Below are positions 1 through 64,000 of a stretch of 64,000 nt of DNA, in pieces. Position numbers and translations under genes: made by a program. The stretch is taken from positions 11,199,300 to 11,263,299 of the forward strand of contig OY979730.1 of assembly GCA_963855995.1 (NCBI GenBank), in the 5' to 3' direction. The stretch's first letter is position 1. Every line of letters begins with the position of its first letter. Source of the stretch: Muricea muricata (Eukaryota; Cnidaria; Anthozoa; Malacalcyonacea; Plexauridae). The notes below the pieces were generated by a model. It ran no database searches and was not told the DNA's origin. It saw only the letters and a list, made by a program, of their open reading frames with translations.

Positions 1-124
1 TCGGTTTTTTTGTGTAAGAATGGAAAAAAAGTAAACCATCAAATCCTAAATCAAGTAATTAGAATTTGTTTTTTTTAATGTTGTTGTGATGGCGGAGTTA
101 TTTTGTTGTATTCGTATGTTTTAG

Positions 125-3100
125 ATACCTTAGCAACAACAATATTGACTCTGTTGCTCCGAGAACATTTCAAGATCTGCAAGCACTGGGAAGTTTGTAA
201 GTGCTGTGCTTGGATGTGATGTGATGTGATGTGATGTGATGTGATGTGATGTGATGTGATGTGATGTGATGTGATGTGATGTGATGTGATGTGATGTGAT
301 GTGATGTGATGTGATGTGATGTGATGTGATGTGATGTGATGTGATGTGATGTGATGTGATGTGATGTGATGTGATGTGATGTGATGTGATGTGATGTGAT
401 GTGATGTGATGTGATGTGATGTGATGTGATGTGATGTGATGTGATGTGATGTGATGTGATGTGATGTGACGTGGGCGATGCAATGACACACGGCCTTCTT
501 ATATGTTCTCTAGTGAATAATAAGCTTATATCTTGTTTTCTTTAAGGTATCTATCCGGAAACAAAATCCAAACTTTACAAAAAGGAACATTTTCTGAATT
601 CTCCACTTTGAGAAGAGTGTACGTGAACTCATTTTGTTGCAATTCTCGTTGCCCAGTTTCGAAATCCCTTTCAGGTTTTCATGTTATTTTTTTTCCTTTC
701 AGAGTTTTAGAAAGTAACCCGTTGCATTGCACGTGTGACTTACTTTGGCTATCTCGTTTTCTGCGGAAAATCAAGTCAAACAATATAAAATCAACATGTA
801 CTGCCCCAAAGCATTTGGAGGGTCGTACGCTCATCTCACTGACGCCCGAGGATTTAAATTGCAGCCAACCCACGTTCGTTAAAATCCCGCTAGACATCGT
901 GATTAGTTCCAGACCTCCGAGTCGCGCGTACTTCTATTGTCAGGCCAGCGGTCATCCGACGCCGACGATCACGTGGTTGAAGAATCGTGTGCAACTCGAC
1001 ACCGACGAACATTATGTCATCCTGGACGATGGAACTTTAGAAATTCACCAACCGGGCAAAGATGACGAAGCCACTTATCATTGTCTGGCGCGAAACTCCG
1101 CTGGACAGAAAGTCTCGGAAGCACGTTTGATGTATTACGAAGAGGAAGGTCGGTAGTACCAGTCCTAACATACTTTTCACGCCGTTTACAGCCAAAAACG
1201 CCACAGACTTGTTGCAAGCTGTCATATTTACAAGCTTGTTGCAACAGTCAATAAGTTGCAACAAACTTGTCAATTTCATGAAGTTGCAACAAGTCCGTGA
1301 AAATCAGGCTTGTTGCAACTTATCATTTGCAGACTTCTGAGACCTTATCCACTGGCTTGCTGCAACCTTACCTTTATCTTATCTTACCTTAATCTTACCT
1401 TTACCTTGCCTTACCTTTACTTTACTTTACCTTACCTGTACATTACCCTTATCTTACCTTTACCTTACATTGCCTTGCCTTGCCTTTACTTTACCTTACC
1501 TGTACCTTACCTGTACCTTACCTTAATCTTACCTTTACCTTCACGTTACCCTTACCTTAATCTTACCTTTACCTTACCTTTACCTTACCTTTACCTTACC
1601 TTTACCTTACCTTTACCTTACCTTTACCTTACCTTTACCTTACCTTACCTTACCTTACCTTACCTTTACCTTACCTTACCTTACCTTACCTTACCTTACC
1701 TTACCTTACCTTACCTTACCTTACCTTACCTTACCTTACCTTACCTTACCTTACCTTACCTTACCTTACCTTACCTTACCTTACCTTACCTTACCTTACC
1801 TTGTCTTAATCTTACCTTACCTTATCTTAATCTTACCTTAATCTTACCTTTACCTTACCTTTACCTTACCTTACTTTAATCTTACCTTAATCTTACCTTT
1901 GCCTTACCTTTGTCGTGCCTTGCCTTTACCTTATCTTACCTTTATCTTACCTTACCTCTACGGTTTCCCCGCGGTAATTATTTCAACCTATCTTTTATCC
2001 ACAGTTGCTCCAACGTTCACCGATACTCCCCAAGACACAGAAGTGGTGGAGGGAAATGCATTGATGTTAAAATGTTCCTCGCAAGGAATTCCGAACCCTA
2101 TAATCAGTTGGAGACGTAACGGTCACCGTCTTACCCCGTCTAGTCGACTTCGTATCCTAAAGTCGGGAGCGTTACAAATCTCTGAAGCCAGAAGACGTGA
2201 TCACGGCCAGTACACGTGCAGAGCTCGGAATAAAGTCGGGTATATCACGAGATCCGCTACATTGGTGGTCAAAAGTAAGTATAAAAATTCCTAGCGCTCT
2301 TGAGCCAATGTTCACGCCTATTTTAGCAAGTTTCAAACAGTTTAGTTCGCTGAATGTCGCGTTTACACAGCCAGAAACAGGCAAGTGGCAGTAAGTCTGC
2401 TGCAGGCTTGTTACCTTGCAGTCACCAAGCTGATATCAGGATGCGTTCACATCGCTTGCTCCGGCTTGATGATAACAAGAGTGCTGGAAGTTGTCAACAG
2501 GCTTGATGCAAGTTGATCTCAAGGCTTTTTATCCACAAGCTTGATACAAGTTGTTTCAACAAGTCTGCAAATATCAAGTTGCATCGAGTATGATTTTCAC
2601 AGACTTGATGCAACTTGATGAAGCCAACAGGCTTGATGCAACTAGAAGACAAACGTGCATCAAGCTGGTAAAAAATCGGCAACTTGCATCAAGTTTGTGG
2701 CGTTTCTGATTGTGTACGACTTCAAAACAAACTTTCCAATTACCCAAGGGACGTGTTGATGCTCAGTTTCACGTTGTGTTGACCACGTATTTGAGAATTC
2801 GCTTGCAAACCAGAAATTGTCCATACCTGCTGTCCACTATCTTGTCACTGGATGAAATCTGCCATATGAAACCGGGCTGGTTTTTGTCTCGCTGATGTGA
2901 ACAGGTTCTCAGGAATAGTTTTATAATTGCATTTACTCGAAGCCTGGACATCATTTATTTTTTTCACCAATTCTACCTAAGCTCTGTTGACATTCTGCTA
3001 AGCATTCAACAATATCATTAACCAAAGCTGGAAATGTTCCAGCAGACCCACTCATCTCTGAACGCTAGATGTTGTCATATTTACAGTCGAAATTTTTGAC

Positions 3101-6100
3101 TTGATTGCTGTTACCACGGGCACATGTGGTAACTTGTAACTATTTTTCTTCAGCAACGCCTGTGTTCAGTTTGAAACCCGCGGCAATCACAGAAGTTGTC
3201 GAGGGGACATCGGCCTCGCTGCCGTGCCGCGCGGACGCCTATCCAACACCAGCTATGACTTGGTTTAAGGACGGGACACGATTGCCGTCCGAAGAACGTC
3301 ACGTGATCTTGACTACCGGAAGTCTGAGGATATTGCTGGTGCAACCACGTGACGAAGGCGTGTACACATGCCAAGCCATCAACGTGATTGGCGTGCGAAC
3401 TGCGACATCCCGACTGGTTGTTAAACGTAAAGGTATGTCTCAAACGTATGCAATAAGCTGTCGTGGTTTGTGTCTGAACTACCTGAAAAAGATATCTCAA
3501 ACGTGGTGGTCTAGTGTAGATAGTATTCTATAATAAGCTGTGGTGGTTTGTGTCTGAACTACCCGAAAAAGATATCTCAAACGTGATGGTCTAGTGTAGG
3601 TAGTATTCCACAATAAGCTGTCGTGGTTTGTGTCTGAACTACCTGAAAAAGATATCTCAAACGTGGTGGTCCAGTGTAGGTAGTATTCTACAATAAGCTG
3701 TCGTGGTTTGTGTCTGAACTACCTGAAAAAGATATCTCAAACGTTATGGTCCTAGTGTTGGTAGTATTCTACAATAAGCTGTCGTGGTTTGTGTCTGAAC
3801 TACCTGAAAAAGATATCTCAAACGTGGTGGTTCAGTGTAGGTAGTATTCTACAATAAGCTGTCGTGGTTTGTGTCTGAACCACCTGAATCATGTATTATA
3901 AATTTCTGTCTATCTCTCAATCCTTTAATTTTTCCTAGCCAAGCCAGAGATTGTGTCGATATCGCAAGATCTCGTTGTCAATGTTGGTGACGAGGTTTCC
4001 TTGACTTGCTCCGCGCGAGGCCGTCCCAAGCCTGTGATCACGTGGGTTAAGGATGATATACGCGTGACCAATGGCAACAGATTCGTGCTCCAACCCTCTG
4101 GAGACTTGAGCATCAAAGAAATTGGTAAAAACGATGAGGGAAACTATCAATGTTTGGCGAAAAACGATGTCGGCACCGAAATTAAAACCGTTAGGGTTGT
4201 GGTAAGAGGTGAGTGGAGTTACCTTAAATTTATCTCGTACGCAACCCGAGTAAAAACTCACGAGTTTTGACAAGCCTGCAGACGGGTTATAACAAGTCTG
4301 TTCACAAGCTGTTGCCAAGTTGTGTTCGCACTGCTTGTTCCAAGTTGTTGGAACAAGTTTGAAACAAGTTGTAAACAACTTGTAAGAAGATTGATGGGAC
4401 TGTCAGACTTGTTGCAAGGTTGTTTCAAAAAGACTGATACAGAGTCATGATATAACAATATTGTTACAGCCTTGTGTTGTTAACTTTGTGACGATCTTGT
4501 TACAACAAGTCTGTATCAGAGTTTTTAGGACAATCTTGTAACCAATCTGATATTCCTGTCAAGCTTGTTACAAGCTTGTCGACAAATTGTTGGCATCTGG
4601 GCGGAAGTGTACGAACTCAACTTGTTAACCGGGGCTTCTTGACAAAGTTGTTACAAGTTTTAAGCTTGCTTAGTTCAGTCTTATTTCATGTGTTGTAGTT
4701 TCTCGTGTTGTTTCATTGCTAACATCAATCATTTTTTTCAATGTTTTCAGCCACGGCACAAGGACCTGGAGACAAGTTTGTCAACTCTTCAATCATGATA
4801 GCAAAAGAAGCAATCAACCGAGCAATACAGACGACAATACAACGTTTGTTTGCACAAGCTCGACCTAAATCTCCCAGTGATTTGCTCGCTTTGTTTCGCT
4901 TTCCAAACAAACAAGCAATCGAAATTGCCCGGGCTGCTGAGGTAGGTGATATGGTGTGGTGTGTTGTGATGTGTGGTGTTGTGTATGTGGTGTAGTTTGA
5001 TGTGGTGTAATTTGGTGTGATGTGATGTGGTGTGGTGTGATGTGATGTGATGTGATGTGATGTGATGTGATGTGATGTGATGTGATGTGATGTGGTGTGG
5101 TGTGGTGTGGTGTGGTGTGGTGTGGTGTGGTGTGGTGTGGTGTGGTGTGGTGTGGTGTGGTGTGGTGTGGTGTGGTGTGGTGTGGTGTGGTGTGGTGTGG
5201 TGTGGTGTGGTGTGGTGTGGTGTGGTGTGGTGTGGTGTGGTGTGGTGTGGTGTGGTGTGATGTGATGTGATGTGATGTGATGTGGTGTGGTGTAGTTTGA
5301 TGTGGTGTGGTGTGGTGTGGTGTGGTGTGGTGTGGTGTGGTGTGGTGTGGTGTGATGTGATGTGATGTGGTGTCTTATGATGCGGTATGATGTGGTGTGA
5401 TGTGATGTGATAACAAGTTTTGACGATCCACTTACAACAAGTCTTTTGGCAACTTGCAACAGGTTTGTGGTCAACAAGCTGTCGCCAGCCATGCGAACGC
5501 ATCCTGATATCGGCTTGTTGATAACAAGTCTGTTGCAAGATGTCAACACACTTGTTACAACTCGTTGTTTGGCTGTGTGTAGTTATTTATGTTATTACCA
5601 AAATTCTATTCACTCTTTCCCAGGTCTTCGAGACAACAATCCAATTAATCCACGAGAACGTCGAGAAGGGCAAGATGCTAAACATCAGTGAAATATCTTA
5701 CAACTACTTTGATCTCGTCTCGCCGACCTACCTGGAAATGATCGCAAATCTTTCTGGGTGTACCCAGCACAGGCGAACCGTGAACTGCACCGAGAACCTG
5801 TGCTACCACAAGAAGTACAGAACCATTGATGGCACGTGCAATAACCTGGATAACCCCATGTGGGGCGCCTCGTTGACCGCTTTCCGACGGCTTCTCCGAC
5901 CTGTGTACGAGAACGGTTTCAACACGCCGGTCGGTTGGCGTAATAAGGACGTCGTACCCAGCGCGCGTCTGGTTTCAACCGAGCTTATATCAACTGCGAA
6001 CGTCACGCCCGACCAGACATTTACTCACATGCTCATGCAATGGGGTCAGTTCCTGGACCACGACTTAGATTTCACCGTCACCAGCCCGAGCAGCCAGCGG

Positions 6101-9100
6101 TTCACTGACGGCGAGGACTGCACCAGCACCTGCGAGAATCAGTCGCCTTGCTTTCCCATCCAAATCCCCCCGGGCGATAAACGCATAAAACGTCACAAAT
6201 GCATGACGTTCACGCGCTCGAGTTCGGCTTGTGGTACCGGAGCGACTTCCGTTTTCTTTAGCGTGGTGTCCACGCGCGAACAGATGAATCAAATTACGTC
6301 ATATCTGGACGCGTCGAACGTCTACGGCTCGTCTGCCGACGAGGAGCAACACTTGCGGGATCTGTCCAATAATAACGGTCTTTTGAAAACGGGAATACTG
6401 ATCAACGGTAAACCTTTGCTGCCGTTTAATGAAGGCACGCCCATTGAGTGTTTGAAGTCGGAAAAGGAGAGTCCTATCCCGTGCTTTCTTGCGGGCGATC
6501 ACCGCGCCAACGAGCAACTCGGTCTGCTGTCTATGCACACAATATGGATGCGCGAACATAACAGAATTGCGACGCAACTGCGCATCTTGAATCCAAGCTG
6601 GGGCGGCGAGAAGATCTTCCAGGAAACTCGAAAAATCGTAGGCGCGGAAATGCAGCATATCACGTACGAGCAGTATCTGCCAAAAATTCTAGGAAAGCAA
6701 GGCATGGAAATTCTCGGAAAATACGAGGGATATAAACCCGACGTGGATGCGAGCATATTCAATGGCTTTGCAACGGCCGCGTTCAGGTTTGGACACAGCT
6801 TGATCAACCCTGTACTTAAGCGTCTGAACTCGTCGTTTAAGACGATCAAAGAAGGCGATATCCCGTTGCACAAGGCATTTTTTGCTCCCTACAGGATTGT
6901 GGAAGAGGGCGGAATCGATCCGATAATCAGGGGCTTGTTCTACGCTCCCGCAAAGGACAGGCGAGATCAGGATGGGGTTTTAAACACAGAACTTACTGAG
7001 CGCTTGTTCGAGATGGCGCACGCCGTCGCGCTCGACCTGGCCGCGCTGAACATCAAGAGAGCACGCGACCACGGCCTGCCTGGTTACAACGAGTACCGCG
7101 CTCTGTGTAACTTGGAACCCTTGAAAACGTTTGATGAATTGAAAAGCGTGATTTCGAATGAGAAAATCATTAGAAAGTTGCAGACGCACTACGGCGATGT
7201 GAATAAGATTGGCTTGTGGGTCGGCGGGATCTTGGAAGATATCGTTCCCGGCAGCCTCTTGGGTCCCACATTTCAATGTCTCATTGCAATGCAGTTCAAG
7301 AACCTGCGTGATGGGGACAGGTAACAAAGCCTTTCGTGGATATAAACTTAGACCAATGCCACAAAAATATTTTCACCCTAGTACGTAACACTAAAACGCA
7401 ATAAAAAGACGATTACATTTAAGATTTCATTGATATCGAAGAAGCTAAACTCAGTTCCAAAATATCACATACTTGAACCGATCTGACCGCGTAGCTCAGT
7501 TGGCAGAACATTAAGCTGGTATTTCAAAGGTCGTACCTTCAATTCCCGCCGTGGTCAGGCATATTTTTCAGCTTATCTGGTGTAGATAACTCAGATTTCA
7601 CGATTTTAAGACGTGCATTGGAATTCTGGTCTTCAGTAAAGCCTTCCACACAGGAAAGCTACCGACTGTGCAAGAGTTACTCGTGCCTGACAGCTCAGCG
7701 GATAGCTTGCCGTGCGCAGTTGGATTTTACTGAGTTCTGTGCGTCATGCAACCTTGTTAGATACACGAGAAAAGATTACACGAGGAAAAAACTCCGTAAA
7801 ATCCACCGCACACTTTCAGTTATCACGAGTAAAGTTTGCTCGGTTGATAGCTCTTGTAGGCGGCATTCCTAAAGTGTTTATGAAACGAAAACGTTTGTTC
7901 CATTATGTGAAAGAACGTTGGAAACTTTACTGCAAGTCTTTTTACGCCTTTTTGTTACAGTGCTTCGATGTTGAGATATTTCAGTTTGAATTTTTTGTTT
8001 TGCCCACTAATGATGTCTTACTTTGCATCTGATTTTATATTTTAAACCAGGTTCTTCTATGAGTATGACGGCGTATTTGAGCCGGGGCAACTGACGCAGA
8101 TCAAACGGGTAACCCTGGGTCGAGTCCTGTGTGATAATGGTGATAATATAACACAAGTACAATCAGACGTGTTCCTGCGTGTCAATCACCTGTCTGATTA
8201 TTCGTCTTGTTCTTCTCAGCCAAGTATTGATCTTCGCTTATGGAAGGAATGCTGTACAGGTATATTGTCTGGTTTGTCTACCTTGGCTAAAAAAATGTTT
8301 CCTGATTTGTCCACCTTCAGGAAACATGGCTAGGAGACAGTGTTTCCTGGTTTGTTTATCTTCAGGAAACAATTTTATCATCCACTCTCATCTAATTGCA
8401 GAAAATTGTCGAGACCAAGACCAAACATTTACGCTGTCCTACAGTGTAAACGAAGTTAAGAGAAACAAAAGATTTGCTAGCATGGAAAATGGTCTAGTTG
8501 AGAATGAAGTAGAGAATCTGTACATCAAGTTTGACAAACTTCAGTCTCGTGTTTCAGCCCAGCAAGAAACTCTTAGAAATATTGTAGGCAAGGTAATGAA
8601 ATAATTAGCTTTAGAAATAAGTTAGTTTTGTTTTAGTTTCCTCCTGTAGTAACACTGGATCAATAAGAGATGATCCTGACTGGACCTCTAGGAAAAACAG
8701 TTTAGAACTGATAGAGCTATCCAGTATAAATAAAGTTAGTTTAGTTTAGGTTTCCTCCTGTAATAACACTGGATCAATAAGAGATGATCCTTACTGGACC
8801 TATAGGAATATCAGTTTAGAACTGCTACCCAGTATGAATAAAGTTTGTTTAGTTTGGGTTTTCTCCTGTAGTAACACTGGATCAATAAGAGATGATCCTT
8901 ACTGGACCTCTAAGAAGTACAGTTTAGAACTGATTGAGCGATTTGATTAGACCAAAATGCTTCACTGATAGCAACTGCCAGTAAACGTTATGTATTGGTC
9001 TTCAGGTACAGAATTTGGAGAAGAAACACGAAACACCTGTTTGTATTGATCATTTGGGAAGGACGCGTGAGTTTGGTGAATCATGGCGGGTTGGTCCTTG

Positions 9101-9626
9101 TAAAACTTGTATCTGTAAGGTACGTCTCACGTTACTTTATGTGTGATGTGATGTGATATCGATGTACGTCTCACGTTACTTTATGTGTGATGTGATGTCT
9201 CACGTTACTTTATGTGTGATGTGATGTGATGTGATGTGATGTGATGTGATGTGATGTGATGTGATGTGATGTGATGTGATGTGATGTGATGTGATGTGAT
9301 GTGATGTGATGTGATGTGATGTGATGTGATGTGATGTGATGTGATGTGATGTGATGTGATGTGATGTGATGTGATGTGATGTGATGTGATGTGATGTGAT
9401 GTGATGTGATGTGATGTGATGTGATGTGATGTGATGTGATGTGATGTGATGTGATGTGATGTGATGTGACTAAACGTGTTAATTAAACAACATCCTATTT
9501 ATAACTTTATACATTTCAAACTTTCCATTCCAGGAATCGAGAACAGAATGTGAAACACAAGTCTGTCCTGAATTGACATGTGAAAACGCCCAGATACCAC
9601 ACGATCAGTGCTGTCCTGCCTGTTGA
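125..9626 (+). CDS. PXDN: Peroxidasin homologue, 5' end outside the window
   Basis: Secreted haem peroxidase of the extracellular matrix; in known animals it uses bromide to form sulfilimine crosslinks in collagen IV. Twelve exons join in one frame: 125-196, 547-618, 703-1148, 2005-2274, 3154-3432, 3939-4208, 4751-4941, 5624-7320, 8051-8259, 8402-8592, 9006-9119, 9534-9626 (about 1300 residues). Domains in order: two LRRs, one per 72-bp exon; LRR C-cap ([12 protein letters not shown]); four Ig domains, each with the Cys-Trp-Cys pattern; linker with [12 protein letters not shown]; peroxidase; a coiled-coil stretch (8402-8592); a VWC module ending CCPAC at the stop. The peroxidase exon holds [11 protein letters not shown] (distal His codon 6059-6061) and RFGHSLI (proximal His codon 6794-6796). 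Signal peptide, LRR N-cap and further LRRs must lie upstream. All introns have GT-AG ends. Family identity is firm; exact 3' exon ends rest on frame and splice consensus. Confidence 0.95.
213..469 (+). repeat. (TGATG)n microsatellite in a peroxidasin intron
   Basis: About 50 nearly perfect copies of the pentamer, lying between the two LRR exons. Open frames across it on the minus strand (runs of His-Ile-Thr-Ser) are only a translation of the repeat. Confidence 0.97.
1188..1366. repeat. ACAGCCAAAA / CTTGTTGCAAC element
   Basis: Starts ACAGCCAAAAACGCCACAG and continues with alternating direct and inverted forms of CTTGTTGCAAC. It is one of about 16 copies of this family in the window, and lies in the intron after the first Ig exon. 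Confidence 0.8.
1367..1957 (+). repeat. (CTTAC)n microsatellite
   Basis: Degenerate CTTAC/CTTTAC pentamer and hexamer tract, pure between about 1625 and 1800, ending 48 bp before the second Ig exon. The long Leu-Pro-Tyr frame through it is not a gene. Confidence 0.97.
2392..2720. repeat. CTTGATGCAAC variant of the ACAGCCAAAA element
   Basis: Same layout as the CTTGTTGCAAC family, but most copies of the core read CTTGATGCAAC. Contains the family's GATATCAGGATGCG block. The same variant recurs at 62999-63460. Confidence 0.75.
3436..3890 (+). repeat. 80-bp minisatellite, about six copies
   Basis: AATAAGCTG recurs at about 3452, 3532, 3612, 3692, 3773 and 3853, so the unit is 80-81 bp. Each unit includes GATATCTCAAACGTGGTGG and TAGTATTCTACAATAAGCTG. 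It starts at the splice donor of the third Ig exon, so the first unit partly overlaps the end of that exon's flank. Two units of the same repeat occur in reverse at about 61700-61865. Confidence 0.92.
4262..4675. repeat. CTTGTTGCAAC-type element, degenerate
   Basis: A long run of ACAAGTTTG/CTTGTTAC motifs in the intron after the fourth Ig exon. Assigned to the family by motif density; no clear terminal repeats were seen here. Confidence 0.6.
4943..5412 (+). repeat. (TGTGG)n / (TGATG)n microsatellite
   Basis: Starts right at the donor of the linker exon. Blocks of TGATG flank a central block of about 35 TGTGG units. Transcription gives a UG-rich intron. The His-Thr-Thr-Pro frames on the minus strand are translations of the repeat. 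Confidence 0.97.
5409..5580. repeat. CTTGTTGCAAC / ACAGCCAAAA element
   Basis: Contains CATGCGAACGCATCCTGATA and ends TGTTTGGCTGTGTG, the inverted ACAGCCAAA terminus. Lies between the TGTGG tract and the peroxidase exon. Confidence 0.8.
7484..7557 (+). repeat. tRNA-like sequence, probably a SINE head or tRNA pseudogene
   Basis: A 7-bp acceptor stem is visible (TGACCGC with GTGGTCA). The A box is perfect (TAGCTCAGTTGG) and the B box is degenerate (CCTTCAATTCC). A 7-nt anticodon loop would read GGT (Thr). The D stem is broken (GCTC against GAAC) and the anticodon stem has mismatches. It lies in a peroxidasin intron. A tRNA-derived SINE or pseudogene fits better than a working tRNA. Confidence 0.6.
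8630..8945 (+). repeat. Three tandem copies of an approximately 110-bp repeat
   Basis: Units begin near 8641, 8754 and 8862 with CTCCTGTAGTAACACTGGAT, followed by AATAAGAGATGATCC and CAGTTTAGAACTG. Lies in the intron between the coiled-coil and VWC exons. Confidence 0.88.
9120..9470 (+). repeat. (TGATG)n microsatellite with a duplicated leader
   Basis: ACGTCTCACGTTACTTTATG occurs complete at about 9122 and 9165, and in part at about 9198. It is followed by roughly 53 TGATG units (9205-9469). It splits the two exons encoding the VWC module. Confidence 0.95.
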
Positions 9627-11204
9627 TTGCATTTCTTAGAAATTTCCGACGTTGTCCTGGAAATATCCGGGAAAATTTTGTGTATTTAATATGTGTCTAT
9701 TGTCAAATTTTCACAAAGAGCACGACGTGGCCAGGTGCTGGATGTACATTAGGTTTTACTTTCTGGTAGAAGTATGTAGTAGTAGAAGTATGTAAGAACA
9801 AATTGTAGCTATTTTGATGGAACACACTACGAAGAAACAGACTTACGAACAAGATTGTAGAAACCTGGTCTGTTTTGAACAGCTTGAAAACATCCAATTC
9901 AGTCAGTGGATTTATTCCGTATATATTTGCACTTCAGAAAAAGTTCTCGGATAAGTAAATGCTTTTAGGTTCCTTGTTTTTCAAGTCTTCAGACAACTAT
10001 GATAGATTTGAATAGAAACAATTTGCGTTTTCTTATTATCAGACTTCGTCTTTTCTACTTTATGGGGGCATAAAGCCGAGAAGAAGGAGTCTAGTATAGT
10101 CGTTTTGAAAACATGGGTTTTTGGCTCCATATTCCGCAGTCCACCATGCCGTCGGATTCATGCTCCTGAGCGTAAACGATAAAACCGCTATGGGAACTTC
10201 CGCGATTTGTAGCGATACGGGAAATTAAGTATTGTCTTATCATTGGTCTAATGACGTCATAGGTTTATTATGGCGTGTAGTTTCCGTTGGTGACGGATAC
10301 ACGTCAAAATAGATTGACATGATATCTGGGTGTGATGCAGTAACGTTAATAATATACATCCTGTGATGGGAGGGGGGTGTATATCCTGTGATATGAGTGT
10401 GATGGGGGGGGGGGCGTCGAGGAAGTCTCTTAAACTAAGCTTATGGAAAATTATAGAAGGTGTGTTTGGGTTTAGGTTGGGTAAACACCAACCTAAAATG
10501 GCCAGGCTTTGTGACTGGACTTTTGAAACAAAAGTCATCATTGTTCATGAATCGTTCCTTAGAAAACCTGTTTCCATCGCCTGTCTTTCATTGTTATAAC
10601 CATAGATGCATTCAGGTACATTGTCACCATGAATTTGGCAACAATGGATGTTTTCAGTGAAAAAGAGGCATCTAAGCGGTAGGGTGTGACAGTACCTCGG
10701 CTGCTACAGTGTGCGAGTATCTGGGCATCTGCTTTGTGTGTCTCTGCATTGTTATAACTTGAGTTAATCTTAGTTTGGATTAGGATTAGGGGGGATTAAT
10801 CTAAATTAAGGTTTGATTAAAGATCTGCGATCGAATTTCAGATCAGATTTCACCATTGGATTTCACGCATATTTGACCCGCACAGGCCCCCCCCCCCCCC
10901 CCCCCCAACAGCCCTCCCTAAACCGAGCGCCCGCTGAGAAGGTAGATAATTGACTTTGTCAAGACTTTGTCTTTCTAAATTGTTAGTAAAAGTCTTTGTA
11001 ATAAATTGATTGTGTTTTAATTAAAGTTTTGTTTAGAAACGGTGTATTAAACTTAATTAAATGATTAGTATAAATACACTGGTTCAGTAATTAGGTGATT
11101 GAGTACTTCACCGAAAATCTTTTATTTTCTGACCGGCGGGTCAACTTCTTGTGAGTTTGGCTGTTCAAATCCTTGATGTTTCATACAGAACTGGAGAGAC
11201 GATA
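9627..11204. other. Intergenic region between peroxidasin and the first Ig-TIR receptor
   Basis: No supportable gene. Holds the peroxidasin 3' flank, a short imperfect hairpin at 10041-10092 (arms of about 24 nt around TTTATGGGGGCATAAA), GTGATGGGAGGGG-type purine tracts at 10360-10415, a poly-C run at about 10888-10906, and a palindromic TGACGTCA at about 10252. The promoter of the next gene should lie in the last few hundred bases, but no core element stands out. Confidence 0.5.
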
Positions 11205-14003
11205 ATGAATAACATTGGAAATCTGGTGTGTGTCTTTGTTCTCTTTGAGATGGTCCTGGCCAACAATAACACAAGTGAGTTTAATTATTATGCTTCTGTT
11301 CCGTTATAGCATTATGGTATGTATGGTGTATAAAATGAATTATGATAAAGTGCCACTATAGTCGATGTTGTTAAAGATTGTTGTGGCAAATCAGAGACAC
11401 TTAAAGGGTAGAAAAAGTTTGAAAAATTCATTGATTAGAAGCTGCTCCCACAGACATATATTTGCTCTTGATATTTTCATCATATTTTAAAAATCTGCCA
11501 TGTCTGAAGTGTTTTTCTTTACTTTCTATTAATAAAAATATCTAGAGATTTCAAAATTTGATCTTGAATATCTTTAACACACTGTTGATGAAATAGGCGT
11601 TCATGGCTGTTCGCTCAATATCGTTGGCTAATTCTAAGTGTTGTGTGCTGTGTGATCAATGTGAACATTGTAATATCAGAATGAGTTTCCATGGCTTATG
11701 ACGACAAGTCTGTTGCAAGTTGTCAACAAACTTGTTGCAAGTTGATTGTCAAAACTTGTTATCCGCAGGCTTGCTGAAAGCTAGATTGCAAAGTTTTCTG
11801 TTCTTCCCCATGCACTTTTGTATATGTCCACACAATATTTTGTATTTGAAGAATTGAAAAACATTCAAAATGGACCATACACGGATCGCGAATCTTAAAA
11901 TACACAAAAGAGCTTACTCACTCACACAAGATTTATGGTAATTCCCACGTGTATTTTTCGAAATCTTAGTTCTGGTTGGTCAGTTTAAGTTAAACAATTT
12001 GAATACCAAAGCAAGTACATGCGAAGGTAAGTAAACTTTGAGATTCGCAATCCATGTATATATAAACATTGAAATTAAATCATTTTGGCGATGCACTGCA
12101 GATGCAAACATTAACATATTCAGCCAACTGACCATACCTTGAATATATAATGTTTATCAGTATAGAAGAAGTTGAAATTTCGTCACAAGAAGAAGTCACT
12201 TCGGTTAGTTCTCTTGCAATGCATAAATGTACGGACATGGGATCCTTTTCACTTGCGCATTTGTGGTCTTTTAAATTGTCTTCCCCACACACTTTGATAA
12301 CTCTGAAATCTGGGCTGCAAGTTGTTTCAACAATTTGTAACAAGCCTGATTTTAACGCACTTGTTGCAACTCGATGGAATTGACAAGTTTGTTGCACTTA
12401 GAGCAACCTAATAAAATTCACAACTTGCAAGTCTGTGGCATTGGTTTCCATTGGCTGTGTGCTTTGACATCCATTGTAATAATTATTTCTCTCCATTTAG
12501 CTCTTCCAAAAGTAAAAATCTACGGTGATGACAAACTTGTTCAGGGCTACTTAAAAATCAACTGCAGCGTTGATTCGCATTCGAAACCAACAACTCGCTG
12601 GTACCAAAATGATAATTTGTTGAGTCGTGGTGATTCCAGAGTACGGGAAGTGAAAAGTGGATACTATAAGCATCGTTACTGGAGTAATATAAGCCTTATA
12701 AATGTAAACACCGATGACAATATGACATGCAGTGCTCAAAATGCTAATGGAATGTCCAGAGCTTCTTACCTAGTTCCTTGCATTGCAGGTAAGATTTGTA
12801 TCTCGTGTGCCAGCTTCCAAAACGTTTATACAGGCTTGTTGTAAGCTGTCAATGTTACTGTTGTAACTCACTGTCAACAAGTTGCAACAAACTCGTCAAT
12901 TTCATCAAGTTGCAACAAGTTTTTTTAAACAGGCATGCTACGGCTTGTCATTTGCAGACTTGTTCCAACTTGTTGAAACAACTTTAGGCAGTGAACTTGC
13001 AACATGTCTGACAAACTGGCTTGGAAGTCCCAAAATAAACTTTTAAAGTTCGTAATAAATTTGCAAACTGTATAAAAAGTTGAACTTATAAATACAGCAA
13101 TACAGTATGTCCGCACCCTCCCAAAAATTTAGTGTTAGTTTTGCCCCTGGAAATTTAATTTGAATATTACTGGCTAGCAAAATAAATTGAAGTGCTTTTC
13201 TTTAGAGAGTTGCATGGAATGGAAAGGCGATTCACAAATAAATGTCACAATTTATGCTGGACAATCGTATTCAATTGTTTGCGAGTTGACGACGACAAAT
13301 AATCAAATCAAAAAATGTTTTAAGTTTGGTATAACTCACCACAACCAAAGCTACGAGATTGAGAATGTGCTGTTTAAAAGTCACAATCCAGATCCTTTGC
13401 ACTCCATCAGTTATACTGGTCTTAATATTACTCATGCAACCGTGAACGACACTGGGTTGTACTCGTGTTACTACAAAGAAATGTTTGCGACATCTTCAAC
13501 CTGCCCTAATCAATTCAAGAAGAATTTCAATATTGTTGTTAAAGGTAAGTCGTTTACCTTGGCTTGAAAAGAATTACAACCGTGGGTGGAGTTTGACTAT
13601 TTGTGTATTCATGTTCTGCCCAACTAATTTCTTTTGAAATGAGATTGATTTCAAAAGAAATTAGTGAGGCTGGAGACCAATATATGAATATTCACACACC
13701 CCCCCCCCAATAGAAGTTGCAAGTTGATTTTCAAAACTTGTAGTCCGCAGGCAGGCTTGCTGCAAGTTGTTTCAAATGACAAGTTGCAACACGCCCGATT
13801 TTAACGGTCTACTTGTTGGCAAGTTTTGGCAAGCCAGTAAATATGATAAATTGCAACAAGTCTGCGGCATTTTGGGCTGTGTGGTGCGAGAATAGATCGC
13901 ACCAAGACAGACTTGCGTATGTCACATAAATTATTACATAGATTACCGTAATCTCTCTATGTAGCCCCTTCTCAAATAAGCCCCCCTCTCTAATAAGCCC
14001 CCC

Positions 14004-14043
<40 letters not shown>

Positions 14044-15790
14044 GCTGTTATATTATACTATATATATATATATATTATATGCTGTTATATTATACTATAT
14101 ATATATATATATTATATGTTGTTACCAGGCACCGGTATATTATATGTTGTTATATTGTTAGTATAAATGCTGTTGTTATATGATATATACTGTGTAGTGA
14201 TTTTGAGTTTATTGCATTCAAAGAGATAATCTCCATCGCTGTTTTTTTTTTGGATGATTAAATAAGCCCCCCCCCTCTCAATTAAGCCCCCCTCTCTAAT
14301 AAGCCTCCCTCAAAAGGTCCGGAAATGAATAAGCCCCCCGGGGCGCTAAATAGAGAGAATACGTAACGAGGTCATGCGCTCACACAGACGAGTTTCTCAT
14401 CAACTTGTAATAGATGGTGGTTTTTCTTCAATTTAGAGCGGCAATTGCCGAAAGGAAAGAGTAGACAGAATGTAAGGGTGGCTGTTGGAGTGGCGGTTGG
14501 CTGTATCTTAACCGGCACTATTATTGTTGTCTTCATTTGTTGTTTGCGTAAGAAGAAGTTGAAATCACAACGTCTTTATGGTAAGTGTGAGAGTTTTTTA
14601 ATTCTTTTGTCACACATGAGTTACATGAGAGTTGATGAGGGTTGACAAGCGAGAGTTTGTATTAGAGTTCACTCAACTCTCATGTTCTGGTCAAACGAGA
14701 ACAATAGTTGCATGAGAGTTGATGAGAGTTGTGGAGCGAGAGTTTGTATGAGAGTTTTCTCAACTCTCATGTCCTGGTCAAACGAGAACAATAGTTGTAT
14801 GAGAGTTGATGAGAGTTGAGAAGTGAGAGTTTGTATGAGAGTTTTCTCAACTCATGTCCTGCTCAAACGAGTTGCATGAGAGTTAACAACCGATAGCTCC
14901 TATGAGAGTTTTCTCAACTCTCTTGTTTTTGGGAAATGAGAACAAGAGTTACATGAGAATTGGAAAGTGTGTGTGTTTGTATGAGAGTTTTCTTCTTAAG
15001 TTGAGAACTGATACTGTTATAAAGTATTAACATGCAGTCAAACGAGTTAATACCTGCACTTCCATCGATTCTTAACAAGCCTAAAAAACGAATATCAACA
15101 GAACTGGGACCCTATATACTGTACACAACACCAGCCTCACTTAATCACCGATTCACCGCACAGACAAGTTTGCATTGAAATATTTTTGTAGAGAGCGACC
15201 CAGAGCTTCGTTGGGATGTTTTTGTCTCCTACAGCAGCAAAGACTTTGATTGGGTAAAGGATCTTTGTAAAACCTTGGAAGAACCCCCTTTCAACCTGAC
15301 AGTCTGCTTACACCAACGTGACTGGGAAGTCGGTAGAACTATACTAGACAATATGGCGGAATCCATATACTGCAGCAATAAGACATTGCTTATCGTTTCA
15401 AAAAATTATTTGGAGAGTTCTTTTTGCGTCCAAGAACTGAACATTGCGATGGACTGCGAGAGCACGGCACAAAAAGTTTTAAAAGATAGGGTTGTTTTGA
15501 TAAAACTAGATGACGTCTCGTTAAAAGGTCTTCCCAAAGTTCTGAGACAGAAATCTTATCTAGACTTTTCAAATGAAGAACAGCGAAAGCATTACAAAAC
15601 AAAACTTCTCAAAGCTTTGAGGCCAAGGCGCGAAACAGTGGAGCGTGGGGACGATGAGCGTTCAGACGTGGAGGGGTCTGGCGACGAGGAGCGTGCAGAC
15701 GAGGAGGAGTCTGGCGACGAGGAGTGTGAGAGCATGGAAAATATACCATTGAACGAAATTTCAGACGATGGAAAACATGTGTCGATTTAA
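11205..15790 (+). CDS. Ig-TIR transmembrane receptor (IL-1R-like), two Ig domains
   Basis: Likely innate immune signalling receptor; the TIR domain would recruit MyD88-type adaptors inside the cell. Exons 11205-11274, 12501-12788, 13206-13544, 14437-14580 and 15192-15790 give 479 residues; every intron is phase 1. Exon 1 encodes a signal peptide (hydrophobic core LVCVFVLFEMVLA). Exon 2 is an Ig domain (INCSV, TRWYQN, MTCSAQN). Exon 3 is a second, more divergent Ig (SIVCEL, GLYSCYY). Exon 4 is the membrane segment (VAVGVAVGCILTGTIIVVF) followed by basic residues. Exon 5 is the TIR: box 1 WDVFVSYSSKDF, box 2 CLHQRDWEVG, box 3 region KSYLDFS. The BB-loop proline common in TLRs is Val here. The tail is strongly acidic with repeated GDEE. 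No ligand can be inferred. The start is the first ATG ahead of the signal peptide. Confidence 0.88.
11699..11785. repeat. Partial CTTGTTGCAAC element
   Basis: Short copy with GACAAGTCTGTTGCAAGTTG and TTATCCGCAGGCTTGCTG, in intron 1 of the Ig-TIR gene. Confidence 0.7.
12306..12460. repeat. CTTGTTGCAAC element with GGCTGTGT end
   Basis: Reads toward a TTGGCTGTGTG terminus, 40 bp before the first Ig exon. Placed by motif match. Confidence 0.72.
12832..12990. repeat. CTTGTTGCAAC element
   Basis: Copy in intron 2 of the Ig-TIR gene: ACAGGCTTGTTGTAAGC followed by CAACAAGTTGCAACAAACTC. Confidence 0.75.
13711..13885. repeat. CTTGTTGCAAC element with GGGCTGTGTGG end
   Basis: Copy in intron 3, preceded by a poly-C tract, ending GGCATTTTGGGCTGTGTGG. 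Confidence 0.75.
13947..14363. mobile_element. MITE with CGTATTCTCTCTATTTAG ends and an internal (TA)n tract
   Basis: Left end CGTAATCTCTCTATGTAGCC pairs with the inverted right end CGTATTCTCTCTATTTAGCG. Both ends are followed by AATAAGCCCCCC-type repeats. The centre is AT dinucleotide repeat with duplicated TTATATGCTGTTATATTA. No coding capacity. Lies in the intron before the membrane exon. Confidence 0.8.
14588..15000 (+). repeat. GAGAGTT minisatellite, about 4 to 5 units
   Basis: Unit of about 90 bp built from GAGAGTTGATGAGAGTTG, GCGAGAGTTTGTATGAGAG, TTTTCTCAACTCTCATGTCC and TGGTCAAACGAGAAC. The same minisatellite recurs at 18130, 50945 and 56515. Lies in the intron before the TIR exon. 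Confidence 0.88.
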
Positions 15791-15842
15791 ACACAACCAA
15801 GGCACCAGTTGCCGCCAATCCAATGCTCTGCATACTGTATAC

Positions 15843-16130
15843 ACAGCCAAAAACACCACAGGCTTGTCAACAAGTTGCAACAAAACTTGTCAATTTTATC
15901 AAGTCTGTCAAAACCAAGCTTTTTGCAACTTGTCATTTACAGATTTGTTACAACTTGTTGAAACAACTTGTAGCAAGCCTGTGGATAACAAGTTTTGACA
16001 ATGAACGTGCAACAAGTCTGTTGACAACTTGCAACAGACTTGTCGTCATCAAGCTGTCACAAGCTAAGCGAACCTATGCTGGTATCAGCTTGTTGATAAC
16101 ACGTCCGTTGCAACTTCCGCGTTCTGGCCA
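15843..16130. repeat. ACAGCCAAAA / CTTGTTGCAAC element, near full length
   Basis: Starts ACAGCCAAAAACACCACAGG. Runs through GACAACTTGCAACAGACTTG, a CATGC-like block and TTGTTGATAACACG, and fades at GCGTTCTGGCCATG. One of the longest copies and useful as a reference for the family. Confidence 0.8.
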
Positions 16131-16300
16131 TGTACTTGTGCTTTTGATGATGATAGCACAAGGACACGTTTTTTATGACCGAACCATTTTAAAATGGAAA
16201 CATAAATTACACCTGTAGACTCTCGCTGTTTCGATTACAGTAATTATTCAGTAACGCAGGTAGGGAATAATCTAGTCCCTTTCCAACCCCCTATAGAGCT

Positions 16301-16408
16301 GGGGCCGGTTGTATAAAACTCTTAATCACTTTTTTAATCACTGTTTTGTAGTTAAATAATGATTAAGTACAAAATACGTTGTTCTGATTTTTTTATACAA
16401 CCTGCCCC
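16301..16408. mobile_element. Short MITE, GGGGCNGGTTGTATAAAA ends
   Basis: Left GGGGCCGGTTGTATAAAACT and right GGGGCAGGTTGTATAAAAAA (inverted) form terminal inverted repeats of a 108-bp non-coding element. No clear target duplication was found. Confidence 0.65.
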
Positions 16409-16598
16409 TGCTTATTAGTTCGGCTGCTTGGCATAGAATTCTGACCCTTGTGATCCCTAACTTTCCCAAACACTCAAAGAACGCGGAAGTGTTAACTGTC
16501 AACGTCAACAAACTATAATACGAAGGCAAAGCATTTCATTCTAGAGCATACAGTAAGCTCTCTTCGTCGTTCAAGATTTCTTCAACCCAAAATCTCAC

Positions 16599-16616
16599 AT
16601 GAAACAAGATGCTTAA
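16599..16616 (+). promoter_or_regulatory. Upstream ORF overlapping the GPCR 1 start codon
   Basis: ATGAAACAAGATGCTTAA is a five-codon ORF starting 10 nt before the GPCR ATG. The GPCR ATG lies inside it, out of frame, and the stop comes just after. The same arrangement is present in all four GPCR genes, so it may limit initiation or allow termination-reinitiation. Function is inferred only. Confidence 0.45.
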
Positions 16617-17715
16617 CGTCAGCGGAGACGAAAGAGAAGCTGAAAACTGCTACAGGTCGTATTACGTTACGAAACCAACACAATCCTACATCGCAAACAG
16701 TATCGTTGGCTGCATTGTTAATTTGGCTCTTTGCTTTGTGGGCTCATTTCTCAACGCTCTGGTCATATACGTGTTTTGGAAAACACCAAAATTGCGATCC
16801 AAAACCTCGTATTTCATGATCATGCTTTTGTCTTCAAACGATTTGATGGTTACTTCAATCGTCCATCCAGCATTCCTGATGAATTCTATAACCGAAATAA
16901 CTGGTAGAGCTAGCTGTGTTTACAAGACAGTTTATCATGTGTCAAGCATAGTCTTGTGTCTGATGTCTGTCGTGACTTTTTTCGTCATGAATATTGAAAG
17001 ATATTTAGCTATCCTTCATCCTATATATCACATCAAACATGTCACTAAGCGTGGATGTTTTATAGCTTGTTTCGCCGTCTGGTTCCCAACAATAACATTA
17101 ACTCCAGTTGCTTATGTACTGAATTGGAAAGTTCAGGTTATAATCACTGTATTGGCTGCGATTGTGGTTATTGGAACTTGTTATGTCTACATTGCAATAT
17201 TTTGTATTGCGAGACGTAAGAAACGCCAGCGAAAGCTTGAAGTCGCCAAGAAAAAAGAAGAAATACCAAATGTCGAATCCGCACATATTAACGACGCTGT
17301 AACTCTGTCAGATGTCGTACCAGAGTCACTTCCAGAAGGAGTAGCAGAGGACAGCATCTCTGCAAACGTGGGCAAACAAAGCCCTTTAGGGAACGCTAGC
17401 AGTCAGAATACTTTACAAAGTGACATTGCAGAAAAGAAGCCAAGCAAAACAATGACATTCTTGCAGGAATTACAACTTGCCAAGATCTATCTGTTGGTAG
17501 TGTTTTGTACTTTCGCTTTGAATTTCCCAAACGCTCTAGTTCTCGCATTGCACCAGGATTGGGTGGACACCGTGAATGGCGTTGTGCAGGCCAACATATG
17601 GACAACTACTCTCGTATTCTTCAGTTCCACAAGCAATTCTCTCATATTTTTCTGGGGTAATATAACCTTGAAGAAGGAAGGATGGAAAGTGTGCAAAAGA
17701 TTGCTACGCCGTTAA
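16609..17715 (+). CDS. Class A (rhodopsin-like) orphan GPCR 1, intronless
   Basis: 368 residues, single exon, seven hydrophobic segments at about 34-57, 69-92, 108-131, 152-173, 179-203, 292-314 and 332-353. Family hallmarks: LNALVIYVFW in TM1, LLSSNDLMV in TM2 (the Asp of class A), NIERYLAILHP at the end of TM3 (ERY in place of DRY). Departures: extracellular loop 2 is very short and has no Cys, TM6 reads FALNFPN without the CWxP Trp, and TM7 ends NSLIFFW instead of NPxxY. Intracellular loop 3 is long (about 85 residues) and polar. N3 is a possible glycosylation site. The short cysteine-free loop 2 recalls the MECA group (melanocortin, cannabinoid, adenosine receptors), but no ligand is implied. 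An AATAAA lies at 18072. Paralogues follow at 18687, 22641 and 25527. Confidence 0.9.
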   Translation: MLNVSGDEREAENCYRSYYVTKPTQSYIANSIVGCIVNLALCFVGSFLNALVIYVFWKTPKLRSKTSYFMIMLLSSNDLMVTSIVHPAFLMNSITEITGRASCVYKTVYHVSSIVLCLMSVVTFFVMNIERYLAILHPIYHIKHVTKRGCFIACFAVWFPTITLTPVAYVLNWKVQVIITVLAAIVVIGTCYVYIAIFCIARRKKRQRKLEVAKKKEEIPNVESAHINDAVTLSDVVPESLPEGVAEDSISANVGKQSPLGNASSQNTLQSDIAEKKPSKTMTFLQELQLAKIYLLVVFCTFALNFPNALVLALHQDWVDTVNGVVQANIWTTTLVFFSSTSNSLIFFWGNITLKKEGWKVCKRLLRR

Positions 17716-18071
17716 ACTTCGCCGCGGTGTGATTGATGGCATTGAAGAGTGTAAATGTAACTAACGCTGCCAGTGTAGTTAGCGCAGTGCTATACATAAG
17801 CACAGCAATATACGGGATCTTTTACTAGCTGTTAGACTAATGACGTTAGCAGACTATTTAAATACATATGTCTAGAAGTAAAGTTGCCATTGTAGGTAGT
17901 GCAGTCAAAAGCACACAACTGTTATGTCACTATAGTGTAATTGCCTGACTTTACCGAATACGTATAACATGCTATGTGCAATTTATTTAAATTTGATTTA
18001 TTTAAGTTGTGTAAACGAGTATTCGCGCCACCGACCTATACTAACCGGCTTTGTGAGTGGTTGGTTATAAC

Positions 18072-18077
18072 AATAAA
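18072..18077 (+). promoter_or_regulatory. Candidate poly(A) signal of GPCR 1
   Basis: AATAAA 357 nt after the stop codon; the first one downstream. Confidence 0.4.
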
Positions 18078-18129
18078 ATACAATTAACTATAGATCATAA
18101 ACAGTGATTACTTTCGTTTCAATCACGAA

Positions 18130-18255
18130 GCCTGAAGTTGAGAAGCGAGAGTTTGTGTGAGAGTTTTCTCAACCCTCGTCTCCTGGTCAAACGGGAGCGA
18201 GAGTTAAATGAGAGTAGAGAAGTGAGAGTTTGTATCAGACTTTCCTCAACTCTCG
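18130..18255 (+). repeat. GAGAGTT minisatellite fragment
   Basis: About 1.5 units: GTTGAGAAGCGAGAGTTTGT, TTTTCTCAACCCTCGTCTCC and GGTCAAACGGGAG. Homologous to the array at 14588-15000. Confidence 0.85.
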
Positions 18256-18465
18256 TTACAACTTGTTGAAACAACTTGCGGCAAGCCTGTGGATAACAAG
18301 TTTTGACATTTAACTTGGATCAAGTCTGTTAACAACTTGTAACAGACTTGTCGTCAACAAGTTGTCACAAGCCATGCGAACGCATCCTGATATCGGCTTG
18401 TCGATCATAAGTCTGTTGCAAGACGTGAACAGACTTGTTGCAACCTGTTTGTTTTTTGGTCATCT
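18256..18465. repeat. CTTGTTGCAAC element
   Basis: Contains GCCATGCGAACGCATCCTGA and TCGGCTTGTCGATCATAAG; ends near TTGTTTTTTGGTC. Directly abuts the minisatellite fragment. Confidence 0.8.
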
Positions 18466-18676
18466 TGTGTGAGGGTCATGTATTGTACTAATTGTTCTTG
18501 CAGTCAAGGGCAAAGCTAGCACTTTAATTAGAAGAATGCGGAAGTGTTGTCAACGCTAATAAACTATAATCCCAATGCAAAGTATTTCCGTGACTCCGCC
18601 TAGTGTATACGGTAAAGCTCTGTAAAGCTCTCTTTTTTCGCTGTTAACTGAAGATTTCTTTATCTCAAGAACTTCC

Positions 18677-18694
18677 ATGAAACAAGATGTTTAA
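18677..18694 (+). promoter_or_regulatory. Upstream ORF overlapping the GPCR 2 start codon
   Basis: ATGAAACAAGATGTTTAA, same position and overlap as at GPCR 1, with one codon changed. Confidence 0.45.
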
Positions 18695-19784
18695 CGTCAG
18701 CAGAGACGAAAGAGAAGTTGAAAACTGCTACAGGTCGTATTACGTTACGAAACCAACACAATCCTACATCGCAAACAGTATCGTTGGCTGCATTGTTAAT
18801 TTGGCTCTTTGCTTTGTGGGCTCATCTCTTAACGCTCTTGTCATATACGTGTTTTGGAAAACACCAAAATTGCGATTCAAGGTCTCGTATTTCATGATCA
18901 TGCTTTTATCTTCAAACGATTTGATGGTTACATTAATCGTGCATCCAGCATTCCTGATGAATGCTATAACCGAAATAACTGGCAGAGCTAGCTGTGTTTA
19001 TAAGACAATTTATCATGTGTTAACGATAGTCTTGTGTCTAATGTCTGTCCAGACGTGTTTTGTGATGAATATTGAAAGATATTTATCAATCGTTCATCCT
19101 ATATATCATTTTAAACATGTCACTAAGCGTGGATGTCTGGTAGCTTGCTGTGCCGTCTGGTTATCAACAATTACATTGACTCCCGTTGCTTATCTGCTCA
19201 ACTGGAAAGTTCAAGTCATAATCACAATATTGGCTGCGGTTGTAATTATTGGAACGTGTTACATCTACATTGCAATATTTGGTGTTGCGAGAAAAGCAAG
19301 ACGACAACCAAAGCTTGCGGAGAGCAGAAGGAGAGACGAAAACGCTTTCGTTGTTGAAGACTCTTCGCAAAAGGATGCAACACTATCAGATATTGTAGCA
19401 GAGTCAGTTTCTGACAGAGAAGCAGATTGTAGCAACTCTGAAAACGTGACCAAACGAAGTTCTGTAAGTAATCAGAATACTTTACAATCGGGCACTGCAG
19501 AAAATAAACCAAGCAAAACAATGACATTGCTACAGGATTTACAACTTGCTAAGATCTATCTGTTGGTAGTGTTTACCAGCTTCGTTCTGAATTTCCCAAA
19601 CGCTCTGGTTCTCGCAAAGTACCAGAATAGACTATATACCGTGAATGGCATAGTACATGCCAAAATTTGGACTGTTACTCTCGTACTCTTCAGTTCTTCA
19701 ATCAATACTCTGATATTTTTCTGGGCAAACAAGACGTTGAAGAAAGAAGGATTGAAAGTTTGCAAAAGATTACTACGGCGCTAA
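18687..19784 (+). CDS. Class A orphan GPCR 2, intronless
   Basis: 365 residues, colinear with GPCR 1 and nearly identical through TM1-TM4 (for example GCIVNLALCFVGSSLNALVI and NIERYLSIVHP). Most differences fall in intracellular loop 3 (about residues 205-285), where sequence and length vary between paralogues. Same unusual features: ERY, no Cys in extracellular loop 2, FVLNFPN in TM6, NTLIFFW in TM7. The C terminus VCKRLLRR is shared by all four. AATAAA signals follow at 19825 and 19912. Same strand as GPCR 1 and 1 kb downstream, so a direct tandem duplicate. Confidence 0.9.
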   Translation: MFNVSRDEREVENCYRSYYVTKPTQSYIANSIVGCIVNLALCFVGSSLNALVIYVFWKTPKLRFKVSYFMIMLLSSNDLMVTLIVHPAFLMNAITEITGRASCVYKTIYHVLTIVLCLMSVQTCFVMNIERYLSIVHPIYHFKHVTKRGCLVACCAVWLSTITLTPVAYLLNWKVQVIITILAAVVIIGTCYIYIAIFGVARKARRQPKLAESRRRDENAFVVEDSSQKDATLSDIVAESVSDREADCSNSENVTKRSSVSNQNTLQSGTAENKPSKTMTLLQDLQLAKIYLLVVFTSFVLNFPNALVLAKYQNRLYTVNGIVHAKIWTVTLVLFSSSINTLIFFWANKTLKKEGLKVCKRLLRR

Positions 19785-19824
19785 GTTTTTGCGCGGTGTG
19801 TTTGTTAAATTGACAGACTATGTA

Positions 19825-19830
19825 AATAAA
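19825..19830 (+). promoter_or_regulatory. Candidate poly(A) signal of GPCR 2
   Basis: AATAAA 41 nt after the stop; a second at 19912-19917. Confidence 0.4.
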
Positions 19831-20437
19831 TGTGTATCTCGAAGCATAACTCGACAACAGTCAAATATGCAATAAGAGTGCTCGAAGAATGATGGAGGAA
19901 ATATTGTTTTGAATAAAATTAGCATTGTTTTTAGTTTAATAAAGTCGTACACATGCATGTTACAAATTTCATTTTCAATAATCGTCGAACAAATTTAAAT
20001 TACTTGTAATCTTCCACGCTGTAATGTTTATTTCACTTTCTTCTCTACCCTTCGAGTTCCTCCACCGCAATTTCAACACAAGAATTCCTGCTAAGTTGTG
20101 TACGTATAGCCACTATATAGCTATGTATACACACGCCAATACAACACTTTCGAAAACCTTCTATAGCGAGTTCTATCAATAGCTGCTCGTGTCATGAAAA
20201 AGGGTATATAGAACAGGCCAAGGAAACATCGAAAAACAGCAACAAGTGCAAAATTTTGCAGCTAGGATTCATGAAAGGGGAAACCTAATCCCATTTGATT
20301 TACAATTAAGGATCTTGGATGCTTAACGGTCCATAACATGCTCTTATATCAGGATGCGCAAATGGCGTACAAAATATTTAAATCATGAATGGCAGTGTCC
20401 CATTGACCTGCTTACGAGGCGTTCTAATATGCATAAT

Positions 20438-20590
20438 TAGAGAAATTCAGATTTGACTTACTCTACCGCTACCTTTTTCCGATTTTAAGCAATTTGATTG
20501 GTTAATCGGGTAGGTCCGGCACATCTGATTGGCTGAAAGATAGATTAAGGTAGCGGTAGAGGTATTGGAAGCCAAATCTGAACCTCTCTA
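20438..20590. mobile_element. MITE with TAGAGA..TTCAGATTTG ends
   Basis: Left TAGAGAAATTCAGATTTGAC and inverted right TAGAGAGGTTCAGATTTGGC, then CTCTACCGCTACCTT in both arms. 153 bp, non-coding. The inner ATTGGTT / GATTGGCT CCAAT-type boxes are also inverted. Confidence 0.75.
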
Positions 20591-21176
20591 TTGTAACACT
20601 CGCAACCGACTTGACTTAAATATACCTTAAAAATGTAGTACAAGCTTAGCGTGGCCCTCGTGCAGAGCTGTTAAAATATGGAACCAAGTCATGTCATAGA
20701 CTGCTGTACATTAAGCTCTTTGAAACGATCAATGAAAAACTGGCTTTTAATGGATAATGAGACCACTAGTTAGTAACATTAATATAGATTTAATATTTTA
20801 TCTTAACGTAATATTAACACTGTTTATATAATACCTCATTAAATTCTGGTTGTTAAGTTGGTTGATTATGGTCAGGTGATATTAAATAAAAAGTTCCATT
20901 TTCCACTCCTAGGAGTGCATTAGTTTTTTCCATAGCACTCTCACAATTCCCTTCCGTCAAAAAGCTCTTCGTACGGTCTTCGTAGTACTTTAGGCTGGTT
21001 TCGGTCTTAAAATGAATGCGAAATAATCCAAATACTAAAAAAGTATTTTCATTCGTTTAAAGATTGATTGTTCCATTCAACGAGGCGATAGCCGAGAAAA
21101 ATTCTTACCATTGCACTCATAAACATTCATCATTTGTATAATGTGACTAATGCAACCTACAAACATTATGTGCTTA

Positions 21177-21618
21177 TGAAACGAAATTTTGTGCAACTAT
21201 TTATTGATTGCGTTGCAAAGATCGCTTAAAATGACAGTGTAACGTCGTTGGTACATTTTTTCTATCTTTCTCCCTTCTCGACATATTTGACTTCATTTGA
21301 TATGTAAATTACACAACTTATGACATCATTGTGCATAATGAGTATCTTTGATTTTGATTGCTAATTTTGTAGCATATGACAATAAGAAACAACTAAAACT
21401 GTGCTGTACATGTGTAGACTAGGATTAATGGCTTGGTGTCTGCATTTTGTGCGAAATATGTCAATTACGCACTGTGATGTCATAAGTTGTGTAATTTGCA
21501 TGTCACCGAATAAAGTAGAATATCTCAAGAAGGAAAAGAGTCAGACAAATTCTACCAAGGTTTTAAGCGATCTTTGGAATGCGATCAATAAATAGTTGGA
21601 CAAAATTTTGTTTCAGAA
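21177..21618. mobile_element. Small foldback element with arms of about 150 bp
   Basis: Left GAAACGAAATTTTGTGCAAC, TATTTATTGAT and AAAGATCGCTTAAAA reappear inverted at 21560-21615. Inner arm CACAACTTATGACATCA matches TGATGTCATAAGTTGTG. The loop is about 150 bp. No coding capacity. Confidence 0.78.
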
Positions 21619-22640
21619 GCACTGTAAAGTCTGTCCTGCCATTGATTCTGTTCATAACAAGAAGGGGGGGGGGGGGGGGGGGAAGAGGCGTATATAACAC
21701 ATGCCTAAATTTTGTATCTTTTGAATCTTTTCTGAAATGAAATTTTGCTTCATATAGTATTCACAAAATGAGTAGTCGTTCTTTTTCAGTGTATAAAGAC
21801 ATGAGTGCTCCGCGCGAGTGGATAAGTTGCTTCAAAAACGCACTCGAATATAGTGTTCAATAAAAACTACATTTAAAAATTAAATTTTGGAAGTATTTTC
21901 AATGTTATTTATGAGTTCTTACACTTTTCAAGCAGTTTTCTTTCGTTCTTGCCAACGTCAAACATGTTTGATGCGAGTTTTTGAGATCTAGGAATCTTCA
22001 ACGATGCAGAAACAGAGCTTTTATTGCTGTAACGTTAGAACTGGAAATCCTTTAATTTGCTTCGGTATTTATAATTATATACTTTTATACTCCTAGCTTA
22101 CTTCCGTGTTTCATCAGCTCTTAGCGTGGGAAGCTAATTATTATATCCTTTCCACGCTGAAGTGCGCCTTTTAAATTCTTATTAACGTTCTCTTGATCTA
22201 TTTGTTTTTCATTTATTCTCTCTTACTCCATTTTTCATTTAAAACACTCGCGAGAATAGAAACATAACACACATGCATAAAACACCCTTATAAATACCAT
22301 TTTAAATATCACATTATCTATTAAAGATTCCCTTACAATTGAATTAAAATTTACATTTTTTCTTTACCCACTGTCCTTCTAAGCGACTTATACTATCAGT
22401 TTTACACACGAAGCCTTATTAGAAGATCTTACCAAGTAGGTTAGCTACAGTAACCAAGCACGTAACTTCGTTTCACGTAACTATATAGGGCAGAACACGA
22501 ATATATGAATATACACACTCACACCCGAATATTGACGCTTTAGCTTAGCCAATACAACCCGTACCAGCACTGGAATTGTTACATCCGAGGTATGTATATT
22601 TATAGGTGTGGATTATTCATCAGTCAAATCGCAGCGAAAC

Positions 22641-23720
22641 TTAACGCCGTAGTAATCTTTTACACACTTTCCAACCTTCTTTTTTTAACGTTATATTACC
22701 CCAGAAAAATATAAGAGAATTGCTTGTGGAACTGAAGATTACGAGAGTAGCTGTCCATATGTTGGCCTGCACAACGCCATTCACGGTGTCCACCCAATCC
22801 TGGTGCAATCCGAGAACTAGAGCGTTTGGGAAATTCAAAGTGAAAGTACAAAATACCACCAGCAGATAAATCTTGGCAAGTTGTACTTCCTGTAAGAATG
22901 TCATTGTTTTGTTTGGCTTCTTTTCTGCAGTGTCAGAGTGTAAAATATTGCCGCTTCTTGCGTTGCTTAAAGGACTTGGTTTGTCTGCATTTTCAGAAAT
23001 TCTGTTTTCCTCTTCTCCATCTGAGGCATCTGATAATTCCAGTTCTTCAGCCACCATGACATTTGGACTTTTCGCTTTTCTTCTGCACCCAAGCTTTCGT
23101 TGGAGTCTCTTTTTTCTTGCAATACAAAATATTGCGATGTAAATGTAACTAGTTCCAAGGACGACAATCACAGCCAATACTGTGAGTGTAATTTGAACTT
23201 TCCAGTTGAGCACATAAGCAACTGGTGTCAATGTAAATGTTGGTAACCAGAATACGCAGCAAACTATCAGGCATCGCCGCTTAGTGACGTGTTTAAGATG
23301 ATATATAGGATGAAGGATAGCTAAATATCTTTCAATATTCATAACGAAACAAGTTTCCACAGACATTAGACACAAAACTATGGTTGACACATGATAAACT
23401 GTCTTGTAAACACAGCTTGCTCTTCCAGTTATTTCGGTTATAGCATTCATCACGAATGCTGGATGCACGATTGAAGTAACCATCAAATCGTTTGCAGATA
23501 AAAGCATGATCATGAAATACGAGGCTCTGGATCGCAATTTTGGTGTTTTCCAAAACACGTATATGACAAGAGCGTTAAGAAATGAGCCCACAAAGCAAAG
23601 AGCCAAATTTACAATGCAGCCAACGATACTGTTTGCGATGTAGGATTGTGTTGGTTTCGTAACGTAATACGACCTGTAGCAGTTTTCAGCTTCTCTTTCG
23701 TCTCTGCTGACGTTAAGCAT
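22641..23720 (-). CDS. Class A orphan GPCR 3, intronless
   Basis: 359 residues with the same seven-segment layout and motifs as GPCR 1 (LLSANDLMV in TM2, NIERYLAILHP, TLNFPNALVLG in TM6, NSLIFFWGN in TM7). Intracellular loop 3 carries ELELSDASDGEEENRISEN, an acidic stretch absent from GPCRs 1 and 2 but shared with GPCR 4. Minus strand. GPCR 4 and its flanks are a tandem duplicate of this gene: 21856-22560 downstream matches 24478-25240, and the 5' flank beyond 23720 matches that beyond 26606. Confidence 0.9.
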   Translation of the reverse strand: MLNVSRDEREAENCYRSYYVTKPTQSYIANSIVGCIVNLALCFVGSFLNALVIYVFWKTPKLRSRASYFMIMLLSANDLMVTSIVHPAFVMNAITEITGRASCVYKTVYHVSTIVLCLMSVETCFVMNIERYLAILHPIYHLKHVTKRRCLIVCCVFWLPTFTLTPVAYVLNWKVQITLTVLAVIVVLGTSYIYIAIFCIARKKRLQRKLGCRRKAKSPNVMVAEELELSDASDGEEENRISENADKPSPLSNARSGNILHSDTAEKKPNKTMTFLQEVQLAKIYLLVVFCTFTLNFPNALVLGLHQDWVDTVNGVVQANIWTATLVIFSSTSNSLIFFWGNITLKKEGWKVCKRLLRR

Positions 23721-23730
23721 TTTGTTTCAT
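23713..23730 (-). promoter_or_regulatory. Upstream ORF overlapping the GPCR 3 start codon
   Basis: On the minus strand ATGAAACAAAATGCTTAA begins 10 nt before the GPCR ATG and stops just inside the gene, as in the other three paralogues. Confidence 0.45.
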
Positions 23731-25526
23731 GTGAGTTTCTGAGATGAAGAGGTTTAACGATGCGGAAAGAGAAACTATTTATGTGGTTCATACTATACTT
23801 CCCATTTTGGAGTGTCCACTTGACGAAATTATTCATGAAAGCAGTTCACAGGATATCCTTCATGAAACTCATTTCGATGAATTCCGAAAAATTAGATTGT
23901 CACCTTTTTTTTCCTGGGCACTTTTTGACGAGTCATTGAATGGCACAAATTTCCGAGTTGTGCCCAATTTAAAAACGGTTTGGTTATACTTTACCGTGGA
24001 CTTTCTCCAAATCGCCCCCTTTTTACTATTTTTAGGTGTGATTAGTATGGCGTGCCAAGATAGAGAGCTTCTTTACCGCAAAATTGTTGTCTTGTTTTTA
24101 AACGCTCGAATCTTGAGTTTACAAGATGTTGATTTTTGGAGTATGTTTTTTCTGTGTATAATGTATACTTCACAAATGTAATCTCAAATGTTTTTTGTAA
24201 TCCTAAACGGCCATATATAAAACGAAACGGAAGTATGTACAACGAAACAGAAATATATAAAATGAAACACATGTATACATACGGAAAGAAATATAATTTA
24301 ATTCCCATATATAAAACGAAATTTCTGTAATATATGAAACGAAATTTCCCAAATATATAAAAGAATATTTTGGGCGAAGAAAGAGTAAAATGGTGAGAAA
24401 CCACACTCATCCAAATATGGCGGGCAATCAAAGCAATTTCTGGATTGAATGGAAACAACACTTGAATAGTCGCTCATTAAAAACTACGTTTAAAAATTAA
24501 ATTTTGGAAGTATTTTCACTGTTATTTATGAGTCTTTACAGTTTTCAAACAGTTCCCTTTCGTTCTTGCCAACGTCAAACATGTTTGATGCGAGTTTTTG
24601 AGATCTGAGAATCTTCAACGATGGAGAAAGAGAGCTTTTATTACTGCAACATGATTAGAACTGGAAATCCTTTCATTTGCTTCGGCATTTATAATTGTAT
24701 ACTTATATACTACTATATATGCTAGCTACTTCCGTGTTTCATCAGCTCTTAGCGTGGCAAGCTAATTATTATATCCTTTCCACGCTGGAGACGAAGTGCG
24801 CCTTTCAAATTCTTATTAACCGTCCTCTTACTCTATTTGTTTTTCATTTATTCTCTCTTACTCTATTTATTTTTCATTTAAAACACTCGCGAGAACTAGA
24901 AACATAACACACATGCATAAAACAATGTTATTAATACCATTTTAAATATCACATAATCTATTAAGGAATCCCTTACAATAGAATTGTAATTTATATTTAT
25001 GCTTTACCCTACTGTCCTTAATTCTAAGCGACGTATGCTATCAGTTTTACACACGAACTAATATATCTTTTACTAAGCATGCAGGTTAGCTACAGTAACC
25101 AGGCATAGAAATAAGGCAGAACACGGATATATGAATATACCTCCCCCCACACACACACACACGATCCCCCCCAAACACAAAATTAACGCTTTAGCTTAGC
25201 CTATACGACCTGTACCAGCACCGGAATTGTTACATCCGAGATATATGTACTATTCAATATACGAGCAGGATTGCTTTATCAGATATAAAATTTTATTTCA
25301 TATTTTGATAAAGCACGAATTGAGAGTACTTTGAATAGCTTCAAAAATGAACAATTTTATACCTATCTTGTAAGTTTATTTACGAAACAATTTTCATTAT
25401 AGATGCTGTATAAGCCGAGAAATTTGAGGCAAAAGTTTTGTGAAAATCCCCCTTACTCCTTCACGGCTATGGTTTGAAGTAACTATAGATACTCTGTCAA
25501 TTTCATCAGTCAAATCGCAGCGAAAC
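23731..25526. other. 5' flank of GPCR 3 and 3' flank of GPCR 4
   Basis: Non-coding. 24208-24365 is a degenerate (TATATAAAACGAAA)n tract. 24478-25240 repeats the GPCR 3 downstream flank (21856-22560). About 255 bp at 25246-25505, including GCTTTATCAGATAT and its inverted ATTTTGATAAAGC, are present here but missing from the GPCR 3 copy, so it is a later insertion or a loss there. A frame through 23744-24181 is discussed under rejected items. Confidence 0.5.
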
Positions 25527-26606
25527 TTAACGCCGTAACAATCTTTTGCACACTTTCCAACCTTCTTTCCTCAACGTTATATTACCCCAGAAAAATATAA
25601 GAGAATTGCTTGTAGAGTTGAAGACAACGATGGTGACTGTCCATATGTTGGCCTGCACAAGTTCGTTCGGGGTGTGCACCCAATTCTGGTACCATGCGAG
25701 AACTAGAGCGTTTGGGAAATTCAAAGCGAAAGTACAAAATACTACCAACAGATAGATCTTGGCAAGTTGTACTTCCTGTAGGAATGTCATTGTTTTGTTT
25801 GGCTTCTTTTCTGCAGTGTCAGATTGTAAAATATTGCCGCTTCTTGCATTGCTTAAAGGACTTGGTTTGTCTACATTTTCAGAAATTCTGTTTTCTGCTT
25901 CTCCGTCTGAGGCATCTGATAATTCCAGTTCTTCAGCCACCATGACATTTGGACTCTTCGCTTTTTTTCTGCTCTCACGCTTTCGTTGGCGCCTCTTTTT
26001 TCTTGCAATACAAAATATTGCGATGTAAATGTAACTAGTTCCAAGGACGACAATCACAGCCAATACTGTGAGTGTAATTTGAACTTTCCAGTTGAGCACA
26101 TAAGCAACTGGTGTCAATGCCAATGCTGGAAACCAGAATACGCAGCAAACTATCAGGCATCGCCGCTTAGTGACGTGTTTAAGGTGATATATAGGATGAA
26201 GGATAGCTAAATATCTTTCAATATTCATAACGAAACAAGTTTCCACAGAGATCAGACACAAGACTATGGTTGACACATGATAAATTATCTTGTAAACACA
26301 GCTTGCTCTTCTAGTTATTTCGGTTATAGCATTCATCAGGAATGCTGGATGGACGATTGAAGTAACCATCAAATCGTTTGCAGATAAAAGCATGATCATG
26401 AAATACGAGGCTCTGGATCGCAATTTTGGTGTTTTCCAAAACACGTATATGACCAGAGCGTTGAGAAATGAGCCCACAAAGCAAAGAGCGAAATTTACAA
26501 TGCAGCCAACGATACTGTTTGCGATGTAGGATTGTGTTGGTTTCGTAACGTAATACGACCTGTAGCAGTTTTCAACTTCTCTTTCGTCTCCGCTGACGTT
26601 AAGCAT
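25527..26606 (-). CDS. Class A orphan GPCR 4, intronless
   Basis: 359 residues, closest to GPCR 3 (shared ELELSDASDGEAENRISEN in loop 3 and QKKPNKTMTFLQEV-like entry to TM6). Motifs: SANDLMV in TM2, ERYLAILHP, FALNFPNALV in TM6, NSLIFFWGN in TM7. Extracellular loop 2 again lacks Cys. Divergence from GPCR 3 is concentrated in extracellular loop 3 before TM7 (HTPNELVQANIW against DTVNGVVQANIW), a part that can contribute to ligand contact in class A receptors. Confidence 0.9.
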   Translation of the reverse strand: MLNVSGDEREVENCYRSYYVTKPTQSYIANSIVGCIVNFALCFVGSFLNALVIYVFWKTPKLRSRASYFMIMLLSANDLMVTSIVHPAFLMNAITEITRRASCVYKIIYHVSTIVLCLISVETCFVMNIERYLAILHPIYHLKHVTKRRCLIVCCVFWFPALALTPVAYVLNWKVQITLTVLAVIVVLGTSYIYIAIFCIARKKRRQRKRESRKKAKSPNVMVAEELELSDASDGEAENRISENVDKPSPLSNARSGNILQSDTAEKKPNKTMTFLQEVQLAKIYLLVVFCTFALNFPNALVLAWYQNWVHTPNELVQANIWTVTIVVFNSTSNSLIFFWGNITLRKEGWKVCKRLLRR

Positions 26607-26616
26607 TTTGTTTCAT
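26599..26616 (-). promoter_or_regulatory. Upstream ORF overlapping the GPCR 4 start codon
   Basis: Identical to the GPCR 3 upstream ORF on the minus strand (ATGAAACAAAATGCTTAA). Confidence 0.45.
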
Positions 26617-26904
26617 GTGAGTTTCTGAGATGAAGAGGTTTAACGACTCGGAAAAAAATACTATATATACCATACTTCGCGTTTTTGAGTGTCTACTTGA
26701 CCAAATTATTCATGAAAGCAGTTCACAGGATGTTGTCATGTTGTTCATGAGATTCACTTCGGTGAATTCCGAAAAATCAGATTGTCACCTTTCTTCTTTG
26801 AACTCTTTTTGACGAGCCATTGAATGGCAGACACAAATTTTCAACTTGTGCCCAAATTAAAACGGTTTGGTTATACTTTACTGTAGACTTTCTCCAAATC
26901 GCCG

Positions 26905-26970
26905 CTCGCTGTCGTTTGTACTATTTTTAGGTGTGATTCACACCTAAAAAATAGTACAAACGACAGCGAG
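26905..26970. repeat. Near-perfect 66-bp hairpin
   Basis: CTCGCTGTCGTTTGTACTAT and the following TTTTAGGTGTGA are followed at once by their reverse complement, TCACACCTAAAAAATAGTAC and AAACGACAGCGAG, with almost no loop. Flanked by related ACCTAAAAATGGTACAAG. May be a fused pair of transposon ends. Confidence 0.85.
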
Positions 26971-27013
26971 GGCCGTGTGATTAGCGAGCGCGGAGATCAT
27001 ACCTAAAAATGGT

Positions 27014-27014
<1 letters not shown>

Positions 27015-27056
<42 letters not shown>
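27015..27056 (+). repeat. (GA)n microsatellite
   Basis: About 20 AG dinucleotides. Confidence 0.95.
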
Positions 27057-27059
<3 letters not shown>

Positions 27060-27404
27060 ATGATTTGGAGCAAGCAGAATTTGGTCAGGTTATGTCAATA
27101 TTTTCGAATCTCTTGACCGTGAAAATAATCAATTTCTGACGAAATGAATAATGACTATGCCAAGTACCATGCATATAACCTGAATGATGCATTTGTAAAA
27201 CCTGTTCAAACAAGGAACTAACTATGGCTTTGTCATGACCGATAATTCAAGGTAAAATAAACTTTAAACCATATTAATGTTCAGCATTTTCGAGTTAAAG
27301 TCACTTTTTATCTCTAGTATGGCACGCCGATTGTAGCAATATTCAAACGAACAAATTCATGGTCAATTCAATACATTTCTTGCTCAATTCATTCTGCAAT
27401 TTAT

Positions 27405-27612
27405 TCAATTCAACAAAAATTTAATTCAATTCAATGAAAATTCAATTCAGTGAGAATTCAATTCAATGAAAATTCAATTCAATGAAAATTCAATTCAATG
27501 AAAATTCAATTCAGCGAAAATTCAATGCAATGAAAATTCAATTCAATGAAAATTCAATTCAATAAAAATTCAATTCAATAAAAATTCAATTCAATGAAAT
27601 TTCAATTCAATA
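27405..27612 (+). repeat. (ATTCAATTCAATGAAA)n arm of the foldback element
   Basis: About 12 degenerate 16-bp units. The inverted, expanded counterpart is at 30183-30945. Confidence 0.9.
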
Positions 27613-27678
27613 AAGCGCGGTCGCTGAGGACTCGTGACCAGGTCGCGACGCAAACTATTGATATTTATTACAGTCAAA

Positions 27679-28377
27679 ATGGACGAAATGCGTAATCGTT
27701 TGCGATTTCTTTCTCGACATTTGACGTAAGCAAATACCATAATATCAACTTTTGCGAAAGAGTCAGATGGAAATCATAGTTTCTCGTCAACTTCCTCAAT
27801 ATCTTCGTCCACAACTACAACGTCTACGTCCACTACTTTGTCTGTTGGCGCCGTATTAAGTCGTGCACGTTCCATGATTTTGCCCTCCGTTTGAAATGGC
27901 GGATTCTCACGACTCAATCACAGAGAACGCTTGAGAGCCCAGTCAAACCAACGCCAGCCAGCAAATCCACCTAAAAGGCAAAAGAAGCAGGAAAAAAAGG
28001 TGTTCGAATTTGTCCTTGTCGACGTGCGAGAAAGTGGAGGACAGTCGTGATCATTCTCGGAAGATATCGTCTTGTTGCGAGGAATCGTTGAAATCGACAA
28101 TAGTGCGAGCGAAACAGATGTTCGAGAAGAGATAGGTAAAGCAGCTAGACTGAAGTACGACATTCTTACGAACAACGACATCGAATTCTTGCGTGCAACG
28201 CGAAGAGTGCTCTCCAAGCCGTTCAACAGTGGAGATTACGACTTCAAACAAGTAAAGATGTTGGCTGGGCAGGGATCTCTGTACATGAAACTAAAGGATC
28301 ATATTTACTGCTTATTAGGGCAACAGAATTCTGATGATAAGGAAGATGATACTAGTAAGTTATTACTATTTGTATGA
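27679..28377 (+). pseudogene. Broken gene in the left arm of the foldback element
   Basis: One frame runs from ATG 27679 (MDEMRNRLRFLSRHLT, then a Ser/Thr-rich stretch STTTTSTSTT) through KKQEKKVFEFVLVD, LLRGIVEID and RLKYDILTNND to LAGQGSLYMKLK. It is interrupted by TAA near 27727, TGA near 27892 and TGA at 28048-28050. The layout (Arg-rich start, Ser/Thr tract, VFEFVL block, LAGQGSLYMKLK block) resembles the N-terminal region of G2E3/HECT-like proteins that are multiplied in fish and cnidarian genomes; that assignment is from memory and unconfirmed. Not a working gene. Confidence 0.6.
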
Positions 28378-28804
28378 TCGTGATTTTAACATGTTATTAT
28401 GTAAAGCAAGGGGCTACTGCAGTTTAGCAGTTGGCTTTAATACACCATATTATAAGGCCAACATGTACAGCATTGTCAACACCATATACATCTACTTGTG
28501 TACCCACTTTTGGCCAGTTTTGGGATCTCAAATTACATCTCAATTCGTCCTAAACCTAATTCTAATGTATCCAGGTACCTTCATCTACAGCAGGGATGGA
28601 TTTAGTGGGGGAGGGGGGGGGGTGTGCACACCCACACGGGGGTGCAGAATGGGTGCTATTTTCATATTTTTAAAGTGGGTACACAAGTAGATATAGTATG
28701 GTGTTGACAATGCTGTACATGTTGGCCTTATAATACGGTGTACTAAAGTAACTGCTAAACTGTAGTAGCCCCTTGCTTTAGATAATAACATGCTAAAATC
28801 ACGA

Positions 28805-29821
28805 TCATACAAATAGTAATAACTTACTAGTATCATCTTCCTTATCATCAAAATTCTCTCGCTGTAATAAGCAGTAAATGTTATCCTTTAGTTTCATGTA
28901 CAGAGATCCCTGCCCAGCCAACATCTTTACTTGTTTGAAGTCGTAAGCTCCACTGTTGAACGGCTTGGAGAGCACTCTTCGCGTTGCACGCAAGAATTTG
29001 AAGTCGTTGTTCGTAAGAATGTCGTACTTCAGTCTAGCTGCTTTACCTATCTCTTCTTGAACGTCTGTTTCGCTCGCACTATTGTCGATTTCAACGATTC
29101 CTCGCAACAAGACGATATATTCCGAGAATGATCACGACTCTCCTTCACTTTCTCGCGCGTCCAGTCTGGAAAGTAAACAATGTACACCGGACATGTACAA
29201 ATGTAAATTTTGGTGTGCAATTGGCGTACACTTTATATATCACTGAAGCTGGCGTACACAATATATTGTTTACTGATAATTTAAAAGAACTTCGCAACTT
29301 CTTGTAACTAATTTGTCTAACATACTATCTGACATGACATTCTTTGATTGGTATGTTAGAAACCACTCCGCAACAACGGCCTGTAACTGTTGATTTTGGC
29401 GATCTATAAAGTCAAACGGAAATTCGGAAAACGGCGTACACTTTTAGATCTATAAAATCACGTCCGGTGTGCAAAAAACTAACTTTCCAGACTGGTCGCA
29501 CGTCGACAAGGACAAATTCGAACACCTTTTTTCCTGCTTCTTTTGCCTTTTAGATGGATTTGCTGGCTGGCGTTGGTTTGACTGGGCTCTCGAGAATCCG
29601 CCATTTGAAACGGAGTGCGAAATCATGGCACGTGCACGACTTAATGCGGCGCCAACAGACAAAGTAGTGGACGTAGACGTTGTAGTTGTAAACGAAGATA
29701 TTGAAGAAGTTGACGAGTAACTATGATTCCCATCTGACTTTTTCACAAAAGTTGATACTATGGTATTTCCTTCCGTCAAATGTCGAGAAAGAAATCGCAA
29801 ATGATTATGCATTTCGTCCAT
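28805..29821 (-). pseudogene. Broken gene in the right arm of the foldback element
   Basis: Mirror copy of 27679-28377. The N-terminal part (29821 down to about 29505) is open here (MDEMHNHLRFLSRHLTEGN, then SFTTTTSTSTTLSVG). It is cut by a 335-bp MITE at 29161-29495. The C-terminal part (LLRGIVEIDNSASETD to LAGQGSLYMKLKDNIYCL) continues on the other side. The TGA seen at 28048 in the left arm is also present here at 29134-29132, so it predates, or was copied between, the arms. Confidence 0.6.
29161..29495. mobile_element. Nested MITE with 8-bp target duplication (hAT-like)
   Basis: Terminal inverted repeats CCAGTCTGGAAAGT; inner GTACACCGGACATG and CACGTCCGGTGTGC are also inverted. Flanked by TCGCGCGT (29153-29160) and TCGCACGT (29496-29503), an 8-bp target duplication with one mismatch. 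The left arm of the foldback element shows the empty site. An 8-bp duplication suggests the hAT superfamily. Confidence 0.82.
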
Positions 29822-29830
29822 TTTGACTGT

Positions 29831-30138
29831 ATAATTAACAATTAGATTACGAGCTCGAGATTTCTATGCGGTGATGGTTGACGAGGGTGAAGCCCAATCA
29901 ACTATCAACACATAGAAATTGAGAGCGAGTAATCAAATTGTTTTAGTAGAATCTGAGATAAATAATTGACTCATAAGCCATTTTGTTAAAAATAATACTA
30001 CATATTGTCTTTGAATTGAAAAAATACGCCAGGAGAATTGTTGTTTTGCTACTCGCTATCTATCGAGGAATAGATAGCGAGTACAGTAGCCAATCAAATT
30101 ACAGCATTTGCATTAGTATGCTAGTATGATTCTACTAA
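29831..30138. mobile_element. Dispersed short element, copy 1
   Basis: Absent from the matching point of the left arm (there GACTGTAATAAATATCAATAGT is continuous), so inserted after the palindrome formed. Holds ATTTCTATGCGG, GTAGAATCTGAGAT, TTTGCTACTCGCTATCTATC and the inverted GATAGATAGCGAGTA. A second copy is at 32355-32605. Confidence 0.7.
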
Positions 30139-30182
30139 ACATCAATAGTTTGCGTCGCGACCTGGTCACGAGTCCTCAGCGA

Positions 30183-30945
30183 TCGCGCTTTATTGAATTG
30201 AATTTTCATTGAATTTTCATTGAATTGAATTTTCATTGAATTGAATTGAATTTTTATTGAATTGAATTTTTATTGAATTGAATTTCATTGAATTCAATTT
30301 TCATTGAATTGAATTTAATTTTTATTGAATTGAATTCTCATTGAATTGAATTCTCATTGAATTGAATTTTCATTGAATTTTCATTGAATTGAATTTTCAT
30401 TGAATTGAATTTTCATTGAATTTTCATTGAATTTTCATTGAATTGAATTTTTATTGAATTGAATTTTTATTGAATTGAATTTCATTGAATTCAATTTTCA
30501 TAGAATTGAATTGAATTTTTATTGAATTGAATTCTCATTGAATTGAATTCTCATTGAATTGAATTTTCATTGAATTGAATTGAATTTTTATTGAATTGAA
30601 TTTTTATTGAATTGAATTTTTATTGAATTGAATTTCATTGAATTCAATTTTCATTGAATTGAATTGAATTTTTATTGAATTAAATTCTCATTGAATTGAA
30701 TTCTCATTGAATTGAATTTTCATTGAATTTTCATTGAATTGAATTTTCATTGAATTGAATTGAATTTTCATTGAATTGAATTTTTATTGAATTGAATTTT
30801 TATTGAATTGAATTTCATTGAATTCAATTTTCATTGAATTGAATTAAATTTTTATTGAATTGAATTCTCATTGAATTGAATTCTCATTGAATTGAATTTT
30901 CATTGAATTGAATTAAATTTTTGTTGAATTGAATAAATTGCAGTA
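30183..30945 (-). repeat. Expanded (TTTCATTGAATTGAAT)n arm of the foldback element
   Basis: About 48 units of the 16-bp repeat, inverted relative to 27405-27612 and 3.5 times longer. Larger repeating blocks (GAATTCAATTTTCATTGAAT every 180-200 bp) suggest expansion by block duplication. Confidence 0.92.
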
Positions 30946-31021
30946 TGAATTAAGCAAGAAATCTATTGAATTGACCATGAATTTGTTACTTTGAATATTG
31001 CTACAATCGGCGTGCCATACT

Positions 31022-31130
31022 CTTGCGAGTTCAATATCCCTGATGTCACTGCTTTTTATGCCTTTCTGCGACAGTTGAAAAAATCACTATCCAGTGCCAG
31101 CGCTATCCACTTTTCGTACAACCCAATTTT
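31022..31130 (-). mobile_element. GGATAGCGCTATCC element, interrupted half
   Basis: Right-hand half of an element split by the foldback insertion: CTTGCGAGTTCAATATCCC to CAGCGCTATCCACTTTTCGT. Its other half (CAGCATTTTCGAGTTAAAGT) ends at about 27315. The intact arrangement is at 53396-53545 in reverse. Confidence 0.7.
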
Positions 31131-31239
31131 TTTTATCAATAAAAACCGATATTAACTTTGCCCCTACATGTTTCCCAGATTGCATTGCAATTCATTTTTA
31201 GACACTGTCTTGACGCAAACACTTCAAAGATCTGTTCTC

Positions 31240-32130
31240 GGGTTTCACGTGACGTCATAAATTTCACTGGGGTCAACTCCAAATCGATACACTGTCATCA
31301 GACTGAAAAAAATTTGCACTGTATTAGTCAGGGAGGCAGAGGTCATTTTACCTACCTTCTCGAGGGACAAATCCATTTTGCTCTTAAATTGTCCGTTACA
31401 TGCCTAATATAACAATTCTGAATGTTGTTTGGCCCAATTTATCTTGTGGGCTTCGATCAACACGTTTTTCTTCAGTTTTATTATAAAACTATTATGTGGT
31501 CAAAAATAGCAAACTTTCAAGTTCATTCATTTGAAAAATGACTTGTATCATCAGAAAGCTTATAAAAAACAACATATAAGACATTATTACGGACACCCTG
31601 GTTTTTCAAGCTTTTTTCGAGTTATTGCTGCTTCAAAACGGGAAAATGTCCTAAAATGACGCTAATTTCCTGGGCACTAGTCTGAAAATAAGTTTTCGAA
31701 CGCTCATAACTCAACAAAAATGTGGAAAATAAAAGTAACCATAATAATGTGTTATATGTAGTTTTTTATTACCTTTTTGATAACGTAAGTGGTTTTTCCT
31801 AGAAATAAGTCCGAAATTTCGCCTTTTTTGACAATAATATAGTTTTATAGAAAATTTAAGAAAAAACGTGTTGGCTGGAGCCCACAAGAAAAATTGGGCC
31901 AAACAACATTCAGAATTGTTATATTAGGCATGTAACGGACAATTTAAGAGCAAAATGAAATTGTCCCTCGATATGGTAAGTAGACATGTATTTTTGTACC
32001 TCTGCCTCCCTGACTATATATGTTGACCTTGTCTTTGGCAGCAAATGTGTGCAATTTCGTGAGATTTGCTTGCTCCAATGCAGTACAATCATCAATACAT
32101 TTTGGGTTGACCCCCACTCAGAATTACTGA
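31240..32130. mobile_element. Second foldback element, arms of about 240 bp
   Basis: TCAGGGAGGCAGAGGT, GAGGGACAA, TTAAATTGTCCGTTACATGC and AACAATTCTGAATGTTGTTT at 31330-31435 reappear inverted at 31890-32015. GGGGTCAACTCCAAATCGAT matches inverted sequence near 32100. The centre (about 31480-31860) is unique AT-rich DNA with no gene. Confidence 0.75.
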
Positions 32131-33487
32131 AAAAGGTTCCAGGGAAACCCAAGAATATGTAAACCGCCAACTTCCCACGATCACCAGGTTCAAACTTTAC
32201 GTCGTTTATAAAAAAAGTCATTCAAAATGTCAAGGATACTTCATTTTATTGGATGCATTCACTATTACCGAGAAAACAAGAATTTATTCAGAGGCCTGAA
32301 GGCTGAAATTTGTCGTTGGCCAAAGATTGCCTGTCCCTCTATCGATTACTATATAACAATTGCATTACGAGTCAACTATCACCGCATAGAAATTGAAAGC
32401 GAGTAAGCAACTTGTTTTGGTAGAATCTGAGATTTGTAAAAATTGATCTCCAAGCCATTTGGTTAAAAAATGCGTCTGCAAATTGTCTTTGAATTGAACA
32501 AATATACCAAAATTATTGTTTTGCTACTCGCTATCTATCGACGAATAGATAGCGAGTGAAGTAGCAAATCAAATGACAGCAATGATTCTGCTAAAACCTC
32601 TATATGGTTGGGTAAATAAATAAATAAACTAAATAACGCTATCCACCGGATAGTGATTTTTCAACTGCCGCAGAAAGACATAAAAAGTAATGACACCACA
32701 GGTGTACTGAGCCTTGCGGATTGACGTAAAAACGGCAATTACAGAACGTTCGGCAGACAAACTGAGGACAGAAAGACGTAAATTCGACGACATAGGAATT
32801 CGTTCTGGCATTTCGTATGACAGATTTGCCAAAAGCACGGCCCCTGAAATGAAATATTCCGTCAGCGATTAGCCGATTACGTATAGACCAGGGCTGATTG
32901 CCAACTGGATGGCGAGAATTATCATTTAACAGTGTACGTAATTATTTAATGAGAATAAGACATTCGTATAACCTGTATCATATTTCTAAGGCTTAAAATC
33001 ACTGTAAAGTACAAAATCTGATCATTCAACCGGGAGGTGACTGTGGATTTGTCATGGCCGACCATTCAAGGTAAAGTGTTTTAATACAAGATATAACCAT
33101 TTTCCCTCTGCTCTGTCTCTGGGCACCGTGAAAGCGAAACTTTGCGGTTTATATAGCGTGCAAGACGTCACGCAATGCTGCCTCGAACCAACATTACATT
33201 GCCAGAGTAGGTAGTGCCGCCAAAAGCTGAGAAAAACATAAGATATCTCACTACCTGAAGGGTTTAAGGCTGACGTTTTAATAACTGGTTTAATTCAGAG
33301 ATATGTTCTATGTTGAATTTGACACTTGGCCACCAGTGTGAAAGGTATTTCTGGAAACTAATGCCGGATGTTTATATTACGTAATATAATGTTACTAATC
33401 TCTGATATTTTAAATAGACACTCCAGTCTTCCTGATCAAAGTTTTAAAGATCATGTATTTCAAAATCTGCATGCTGTTTGCTGAATA
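32131..33487. other. Intergenic region before Ig-TIR receptor 2
   Basis: Contains the second copy of a dispersed short element, a GGATAGTGATTTTTC fragment near 32650, and at about 32950-33080 a stretch similar to 27110-27300 (GATTTGTCATGGCCGACCAT against GCTTTGTCATGACCGATAAT). Promoter of the receptor expected here, not identified. Confidence 0.45.
32355..32605. mobile_element. Dispersed short element, copy 2
   Basis: Matches 29831-30138: CGCATAGAAATTGAAAGCGA, GTAGAATCTGAGATT, TTTGCTACTCGCTATCTATC and ATAGATAGCGAGTGAAGTAG. Confidence 0.7.
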
Positions 33488-36400
33488 ATGTTCTGCCTTG
33501 CTGGATTCCTCTTCCTTCATTTCGCCTTTGTAGTTTTAGGTAAGTTGATTAAAAGTTTATTTTCAATATGTTGATAGAATTTATACACGAGCGCCTCTAA
33601 TTACTTCCTAAATGGAATCCATTGTCATGACTCTGTATTGACATTGGGCATCAAATATGTGCGTATTTTTTGTGGCAGTTTGAGGCAACAATGTATTTCT
33701 TAAAAGATTAACTTGCTTTAAAAGGTTACATTAGTTTCCTGTTAGCGTTTTCGGTGGAAATACTGTGTATTCAAAAAAGGAACTTTGTTAAGGATGTAAT
33801 GTTATTAAACTAAGAATCTTTATAGCTTTACAACGAAACTCATTCTACTTTTGATATCACATTTCCCTGGTGAATAAATGCTAGATAATTCATATGTTGA
33901 CAATTTTGGATCAATTCCGATCGTGCTCAGTCAAGATTTTGCCTAATCCAAGTCAATCTTGTTTGCAAACAATTTTACACAATATATTGATTCGAGAATA
34001 ACAATGTATTATGTTTGACTTTGAGGGGCCAGTACTAGCAGGTCCTATTGCGCAGACGAGATCTCGTTTGCGCAGTTTTAATGGAAAGAAAGCTCGATCA
34101 CTTAAAGAGCAATTTGACTTCACTCTTGCAAAGCTTTGCACAGAGCAATGACAAAGCTACCACAAGACCTTGAGAGTTTCAAATATTTCTGTGTTTATAA
34201 ACTCTGTAAAAACAGTCTTCACAACAAAAATATAGTGAAATATAAAATACAGGACATGTCTGGGCACATTGCAGCTTATGGGATTAAAATTGATAGTTCC
34301 ATGTGTTAATTCAATCCACCATAGCAAAAAAAAAGATGGTATTATCAGCAAGTTAATATCAGGATGTGTTTGCATAGCATATGTGACAGCTTGTTCACAA
34401 CAAGTCTGTTGTAAGCTGTCAACAGACTTGTTGCAAGTTGATTGTCAAAAATTATTATCCACAGGCTTGCTGCAAGTTGTTTCAAGTCTGCAAATGACAA
34501 GTTGCAACAAGCCTGATTTTAACAGACTTTCAGTTGCAACTGGAGTAATGACCACCCAACCTGTAGTAATTTATTGATTACTAGGGGAGAATCTTCACTG
34601 TCAATTCACAAGTAATAATCAAAGCAATACTTCTACTGCTGTGTTAAATCTGCACCAAAGCCTTGTCATCAAGTGCTTGCCCACTCTAAGAAATAACAGT
34701 AACTTCACATTGAATTGGCCTACAGTTGCTGGTGTTTCAAATAGAAGGGTGCTGTCAATTATTAATATAACAGCTGTAAAATCAGGAGATGCTGGAATAT
34801 ATGAATGTGTTATAAATCATCGCAAAGGTTTGACAGAATCGTGTGAATTTTGGGTGATTGTAAAAGGTATTTGTTGTTCTATATTTTTTAAAAATATGAA
34901 TTCAAGGTAGTTAAAAATATTTGTAGTTAAAAAGGGTTTAATGACAGGATGCATGCAGTAGAAGTCCAAATTGAAACATGTCCATATGATCCTGATCTTC
35001 CTTCACCTTCTCTACAATGTCTTCCACTCCACTTCTTTTGATGTTTTTATTCCATAATGTCTCTGACCAGTTCTTCTTCATTTCTTCTTATTACATGTCT
35101 ATATCTTCCAATCTTCCTTCATCTTCTCTACAATGTCGTCCACTCCACATCTGCTGATCTCTTCGTTCCATAATGTCTCTGAACAGTTCTTCTTTATTTC
35201 TTCTTATTACATGTCCATATCGTCTCAATCTTCCTTCATCTTCTCTACAATATCCTCCACTCCACATCTTCTGATCTTTTCATTCCATAATGTCCCTAAC
35301 CAGTTCTTCTTCATTTCTTCTTATTACATGTCCATAAATACTCAATTTTCCTTCATCTTCTCTGCAATGTTTTCCACTTCACATCTTTTGATCTCTTCAT
35401 TCCATAATGTTTCTGACCAGTTCTTCTTCATTTCTTCTTATTACATGTCCATATCATCTCAATCTTCCTTCATCTTCTCTACAATGTCTTCCACTCCACA
35501 TCTTCTGATTTCTTCATTCCATAATGTCTCTGACCAGTTCTTGTTCATTTCTTCTTATTACATGTCTATATCATCCTGATCTTCCTTCATCTTCTCTACA
35601 ATGTTTTGCATCTCTTCATTCCATAATGTTTCTGACCAGTTCTTCTTCATTCCTTCTTATTACATGTCCATATCATCTCAATCTTCCTGCGTTTTCTTTA
35701 CAATGTCTTCCACTCCACATCTTCAGATCGTTTCATTCCATAATGTCCCTAACCAGTTCTTCTTCATTTCTTCTTATTACATGTTCATATCCTGATCTTC
35801 CTTCATCTTCCTTCATCTTCTCTACAATGTTTTGCTTCTCTTCATTCCATAATGTTTTTGACCAGTTCCTCTTCATTTCTTCTTATTACATGTCCATATC
35901 ACCTCAATCTTCCTTCATTTTTTTTACATTGTCTTAACTCCACATCTTCTGATCTCTTCATTCCATAATGTTTCTGATCAGTTCTTCTTCATTTCTTCTT
36001 ATTACATGTCCATATCATCTCAATCTTCCTTCATCTTCTCTACAATGTCTTCCACTCCACATCTTCTGATCTCTTCATTCCAAAATTCCTCCTTTCCTAA
36101 GTGAATTTATCTTCGCAGCCCCTCCAAGTGTGATGATAGGACGCTACGACGGGAGGCAACAAAAGATGTATTTACCGTGCTTCATAACCGGCTACTACAA
36201 ACCGTCCAAGGTCGTTTGGTACAAGAACAACGCACAAATCTTTACAAACGGAACTGAATTCTTTGTGGAAAGCAAGGAGGAAGATAACTTTACCATTACA
36301 TATGCACTACAAAAAAATTACCCGAGTCCCGACGATGCTGCGCTGTATTCCTGCAAAGCAACAAATGTATATGGAGCTTCGGCAAGAGCAAATAGAAACG

Positions 36401-38804
36401 TTACCAGATGCATGATTAGTGGTACGTTTGACCTCGATACTATAATTTGCAATTATGACTTGACAGCCAAAAACAGGGCAAGTTCCAGCAAGTATGTTGA
36501 CATCTTGCAACAAACTTGTTCTCAACAAACCGATATCAGGATGCGTTCGCATGACTTGCGACAGCTTGTGGACGACAAGTCTGTTGGAAGTTGTCCACAG
36601 GCTTGCTGCAAGTTGTCAAAACTTGTTATCCACAGGCTGTGGGAGGAAACCAGAGTACCCGGAGAAAACCCACGACTTTTGGCAAAGCGTTGAGTAACTC
36701 TTCTCACGCAAGTGTCGTGATTTCGAAGTTAAATCGAACTATATGATCTTAGGCTTTAAAATACATCAAGTTTTTGCTCTTTGTAAATGCCATTTGCAAG
36801 AGTTTTACAAGATTTTTTCCTTTCAAATAGCCAGTCTTCCTAAGAAATGTCCCGAATTGAAAGACAGAACAAAAGAATCCAATGTGACCGTTGTGGCAGG
36901 ATCTTCGACCTCATTGTTATGCGAAGTTGTTAACTTGCCTTGCAAACAATACAGTGGCCCAAATCATTTTATGCTTGCTAAGCTTGTAAATGGCTCATTC
37001 CGTGATATTGGCGTTGTTAAAAACCATTATGGAAGAATAGACAAAGGGAATGGGATTTTGTTGATAAATTTCACGATCGTTAATGCGGAGAAAAATGACA
37101 GCGGCATATACCGGTGCGATTTTATTTACAACAATAATTGGCTCTGTGCCAGACATCCTCATAAAATGTATAACGTTAAAGGTATGTTAAAGCCGTCGTT
37201 AAATTTAAAGGGGTACATATGATATCGCTATCATAATCTTGAACTATTTGTTTAATGGCCTACCGTGTGCGTGTAGGGAAATATTTTCTCATTTTTTCTG
37301 TTAATTTTTTCTTAGAGACTTTTCATATTTTACAGTTCTATCATGTTATTTGAAATCTAATATCATTTAATGTTTCAAGTGATTTAAAAACCAATAAGCA
37401 GATGCTTGAAGTGTCTCCAGCATGTACGGTGTAAAAATATACATCCAGACGACGTCGGTAATATTGGTTTTGTATTGGTTTCACTAAAACAAATCGTCAT
37501 ATTGTTCACGTGACGCCCTGCTTGTGGACACGTGACATGCATCAGAGATGCATGTCAAAAATAACCCAAGATGGCAGTCAGCCTGCAACTTTAATGATAT
37601 CTGAATCGAGATATCTCAAAAACTAAACGACATTTGAAGAAGCTGTAAAATAGTTTAAGATGTTCTTCCACATAAGACAGACTAAATAAGACTTCGTTGA
37701 TATTTACTATATACTACATAACTCTCAATTGATTTTTTTTTCTCTTTTCACAGTTGTTGCTCCTTCTGAGGTGCACAAGAAGCAGCCAAATTTACTGGTG
37801 GTCATTGCAGTGAGTGTTGCAGGAGCTCTTTCTGGTTTGGGCTTGGTACTTTACGTCTGCCATTTAAGGAAGAAATTAAAAGCCCAGTTGTACGGTAAGG
37901 AACGGATCGGCGCAACTTGTCAAGTCGCAACGAGCTTGTCAATTTCATCAAGTTGCAACAAGTGTGTTAAAATCAGTCTTGTTGCAACTTCTCATCTGCA
38001 GACTTGTTACAACTTGTTGAAACAACTTACAGCAAGCCTGTGGATGACAAGTTTTGACAACTTGCAACAAGTCTTTTGACAACTTGCAACAGACTTGTCG
38101 TCAACAAGCTGTCACAAGCCATGCAAACACATCCTGATATCGGCTTGTTGATAACAAGTCTGTAGCAAGATGTCAACAGACTTGTTGCCCCTTTTTTGGC
38201 TGCGTACAAGTCTTTCAAATTTATATATTTTTCATTTTTACGTGTAGTCAACTGTCCTGATGATTTACCGGAGCTTCGCTGGGATGTGTTCGTATCTTAT
38301 AGCAGTCACGATTTCGGATGGGTCGATAGTCTCTGCCAAATGCTGGAACAACCCCCGTTTAATCTCACCGTATGTTTACATCAAAGGGATTGGGAATTAG
38401 GTCGAAGTGTGGTGGACAACATGGTAGATTCAGTGTACTGCAGCCACAAAACTTTGATAATCGTTTCGAAGAACTATGTCCGAAGCGATTACTGCATGCA
38501 GGAACTACAGATAGCTATGCATAGCGAGATCGCGTCGGAACTCGTGCGAAGAGAGAGAATAGTTTTGATCAAAATCGATGATGTTTCCATGCATTGCTTG
38601 CCGAGGATTATCAGACAGAAGTCTTACCTAGATTGCTCGGATCCTGAACACGCGAGGCATTTAAAAACGAACTTACTGCGGGTTTTGCCAAGGCGCGAGA
38701 CTGTGGAAGAACAACCGTTGCAAGATTTTGATCAGCAAAGTTCTGATGGTAATAATGCCAGCGGCAGCGGTCAAATGTCTTTGGAACAATTGCATGTCAC
38801 GTGA
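33488..38804 (+). CDS. Ig-TIR transmembrane receptor (IL-1R-like), three Ig domains
   Basis: Second innate-immunity-type receptor. Exons 33488-33539, 34585-34866, 36119-36421, 36831-37181, 37754-37894 and 38248-38804 give 561 residues, all introns phase 1. Exon 1 is a signal peptide (LAGFLFLHFAFVVL); it is the least certain exon. Ig1: VIKCLP, LNWPT, YECVI. Ig2: YLPCFITG, VVWYKN, YSCKAT. Ig3: LLCEVV, YRCDF. Membrane segment LLVVIAVSVAGALSGLGLVL, then basic residues. TIR: box 1 WDVFVSYSSHDF, box 2 CLHQRDWELG, CMQELQIAMH, box 3 region KSYLDCS. The TIR is clearly paralogous to that of the receptor at 11205, but the acidic tail is replaced by a Ser/Gln-rich one. One more Ig exon than receptor 1. 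A partial recent copy of the TIR exon lies at 50992. Confidence 0.85.
34340..34545. repeat. CTTGTTGCAAC element
   Basis: Contains AATATCAGGATGTGTTTGCA, GTCAACAGACTTGTTGC and CAAGTTGCAACAAGCCTG; ends 40 bp before the first Ig exon. Confidence 0.78.
34985..36085 (+). repeat. 116-bp minisatellite, about 9 copies
   Basis: TTCCATAATGTCTCTGACCA recurs near 35051, 35167, 35283, 35399, 35517, 35622, 35737, 35846 and 35960. Units also hold TTCTTATTACATGTCCATAT and CAATCTTCCTTCATCTTCTC. Pyrimidine-rich on the sense strand; it fills the intron before Ig exon 2 and stops 33 bp before that exon. Confidence 0.95.
36463..36645. repeat. ACAGCCAAAA / CTTGTTGCAAC element
   Basis: Starts ACAGCCAAAAACAGGGCAAG and includes ACCGATATCAGGATGCGTTC. 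In the intron after Ig exon 2. Confidence 0.78.
37910..38210. repeat. CTTGTTGCAAC element, near full length
   Basis: Runs from CGCAACTTGTCAAGTCGC to the terminus TTTTTTGGCTGCGTAC, with ACATCCTGATATCGGCTTGT inside. Lies between the membrane and TIR exons. Confidence 0.82.
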
Positions 38805-39740
38805 GGGGGGAAGGAGCCGGCTGAGCAAGGAGTCATAGAGTAAATGGGAAAATCTTACAACTAGCGAGAGAATAGAAGTTTTGTGCAAGGCTGAGCTGTG
38901 AGGTCAGTACGTAAGCGGAATCAGTCATTGCACGTAAAAAAATCCAGCCCAGAGACGGTGGCTTAAAAACGGGTTGACTTAACCCCCAGCTGGGGCTGGT
39001 TGTTCAAAGCTGGGTTGGCACTAATAAAATTTAACCCAATATTTCAGTATTTGTACTTCTACACATCAGTTTATTTTAAAACTTTACAAATCAAAACTAC
39101 TATTGCTCCCAGACAAGATTTTTTAAGAAATATCTCGCAATACTATCAACAAGCTACTGGAAAGTTCGGAAAGAAATTTTACGTTAACCCAGGGTTAAGC
39201 TAACCGGCTTTTGAACAGCTGGTCCCAGGCTAACTCAAAATTCAAAGCAAATTTTCCAAAAGCTTATTTGTAAGCTGGGAAATATTTTTTCATAAATCGT
39301 GCCTGGGTCGATTGTTGTTTTCTTGTCTCGCGTTTTTTTAAAGAAATGGTTATATTGAAATACATTGAAATGGTTATCAGACTGTATGCACCTTTGAACC
39401 GACTGGCTTGATCAGTATTATAACTCTTGAACAAAATTGTAAGCTGGTGTTATTTCTGCTGGATTCTGTGGTCTTTTAGAAACTACAACTGTATACTGAC
39501 TGCAAGCTTGCATGTAAAAAGTTATCCGAAAAAGATTTACTGATATTGGTCAAGTCTTGTAAACACATGAACGAGGTTGTAAATTAAATGTTAAGCGAAA
39601 ATTACAACGGAGTTATGCTTTTCATTATTTATTAATTTCACATTCATTTCGCATCATGAGAGATGATCTACACTACTTTAATCAAAATCAAGATCAAGAT
39701 AACTTTATAAATTTAGAGTGTTAGTTTGTATAGCTCATCA
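38805..39740. other. 3' flank of Ig-TIR receptor 2 (duplicated at 51371)
   Basis: Intergenic. Matches 51371-51680 with one MITE inserted here and absent there. From about 39600 it matches the 3' flank of the intact VWA gene (52800-52910: TTTATTAATTTCACAT, GAGATGATCTACACTA). No gene. Confidence 0.6.
38990..39232. mobile_element. MITE with CTGGGGCTGGTTGTTCAAA ends
   Basis: Left CTGGGGCTGGTTGTTCAAAG and inverted right CTGGGACCAGCTGTTCAAAA. 243 bp, non-coding. The paralogous flank at 51540-51565 runs straight through without it, an empty site. Confidence 0.8.
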
Positions 39741-39745
39741 GTTCG

Positions 39746-39996
39746 TCATGTCATTAGTGACATGTAGTAATAATTGCAACGATACTTGAGGGATTTCCTT
39801 GCTTGGTATTTGTTTGGATCGATTTTCTGCGATGCTGGTTGAAAAACGTATTCGAAATGGTTGTTTTTCTCCACTCGTTTTTCTCCTACGTTTAGTCTCT
39901 TCAGCCTTTTCGCGCTTTCTAGTGTTTTCCTCTGATCATCCGACTGTCCATCAGTCACAAGAAAGACAATTCTTCTTGTCCTTGAAGGGCCAGAGA
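39746..39996 (-). pseudogene. Truncated VWA-domain exon
   Basis: Homologous to the last exon of the intact VWA gene at 53006-53322. Starts at a good acceptor and reads RIVFLVTDGQSDDQRKTLES, then jumps to a segment like the C terminus (YVFQPASQKIDPNKYQARKS). About 35 residues of the domain core (the part reading FVVAVGSLGQRAIYEMANVA in the intact gene) are missing. No upstream VWA exons or signal exon are found on this side; the tandem array lies there instead. Unlike the intact gene it still has Asp in TDG. Probably dead. Confidence 0.65.
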
Positions 39997-40487
39997 CTAT
40001 AGTGAATGTAAAATAATGGACTGACATGAGCGTCTAGTATAGCCGGCAATTTGTGATAATATATTTCTCTTGATTTGCATAAACTTTAACTTTGATTTTC
40101 TCGACTTATTTATTTTCATTTCACTAAAATTGCACTTTTACAATCCAATTAGAACATTCGCGTCGATGTTGTATCAGATATACAACTCTCACACAGGCAC
40201 GTAGCCAGGGGGGAGCCGAGGGAGCAGCGCCTCCCCCCCCTTTCGTTAATACAGAGGTTTAGCAAAGACGACACAACGCCTTTGACAACGCCAAAGCGAG
40301 GTAAAAACGATGTGGAAATGCCGTGAGCAAATCTGGAGATGGGCAATCGTGGCATTTTACGTCGCATTGACGTCACGTCTATTTGCTAAACCTCCCTAGT
40401 ATTTAACGCAATAGGCGCATCAAACCTATCATAATTATTAGTATCTGCAGGGCTCCCTCCCTTTGAAAGTTCTGGCTACGTCCCTGA

Positions 40488-42081
40488 CCAAGCCTATTAT
40501 TACATGAATTATTGTGTCTTTAGTGTTTGAAAATGTTAGTGTAAGGGCTGCTGTATTGTTTTCAGAGATTTTATGTCTTTGGTTAAATAGGAACAAATTT
40601 TGTCATTATTTAACCAAGCCTATTATTACACGAATTATTGTGTCTTTAGTGTTCGAAAATGCTATTGTAAGAACTGCTGTATCATTTTCAGAGATTTTAT
40701 GACTTTGGTTAAATAGGAACAAATTTTGTCATTATTTAACCAAGCCTATTATTGCACGAATTATTGTGTTTTTTAAGTGTTTAAAAATGTTATTGTAAGG
40801 TCTGCTGTATTGTTTTCAGAGATTTTATGACTTTGGTTAAATAGGAACAAATTTTGTCATCATTTAACCAAGCCTATTATTACACGAATTATTGTGTCTT
40901 TAGTGTTTGAAAATGTTATTATAAGGACTGCATGTATTGTTTTCAGAGATTTTATGAGTTTGGTTAAACATGATCAAATTTTGTCATTATTTAACCAAGC
41001 CTATTATTACACGAATTATTGTGTCTTTAGTGTTTGAAAATGTTATTATAACGATTGAGATTATTGTTTTCAGAGATTTTATGACTTTGGTGAAATAGGA
41101 CCAAATTTTGTGATTATTTAACCAAGCCTATTATTGCACGAATTATTGTGTCTTTTAAATGTTGGAAAATGTTATTATAAGGGCTGCTGTATTGTTTTCA
41201 GAGATTTTATGACTTTGGTTAAATAGGAAAAAATTTTGTCATTATTTAACCAAGCCTATTATTACACGAATTATTGTGTCTTTAGTGTTTGAAAATGTTG
41301 TAAGAACTGCTGTATCATTTAAGAGATTTTATGACTTTGGTTAAATAGGAACAAATTTTGTCATTATTTAACCAAGCCTATTATTACACTAATCATTGTG
41401 TCTTTAGTGTTTGAAAATGTTATTGTAAGAACTGCTGTATCGTTTTCAGAGATTTTATGACTTTGGTTAAACATGATCAAATTTTGTCATTACTTAACCA
41501 AGCCTATTATTACATGAATTATTGTGTCTTTAGTGTTTGAAAATGTTATTGTAAGAACTGCTGTATCGTTTTCAGAGATTTTATGACTTTGGTTAAATAG
41601 GAACAAATTTTGTCATTATTTAACCAAGCCTATTATTGCACGAATTATTGTGTTTTTTAAGTGTTGGAAAATGTTACTATAAGGACTGCATGTATTGTTT
41701 TCAGAGATTTTATGACTTTGGTTAAATAGGAAAAAATTTTGTCATTATTTAACCAAGCCTATTATTGCACGAATTATTGTGTTTTTTAAGTGTTTGAAAA
41801 TGTTATTATAAGGACTGCATGTATTGTTTTCAGAGATTTTATGAGTTTGGTTAAACATGATCAAATTTTGTCATTATTTAACCAAGCCTATTATTATATG
41901 AATTATTGTGTCTTTAGTGTTTGAAAATGTTATTGTAAGAACTGCTGTATCGTTTTCAGAGATTTTATGACTTTGGTTAAATAGGAAGAAATTTTGTCAT
42001 TATTTAACCAAGCCTATTATTGCACGAATTATTGTGTTTTTTAAGTGTTTGAAAATGTTATTATAAGGACTGCATGTATTG
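40488..42081 (+). repeat. 127-bp satellite array, block 1
   Basis: About 12 monomers: ACCAAGCCTATTATTACACG, AATTATTGTGTCTTTAGTG, TTTGAAAATGTTATTGTAAG, ACTGCTGTATCGTTTTCAG and AGATTTTATGACTTTGGTTA. Two variant classes alternate, ending AAATAGGAACAAATT or AACATGATCAAATT. Confidence 0.95.
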
Positions 42082-42690
42082 TTTTCTCCTACGTTTAGTC
42101 TCTTCAGCCTTTTCGCGCTTTCTAGTGTTTTCCTCTGATCATCCGACTGTCCATCAGTCACAAGAAAGACAATTCTTCTTGTCCTTGAAGGGCCAGAGAC
42201 TATAGTGAATGTAAAATAATGGACTGACATGAGCGTCTAGTATAGCCGGCAATTTGTGATAATATATTTCTCTTGATTTGCATAAACTTTAACTTTGATT
42301 TTCTCGACTTATTTATTTTCATTTCACTAAAATTGCACTTTTACAATCCAATTAGAACATTCGCGTCGATGTTGTATCAGATATACAACTCTCACACAGG
42401 CACGTAGCCAGGGGGGAGCCGAGGGAGCAGCGCCTCCCCCCCCCTTTCGTTAATACAGAGGTTTAGCAAAGACGACACAACGCCTTTGACAACGCCAAAG
42501 CGAGGTAAAAACGATGTGGAAATGCCGTGAGCAAATCTGGAGATGGGCAATCGTGGCATTTTACGTCGCATTGACGTCACGTCTATTTGCTAAACCTCCC
42601 TAGTATTTAACGCAATAGGCGCATCAAACCTATCATAATTATTAGTATCTGCAGGGCTCCCTCCCTTTGAAAGTTCTGGCTACGTCCCTG
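42082..42690 (-). pseudogene. Second copy of the VWA exon fragment and flank inside the array
   Basis: Near-identical duplicate of 39879-40487 at an offset of about 2204 bp. Contains only the start of the VWA exon (42085-42200, VFLVTDGQSDDQRKTLESAK) and its upstream flank, and runs into satellite monomers on both sides. Part of a 2.2-kb tandem duplication that continues to about 44185. Confidence 0.75.
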
Positions 42691-45600
42691 ACCAAGCCTA
42701 TTATTACATGAATTATTGTGTCTTTAGTGTTTGAAAATGTTAGTGTAAGGGCTGCTGTATCGTTTTCAGAGATTTTATGACTTTGGTTAAACATGATCAA
42801 ATTTTGTCATTACTTAACCAAGCCTATTATTACATGAATTATTGTGTCTTTAGTGTTTGAAAATGTTATTGTAAGAACTGCTGTATCGTTTTCAGAGATT
42901 TTATGACTTTGGTTAAATAGGAACAAATTTTGTCATTATTTAACCAAGCCTATTATTGCACGAATTATTGTGTTTTTTAAGTGTTTAAAAATGTTATTGT
43001 AAGGTCTGCTGTATTGTTTTCAGAGATTTTATGACTTTGGTTAAATAGGAACAAATTTTGTCATCATTTAACCAAGCCTATTATTACACGAATTATTGTG
43101 TCTTTAGTGTTTGAAAATGTTATTATAAGGACTGCATGTATTGTTTTCAGAGATTTTATGAGTTTGGTTAAACATGATCAAATTTTGTCATTATTTAACC
43201 AAGCCTATTATTACACGAATTATTGTGTCTTTAGTGTTTGAAAATGTTATTATAACGATTGAGATTATTGTTTTCAGAGATTTTATGACTTTGGTGAAAT
43301 AGGACCAAATTTTGTGATTATTTAACCAAGCCTATTATTGCACGAATTATTGTGTCTTTTAAATGTTGGAAAATGTTATTATAAGGGCTGCTGTATTGTT
43401 TTCAGAGATTTTATGACTTTGGTTAAATAGGAAAAAATTTTGTCATTATTTAACCAAGCCTATTATTACACGAATTATTGTGTCTTTAGTGTTTGAAAAT
43501 GTTATTGTAAGAACTGCTGTATCATTTAAGAGATTTTATGACTTTGGTTAAATAGGAACAAATTTTGTCATTATTTAACCAAGCCTATTATTACACTAAT
43601 CATTGTGTCTTTAGTGTTTGAAAATGTTATTGTAAGAACTGCTGTATCGTTTTCAGAGATTTTATGACTTTGGTTAAACATGATCAAATTTTGTCATTAC
43701 TTAACCAAGCCTATTATTACATGAATTATTGTGTCTTTAGTGTTTGAAAATGTTATTGTAAGAACTGCTGTATCGTTTTCAGAGATTTTATGACTTTGGT
43801 TAAATAGGAACAAATTTTGTCATTATTTAACCAAGCCTATTATTGCACGAATTATTGTGTTTTTTAAGTGTTGGAAAATGTTACTATAAGGACTGCATGT
43901 ATTGTTTTCAGAGATTTTATGACTTTGGTTAAATAGGAAAAAATTTTGTCATTATTTAACCAAGCCTATTATTGCACGAATTATTGTGTTTTTTAAGTGT
44001 TTGAAAATGTTATTATAAGGACTGCATGTATTGTTTTCAGAGATTTTATGAGTTTGGTTAAACATGATCAAATTTTGTCATTATTTAACCAAGCCTATTA
44101 TTATATGAATTATTGTGTCTTTAGTGTTTGAAAATGTTATTGTAAGAACTGCTGTATCGTTTTCAGAGATTTTATGACTTTGGTTAAATAGGAACAAATT
44201 TTGTCATTATTTAACCAAGCCTATTATTACACGAATTATTGTGTCTTTAGTGTTTGAAAATGTTATTATAAGGACTGCTGTATTGTTTTCAGAGATTTTA
44301 TGACTTTTGTTAAACATGATCAAATTTTGTCATTATTTAACCAAGCCTATTATTGCACGAATTATTGTGTTTTTTAAGTGTTTGAAAATGTTATTATAAG
44401 GACTGCATGTATTGTTTTCAGAGATTTTATGAGTTTGGTTAAACATGATCAAATTTTGTCATTATTTAACCAAGCCTATTATTATATGAATTATTGTGTC
44501 TTTAGTGTTTGAAAATGTTATTGTAAGAACTGCTGTATTGTTTTCAGAGATTTTATGACTTTGGTTAAATAGGAAGAAATTTTGTCATTATTTAACCAAG
44601 CCTATTATTACACGAATTATTGTGTCTTTAGTGTTTGAAAATGTTATTATAAGGACTGCTGTATTGTTTTCAGAGATTTTATGACTTTTGTTAAACATGA
44701 TCAAATTTTGTCATTATTTAACCAAGCCTATCATTACATGAATTATTGTGTCTTTAGTGTTTGAAAATGTTATTGTAAGAACTGCTGTATCGTCGTTTCA
44801 GAGATTTTATGACTTTGGTTAAATAGGAACAAATTTTGTCATTATTTAACCAAGCCTATTATTACATGAATTATTGTGTCTTTAGTATTTGAAAATGTTA
44901 TTGTAAGGACTGCTGTATTGTTTTCAGAGATTTTATGACTTTGGTTAAATAGGAAGAAATTTTGTCATTATTTAACCAAGCCTATTATTACACGAATTAT
45001 TGTGTCTTTAGTATTTGAAAATGTTATCATAAGGACTGCATGTATTGTTTTCAGAGATTTTATGAGTTTGGTTAAACATGATCAAATTTTGTCATTATTT
45101 AACCAAGCCTATTATTATATGAATTATTGTGTCTTTAGTGTTTGAAAATGTTATTGTAAGAACTGCTGTATCGTCGTTTCAGAGATTTTATGACTTTGGT
45201 TAAATAGGAACAAATTTTGTCATTATTTAACCAAGCCTATTTTACACGAATTATTGTGTCTTTAGTGTTTGAAAATGTTATTGTAAGAACTGCTGTATTG
45301 TTTTCAGAGATTTTATGACTTTGGTTAAATAGGAAGAAATTTTGTCATTATTTAACCAAGCCTATTATTGCACGAATTATTGTGTTTTTTAAGTGTTTGA
45401 AAATGTTATTATAAGGACTGCATGTATTGTTTTCAGAGATTTTATGAGTTTGGTTAAACATGATCAAATTTTGTCATTATTTAACCAAGCCTATTATTAT
45501 ATGAATTATTGTGTCTTTAGTGTTTGAAAATGTTATTGTAAGAACTGCTGTATTGTTTTCAGAGATTTTATGACTTTGGTTAAATAGGAAGAAATTTTGT

Positions 45601-47866
45601 CATTATTTAACCAAGCCTATTATTACACGAATTATTGTGTCTTTAGTGTTTGAAAATGTTATTATAAGGACTGCTGTATTGTTTTCAGAGATTTTATGAC
45701 TTTTGTTAAACATGATCAAATTTTGTCATTATTTAACCAAGCCTATCATTACATGAATTATTGTGTCTTTAGTGTTTGAAAATGTTATTGTAAGAACTGC
45801 TGTATCGTCGTTTCAGAGATTTTATGACTTTGGTTAAATAGGAACAAATTTTGTCATTATTTAACCAAGCCTATTATTACATGAATTATTGTGTCTTTAG
45901 TATTTGAAAATGTTATTGTAAGGACTGCTGTATTGTTTTCAGAGATTTTATGACTTTGGTTAAATAGGAAGAAATTTTGTCATTATTTAACCAAGCCTAT
46001 TATTACACGAATTATTGTGTCTTTAGTATTTGAAAATGTTATTATAAGGACTGCATGTATTGTTTTCAGAGATTTTATGAGTTTGGTTAAACATGATCAA
46101 ATTTTGTCATTATTTAACCAAGCCTATTATTATATGAATTATTGTGTCTTTAGTGTTTGAAAATGTTATTGTAAGAACTGCTGTATCGTCGTTTCAGAGA
46201 TTTTATGACTTTGGTTAAATAGGAACAAATTTTGTCATTATTTAACCAAGCCTATTTTACACGAATTATTGTGTCTTTAGTGTTTGAAAATGTTATTGTA
46301 AGAACTGCTGTATTGTTTTCAGAGATTTTATGACTTTGGTTAAATAGGAAGAAATTTTGTCATTATTTAACCAAGCCTATTATTACACGAATTATTGTGT
46401 CTTTAGTGTTTGAAAATGTTATTATAAGGACTGCTGTATTGTTTTCAGAGATTTTATGACTTTTGTTAAACATGATCAAATTTTGTCATTATTTAACCAA
46501 GCCTATCATTACATGAATTATTGTGTCTTTAGTGTTTGAAAATGTTATTGTAAGAACTGCTGTATCGTCGTTTCAGAGATTTTATGACTTTGGTTAAATA
46601 GGAACAAATTTTGTCATTATTTAACCAAGCCTATTATTACATGAATTATTGTGTCTTTAGTATTTGAAAATGTTATTGTAAGGACTGCTGTATTGTTTTC
46701 AGAGATTTTATGACTTTGGTTAAATAGGAAGAAATTTTGTCATTATTTAACCAAGCCTATTATTACACGAATTATTGTGTCTTTAGTATTTGAAAATGTT
46801 ATTATAAGGACTGCATGTATTGTTTTCAGAGATTTTATGAGTTTGGTTAAACATGATCAAATTTTGTCATTATTTAACCAAGCCTATTATTATATGAATT
46901 ATTGTGTCTTTAGTGTTTGAAAATGTTATTGTAAGAACTGCTGTATCGTCGTTTCAGAGATTTTATGACTTTGGTTAAATAGGAACAAATTTTGTCATTA
47001 TTTAACCAAGCCTATTTTACACGAATTATTATGTCTTTAGTGTTTGAAAATGTTATTATAAGGACTGCATGTATTGTTTTCAGAGATTTTATGACTTTGG
47101 TTAAATAGGAACAAATTTTGTCATTATTTAACCAAGCCTATTATTACACGAATTATTATGTCTTTAGTGTTTGAAAATGTTATTATAAGGACTGCATGTA
47201 TTGTTTTCAGAGATTTTATGAGTTTGGTTAAACATGATCAAATTTTGTCATTATTTAACCAAGCCTATTATTATATGAATTATTGTGTCTTTAGTGTTTG
47301 AAAATGTTATTGTAAGAACTGCTGTATCGTTTTCAGAGATTTTATGAGTTTGGTTAAATAGGAACAAATTTGTCATTATTTAACCAAGCCTATTATTACA
47401 CGAATTATTGTGTCTTTAGTATTTGAAAATGTTATTGTAAGGACTGCTGTATTGTTTTCAGAGATTTTATGACTTTGGTTAAATAGGAAGAAATTTTGTC
47501 ATTATTTAACCAAGCCTATTGTTACACGAATTATTGTGTCTTTAGTGTTTGAAAATGTTATTATAAGGACTGCATGTATTGTTTTCAGAGATTTTATGAG
47601 TTTGGTTAAACATGATCAAATTTTGTCATTATTTAACCAAGCCTATTATTACATGAATTATTGTGTCTTTAGTATTTGAAAATGTTATTGTAAGGACTGC
47701 TGTATCGTTTTCAGAGATTTTATGACTTTGGTTAAATAGGAACAAATTTTGTCATTATTTAACCAAGCCTATTATTACACGAATTATTGTGTCTTTATAG
47801 TGTTTGAAAATGTTATTGTAAGGACTGCATGTATTGTTTTCAGAGATTTTATGACTTTGGTTAAAG
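42691..47866 (+). repeat. 127-bp satellite array, block 2, with higher-order repeats
   Basis: About 41 monomers. Diagnostic variants recur in step: ATCGTCGTTTCAG at 44791, 45172, 45806, 46187, 46566 and 46947, and the short CCTATTTTACACG form at about 45236, 46251 and 47008. This gives higher-order units of 8 monomers (about 1015 bp) and 6 monomers (about 758 bp). Confidence 0.95.
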
Positions 47867-48060
47867 ACTATGCAGTGTGTGGACATGAAACCTTCCTCAC
47901 TGACTGTTCGTTTGGCAAACCTTCCTCACAGGTGATACCCGCATACCCGTGGCTTTTTTACAAATCTGGTGATAGCTTCGCCATTATCGAATTGTTTGGC
48001 TGTAAATTTGCTAAAACTTCCTAACATGATAATCTGTTGGATTTGATTTGGTGAATATTA
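47867..48060 (+). repeat. Non-satellite spacer, copy 1
   Basis: GACTATGCAGTGTGTGGACA to GGTGAATATTATGAGA, inside the array. Repeated almost exactly at 49602-49801, with a more diverged relative near 55145-55245. Frame reads AVCGHETFLTDCSFGKPSSQ followed by a possible GTGATA donor; whether it is an exon remnant is unclear. Confidence 0.85.
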
Positions 48061-49601
48061 TGAGATTTTATGACTTTGGTTAAATAGGAACAAATTTTGT
48101 CATTATTTAACCAAGCCTATTATTGCACGAATTATTGTGTTTTTTAAGTGTTGGAAAATGTTACTATAAGGGCTGCTGTATTGTTTTCAGAGATTTTATG
48201 ACTTTGGTTAAATAGGAACAAATTTGTCATTATTTAACCAAGCCTATTATTACACGAATTATTATGTCTTTAGTGTTTGAAAATGTTATTATAAGGACTG
48301 CATGTATTGTTTTCAGAGATTTTATGAGTTTGGTTAAACATGATCAAATTTTGTCATTATTTAACCAAGCCTATTATTACACGAATTATTGTGTCTTTAG
48401 TGTTTGAAAATGTTATTGTAAGAACTGCTGTATCGTTTTCAGAGATTTTATGACTTTGGCTAAATAGGAACAAATTTTGTCATTATTTAACCAAGCCTAT
48501 TATTACACGAATTATTGTGTCTTTAGTATTTGAAAATTTTATTGTAAGGACTGCTGTATCGTTTTCAGAGATTTTATGACTTTGGTTAAATAGGAACAAA
48601 TTTTGTTATTATTTAACCAAGCCTATTATTGCACGAATTATTTTGTTTTTTAAGTGTTGGAAAATGTTACTATAAGGGCTGCTGTATTGTTTTCAGAGAT
48701 TTTATGACTTTGGTTAAATAGGAACAAATTTGTCATTATTTAACCAAGCCTATTATTACACGAATTATTATGTCTTTAGTGTTTGAAAATGTTACTATAA
48801 GGACTGCATGTATTGTTTTCAGAGATTTTATGAGTTTGGTTAAACATGATCAAATTTTGTCATTATTTAACCAAGCCTATTATTACACGAATTATTGTGT
48901 CTTTAGTGTTTGAAAACGTTATTGTAAGGACTGCTGTATCGTTTTCAGAGATTTTATGACTTTGGTTAAATAGGAACAAATTTTGTCATTATTTAACCAA
49001 GCCTATTACTACACGAATTATTGTGTCTTTAGTGTTTGAAAATGTTATTATAAGGACTGCATGTATTGTTTTCAGAGATTTTATGAGTTTGGTTAAACAT
49101 GATCAAATTTTGTCATTATTTAACCAAGCCTATTATTACACGAATTATTGTGTCTTTAGTGTTTGAAAATGTTATTGTAAGGACTGCATGTATTGTTTTC
49201 AGAGATTTTATGACTTTGGTTAAACATGATCAAATTTTGTCATTATTTAACCAAGCCTATTATTACATGAATTATTGTGTCTTTAGTGTTTGAAAATGTT
49301 ATTGTAAGAACTGCTGGATCGTTTTCAGAGATTTTATGACTTTGGTTAAATAGGAACAAATTTTGTCATTATTAAACCAAGCCTATTATTACACGAATTA
49401 TTGTGTCTTTAGTATTTGAAAATTTTATTGTAAGGACTGCTGTATCGTTTTCAGAGATTTTATGACTTTGGTTAAATAGGAACAAATTTTGTCATTATTT
49501 AACCAAGCCTATTATTACACGAATTATTGTGTCTTTAGTATTTGAAAATGTTATTGTAAGGACTGCTGTATCGTTTTCAGAGATTTCATGACTTTGGTTA
49601 A
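48061..49601 (+). repeat. 127-bp satellite array, block 3
   Basis: About 12 further monomers between the two spacer copies, so the spacer and array were duplicated as a unit. Confidence 0.95.
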
Positions 49602-50930
49602 AGACTATGCAGTGTGTGGACATGAAACCTTCCTCACTGACTGTTCGTTTGGCAAACCTTCCTCACAGGTGATAGCCGCATACCCGTGGCTTTTTTACAA
49701 ATCTGGTGATAGCTTCGCCATTATCGAATTGTTTGGCTGTAAATTTGCTAAAACTTCCTAACATGATAATCTGTTGGATTTGATTTGGTGAATATTATGA
49801 GATGCCCTAATCTTGCTAGCTGATACTGGACCGACTCCTTCCCCTCGAAGTTAGCTTTCAATTTTGTTCACTACTTTGAAACCGATATGTAAAATAGAAA
49901 TTATTTTTTGGTATGCAGGCTTGTCTATTGACTGCCGTTGATTACTGTCTGATATTTTTACGGTTAAACAAGAGCAAAATAATTGTTAAAATAGGCTTTG
50001 TAAAGTCAGAGCTATCTGAACGCAAACGTTGTGTTCCAGATTCAATCTATAACAAGGGTGCTAATCTGAAATTAGAACTGACTTGAACTGCCATAATTAA
50101 TATGGTACGACATACTATAATATAATACCGATGTAAAATTTTGCCTGGAAGAGTGAATGAGAAAGCAGCTCTGGTTTTGTAATAAGAGGTATTTATTCGG
50201 CAGTTTCTCGAAAAAAATAAGGTTAGTTGATTTCTATGCATTATTAGTAGAATACTATACCCGTATACTATTGCAAATGCTGTCATTTCATTGGCTGCTC
50301 TATTTGGTATCTACCGAGGAGTAGACAGATGCTAAGCAGAGATAAATAAAGAAAGGACAGACATTTTGCTCTTCCCGTACTTTGCGTTGTTCCGGTGTTC
50401 TGGTGTTCCTGCTGTTATTAATAGCCAATTTTTGTTGTTCCGGAATTTCACTGTTCCGGTATTTCGTGTTCCGGTGTTCCGTTACAAAAAAATGGAAATT
50501 CGCGGTTTTGATATAACCGTGCCGTTGTAAAAAGAGGACTGGGCGCTATAGAAAACAATATGGCGGTTTTAAGGAAAAAAATTTAAAATACTTGCACTTA
50601 TATTATTTTGAATAAGATTGTATTAAATCGGTTATATTCATTGGATATTCTCTGCCCTCCAACATGTCAACGCTTTGGATGGGTGATGTATGTTTATACA
50701 TTGGTTTTAAATTATATTTTGTATGCTACGTAATATATTATGCCATTATGGAATAAATTCAGATGCAAGCACGTGGAAATCTAGTTTATTTAAATTGTAT
50801 ATTTCAGCTTGACACTTACATGGATGAACAGTTTGTTAAGGCTGCATTTGCCTCTGCTGGCCATGCAGTTATCAGCGTTAAAATCATAATTAATAAAATC
50901 ACTGGGTAAGATTGAAGGATTAGATTGACT
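49602..50930 (+). repeat. Segmental duplicate of the TRNAU1AP upstream region
   Basis: Matches 55145-56460: ACTGGACCGACTCCTTCCCC, TCATTTCATTGGCTGCTCTA, GAGGACTGGGCGCTATAGAA. It holds the presumed promoter, a CCGGTGTTCC-type short repeat and the first two exons of TRNAU1AP. Similarity is high and rises toward the exons. Confidence 0.9.
50664..50905 (+). pseudogene. Truncated copy of TRNAU1AP exons 1 and 2
   Basis: Exon 1 (50664-50687, MSTLWMGD) and exon 2 (50808-50905, LDTYMDEQFVKAAFASAGHA and on) keep intact splice sites and frame, but the gene ends there: the next sequence is a minisatellite and then a piece of TIR exon. It encodes only the first half of RRM1. If the promoter works, a short or chimeric transcript could be made. 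Confidence 0.85.
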
Positions 50931-50944
50931 GATTAGCAAGAGAC

Positions 50945-50991
50945 TTATATGAGAGTTGATGAGAGTTGACAAGCGAGAGTTTGTATTTGTT
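50945..50991 (+). repeat. GAGAGTT minisatellite at the duplication junction
   Basis: TATGAGAGTTGATGAGAGTT then GACAAGCGAGAGTTTGTATT. Lies exactly between the TRNAU1AP fragment and the TIR fragment. The same repeat is in the matching TRNAU1AP intron at 56515. Confidence 0.85.
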
Positions 50992-51370
50992 AACATGGTG
51001 GATTCAGTGTACTGCAGCCACAAAACTTTGATAATCGTCTCGAAGAACTATGTCCAAAGCGATTACTGCATGCAAGAACTACAGATTGCCATGCATAGCT
51101 TCGGAACTCGTGCGAATAGAGAGAATAGTTTTGATCAAAATCGATGATGTTTCCATGCATTGCTTGCCGAGGATTATCAGACAGAAGTCTTACCTGGATT
51201 GCTCGGATCCTGAACATGCGAGGCATTTAAAAACGAACTTACTGCGGGTTTTGCCAAGGCGCGAGACTGTGGAAGAACGACCGTTGCAAGATTTTGGTCA
51301 GCAAAGTTCTGATGGTAATGATGCCAGCGGCAGCGGTCAAATGTCTTTGGAACAATTGCATGTCACGTGA
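50992..51370 (+). pseudogene. Truncated, frameshifted copy of the TIR exon
   Basis: About 96 percent identical by eye to the last 390 bp of the receptor 2 TIR exon (38417-38804), stop included, and the similarity continues into the 3' flank. An 8-bp deletion at about 51099 (CATAGCTTCGG against CATAGCGAGATCGCGTCGG) breaks the frame. Boxes 1 and 2 and all Ig exons are absent. Confidence 0.88.
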
Positions 51371-53005
51371 GGGGGGAAGGAGCTGAGCAAGGAGTCATGA
51401 GGTAAATGTAAAAATCTTACAACTAGCGAGAGAATAGAAGTTTTGTGCAAGGCTGAGCTGAGGTCAGTACGTAAGCGAGATCAGTCATTGCACGTAAAAA
51501 AATCCAGCCCAGAGACGGTGGCTCAAAAGCGGGTTGACTTAACAAACACTTAACCCCCAGGTTTACTCAAAATTCAAAGCAAAATTTTCCAAGAGCTTAT
51601 TTGTAAGCTGGGAAATATTTTTTCATAAATCGTGCGTGGGTGGATAGAAATTTTCTTGTCTCAAGTTTTTAAAATAAAATGGATGTATTGAATGGATGTA
51701 CACAAACTAACAGGGGACGGTTGTCGGCAAGGTGGATAAAGTTATCCACCGAGTAGCGACTTTTTCAAACGTCCAAAAATTGTTGATTTACTGGAATGTT
51801 CAAGTGTGGTGTTTAGCGTTTTAAAGTTGAAGGGGGAACTTATAATTTGGCCAAAGTATATTAGTATTATGGCATTCAAAAGCATGTTTAAGACAGGATA
51901 AAAATCACTATCCAGTGGATAGCACTATCCATCCTTCGTACAACCGACCCCAGTGCGTTAAATTTTAATCTGGGAATAACGTTAAACCATGCAGGTCTGA
52001 TGCAGCTTTATCGCTGAATCATTGATTTCTTTCATTGTATAATACAGTAATTTGTTATTTCTGCCTGACTGTTTGGTTCTGTACTCTCGCAAACTTCATG
52101 GTGTATAGAAAAAACTGAACAAATTTGAAATCGCTTTCAACGTCGCGAAGCGGCTTGAAATATGGAGTCTTTTTTAATGTAGATTGCTTGGGTACTTATG
52201 TTGTAGAATGAACGAAAAAATTTTGAAATTTAAATGCTTACAACCGGGGGGGGGGGGTGCGTCTGAAATTGGAAGGCTTTGAGTCGGTAGGTATAAAATT
52301 TGTTAGGTGTTTTATTGCTGTTCAAAATTTCAAGAGATTTGCTCGAGTTTAAGTTCTTCCAAACGCCACACGAACTTGTATTTTTCTAGATAAGTTTTTT
52401 TTCAAGAAAAGTTCTAATTTTAATTGATGTCTCTTGGGAGTTGTATTCAAATTAGGTAAATTAAACATGCAGAAAGCTAATTTTGCTCAAATTATGGAAC
52501 TTTGCGCGATTGAAATTTTGAACAGCAATACAACACCCGACATATTTTCCACCTACCAAGTCAAAATTACTATCATTGTTTATTCTACATTATAAGCACC
52601 CAAACAATCCTTTCTAATAAAAAATTCGTACATTGAGGCGTTTCACGAAGTAGAGAGCGATTTCAGATTTGTTCAGGGTTTTTTTATGTACCCTGTACAT
52701 CAATGTACTGACAGAGCTCGCATGTAAGAAATTATCCGAACAAGATTAACTGATAATGGTGAAATTTCGTAAACATATAATGGAGGGCAGGCGGTGTAAT
52801 TCAATAAGCGAAAATAACAACAAAGTTTTGATGTTCATTATTTATTAATTTCACATTTTTTTGCATCATCAGAGATGATCTACACTATTTTAATCAATGT
52901 CATAATCACATTTAGAAGAATTGTATGAATTTTGAGTAGTTTAGTTCCAATAAGTTCGGTGATGCGTTCCAGCTGGGTCTGTTTGGACGCAGTTTTCGAT
53001 TCGCC
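51371..53005. other. Intergenic region between TIR fragment and VWA gene
   Basis: 51371-51680 matches the flank of receptor 2. A MITE lies at 51715. Beyond 52700 it resembles the flank of the truncated VWA exon. AATAAA on the minus strand at 52846-52841 could end the VWA transcript. A poly-G tract lies at about 52246. No gene. Confidence 0.55.
51715..51957. mobile_element. GGTTGTCGG..GGATAAAGTTATCC MITE
   Basis: Ends invert: left GGTGGATAAAGTTATCCACC and GAGTAGCGACTTTTTC, right (inverted) GGATGGATAGTGCTATCCAC and TGGATAGTGATTTTTA, both next to GGTTGTCGG/GGTTGTACG. Related fragments at 31022, 32640 and 53396. Confidence 0.75.
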
Positions 53006-54676
53006 TTAACTGCAAAGAGGTTTCAGAGGTTTCTTTGCTTTGTATCGGTTGTGATCGATTTTCTCTAAAGCCAAATCAAACACGTATCCGAGATCGCTGT
53101 TTTTGTAAACTTGGAAAACGTGTTGCTCAGCTGGTTCACTTGCGACATTCGCCATTTCGTAAATTGCTCGTTGTCCAAGGCTTCCAACAGCGACGACAAA
53201 AATTTCCGAATTCTTAATATTATTCTTCAGCCTTCTCGCGTTCTCTATTGTTTTCTTCTGATCGTTTGATTGTCCACCCGTCACGAGAAGGACCTTTTTT
53301 TGTTTTACGCATCCCGGGACTCCTAAACATGTGAATCGATGTGTACTTAGTAGCTATGCTATACTTAACAGAGGGGTATAGGAATTCTAAACCCCTGGGT
53401 CGGTTCTACGAAAGCCGGATAGCGCTATCCACTGGATAGTGATTTTTTCGCCTGCCGCAGAAAGGCATAAAAAACAATTACACCAGAGATATTGAACTCG
53501 CAAAAGATAAAAGTGACTTTAACTCGAAAATGCTGAACTTTAACATGTGTTTTACCAGTTACTGAACTTGTTTAGAAAGTTTGAGAAAATCACTGTATGT
53601 AACTGCGTGGGTCTAAAAATTACGATACAAACTTTTTAATAGTTTTTCAGCTTCTTCCAATCCTGCAGCGGTATTTGCACCCGAACCAGGATAGGAGATT
53701 GCGTTCATTTTTTGACTTGCTTGGTAGAAACGTAGGAAGGGAAAGTTCATTTTTGCACTTGAGGAATAAGTGACCCCAGCGTAATAGCAGATATATTGCT
53801 TGGGTTTTTCGCATATTCTCATCACTTTTGTGATAGCCTTTTTTCCCTCGTCAAACTCGCACTGACCAATGGAGCCAGATCCATCCAACACAATAACAGT
53901 GTATTCGTATATCAAGGCTCTTTTACTGACAATGTGGGAATGTGGTCGAAGTGCCGGTATGAAGCGTACAAAATTGTCCAAAATACTTTGTGCGGTTGTC
54001 TGGGGAGAAGGGATTTTCTGCAGTCCTATAATATACAAAATATTAATGAGTATGTGCGAAATTAAATATTACTATTGCAACACAATTTACGTTTGAGGGG
54101 GAAGTCTTTGAGGGCGAAGTCAACAAATTATATCTTATTTGCGATCTTGCGGCCTTATTTTCAAAAGCAAACCATTATCAGAAACGATAAGCTTTTAGTG
54201 ATTTTTATTTCCGGTTGATAGCGTACAAAATTAAATTGCGTAAAATACTTTTTGCTGTCTCTTGTACAGGAGGGGTACTATTCAGTTCTATATGTATAAG
54301 ATAAGTGAAAAGAATAAAAATGAGTGAGGACCTTTTATAGGAGAATGATAAGGGCGTTCTTTAAGCGCGTTATCCAGTATCACTAACTTTAATGAATATA
54401 TCAAAGTTCTGATAAGTAATTTGAAGAATTTAAAAACGTAGGTAAAAAATTATTTGTATTAGTAAATATGTGTCGTGCCATGTCTACTGTTGTGAGTTGC
54501 CGATTATATAGTTTCGTGCAATAAATGACAGACTTACTTTGGTAAATCGGTGCATTTGGATTGGAGGGTAATGGTGTCGGCTGTGTCAGTTTAGGAAGTC
54601 TCCAAAATGTTTGTTGACTATACTTCGGCAGAATACTGAAGAAAATCAGGAAGGATACCAGTGGAATCCAGTTCAT
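53006..54676 (-). CDS. Secreted single-VWA-domain protein
   Basis: Minus strand, three exons: 54676-54538, 54025-53633 and 53322-53006; phase-1 introns; 282 residues. Exon 1 is a signal peptide (WIPLVSFLIFFSILP) plus a Pro-rich spacer. Exons 2 and 3 form one von Willebrand A domain: VIVLDGSGSIG (MIDAS DxSxS), SGANTAAGLEEA (MIDAS Thr), VLLVTGGQSNDQKK, IFVVAVGSLGQRAIYEMA. In most VWA domains the third motif is TDG; here Asp is replaced by Gly, so metal binding may be altered. The exon 2 donor (GTTTGT) is weak. Such domains mediate protein contacts in matrilin- or collagen-like matrix proteins. A degenerate relative of its last exon is at 39746-39996. Confidence 0.8.
53396..53545 (+). mobile_element. 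GGATAGCGCTATCC element, uninterrupted copy
   Basis: GGTCGGTTCTACGAAAGCCG, GGATAGCGCTATCCACTGGA, GAACTCGCAAAAGAT and TTAACTCGAAAATGCTG in one piece, lying in intron 2 of the VWA gene. It is the reference for the copy split by the foldback element. Confidence 0.75.
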
Positions 54677-56197
54677 GGTTCACTTTCTTGTTTTCTCGTC
54701 GCTTATCTTCTTGATATAAAGTTCCTCCAGACCTATGCGGCGTAATAATGAAAATATGATAGATGGTCGCACCATTTTATGTGTTCTGTCCTTGGTGCGT
54801 TTCAGCTCAAAGGAAGTCCATACGGTAAATCCCAAAAGTGCATGCCATCCAGAGATAGAACAACTTGTTAAGACATGTCATTCATATAACCATTTCATAT
54901 GGGTTTTTGGCCGTTTTCGAACGCAAATCTCAACTGAGGGAAGTCGATGTGGCCACTTGTACAATGTGTAGATTTGGACTTGTCCATGATGCGTATTTAC
55001 ATAGGGTCTTCCTTCCATAACCTTGCATATTCATGTTTAATACATATTTAATTTGTTATATTCGAATGAGCAACATATTGCCGTGCTAAAGTATGGCCTG
55101 GCTTTAGGTTTAGCTTACAATAAGTAATAAACTGATAATTTTTACGTCCGATAGTTTCGCCTTACTCGAATTTTTCACCAGTGTAAGTTTGCTAAAATTT
55201 CCTAATCAGATAATCTGTTGGCTTTCATTTGGTGAATATTTTGAGATTCCCTATTGTAGCTAGCTGGTACTGGACCGACTCCTTCCCCTCGAAGTAAGCT
55301 TTCAATTTTGTTTACTACTATAAAACTGATAGGTAAAACTGATAGGTAAAACTGATAGACATTTTTTTTTGGTATGCAGGCTTGTCAATTGACTAACGTT
55401 GATTGCTGTCTGTATAGGGCTCGAGTTATGCGTATTTCTAGATGTATTTCTAGAAGCATCAGCGTATTGTGCTATAATGATATTTCTACGGTTCAACAAG
55501 AGCAAAATAATTGTTTCAGTTAAAATAGGCTTTGTACAGTCAGAGCTATTTCAACGCAAACGTTGTGTTCCAGATTCAATGTATAATAAAGGTGTTAATC
55601 TGAAATTGGAGCTGACTTGAACTGCCATAATTAACATGGTACGACATGCTATAATATAATACCGATGTAAAATTTTGCCTGAAAGAATGAATGAGAAAGC
55701 AGCTCTGGTTTTGTAATAAGAGGTATTTATCCGGCAGTTTCTCGAAAAAAATAAGGTTAGTTGATTTCTATGCATTATTGGTAGAATACTATACCCGTAT
55801 ACTATTGCAAATGCTGTCATTTCATTGGCTGCTCTATTTGCTATCTACCGAGGAGCAGACAGATGCGAAGCAGAGATAAATAAAGAAATAACAGACATTT
55901 TGCTCTTCCTATACTTTGCGTCGTTCCGGTGTTCTGGTGTTCCTGCTGTTATTAATAGCCAATTTTTGTTGTTCCGGAATTTTACTGTTCCGGTATTTCG
56001 TGTTCCGGTGTTCCGTTACAAAAAAATGGAAATTCGCGGTTTTGATATAACCGTGCCGTTGTAAAAAGAGGACTGGGCGCTATAGAAAACAATATGGCGG
56101 TTTTAAGGAAAAAAATTTAAAATACTTGCACTTATATTATTTTGAATAAGATTGTATTAAATCGATTATATTCATTGGATATTCTCTGCCCTCCAAC
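54677..56197. other. Region between VWA gene and TRNAU1AP (divergent promoters)
   Basis: The two genes are head to head about 1.5 kb apart, so this must contain both promoters. From about 55145 it matches 49700-50640. It holds a palindromic short element near 55700-55860 (TTTCATTGGCTGCTCTATTT) and CCGGTGTTCC repeats at 55925-56015. 54700-55140 is unique with no clear gene. Confidence 0.6.
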
Positions 56198-59100
56198 ATG
56201 TCAACGCTTTGGATGGGTGATGTATGTTTATACATTGGTTTTTAAATAATATTTTGTATGCTACGTAATATATTATGCCATTATGGAATAAATTCAGATG
56301 CAAGCACGTGGAAATCTAGTTTATTTAAATTGTATATTTCAGCTTGACACTTACATGGATGAACAGTTTGTTAAGGCTGCGTTTGCCTCTGCTGGTCATG
56401 CGGTTATCAGCGTTAAAATCATAATTAATAAAATCACTGGGTAAGATTGAAGGATTATATTGACTGATTAGGGAATGTATATCTGATGTCAAGAACTAGA
56501 AGTAACAACAAAGTTGTATGAGAAGTGAGAGTTTGTATAAGTTTTCTCAACTCTCACGTCCTTGTTAAACGAGAACGAGAGTTGCATGAAAGTTGAGAAA
56601 CGAGAGTTTGTAAGAGAGTTTTCTCATCTCTCATGTCCTGGTCAAACAGACAAACCAGGTCCTCACATGGAACTGAAACTAAAATGACAACAAATTGTTT
56701 TTATTTTTCTCAGTACACCAGCTGGCTATTGTTTTGTGGATTTCCCGACTCCCAAGAATGCTGAAAATGCTTTGAATACATTAAATGGGATACCTGTGCC
56801 TGGAACAAACCCGGTTGGTACAGAAATAGAATTAAATTAAGGTTCTGTTCAACTAAAACTGATTCTAACCATAATACCTTTCAGGCTAAAAGATTTAAAC
56901 TAAACTGGGCATCTTATGGCAAAGAAACTCAGTCACAGTAAGTCATGTTTTGGCTATTACACTATAGTATATATAGATAATGCTGCCCAAACAGCATTAC
57001 CAAAATTTTAACAGTCAAATACTCAAATTAATTTTCACAGATTTCAGTGGGGTAAACTATAAATGATGACTCAGTCATGAGAGTGAATTAAATGTTAATT
57101 TTAATATGACTTGTTGCTTTTTTGCTGATGTACTTGTTGCAAGTTGTCAATTTACCGACTTGTTGCAACTTTTCGACAAATTGTAACAAACCTGTCAATT
57201 TCATCAAGTTGCAACAAGTCCGTTAAAATCAGGCTTGTAAGTTGAACTTGTCATTTGCAGACTTGTTTCAACTTGTTGAAACAACTTGCAGCAAGCCTGT
57301 GGATAACAAGTTTTGACAATCAACTTGCAACAAGTCTTTTGGCAACTTGCAACGGACTTGTCATCAACAAGCTGTCGCAAGCCATGCGAACACATCCTGA
57401 TATCGGCTTGTTGATAACAAGTCTGTTGCAAGATGTCAACAGACATGTTGAAACTTGTGTCTTGGGTGTGGCAATAAACATTGTTGAAAAATCTTTTTGC
57501 ATCATTCCTCCAACCAAAACATAAAAGTAAGTCCATGTGTTTTTTTAAAGGGGTCCAGAATTTTCTATTTTTGTTGGTGACCTCACTCCAGAAGTTGACG
57601 ATGCCGGATTACTGGTGAGCTGGAATGCTTTTCTTTCGTATGCACTTAAAATTTTATCCACTTTCTAAACAGCGTGAATTTTTCAAAGCTTGCAGATTGA
57701 TAGATAAAAATTTGGGTAAATATAAAAGTAATCATGAAGTAGTCTGTATATGTCATGTCAGATATCTCTTGATTTGCAGAAACTTCCACTTTTATTTTCT
57801 TCTATTATGTATTTGGTTTTTTGCTCAAAACACACTGTGCTGCAGGAATGTCTTTATTTGTATATTTTTAGAAATTCTTCCGTGACCGTTATCCCTCTTG
57901 CAAGGCTGCTAAAGGTTTGATACTTTGCTCTGTTTTGGCACTACCTTCCTTGGATTAGGTTGCTTTTCTGGCAGGGTAATATGTCAATGAGAATACTGGT
58001 ATTACCTAGGCCTAAACGTAGACTCAATGAACTGTAATAGTCATACACTGATACACAGCCTCACTCAGCCATTACACAGCATGCTTTCATATCTAAACCT
58101 CGCTATCAACAATAGCGCTGGAGTATACGTGATTGTCGTCTGAGTGGCCCTACTAACAGACACACTGTAATGTGCTGCTGAAGTAATTAGCATGTCTTAT
58201 TCTTTAGTTGTGATTGATTCTTCTGGTATGTCAAGGTATTAAACTGAATGATTTTTAAGTTGTTCAAATTCATATGATAATAAAATCTAGCATTTATCTC
58301 AGACAAAATATCCACGCAAATGTTTCCATGTTTATACTTATATATATTAGACTAAAACAAGCTTCCTTATAAATCTGCATGTTTATCTTATGACTTCTCT
58401 TGTAATGTGTTTAGAGGTTATGGCTTTGTACGCTTTTCGACCGAAAATGAACAAAAACGTTCTATGGTGGAAATGCAAGGTGCCCGCGGTTGTGGCGGGA
58501 AAGCAATACGGGTCAGCGTCGCTACGCCAAAAAAGTTAGTCAATTTTGTTAATTAATAGAAGTTCGTTTTCTTCCACACGCGCGCACGGCAAAAAAGAAG
58601 TTGCAAGCTGATTGTCAAAAATTATTATCCACAGGCTTACTGCAAGTTGTTTCAACAATTTATAACAAGTCTGACAAGTTGCAACAAGCCTGTTTTTAAC
58701 AGACATGTTGCAATTGGATGAAATTGACAAGTTTGTTGCAATGTTTTGGCAACAAGTTGCAACAGTGTTGGCTGTACGTCCCAGGTCAAACGAGGATGAA
58801 ACTTGATAAGAGTAACTGATAATCAAAGATTCCTTTAGTTTAACGAACACTCTCATCAGCTCTCGGCCTCATTTGACACGATGTGTTGTGATCATATGGC
58901 ACAAGAGTTCAATTTCGTTGAATCCTTGCTGCCATCATCTAAACAAGCTGCTATGCTAAAAACAGTCGTGTCTCCTACTGCAGGGTAACCAACGCACCAC
59001 CATCCTCGGGTACCAACACGACATATCCCACGGCCGGACAGCAATATCTACAGCAGTATCAACAATATCAACAGTACTACGCCGCATGGCAAGCCAGCTA

Positions 59101-61328
59101 TCAACAACAGGCCGCAGCAGCTGCGCAATATTATCCAAATTACACACAGTATGCTCAGCAGTACGAGCAACAATACGAACAGACGGTGAGTGCCAGAAAT
59201 TGTGACGCAAATTTTTGTCTTGTGGATCCAAACACAATGCTAGGCTAGAAAGTATCACTTGACACCATACTAGCTGGTCTGACCGTGAGTAAAAGGCCTG
59301 GAAGTAGCTACCAAATAGAAATCAATTTTGCTGTTGTTAATCACTGATATCTTTTGTTTTCCTTTGTGACTTATTACTTGTTGAAACTTAGTAACTGTCT
59401 TTAATAGAAAATTGTAAGTCTGCCAGAAACTCAGAAACAAAGTAAATTATATTCCATGAGAAATTTGATAGTTTGGATCGAAAAATATATTTCTATTTGA
59501 CAACTAGTGCCAGTACTTTTTTAGAATACAGAACGTATTTTCAGATCATCTGGTATATTATACCAAACTGATCGTTACATCAATTCGTACATTGTTCTTC
59601 CAAAGTCCCGAGGTCAACTTTTTCTCCTCTGGGGAGTGTTGGCCATAAATTTCTCCCCGAGTGTTAGCCACAAATTTAGTGAGAAAAAAATTGAATTTAG
59701 GGTCGGAATTTTCTCAAGACAGAAACTCGTACGAAGTCTAATGGGTCTTAATTTCTCTTTTATATAAATTAATGATTGAAGAATACGGAAGTGGAGAGTG
59801 ACCCAACTGATGTAAGTCTTCAGTGTTCTTGAGCACTTTGTTAAAAATTACGTACGAGGGTTGATCCAGTACATTAATACCACGCTTGCTCTACATCTGA
59901 ATTTGATCAAACCTAGGACTAGTTTAGTTTAGGTGAATGTCACATGTAGTTACGTGAATTTCACACGTGATCACGTGAATTCCACAAGTGGTTACGTAAA
60001 TTTCACACGTGATCATTTAAATATCACATGTAGTTACGTGAATTTCACACGTGATTATTTGAATATCACATGTAGTTACGTGAATTTCACACGTGATCAT
60101 GTGAATTCCACAAGTGGTTATGTGAATTTCACACGTGATCATGTGAAGTTCACACGTGATCATGTGAAGTTCACACGTGATCATGTGAAGTTCACACGTG
60201 ATCATGTGAAGTTCACACCTGGTCATGTGAATTTCACACGTGATCATGTGAATTTCACACGTGATCATGTGAATTTCACAATTCTGAACGGCTTTATTGT
60301 AACAAGATTTTCAACTCTTACTTGCACAGGTATACGAGGAAGAATCGCCTGATCAAGAGCTGGAAGGTAGCTACAGTGTCCAATACTTGATTTAATACTG
60401 GTTTAAAGAACGAATTTCTAACATAAAACTATTTTTGGACTAGTTGACTTGCATCGCCATCCCATATGCAATAGCGTCAGAGAATTGAGGGAATCATGCA
60501 ATTTAGTTGATCTATATTGCTCTTGCATTCTCTGTTTATTTTTCATTCATTCAGTGCACCATTCTTCCTCGATTTTGCTCGCTAATTTTCGGCAGCAAAT
60601 GCATCGAGTTCTTGACACAATGACCTGAGCTATTTAAGTAATTCCTCTACAATACCGTCGCCAGCTCAATTAAATGGGGGAGGGGGGGGGGGTGTGTGAA
60701 CACGAATATACGAATATGTCTTCCTCTCCCCCCCGAATATACGAATATGTCTTCCTCTCCCCCCGAATATACGAATATGTCTTCCTTCCCCCCCTCAATA
60801 TGGGGCCTGGCTAAGACACCTCGACTATCGATATGTTTAGAACCAGACGAAGAAATCGCTGTGGCTGCTGAGAACAGAGAGATTGCAAGCCGTGAAGAGG
60901 TTAGAAGACTCGTTTTCCCGTTTGGGTTGTCGGTCTTTTGCGGGCCTCTGTTCATTCATTGTAGCTAACATAAAAAGTAAACAGCGTTTAATTAATTTTT
61001 TGATTAGCATTGTTAATTAAAGATTAACATGTGCAGTAAATATGTCAAATGCTTGAAAGCTTCTTTGAAAGATTGAAATTTTTTTTAAAACACGGATTAA
61101 CTTGTAAGAAAACCGCTTAAAACATTCGACCAAACGAATCGCATACCAAGGTCGACCAAAAATCGTATTCAGTCGAAGCGACGTCGACAACATTGCAGAC
61201 CCTAATTTTAACTCACTAATACACGAAAACTTATTTATTTATCTAAGGCTTTATATATGGAACTGGAAGAGTCACGCTGGCAACCGCTGGATTCTGTTAC
61301 TGCCAGCCCAAGTACACTTGTTGCGTGA
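56198..61328 (+). CDS. TRNAU1AP: tRNA selenocysteine 1-associated protein 1 (SECp43), complete
   Basis: RNA-binding protein linked to selenocysteine tRNA modification and selenoprotein synthesis. Thirteen exons in one frame: 56198-56221, 56343-56440, 56714-56813, 56885-56937, 57551-57614, 57872-57914, 58208-58235, 58415-58534, 58984-59185, 59782-59811, 60330-60366, 60841-60899, 61248-61328; 312 residues (human about 287). RRM1: LWMGDLDTYMDEQF and GYCFVDF. RRM2: SIFVGDLTPEVDDAG and RGYGFVRFS. Then a Gln/Tyr-rich segment (QQYLQQYQQYQQYYAAWQ), an acidic segment, and the conserved C-terminal SRWQPLDSV. Several exons are tiny (24, 28, 30, 37 and 43 bp). Exon 10 (59782-59811) is the weakest call, with a poor polypyrimidine tract. 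AATAAA at 61677-61682. The two first exons are duplicated at 50664. Confidence 0.92.
56515..56650 (+). repeat. GAGAGTT minisatellite in TRNAU1AP intron 2
   Basis: About 1.5 units: GAGAAGTGAGAGTTTGTATA, TTTTCTCAACTCTCACGTCC and GAGAGTTTTCTCATCTCTCA. Confidence 0.88.
57110..57465. repeat. CTTGTTGCAAC element, long copy
   Basis: Contains CATCAAGTTGCAACAAGTCC, TGGATAACAAGTTTTGACAA, CATGCGAACACATCCTGATA and TGTTGATAACAAGTCTGTTG. In TRNAU1AP intron 4. Confidence 0.8.
58598..58780. repeat. CTTGTTGCAAC element
   Basis: Ends GTTGCAACAGTGTTGGCTGT; in TRNAU1AP intron 8. Confidence 0.78.
59932..60288 (+). repeat. 21-bp minisatellite with CACGTG and GTGAATTTCAC palindromes
   Basis: About 17 units of GTGAATTTCACACGTGATCAT. 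Most units contain CACGTG and TGATCA. It ends about 40 bp before exon 11 of TRNAU1AP. A frame runs through on both strands because 21 is a multiple of 3. Confidence 0.95.
60690..60800 (+). repeat. Three tandem 30 to 33-bp units, C-rich
   Basis: GAATATACGAATATGTCTTC followed by CTCTCCCCCC, three times, next to a G-rich stretch at 60675-60692. Sits 40 bp before exon 12 of TRNAU1AP and may supply pyrimidines for its acceptor. Confidence 0.9.
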
Positions 61329-61676
61329 TAGAAGACTGGTAACCAATTGGAGATAAGTCGAAGATTTTAATATTTTGGACAGTCATGAAAAGGTTTAAGC
61401 GCTACTACCGCGCGGTGTGTTGAAACATGTCTTAAAAGCGAGTTGAACAAGTTGCTGGATGATGTTGTACAGATATTGAACGCGTAGGTGTCCTATATAA
61501 AAAATATCAACGATCTATGATCATGTTAACGCTACATGTCTTAATAGATCATGCAAACGCGATTTCGTATATTTCTGAGTAGATGAATAGACTAGACTGT
61601 CTCTTTTATGATTCAATGAGATTTATTTGAGGAGGTAAACCACCTGAAAAACATTGGAAAGGCTTTAAAGTTTTTA

Positions 61677-61682
61677 AATAAA
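61677..61682 (+). promoter_or_regulatory. Candidate poly(A) signal of TRNAU1AP
   Basis: AATAAA about 350 nt after the stop. Confidence 0.4.
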
Positions 61683-61699
61683 AATTTCTACCACCACGT

Positions 61700-61865
61700 T
61701 TGAGATATCTTTTTCAGCTAGTTCAGACACAATCCACGACAGCTTATTGTAGAATACTACCTACAATAGACCACCACGTTTGAGATATCTTATTAGGTAG
61801 TTCAGACACAAGCCACGACAGCTTATTGTAGAACTATACTGACCTTCCCTTGACCTCCACATTTG
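61700..61865 (-). repeat. Inverted copies of the 80-bp minisatellite
   Basis: CCACCACGTTTGAGATATCT, AGTTCAGACACAA, CCACGACAGCTTATTGTAGA, about two units, reverse of the array at 3436-3890. Confidence 0.88.
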
Positions 61866-62569
61866 AGATATCGTTTTTAGGATGTAAAAACCACGTCAGA
61901 TTATTGGGAAATATTACTCCTCTAGCTTTGATAAATCAAACTTGTTGCTAAAGCATTCAATATAGGTTGAGCTCCGTATTTTATGTTCAGCACATGTTTG
62001 TAATAAATTTAAAAAAAATGCCGAACAAACGAGAGCTTGGAAATTTATAAACAAAATATGTAATATGATATTCAATTTTGATTTTTCGATTGATATTGCG
62101 TGTAAGTTGAAGCTAACAGAACTGCTTTGAACATTATGAAAATTCAATGCAATGAAAGATCGCTTTCTGTACAGAAATATTTTACAATAGTGTATTTTAT
62201 TTGAATTAAATTAATGTCCAATCATTTGTAATGGCCTCAGATAGTACGTGGGATGTTATATTACTTATATACGTTTGGTTTGTTTTGACTAGCAATATTT
62301 AGCCAATCCCACATAAAATTTCACAGAATGGTGTATTGTTGGAAAGGCGAACAGATGCATTAAGAATTTTTACTTTTAATTTGCGATATTGATGCAGTGT
62401 CGACCATTGTGTCCGTTGTTGGACAAATATTAGTTTACTGTCCAGCATTGATTTACATATTCGTAAATGAGGGGGATTAATGAGCTTTGTTGAGCGAGAA
62501 AATGAAAGCGTTTATAACATGCTGGTGAAATATTACTTGCTTTGCTCTGTGCAAGCCTAAAGACAGGAA

Positions 62570-62605
62570 ATGGACGGTGTTGAAGAAGACGAACTACTTG
62601 AAAAG
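62570..62605 (+). CDS. Possible first coding exon of a gene continuing past the window
   Basis: ATG in a fair context (GGAAATGG) opens MDGVEEDELLEK and meets a donor AAGGTAACT at 62606. The acidic start is plausible for a protein N terminus, but no second exon was found before the end of the window and the product is not recognised. Could be chance. Confidence 0.3.
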
Positions 62606-64000
62606 GTAACTATAGGATTCCATCCTTACTACATCGAGAAATTTTGGGAAAGTTTTATCAGATATCTACGTAGTGGTCGCTAAATGTACATTTGTAAATA
62701 TAGACTGCTTGCTTTCGCGTTTTCACAGACAAAACAAGAGTATTCCTACTAGTAAAATAGATCTCAAACTTTGTATTGTTGTTCTGTAATACGTGCCCAA
62801 TAATAAACCGCTCTTAAACGCTTTCAAGAAATTTTATGTGGCAAGAAACGGTAAACAAATAAGGGGGTTATTATTTGTAGAAGTGTACAGACTTAGAGCT
62901 GTCCCGTATAGTGATGGGGAAAGACTATCGGCAATTATATTCAATAGCCAATCGATTGGCTACGAGATCCTTGCGTTTGTTACATTGTTTATGTAATTTT
63001 TGTGTTGAAATATGATATATAATGTTCTCGACATAATGGCTTTGGTAGTATACACTCTGTAATATAAGGTATGCCAGATGTCAACGGGTTTGATGCAAGT
63101 TGATTCTCAAGACTTTTTAACCACAAGCTTGATGTATTGCAGCAAATCTGCAAAATGTAATTTTTGAGTTGAAATATGATATATAATGTTCTCGACATAA
63201 TGGCTTTGGTAGTATACACTCTATGATATAAGGTATGCCAGATGTCAACGGGTTTGATGCAAGTTGATTCTCAAGACTTTTTAACCACAAGCTTGATGTA
63301 TTGCAGCAAATCTGCAAATATCAAGTTGCATTAAGTTTTTCACAGACTTTATGCAACTTGATGAAGCCAACAGGCTTGGTGCAATTTGATGACAAACTTG
63401 CAACAAGCAATTAAAATCCGCAACTTGCATCAAGTTTTCGGATTTTTGGCTGTATGTGGATGTAAAAAAGTCTTCGATAAACTCCTCAAACACTGTGACA
63501 AGTTAACAATTGTTGGCAAAAATGTAGCCCAACTGGGAATTGGATTAACTAAAAAGACTTCTCTCAAGTGTGGAAGGCATAAAATAATGTCTACCGCTGG
63601 TCAAAGTATCGTATGACAAGCGTGCTTTCTTAATTATATTTCTTATAGCAGTTACCATAACAACACTATTAAATCCATTTAATCCCGGTTAATTTAGTCA
63701 TGATCCTTTTACAAATGTTTTTCAGTCTTCCTAATGCAGATTAGGTTGTATGGCTGAGTAGATTGTTTTTGAATTGAAGATAAAACTTCACATTTTTTGC
63801 ATATGTGAAGTTTTATAAATCAAAATCGAATATAGAGTATATAGTATATTAATATAGGATATGTAATATAGATTATTTCGGAGTGGATTGCTATTCGAAG
63901 CTTTTGTTGAAATTTTTCTGTTGCTACAGTAAACACTGTTTGAGACTGGCATGCGTTATTGCTTTTACGAGTAAGACTTGAGCCTGCGAGTACACTCTGT
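62606..64000. other. Terminal region, repeats only
   Basis: If 62570 is an exon this is its intron. Contains a 165-bp tandem duplication and a CTTGATGCAAC-type element. The last 500 bases are AT-rich (63770-63830 has an inverted CTTCACAT/ATGTGAAG) without a recognisable gene. Confidence 0.45.
62999..63460. repeat. CTTGATGCAAC element with a 165-bp tandem duplication
   Basis: TTGAAATATGATATATAATG to GATGTATTGCAGCAAATCTG occurs twice (about 63003-63160 and 63168-63325), followed by CTTGATGCAAC-type repeats ending TTTTTGGCTGTATG. Confidence 0.85.

Follow-up and report, generated by a model that had tools for sequence, protein, structure and literature searches.

A tandem duplication that cuts an Ig-TIR receptor gene and TRNAU1AP in Muricea muricata, with divergence of its copies rising toward a satellite array

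Introduction

In a 64,000-nucleotide stretch of the Muricea muricata genome (contig OY979730.1; hereafter the window, whose numbering is used throughout), parts of a TIR-domain receptor gene, a VWA gene and TRNAU1AP, a housekeeping gene, are found twice in a row, with different genes left whole in each copy. This arrangement raises the question of how the two copies arose, and why some of their segments are nearly identical and others strongly diverged.

Results

Organization of the duplicated locus

Self-comparison of the window, with identity calculated for each segment, gave seven collinear direct matches (E from 1e-6 to 0) between two adjacent copies in the same orientation (Table 1). The TIR tail, the VWA gene and the start of TRNAU1AP form a head-to-tail duplication, and the order TIR 3' end, VWA, TRNAU1AP 5' end is present twice, as the original prediction had stated.

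Table 1. Features of the duplicated locus (window positions)
Feature	Position	Strand	Basis or remarks
Copy 1 of the tandem duplication	38418..50936	+	self-comparison, alignment
Copy 2 of the tandem duplication	50992..56471	+	self-comparison, alignment
Match 1 (copy 1/copy 2)	38418-38983/50992-51543		93.6%
Match 2	39224-39359/51556-51692		86.9%
Match 3	39494-39696/52706-52908		78.1%
Match 4	39771-39868/53007-53104		71.4%
Match 5	39898-39967/53224-53293		81.4%
Match 6	49708-49951/55150-55412		80.2%
Match 7	49950-50936/55478-56471		96.1%
Ig-TIR receptor gene (Ig, membrane and TIR exons)	36070..38803	+	open frames, Pfam; exon limits by eye
Copy-1 remnant of last VWA exon	39771..39967	-	self-comparison, alignment; frame open with internal deletion
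Nested tandem duplication, left satellite edge	39879..44290	+	99.1%; 5-bp microhomology TTTTC at junction
Satellite array	40487..49602	+	unit of about 126 bp (66 monomers counted) with a weak higher-order period of 381 bp
Nested tandem duplication, right satellite edge	46322..49803	+	93.7%; 5-bp microhomology GAGAT at junction
Truncated TRNAU1AP, exons 1 and 2 (copy 1)	50664..50905	+	alignment
Junction, GAGAGTT minisatellite fragment	50937..50991	+	alignment, word search
TIR tail of copy 2	50992..51371	+	alignment, split frames; about 70% of exon, frameshifted by an 8-base deletion
Intact three-exon VWA gene	53006..54676	-	gene model, open frames; Pfam VWA
TRNAU1AP gene of copy 2	56198..59245	+	first four exons modelled in one frame; later exons are open frames
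GAGAGTT minisatellite in TRNAU1AP intron 2	56519..56650	+	

The content of the copies, examined by open frames, alignments and Pfam searches (the TRNAU1AP and VWA queries being exon translations joined by hand), also agreed with what had been predicted: copy 1 holds a whole Ig-TIR receptor, a VWA exon remnant and TRNAU1AP exons 1-2, and copy 2 a TIR tail, a whole VWA gene and a TRNAU1AP gene. The two end genes are whole on the outer sides and cut at the inner junction. The receptor has an upstream Ig domain (PF13927, 1e-7) and a TIR domain (PF13676, 8e-19) with its exon at 38249-38803. In copy 2, the TIR fragment 5' of the frameshift matches PF01582 (1e-5), and the piece 3' of it gave no Pfam match. 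TRNAU1AP exons 1-2 lie at 50664-50905 in copy 1 and at 56198-56440 in copy 2; an RRM was recognized in TRNAU1AP (PF00076, 1e-12), and across the 39 residues compared the truncated protein is the same as that of copy 2.

Reciprocal loss, which had been proposed for this pattern, is superfluous, because both ends of the duplication fall within genes, so that copy 1 retains an intact left gene and copy 2 an intact right gene. The later damage observed consists of the frameshifting 8-base deletion in the TIR tail of copy 2 and of a satellite array that in copy 1 has replaced the first VWA exons. The original prediction had mentioned neither this deletion nor the satellite array with the two nested duplications at its edges, nor the graded form of the divergence. 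A TRNAU1AP-TIR chimera with a working TIR domain was considered and rejected: the domain lacks its beginning, and the reading frame is interrupted shortly past the junction (a TIR frame that is open from 50953 stops at 51144, past the deletion). Read directly, only a short fusion would result. A search for structured RNA in 36000-64000 gave no match at the Rfam gathering score.

The VWA domain of copy 2 was clearly detected (PF00092, 7e-21). The gene model encodes 285 residues, with GTAATT/GTTTAG at the last intron, and its product looks secreted; a 291-residue variant is open as well. The remnant in copy 1, part of which is repeated at 42101-42170, scored 14.4 bits, under the Pfam cut-off of 23.8 (E 0.045), and aligns with copy 2. 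Six other VWA places were found in the genome (four in C5, two in C2), which share 38-63% protein identity with part of the query; the 20 kb examined at the C2 pair contain neither a TIR nor a TRNAU1AP match. Over short stretches, the VWA sequences of copy 1 and copy 2 are 71% identical (98 bases), as compared to 71% (140 bases) for copy 2 and a C2 gene. The VWA pair is therefore old, since its members match no better than copy 2 and the C2 gene do. An older VWA pair with an origin apart from its flanks is nevertheless disfavoured, because divergence changes gradually and every segment is collinear.

Junction and breakpoints

The GAGAGTT minisatellite was correctly predicted both at the junction, where three words are present, and in TRNAU1AP intron 2, where it forms an array. 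The 55-base junction fragment sits where the intron array would be expected; it matches neither parent base for base, and its best match in the window is at 14625-14663 (97% over 39 bases). The TIR breakpoint has no minisatellite, the nearest word in 37701-38900 being at 37720. For this reason, homologous recombination between minisatellites, the mechanism originally suggested, is unsupported: the repeat sits at only one of the two breakpoints, and it is dispersed in the genome, where the 401-base junction query gave at least 264 matches. Among the matches listed, all except three hit the minisatellite part of the query, and its TIR and TRNAU1AP parts matched only the two copies described here. 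Non-allelic homologous recombination would be expected to show one repeat shared by the two parental breakpoints and a hybrid of its copies at the junction; this combination was not found, and the in-register comparison of the main junction gave zero shared bases. It is possible that a break in the minisatellite was joined to the TIR exon. When folding was compared with shuffled sequences, z was -2.9 for 14618-14760, -1.0 for the intron minisatellite and -1.5 for the junction; the latter two do not clearly fold better than shuffles, and no claim of hairpin fragility is made.

Homologous recombination might still have involved direct repeats, either the minisatellites or other ones, with the junction later removed by a deletion. 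Copies of a dispersed repeat (37912-38187 and 57165-57450, 88.1% identical) lie about 230 bases to the left and about 700 bases to the right of the breakpoints, the short matches between the surroundings of the breakpoints derive from this repeat, and the minisatellite is present at the junction. However, a dispersed repeat near the breakpoints is to be expected, because it occurs at 15 places in the window, and the present junction contains none of its sequence, just as the TIR breakpoint contains no minisatellite. We consider this course of events very unlikely.

Satellite array

In copy 1, a 9.1-kb satellite array stands where copy 2 has 53294-55149. This array has no element arms, arm sequence being found nowhere in the window. 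Elsewhere in the genome, the same satellite forms the core of foldback-type elements with a palindromic structure; a complete copy measures 9905 bases. Facing arrays were observed at 8 of 8 genome sites, which had been chosen for listed matches in both orientations, and 7-base target-site duplications at all three sites having both ends. Elsewhere in the genome, the satellite family shows the long inverted repeats, internal tandem repeats and target-site duplications of foldback-type transposons. The exact satellite pattern had no match in viral contigs.

Divergence of the two copies

The uneven divergence and the possibility of more than one event, both part of the original prediction, are supported, the divergence taking the form of a gradient. 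From the junction end toward the satellite, the blocks of the right arm differ by 1.4, 3.3, 6.4, 10.0 and 17.1%; toward the satellite from the left, the values are 3.4 (coding), 8.7, 12.5, 21.0 and 28.6%, and the VWA exon piece differs by 18.6%. In the outer blocks 60 of 1536 sites differ, as compared to 120 of 677 in the inner ones (Fisher p 3e-25), the VWA exon block being in neither group and the unalignable stretches between blocks being excluded; with noncoding outer blocks (41/722), p is 1e-12. In 60-site bins, the Spearman correlation is 0.82 on the right and 0.70 on the left (permutation p 0.0002 and 0.0018), with one bin of the second left block, 18% different and next to indels, that may be misaligned. 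Upstream of the TRNAU1AP start, the right arm gives 0.88 (0 of 5000 permutations). Taken by itself, the noncoding part of the left arm shows a weaker trend (0.63, p 0.027). Selection may add to the left gradient, since this arm is partly coding (7 of the 12 in-frame TIR differences are silent). Adjacent blocks differ modestly (p 0.35, 0.01 and 0.009), which indicates a gradient rather than a step.

Segments clearly less diverged than their neighbours, as gene conversion would leave, are therefore present. Between the frameshifted TIR tail and copy 1, 13 of 378 sites differ, a small number if this dead copy has the age of the middle of the block. Polarised against a weak outgroup, the other TIR gene of the window, 6 of the 13 changes fall on copy 1 and 4 on the frameshifted copy 2, with 3 unclear; thus, the dead copy carries no excess of changes, which speaks against the scheme favoured below.

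The same pattern could also be produced by one unequal exchange between strongly different haplotypes, one with the VWA gene and the other with the satellite, whose old allelic divergence would need no gene conversion. This would derive structure and divergence from one event and place the maximum of divergence at the structural difference, as observed; it is unlikely, considering that the 17-29% noncoding divergence beside the satellite would be very deep for alleles within a species. Alternatively, a single duplication of uniform age may have mutated faster near the satellite and its repeated rearrangements. The same gradient would result, pointing to the satellite from both sides as it does, and the two nested microhomology duplications at the array edges fit such instability. 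This is distinctly unlikely, however, since mutation rates would need to differ roughly tenfold within about 1 kb, and the lower share of transitions in the inner blocks (66 of 133 differences, or 55 of 120 when the VWA exon block is set aside, vs. 45 of 60 in the outer ones) fits a greater age, though misalignment would mimic it.

Finally, two haplotypes might have been placed end to end in the assembly. The outer identity of 91-99% is within the range of allelic differences in some marine animals, but the inner divergence is deep, the junction fragment differs from both parents and the locus is embedded in a 12.57-Mb contig, which makes an artefact extremely unlikely.

Discussion

We favour a scheme of duplication, non-homologous joining, satellite replacement and gene conversion fading toward the satellite, to which we assign a probability of about 0.6. 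A block reaching from within the TIR exon to within TRNAU1AP intron 2 was copied head to tail; the union of a break in or beside the intron minisatellite with the TIR exon would have needed no long homology, as in end joining or replication template switching. The outer gene copies thereby stayed whole and the inner ones became fragments, namely the two-exon TRNAU1AP stub of copy 1 and the TIR tail of copy 2. Later, copy 1 would have had its first VWA exons replaced by the satellite array, whose edges were also enlarged through microhomology duplications, and the TIR tail of copy 2 would have gone out of frame. The duplication would be old, with both ends of the block kept alike by gene conversion and the middle retaining the old divergence. 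In this scheme the duplication, the two cut genes, the absence of the minisatellite from the TIR breakpoint, the satellite and the gradient are observed, whereas the way of joining, the gene conversion and the sequence of events are inferred.

A more tentative idea is that the foldback-derived satellite, having replaced part of one duplicate, itself acts as a barrier to gene conversion, with the identity of the copies decaying toward it on both sides. If this is true, the gradient is a natural record of non-homologous sequence fixing the divergence of the duplicates beside it. The two-sided gradient offers a compact case for testing whether gene conversion between duplicates is limited by non-homologous inserts.

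The literature search found no paper uniting at least four of the five subjects TRNAU1AP, TIR domain, von Willebrand factor, tandem duplication and cnidarian. Tandem duplication is pervasive in coral genomes, TIR-domain families included (PMC10236652), and the sections of that study covered here do not describe this locus, whose neighbourhood consists of immune-receptor genes with other duplicates. A tandem duplication cutting two genes is an ordinary kind of event, and here a single local one breaks both together, with no reciprocal loss required. In Drosophila yakuba, the boundaries of tandem duplications likewise fall inside genes, which yields partial genes and, at the junction, possible chimeras (PMC5460883); those duplications come from a population sample, whereas the divergence of the present copies is graded and reaches 29%, and one of them contains a satellite. 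As for the satellite, the Tetris foldback transposon of Drosophila virilis has target-site duplications of 8-10 bases and a 220-base unit (PMC4079207), as compared to 7 bases and 126 bases in a different host, where the array of the window is armless. The elements described here nevertheless resemble Tetris in having long inverted repeats and, inside them, tandem repeats that occur as free satellite-like arrays as well (PMC4079207).

Head-to-tail duplication of a block ending inside two genes

The window corresponds to positions 11199300-11263299 of contig C15, in an assembly of 453 Mb and 74 contigs, and its genes (Ig-TIR receptors, VWA and TRNAU1AP) are animal genes; the animal may be a stony coral or another anthozoan. 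Self-comparison of the window gave seven collinear direct matches between copy 1 and copy 2, which confirms the repeated order of TIR tail, VWA gene and TRNAU1AP start described in the original prediction. Copy 1 is the longer of the two because a 9.1-kb satellite lies inside it. The left end of the block falls within the TIR exon (38418) and its right end within intron 2 of TRNAU1AP (after 56471), and the order seen runs from the whole receptor through the block and a TRNAU1AP stub to the junction, and on through a TIR stub and the second block to the whole TRNAU1AP. Both the collinear matches and this gene order, which is the one expected from a duplicated block, bear out the proposed tandem duplication, a known kind of event. 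The reciprocal loss that had been suggested in addition is unnecessary, because a head-to-tail duplication of a block ending inside two genes already yields the pattern. In the copy-2 TIR tail, Pfam analysis recognised a TIR piece ahead of the frame break and no match past it.

Main features of the window (window positions)
Feature	Positions	Remarks
Peroxidasin-like gene (by eye)	524-7321	LRR and Ig-like frames; 599-codon peroxidase-like open frame
Second Ig-TIR receptor gene	12356-15787	TIR exon about 67% identical; GAGAGTT minisatellite directly ahead of it
Single-exon genes, seven-helix-receptor-like by eye	16603-17712, 18652-19810, 22644-23726, 25530-26612	both orientations
Copy 1	38418-50936	12.5 kb
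Copy-1-only insert	38984-39223	inverted ends (by eye); short remnant-like stretch there in copy 2
Satellite array	40487-49602	66 monomers, about 126 bases each
TRNAU1AP stub, copy 1		exons 1 and 2
Copy 2	50992-56471	5.5 kb
TIR tail, copy 2		about 70% of exon; frame broken by 8-base deletion
VWA gene, copy 2		minus strand; intact; three-exon model of 285 residues, whose splice sites look better by eye

In copy 2, the intact VWA gene carries VTGGQS (53224-53293); copy 1, with its broken gene, has TD there (39898-39967), and so do all five VWA relatives on contigs C2 and C5 that cover this site. By this comparison, an aspartate of the metal site appears to be missing from the intact gene. Elsewhere in the window, the single-exon receptor-like genes are 80-91% alike, with one copy degraded, and a dispersed repeat of about 80-330 bases occurs in 15 places, including 37912-38188 and 57136-57450.

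Junction between the copies

The copies are separated by 55 bases containing three GAGAGTT words. In the TRNAU1AP intron of copy 2, a GAGAGTT minisatellite starts at about 56519, and therefore the right-hand break lies in or beside it. The closest relative of the junction fragment within the window is at 14625-14663 (97% over 39 bases). Members of this minisatellite family are scattered through the genome: a query of 401 bases over the junction gave at least 264 matches and, among the matches listed, all except three fell on the minisatellite part. The repeat-mediated recombination suggested in the original prediction is not supported as a homologous exchange: the sole GAGAGTT-type word around the TIR breakpoint (37701-38900 scanned) is at 37720, about 700 bases off, and the main junction, compared in register, has zero bases common to both parents. 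The nested duplications at the satellite edges (39879-44290 and 46322-49803) have 5 shared bases at each junction. Such evidence suits end joining or template switching better than it suits homologous recombination.

Divergence between the copies

The uneven divergence noted in the original prediction is real and is best read as a gradient. From the junction end toward the satellite, the aligned blocks of the right arm differ by 1.4, 3.3, 6.4, 10.0 and 17.1%; those of the left arm, again toward the satellite, by 3.4 (coding), 8.7, 12.5, 21.0 and 28.6%. The small VWA exon block differs by 18.6%. A uniform rate was rejected (chi-square p 6e-31, 11 blocks), and the binned trend toward the satellite was significant by permutation in both arms (p 0.0018 left, 0.0002 right). 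In the section of the right arm that lies upstream of where TRNAU1AP starts, none of 5000 permutations reached the observed trend; the noncoding part of the left arm alone gave p 0.027. The simplest account is gene conversion, which would act at the block ends and weaken toward the non-homologous satellite; as rival explanations, the same gradient could come from a raised mutation rate next to the satellite or from deeply diverged haplotypes. The TIR tails differ at 13 of 378 sites, and 7 of the 12 in-frame differences are silent. Polarised with the other TIR gene of the window, a weak outgroup (~67% identical), 6 changes fall on copy 1 and 4 on copy 2, while 3 are unclear. With so few changes, the frameshifted tail can hardly be as old as the middle of the block, unless it was in use until lately.

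Satellite array and foldback-type elements

The satellite occupies the place of copy-2 53294-55149, a stretch that includes VWA exons 1 and 2 and the beginning of exon 3, and the nested duplications copied flank pieces at both its edges. A 381-base satellite query gave at least 429 matches in the genome. A different long tandem array on contig C12 (2727500-2741100), of the YPVLYTLSYIPCLI type and with frames open up to 1504 codons, is probably a simple repeat.

The satellite unit is also the core of dispersed palindromic elements (loci L026-L033 and L042). In all eight satellite sites fetched, chosen as the genome listing gave both orientations at each, two arrays face each other, one plus and one minus. 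Flanks are common to different sites, mostly at >92% (range 83-99% among matches at least 100 bases long). A complete element on C12 measures 9905 bases, and 7-base target-site duplications bound the element at all three sites where both ends were covered (C12, C10 and C4). The bulk of the C12 element lies in L033, where no open frame exceeds 120 residues. These elements are foldback-type transposons, and the copy inspected lacks large open frames. A further site, C15:328500, shows within the 9 kb fetched a single arm and, on one side only, an array of 47 monomers. Because no element arms lie beside the array in the window, we infer, rather than observe, its derivation from such an element. 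The palindromic elements with the satellite core resemble Tetris of Drosophila virilis, a foldback element that seeds satellite arrays in that species (PMC4079207).
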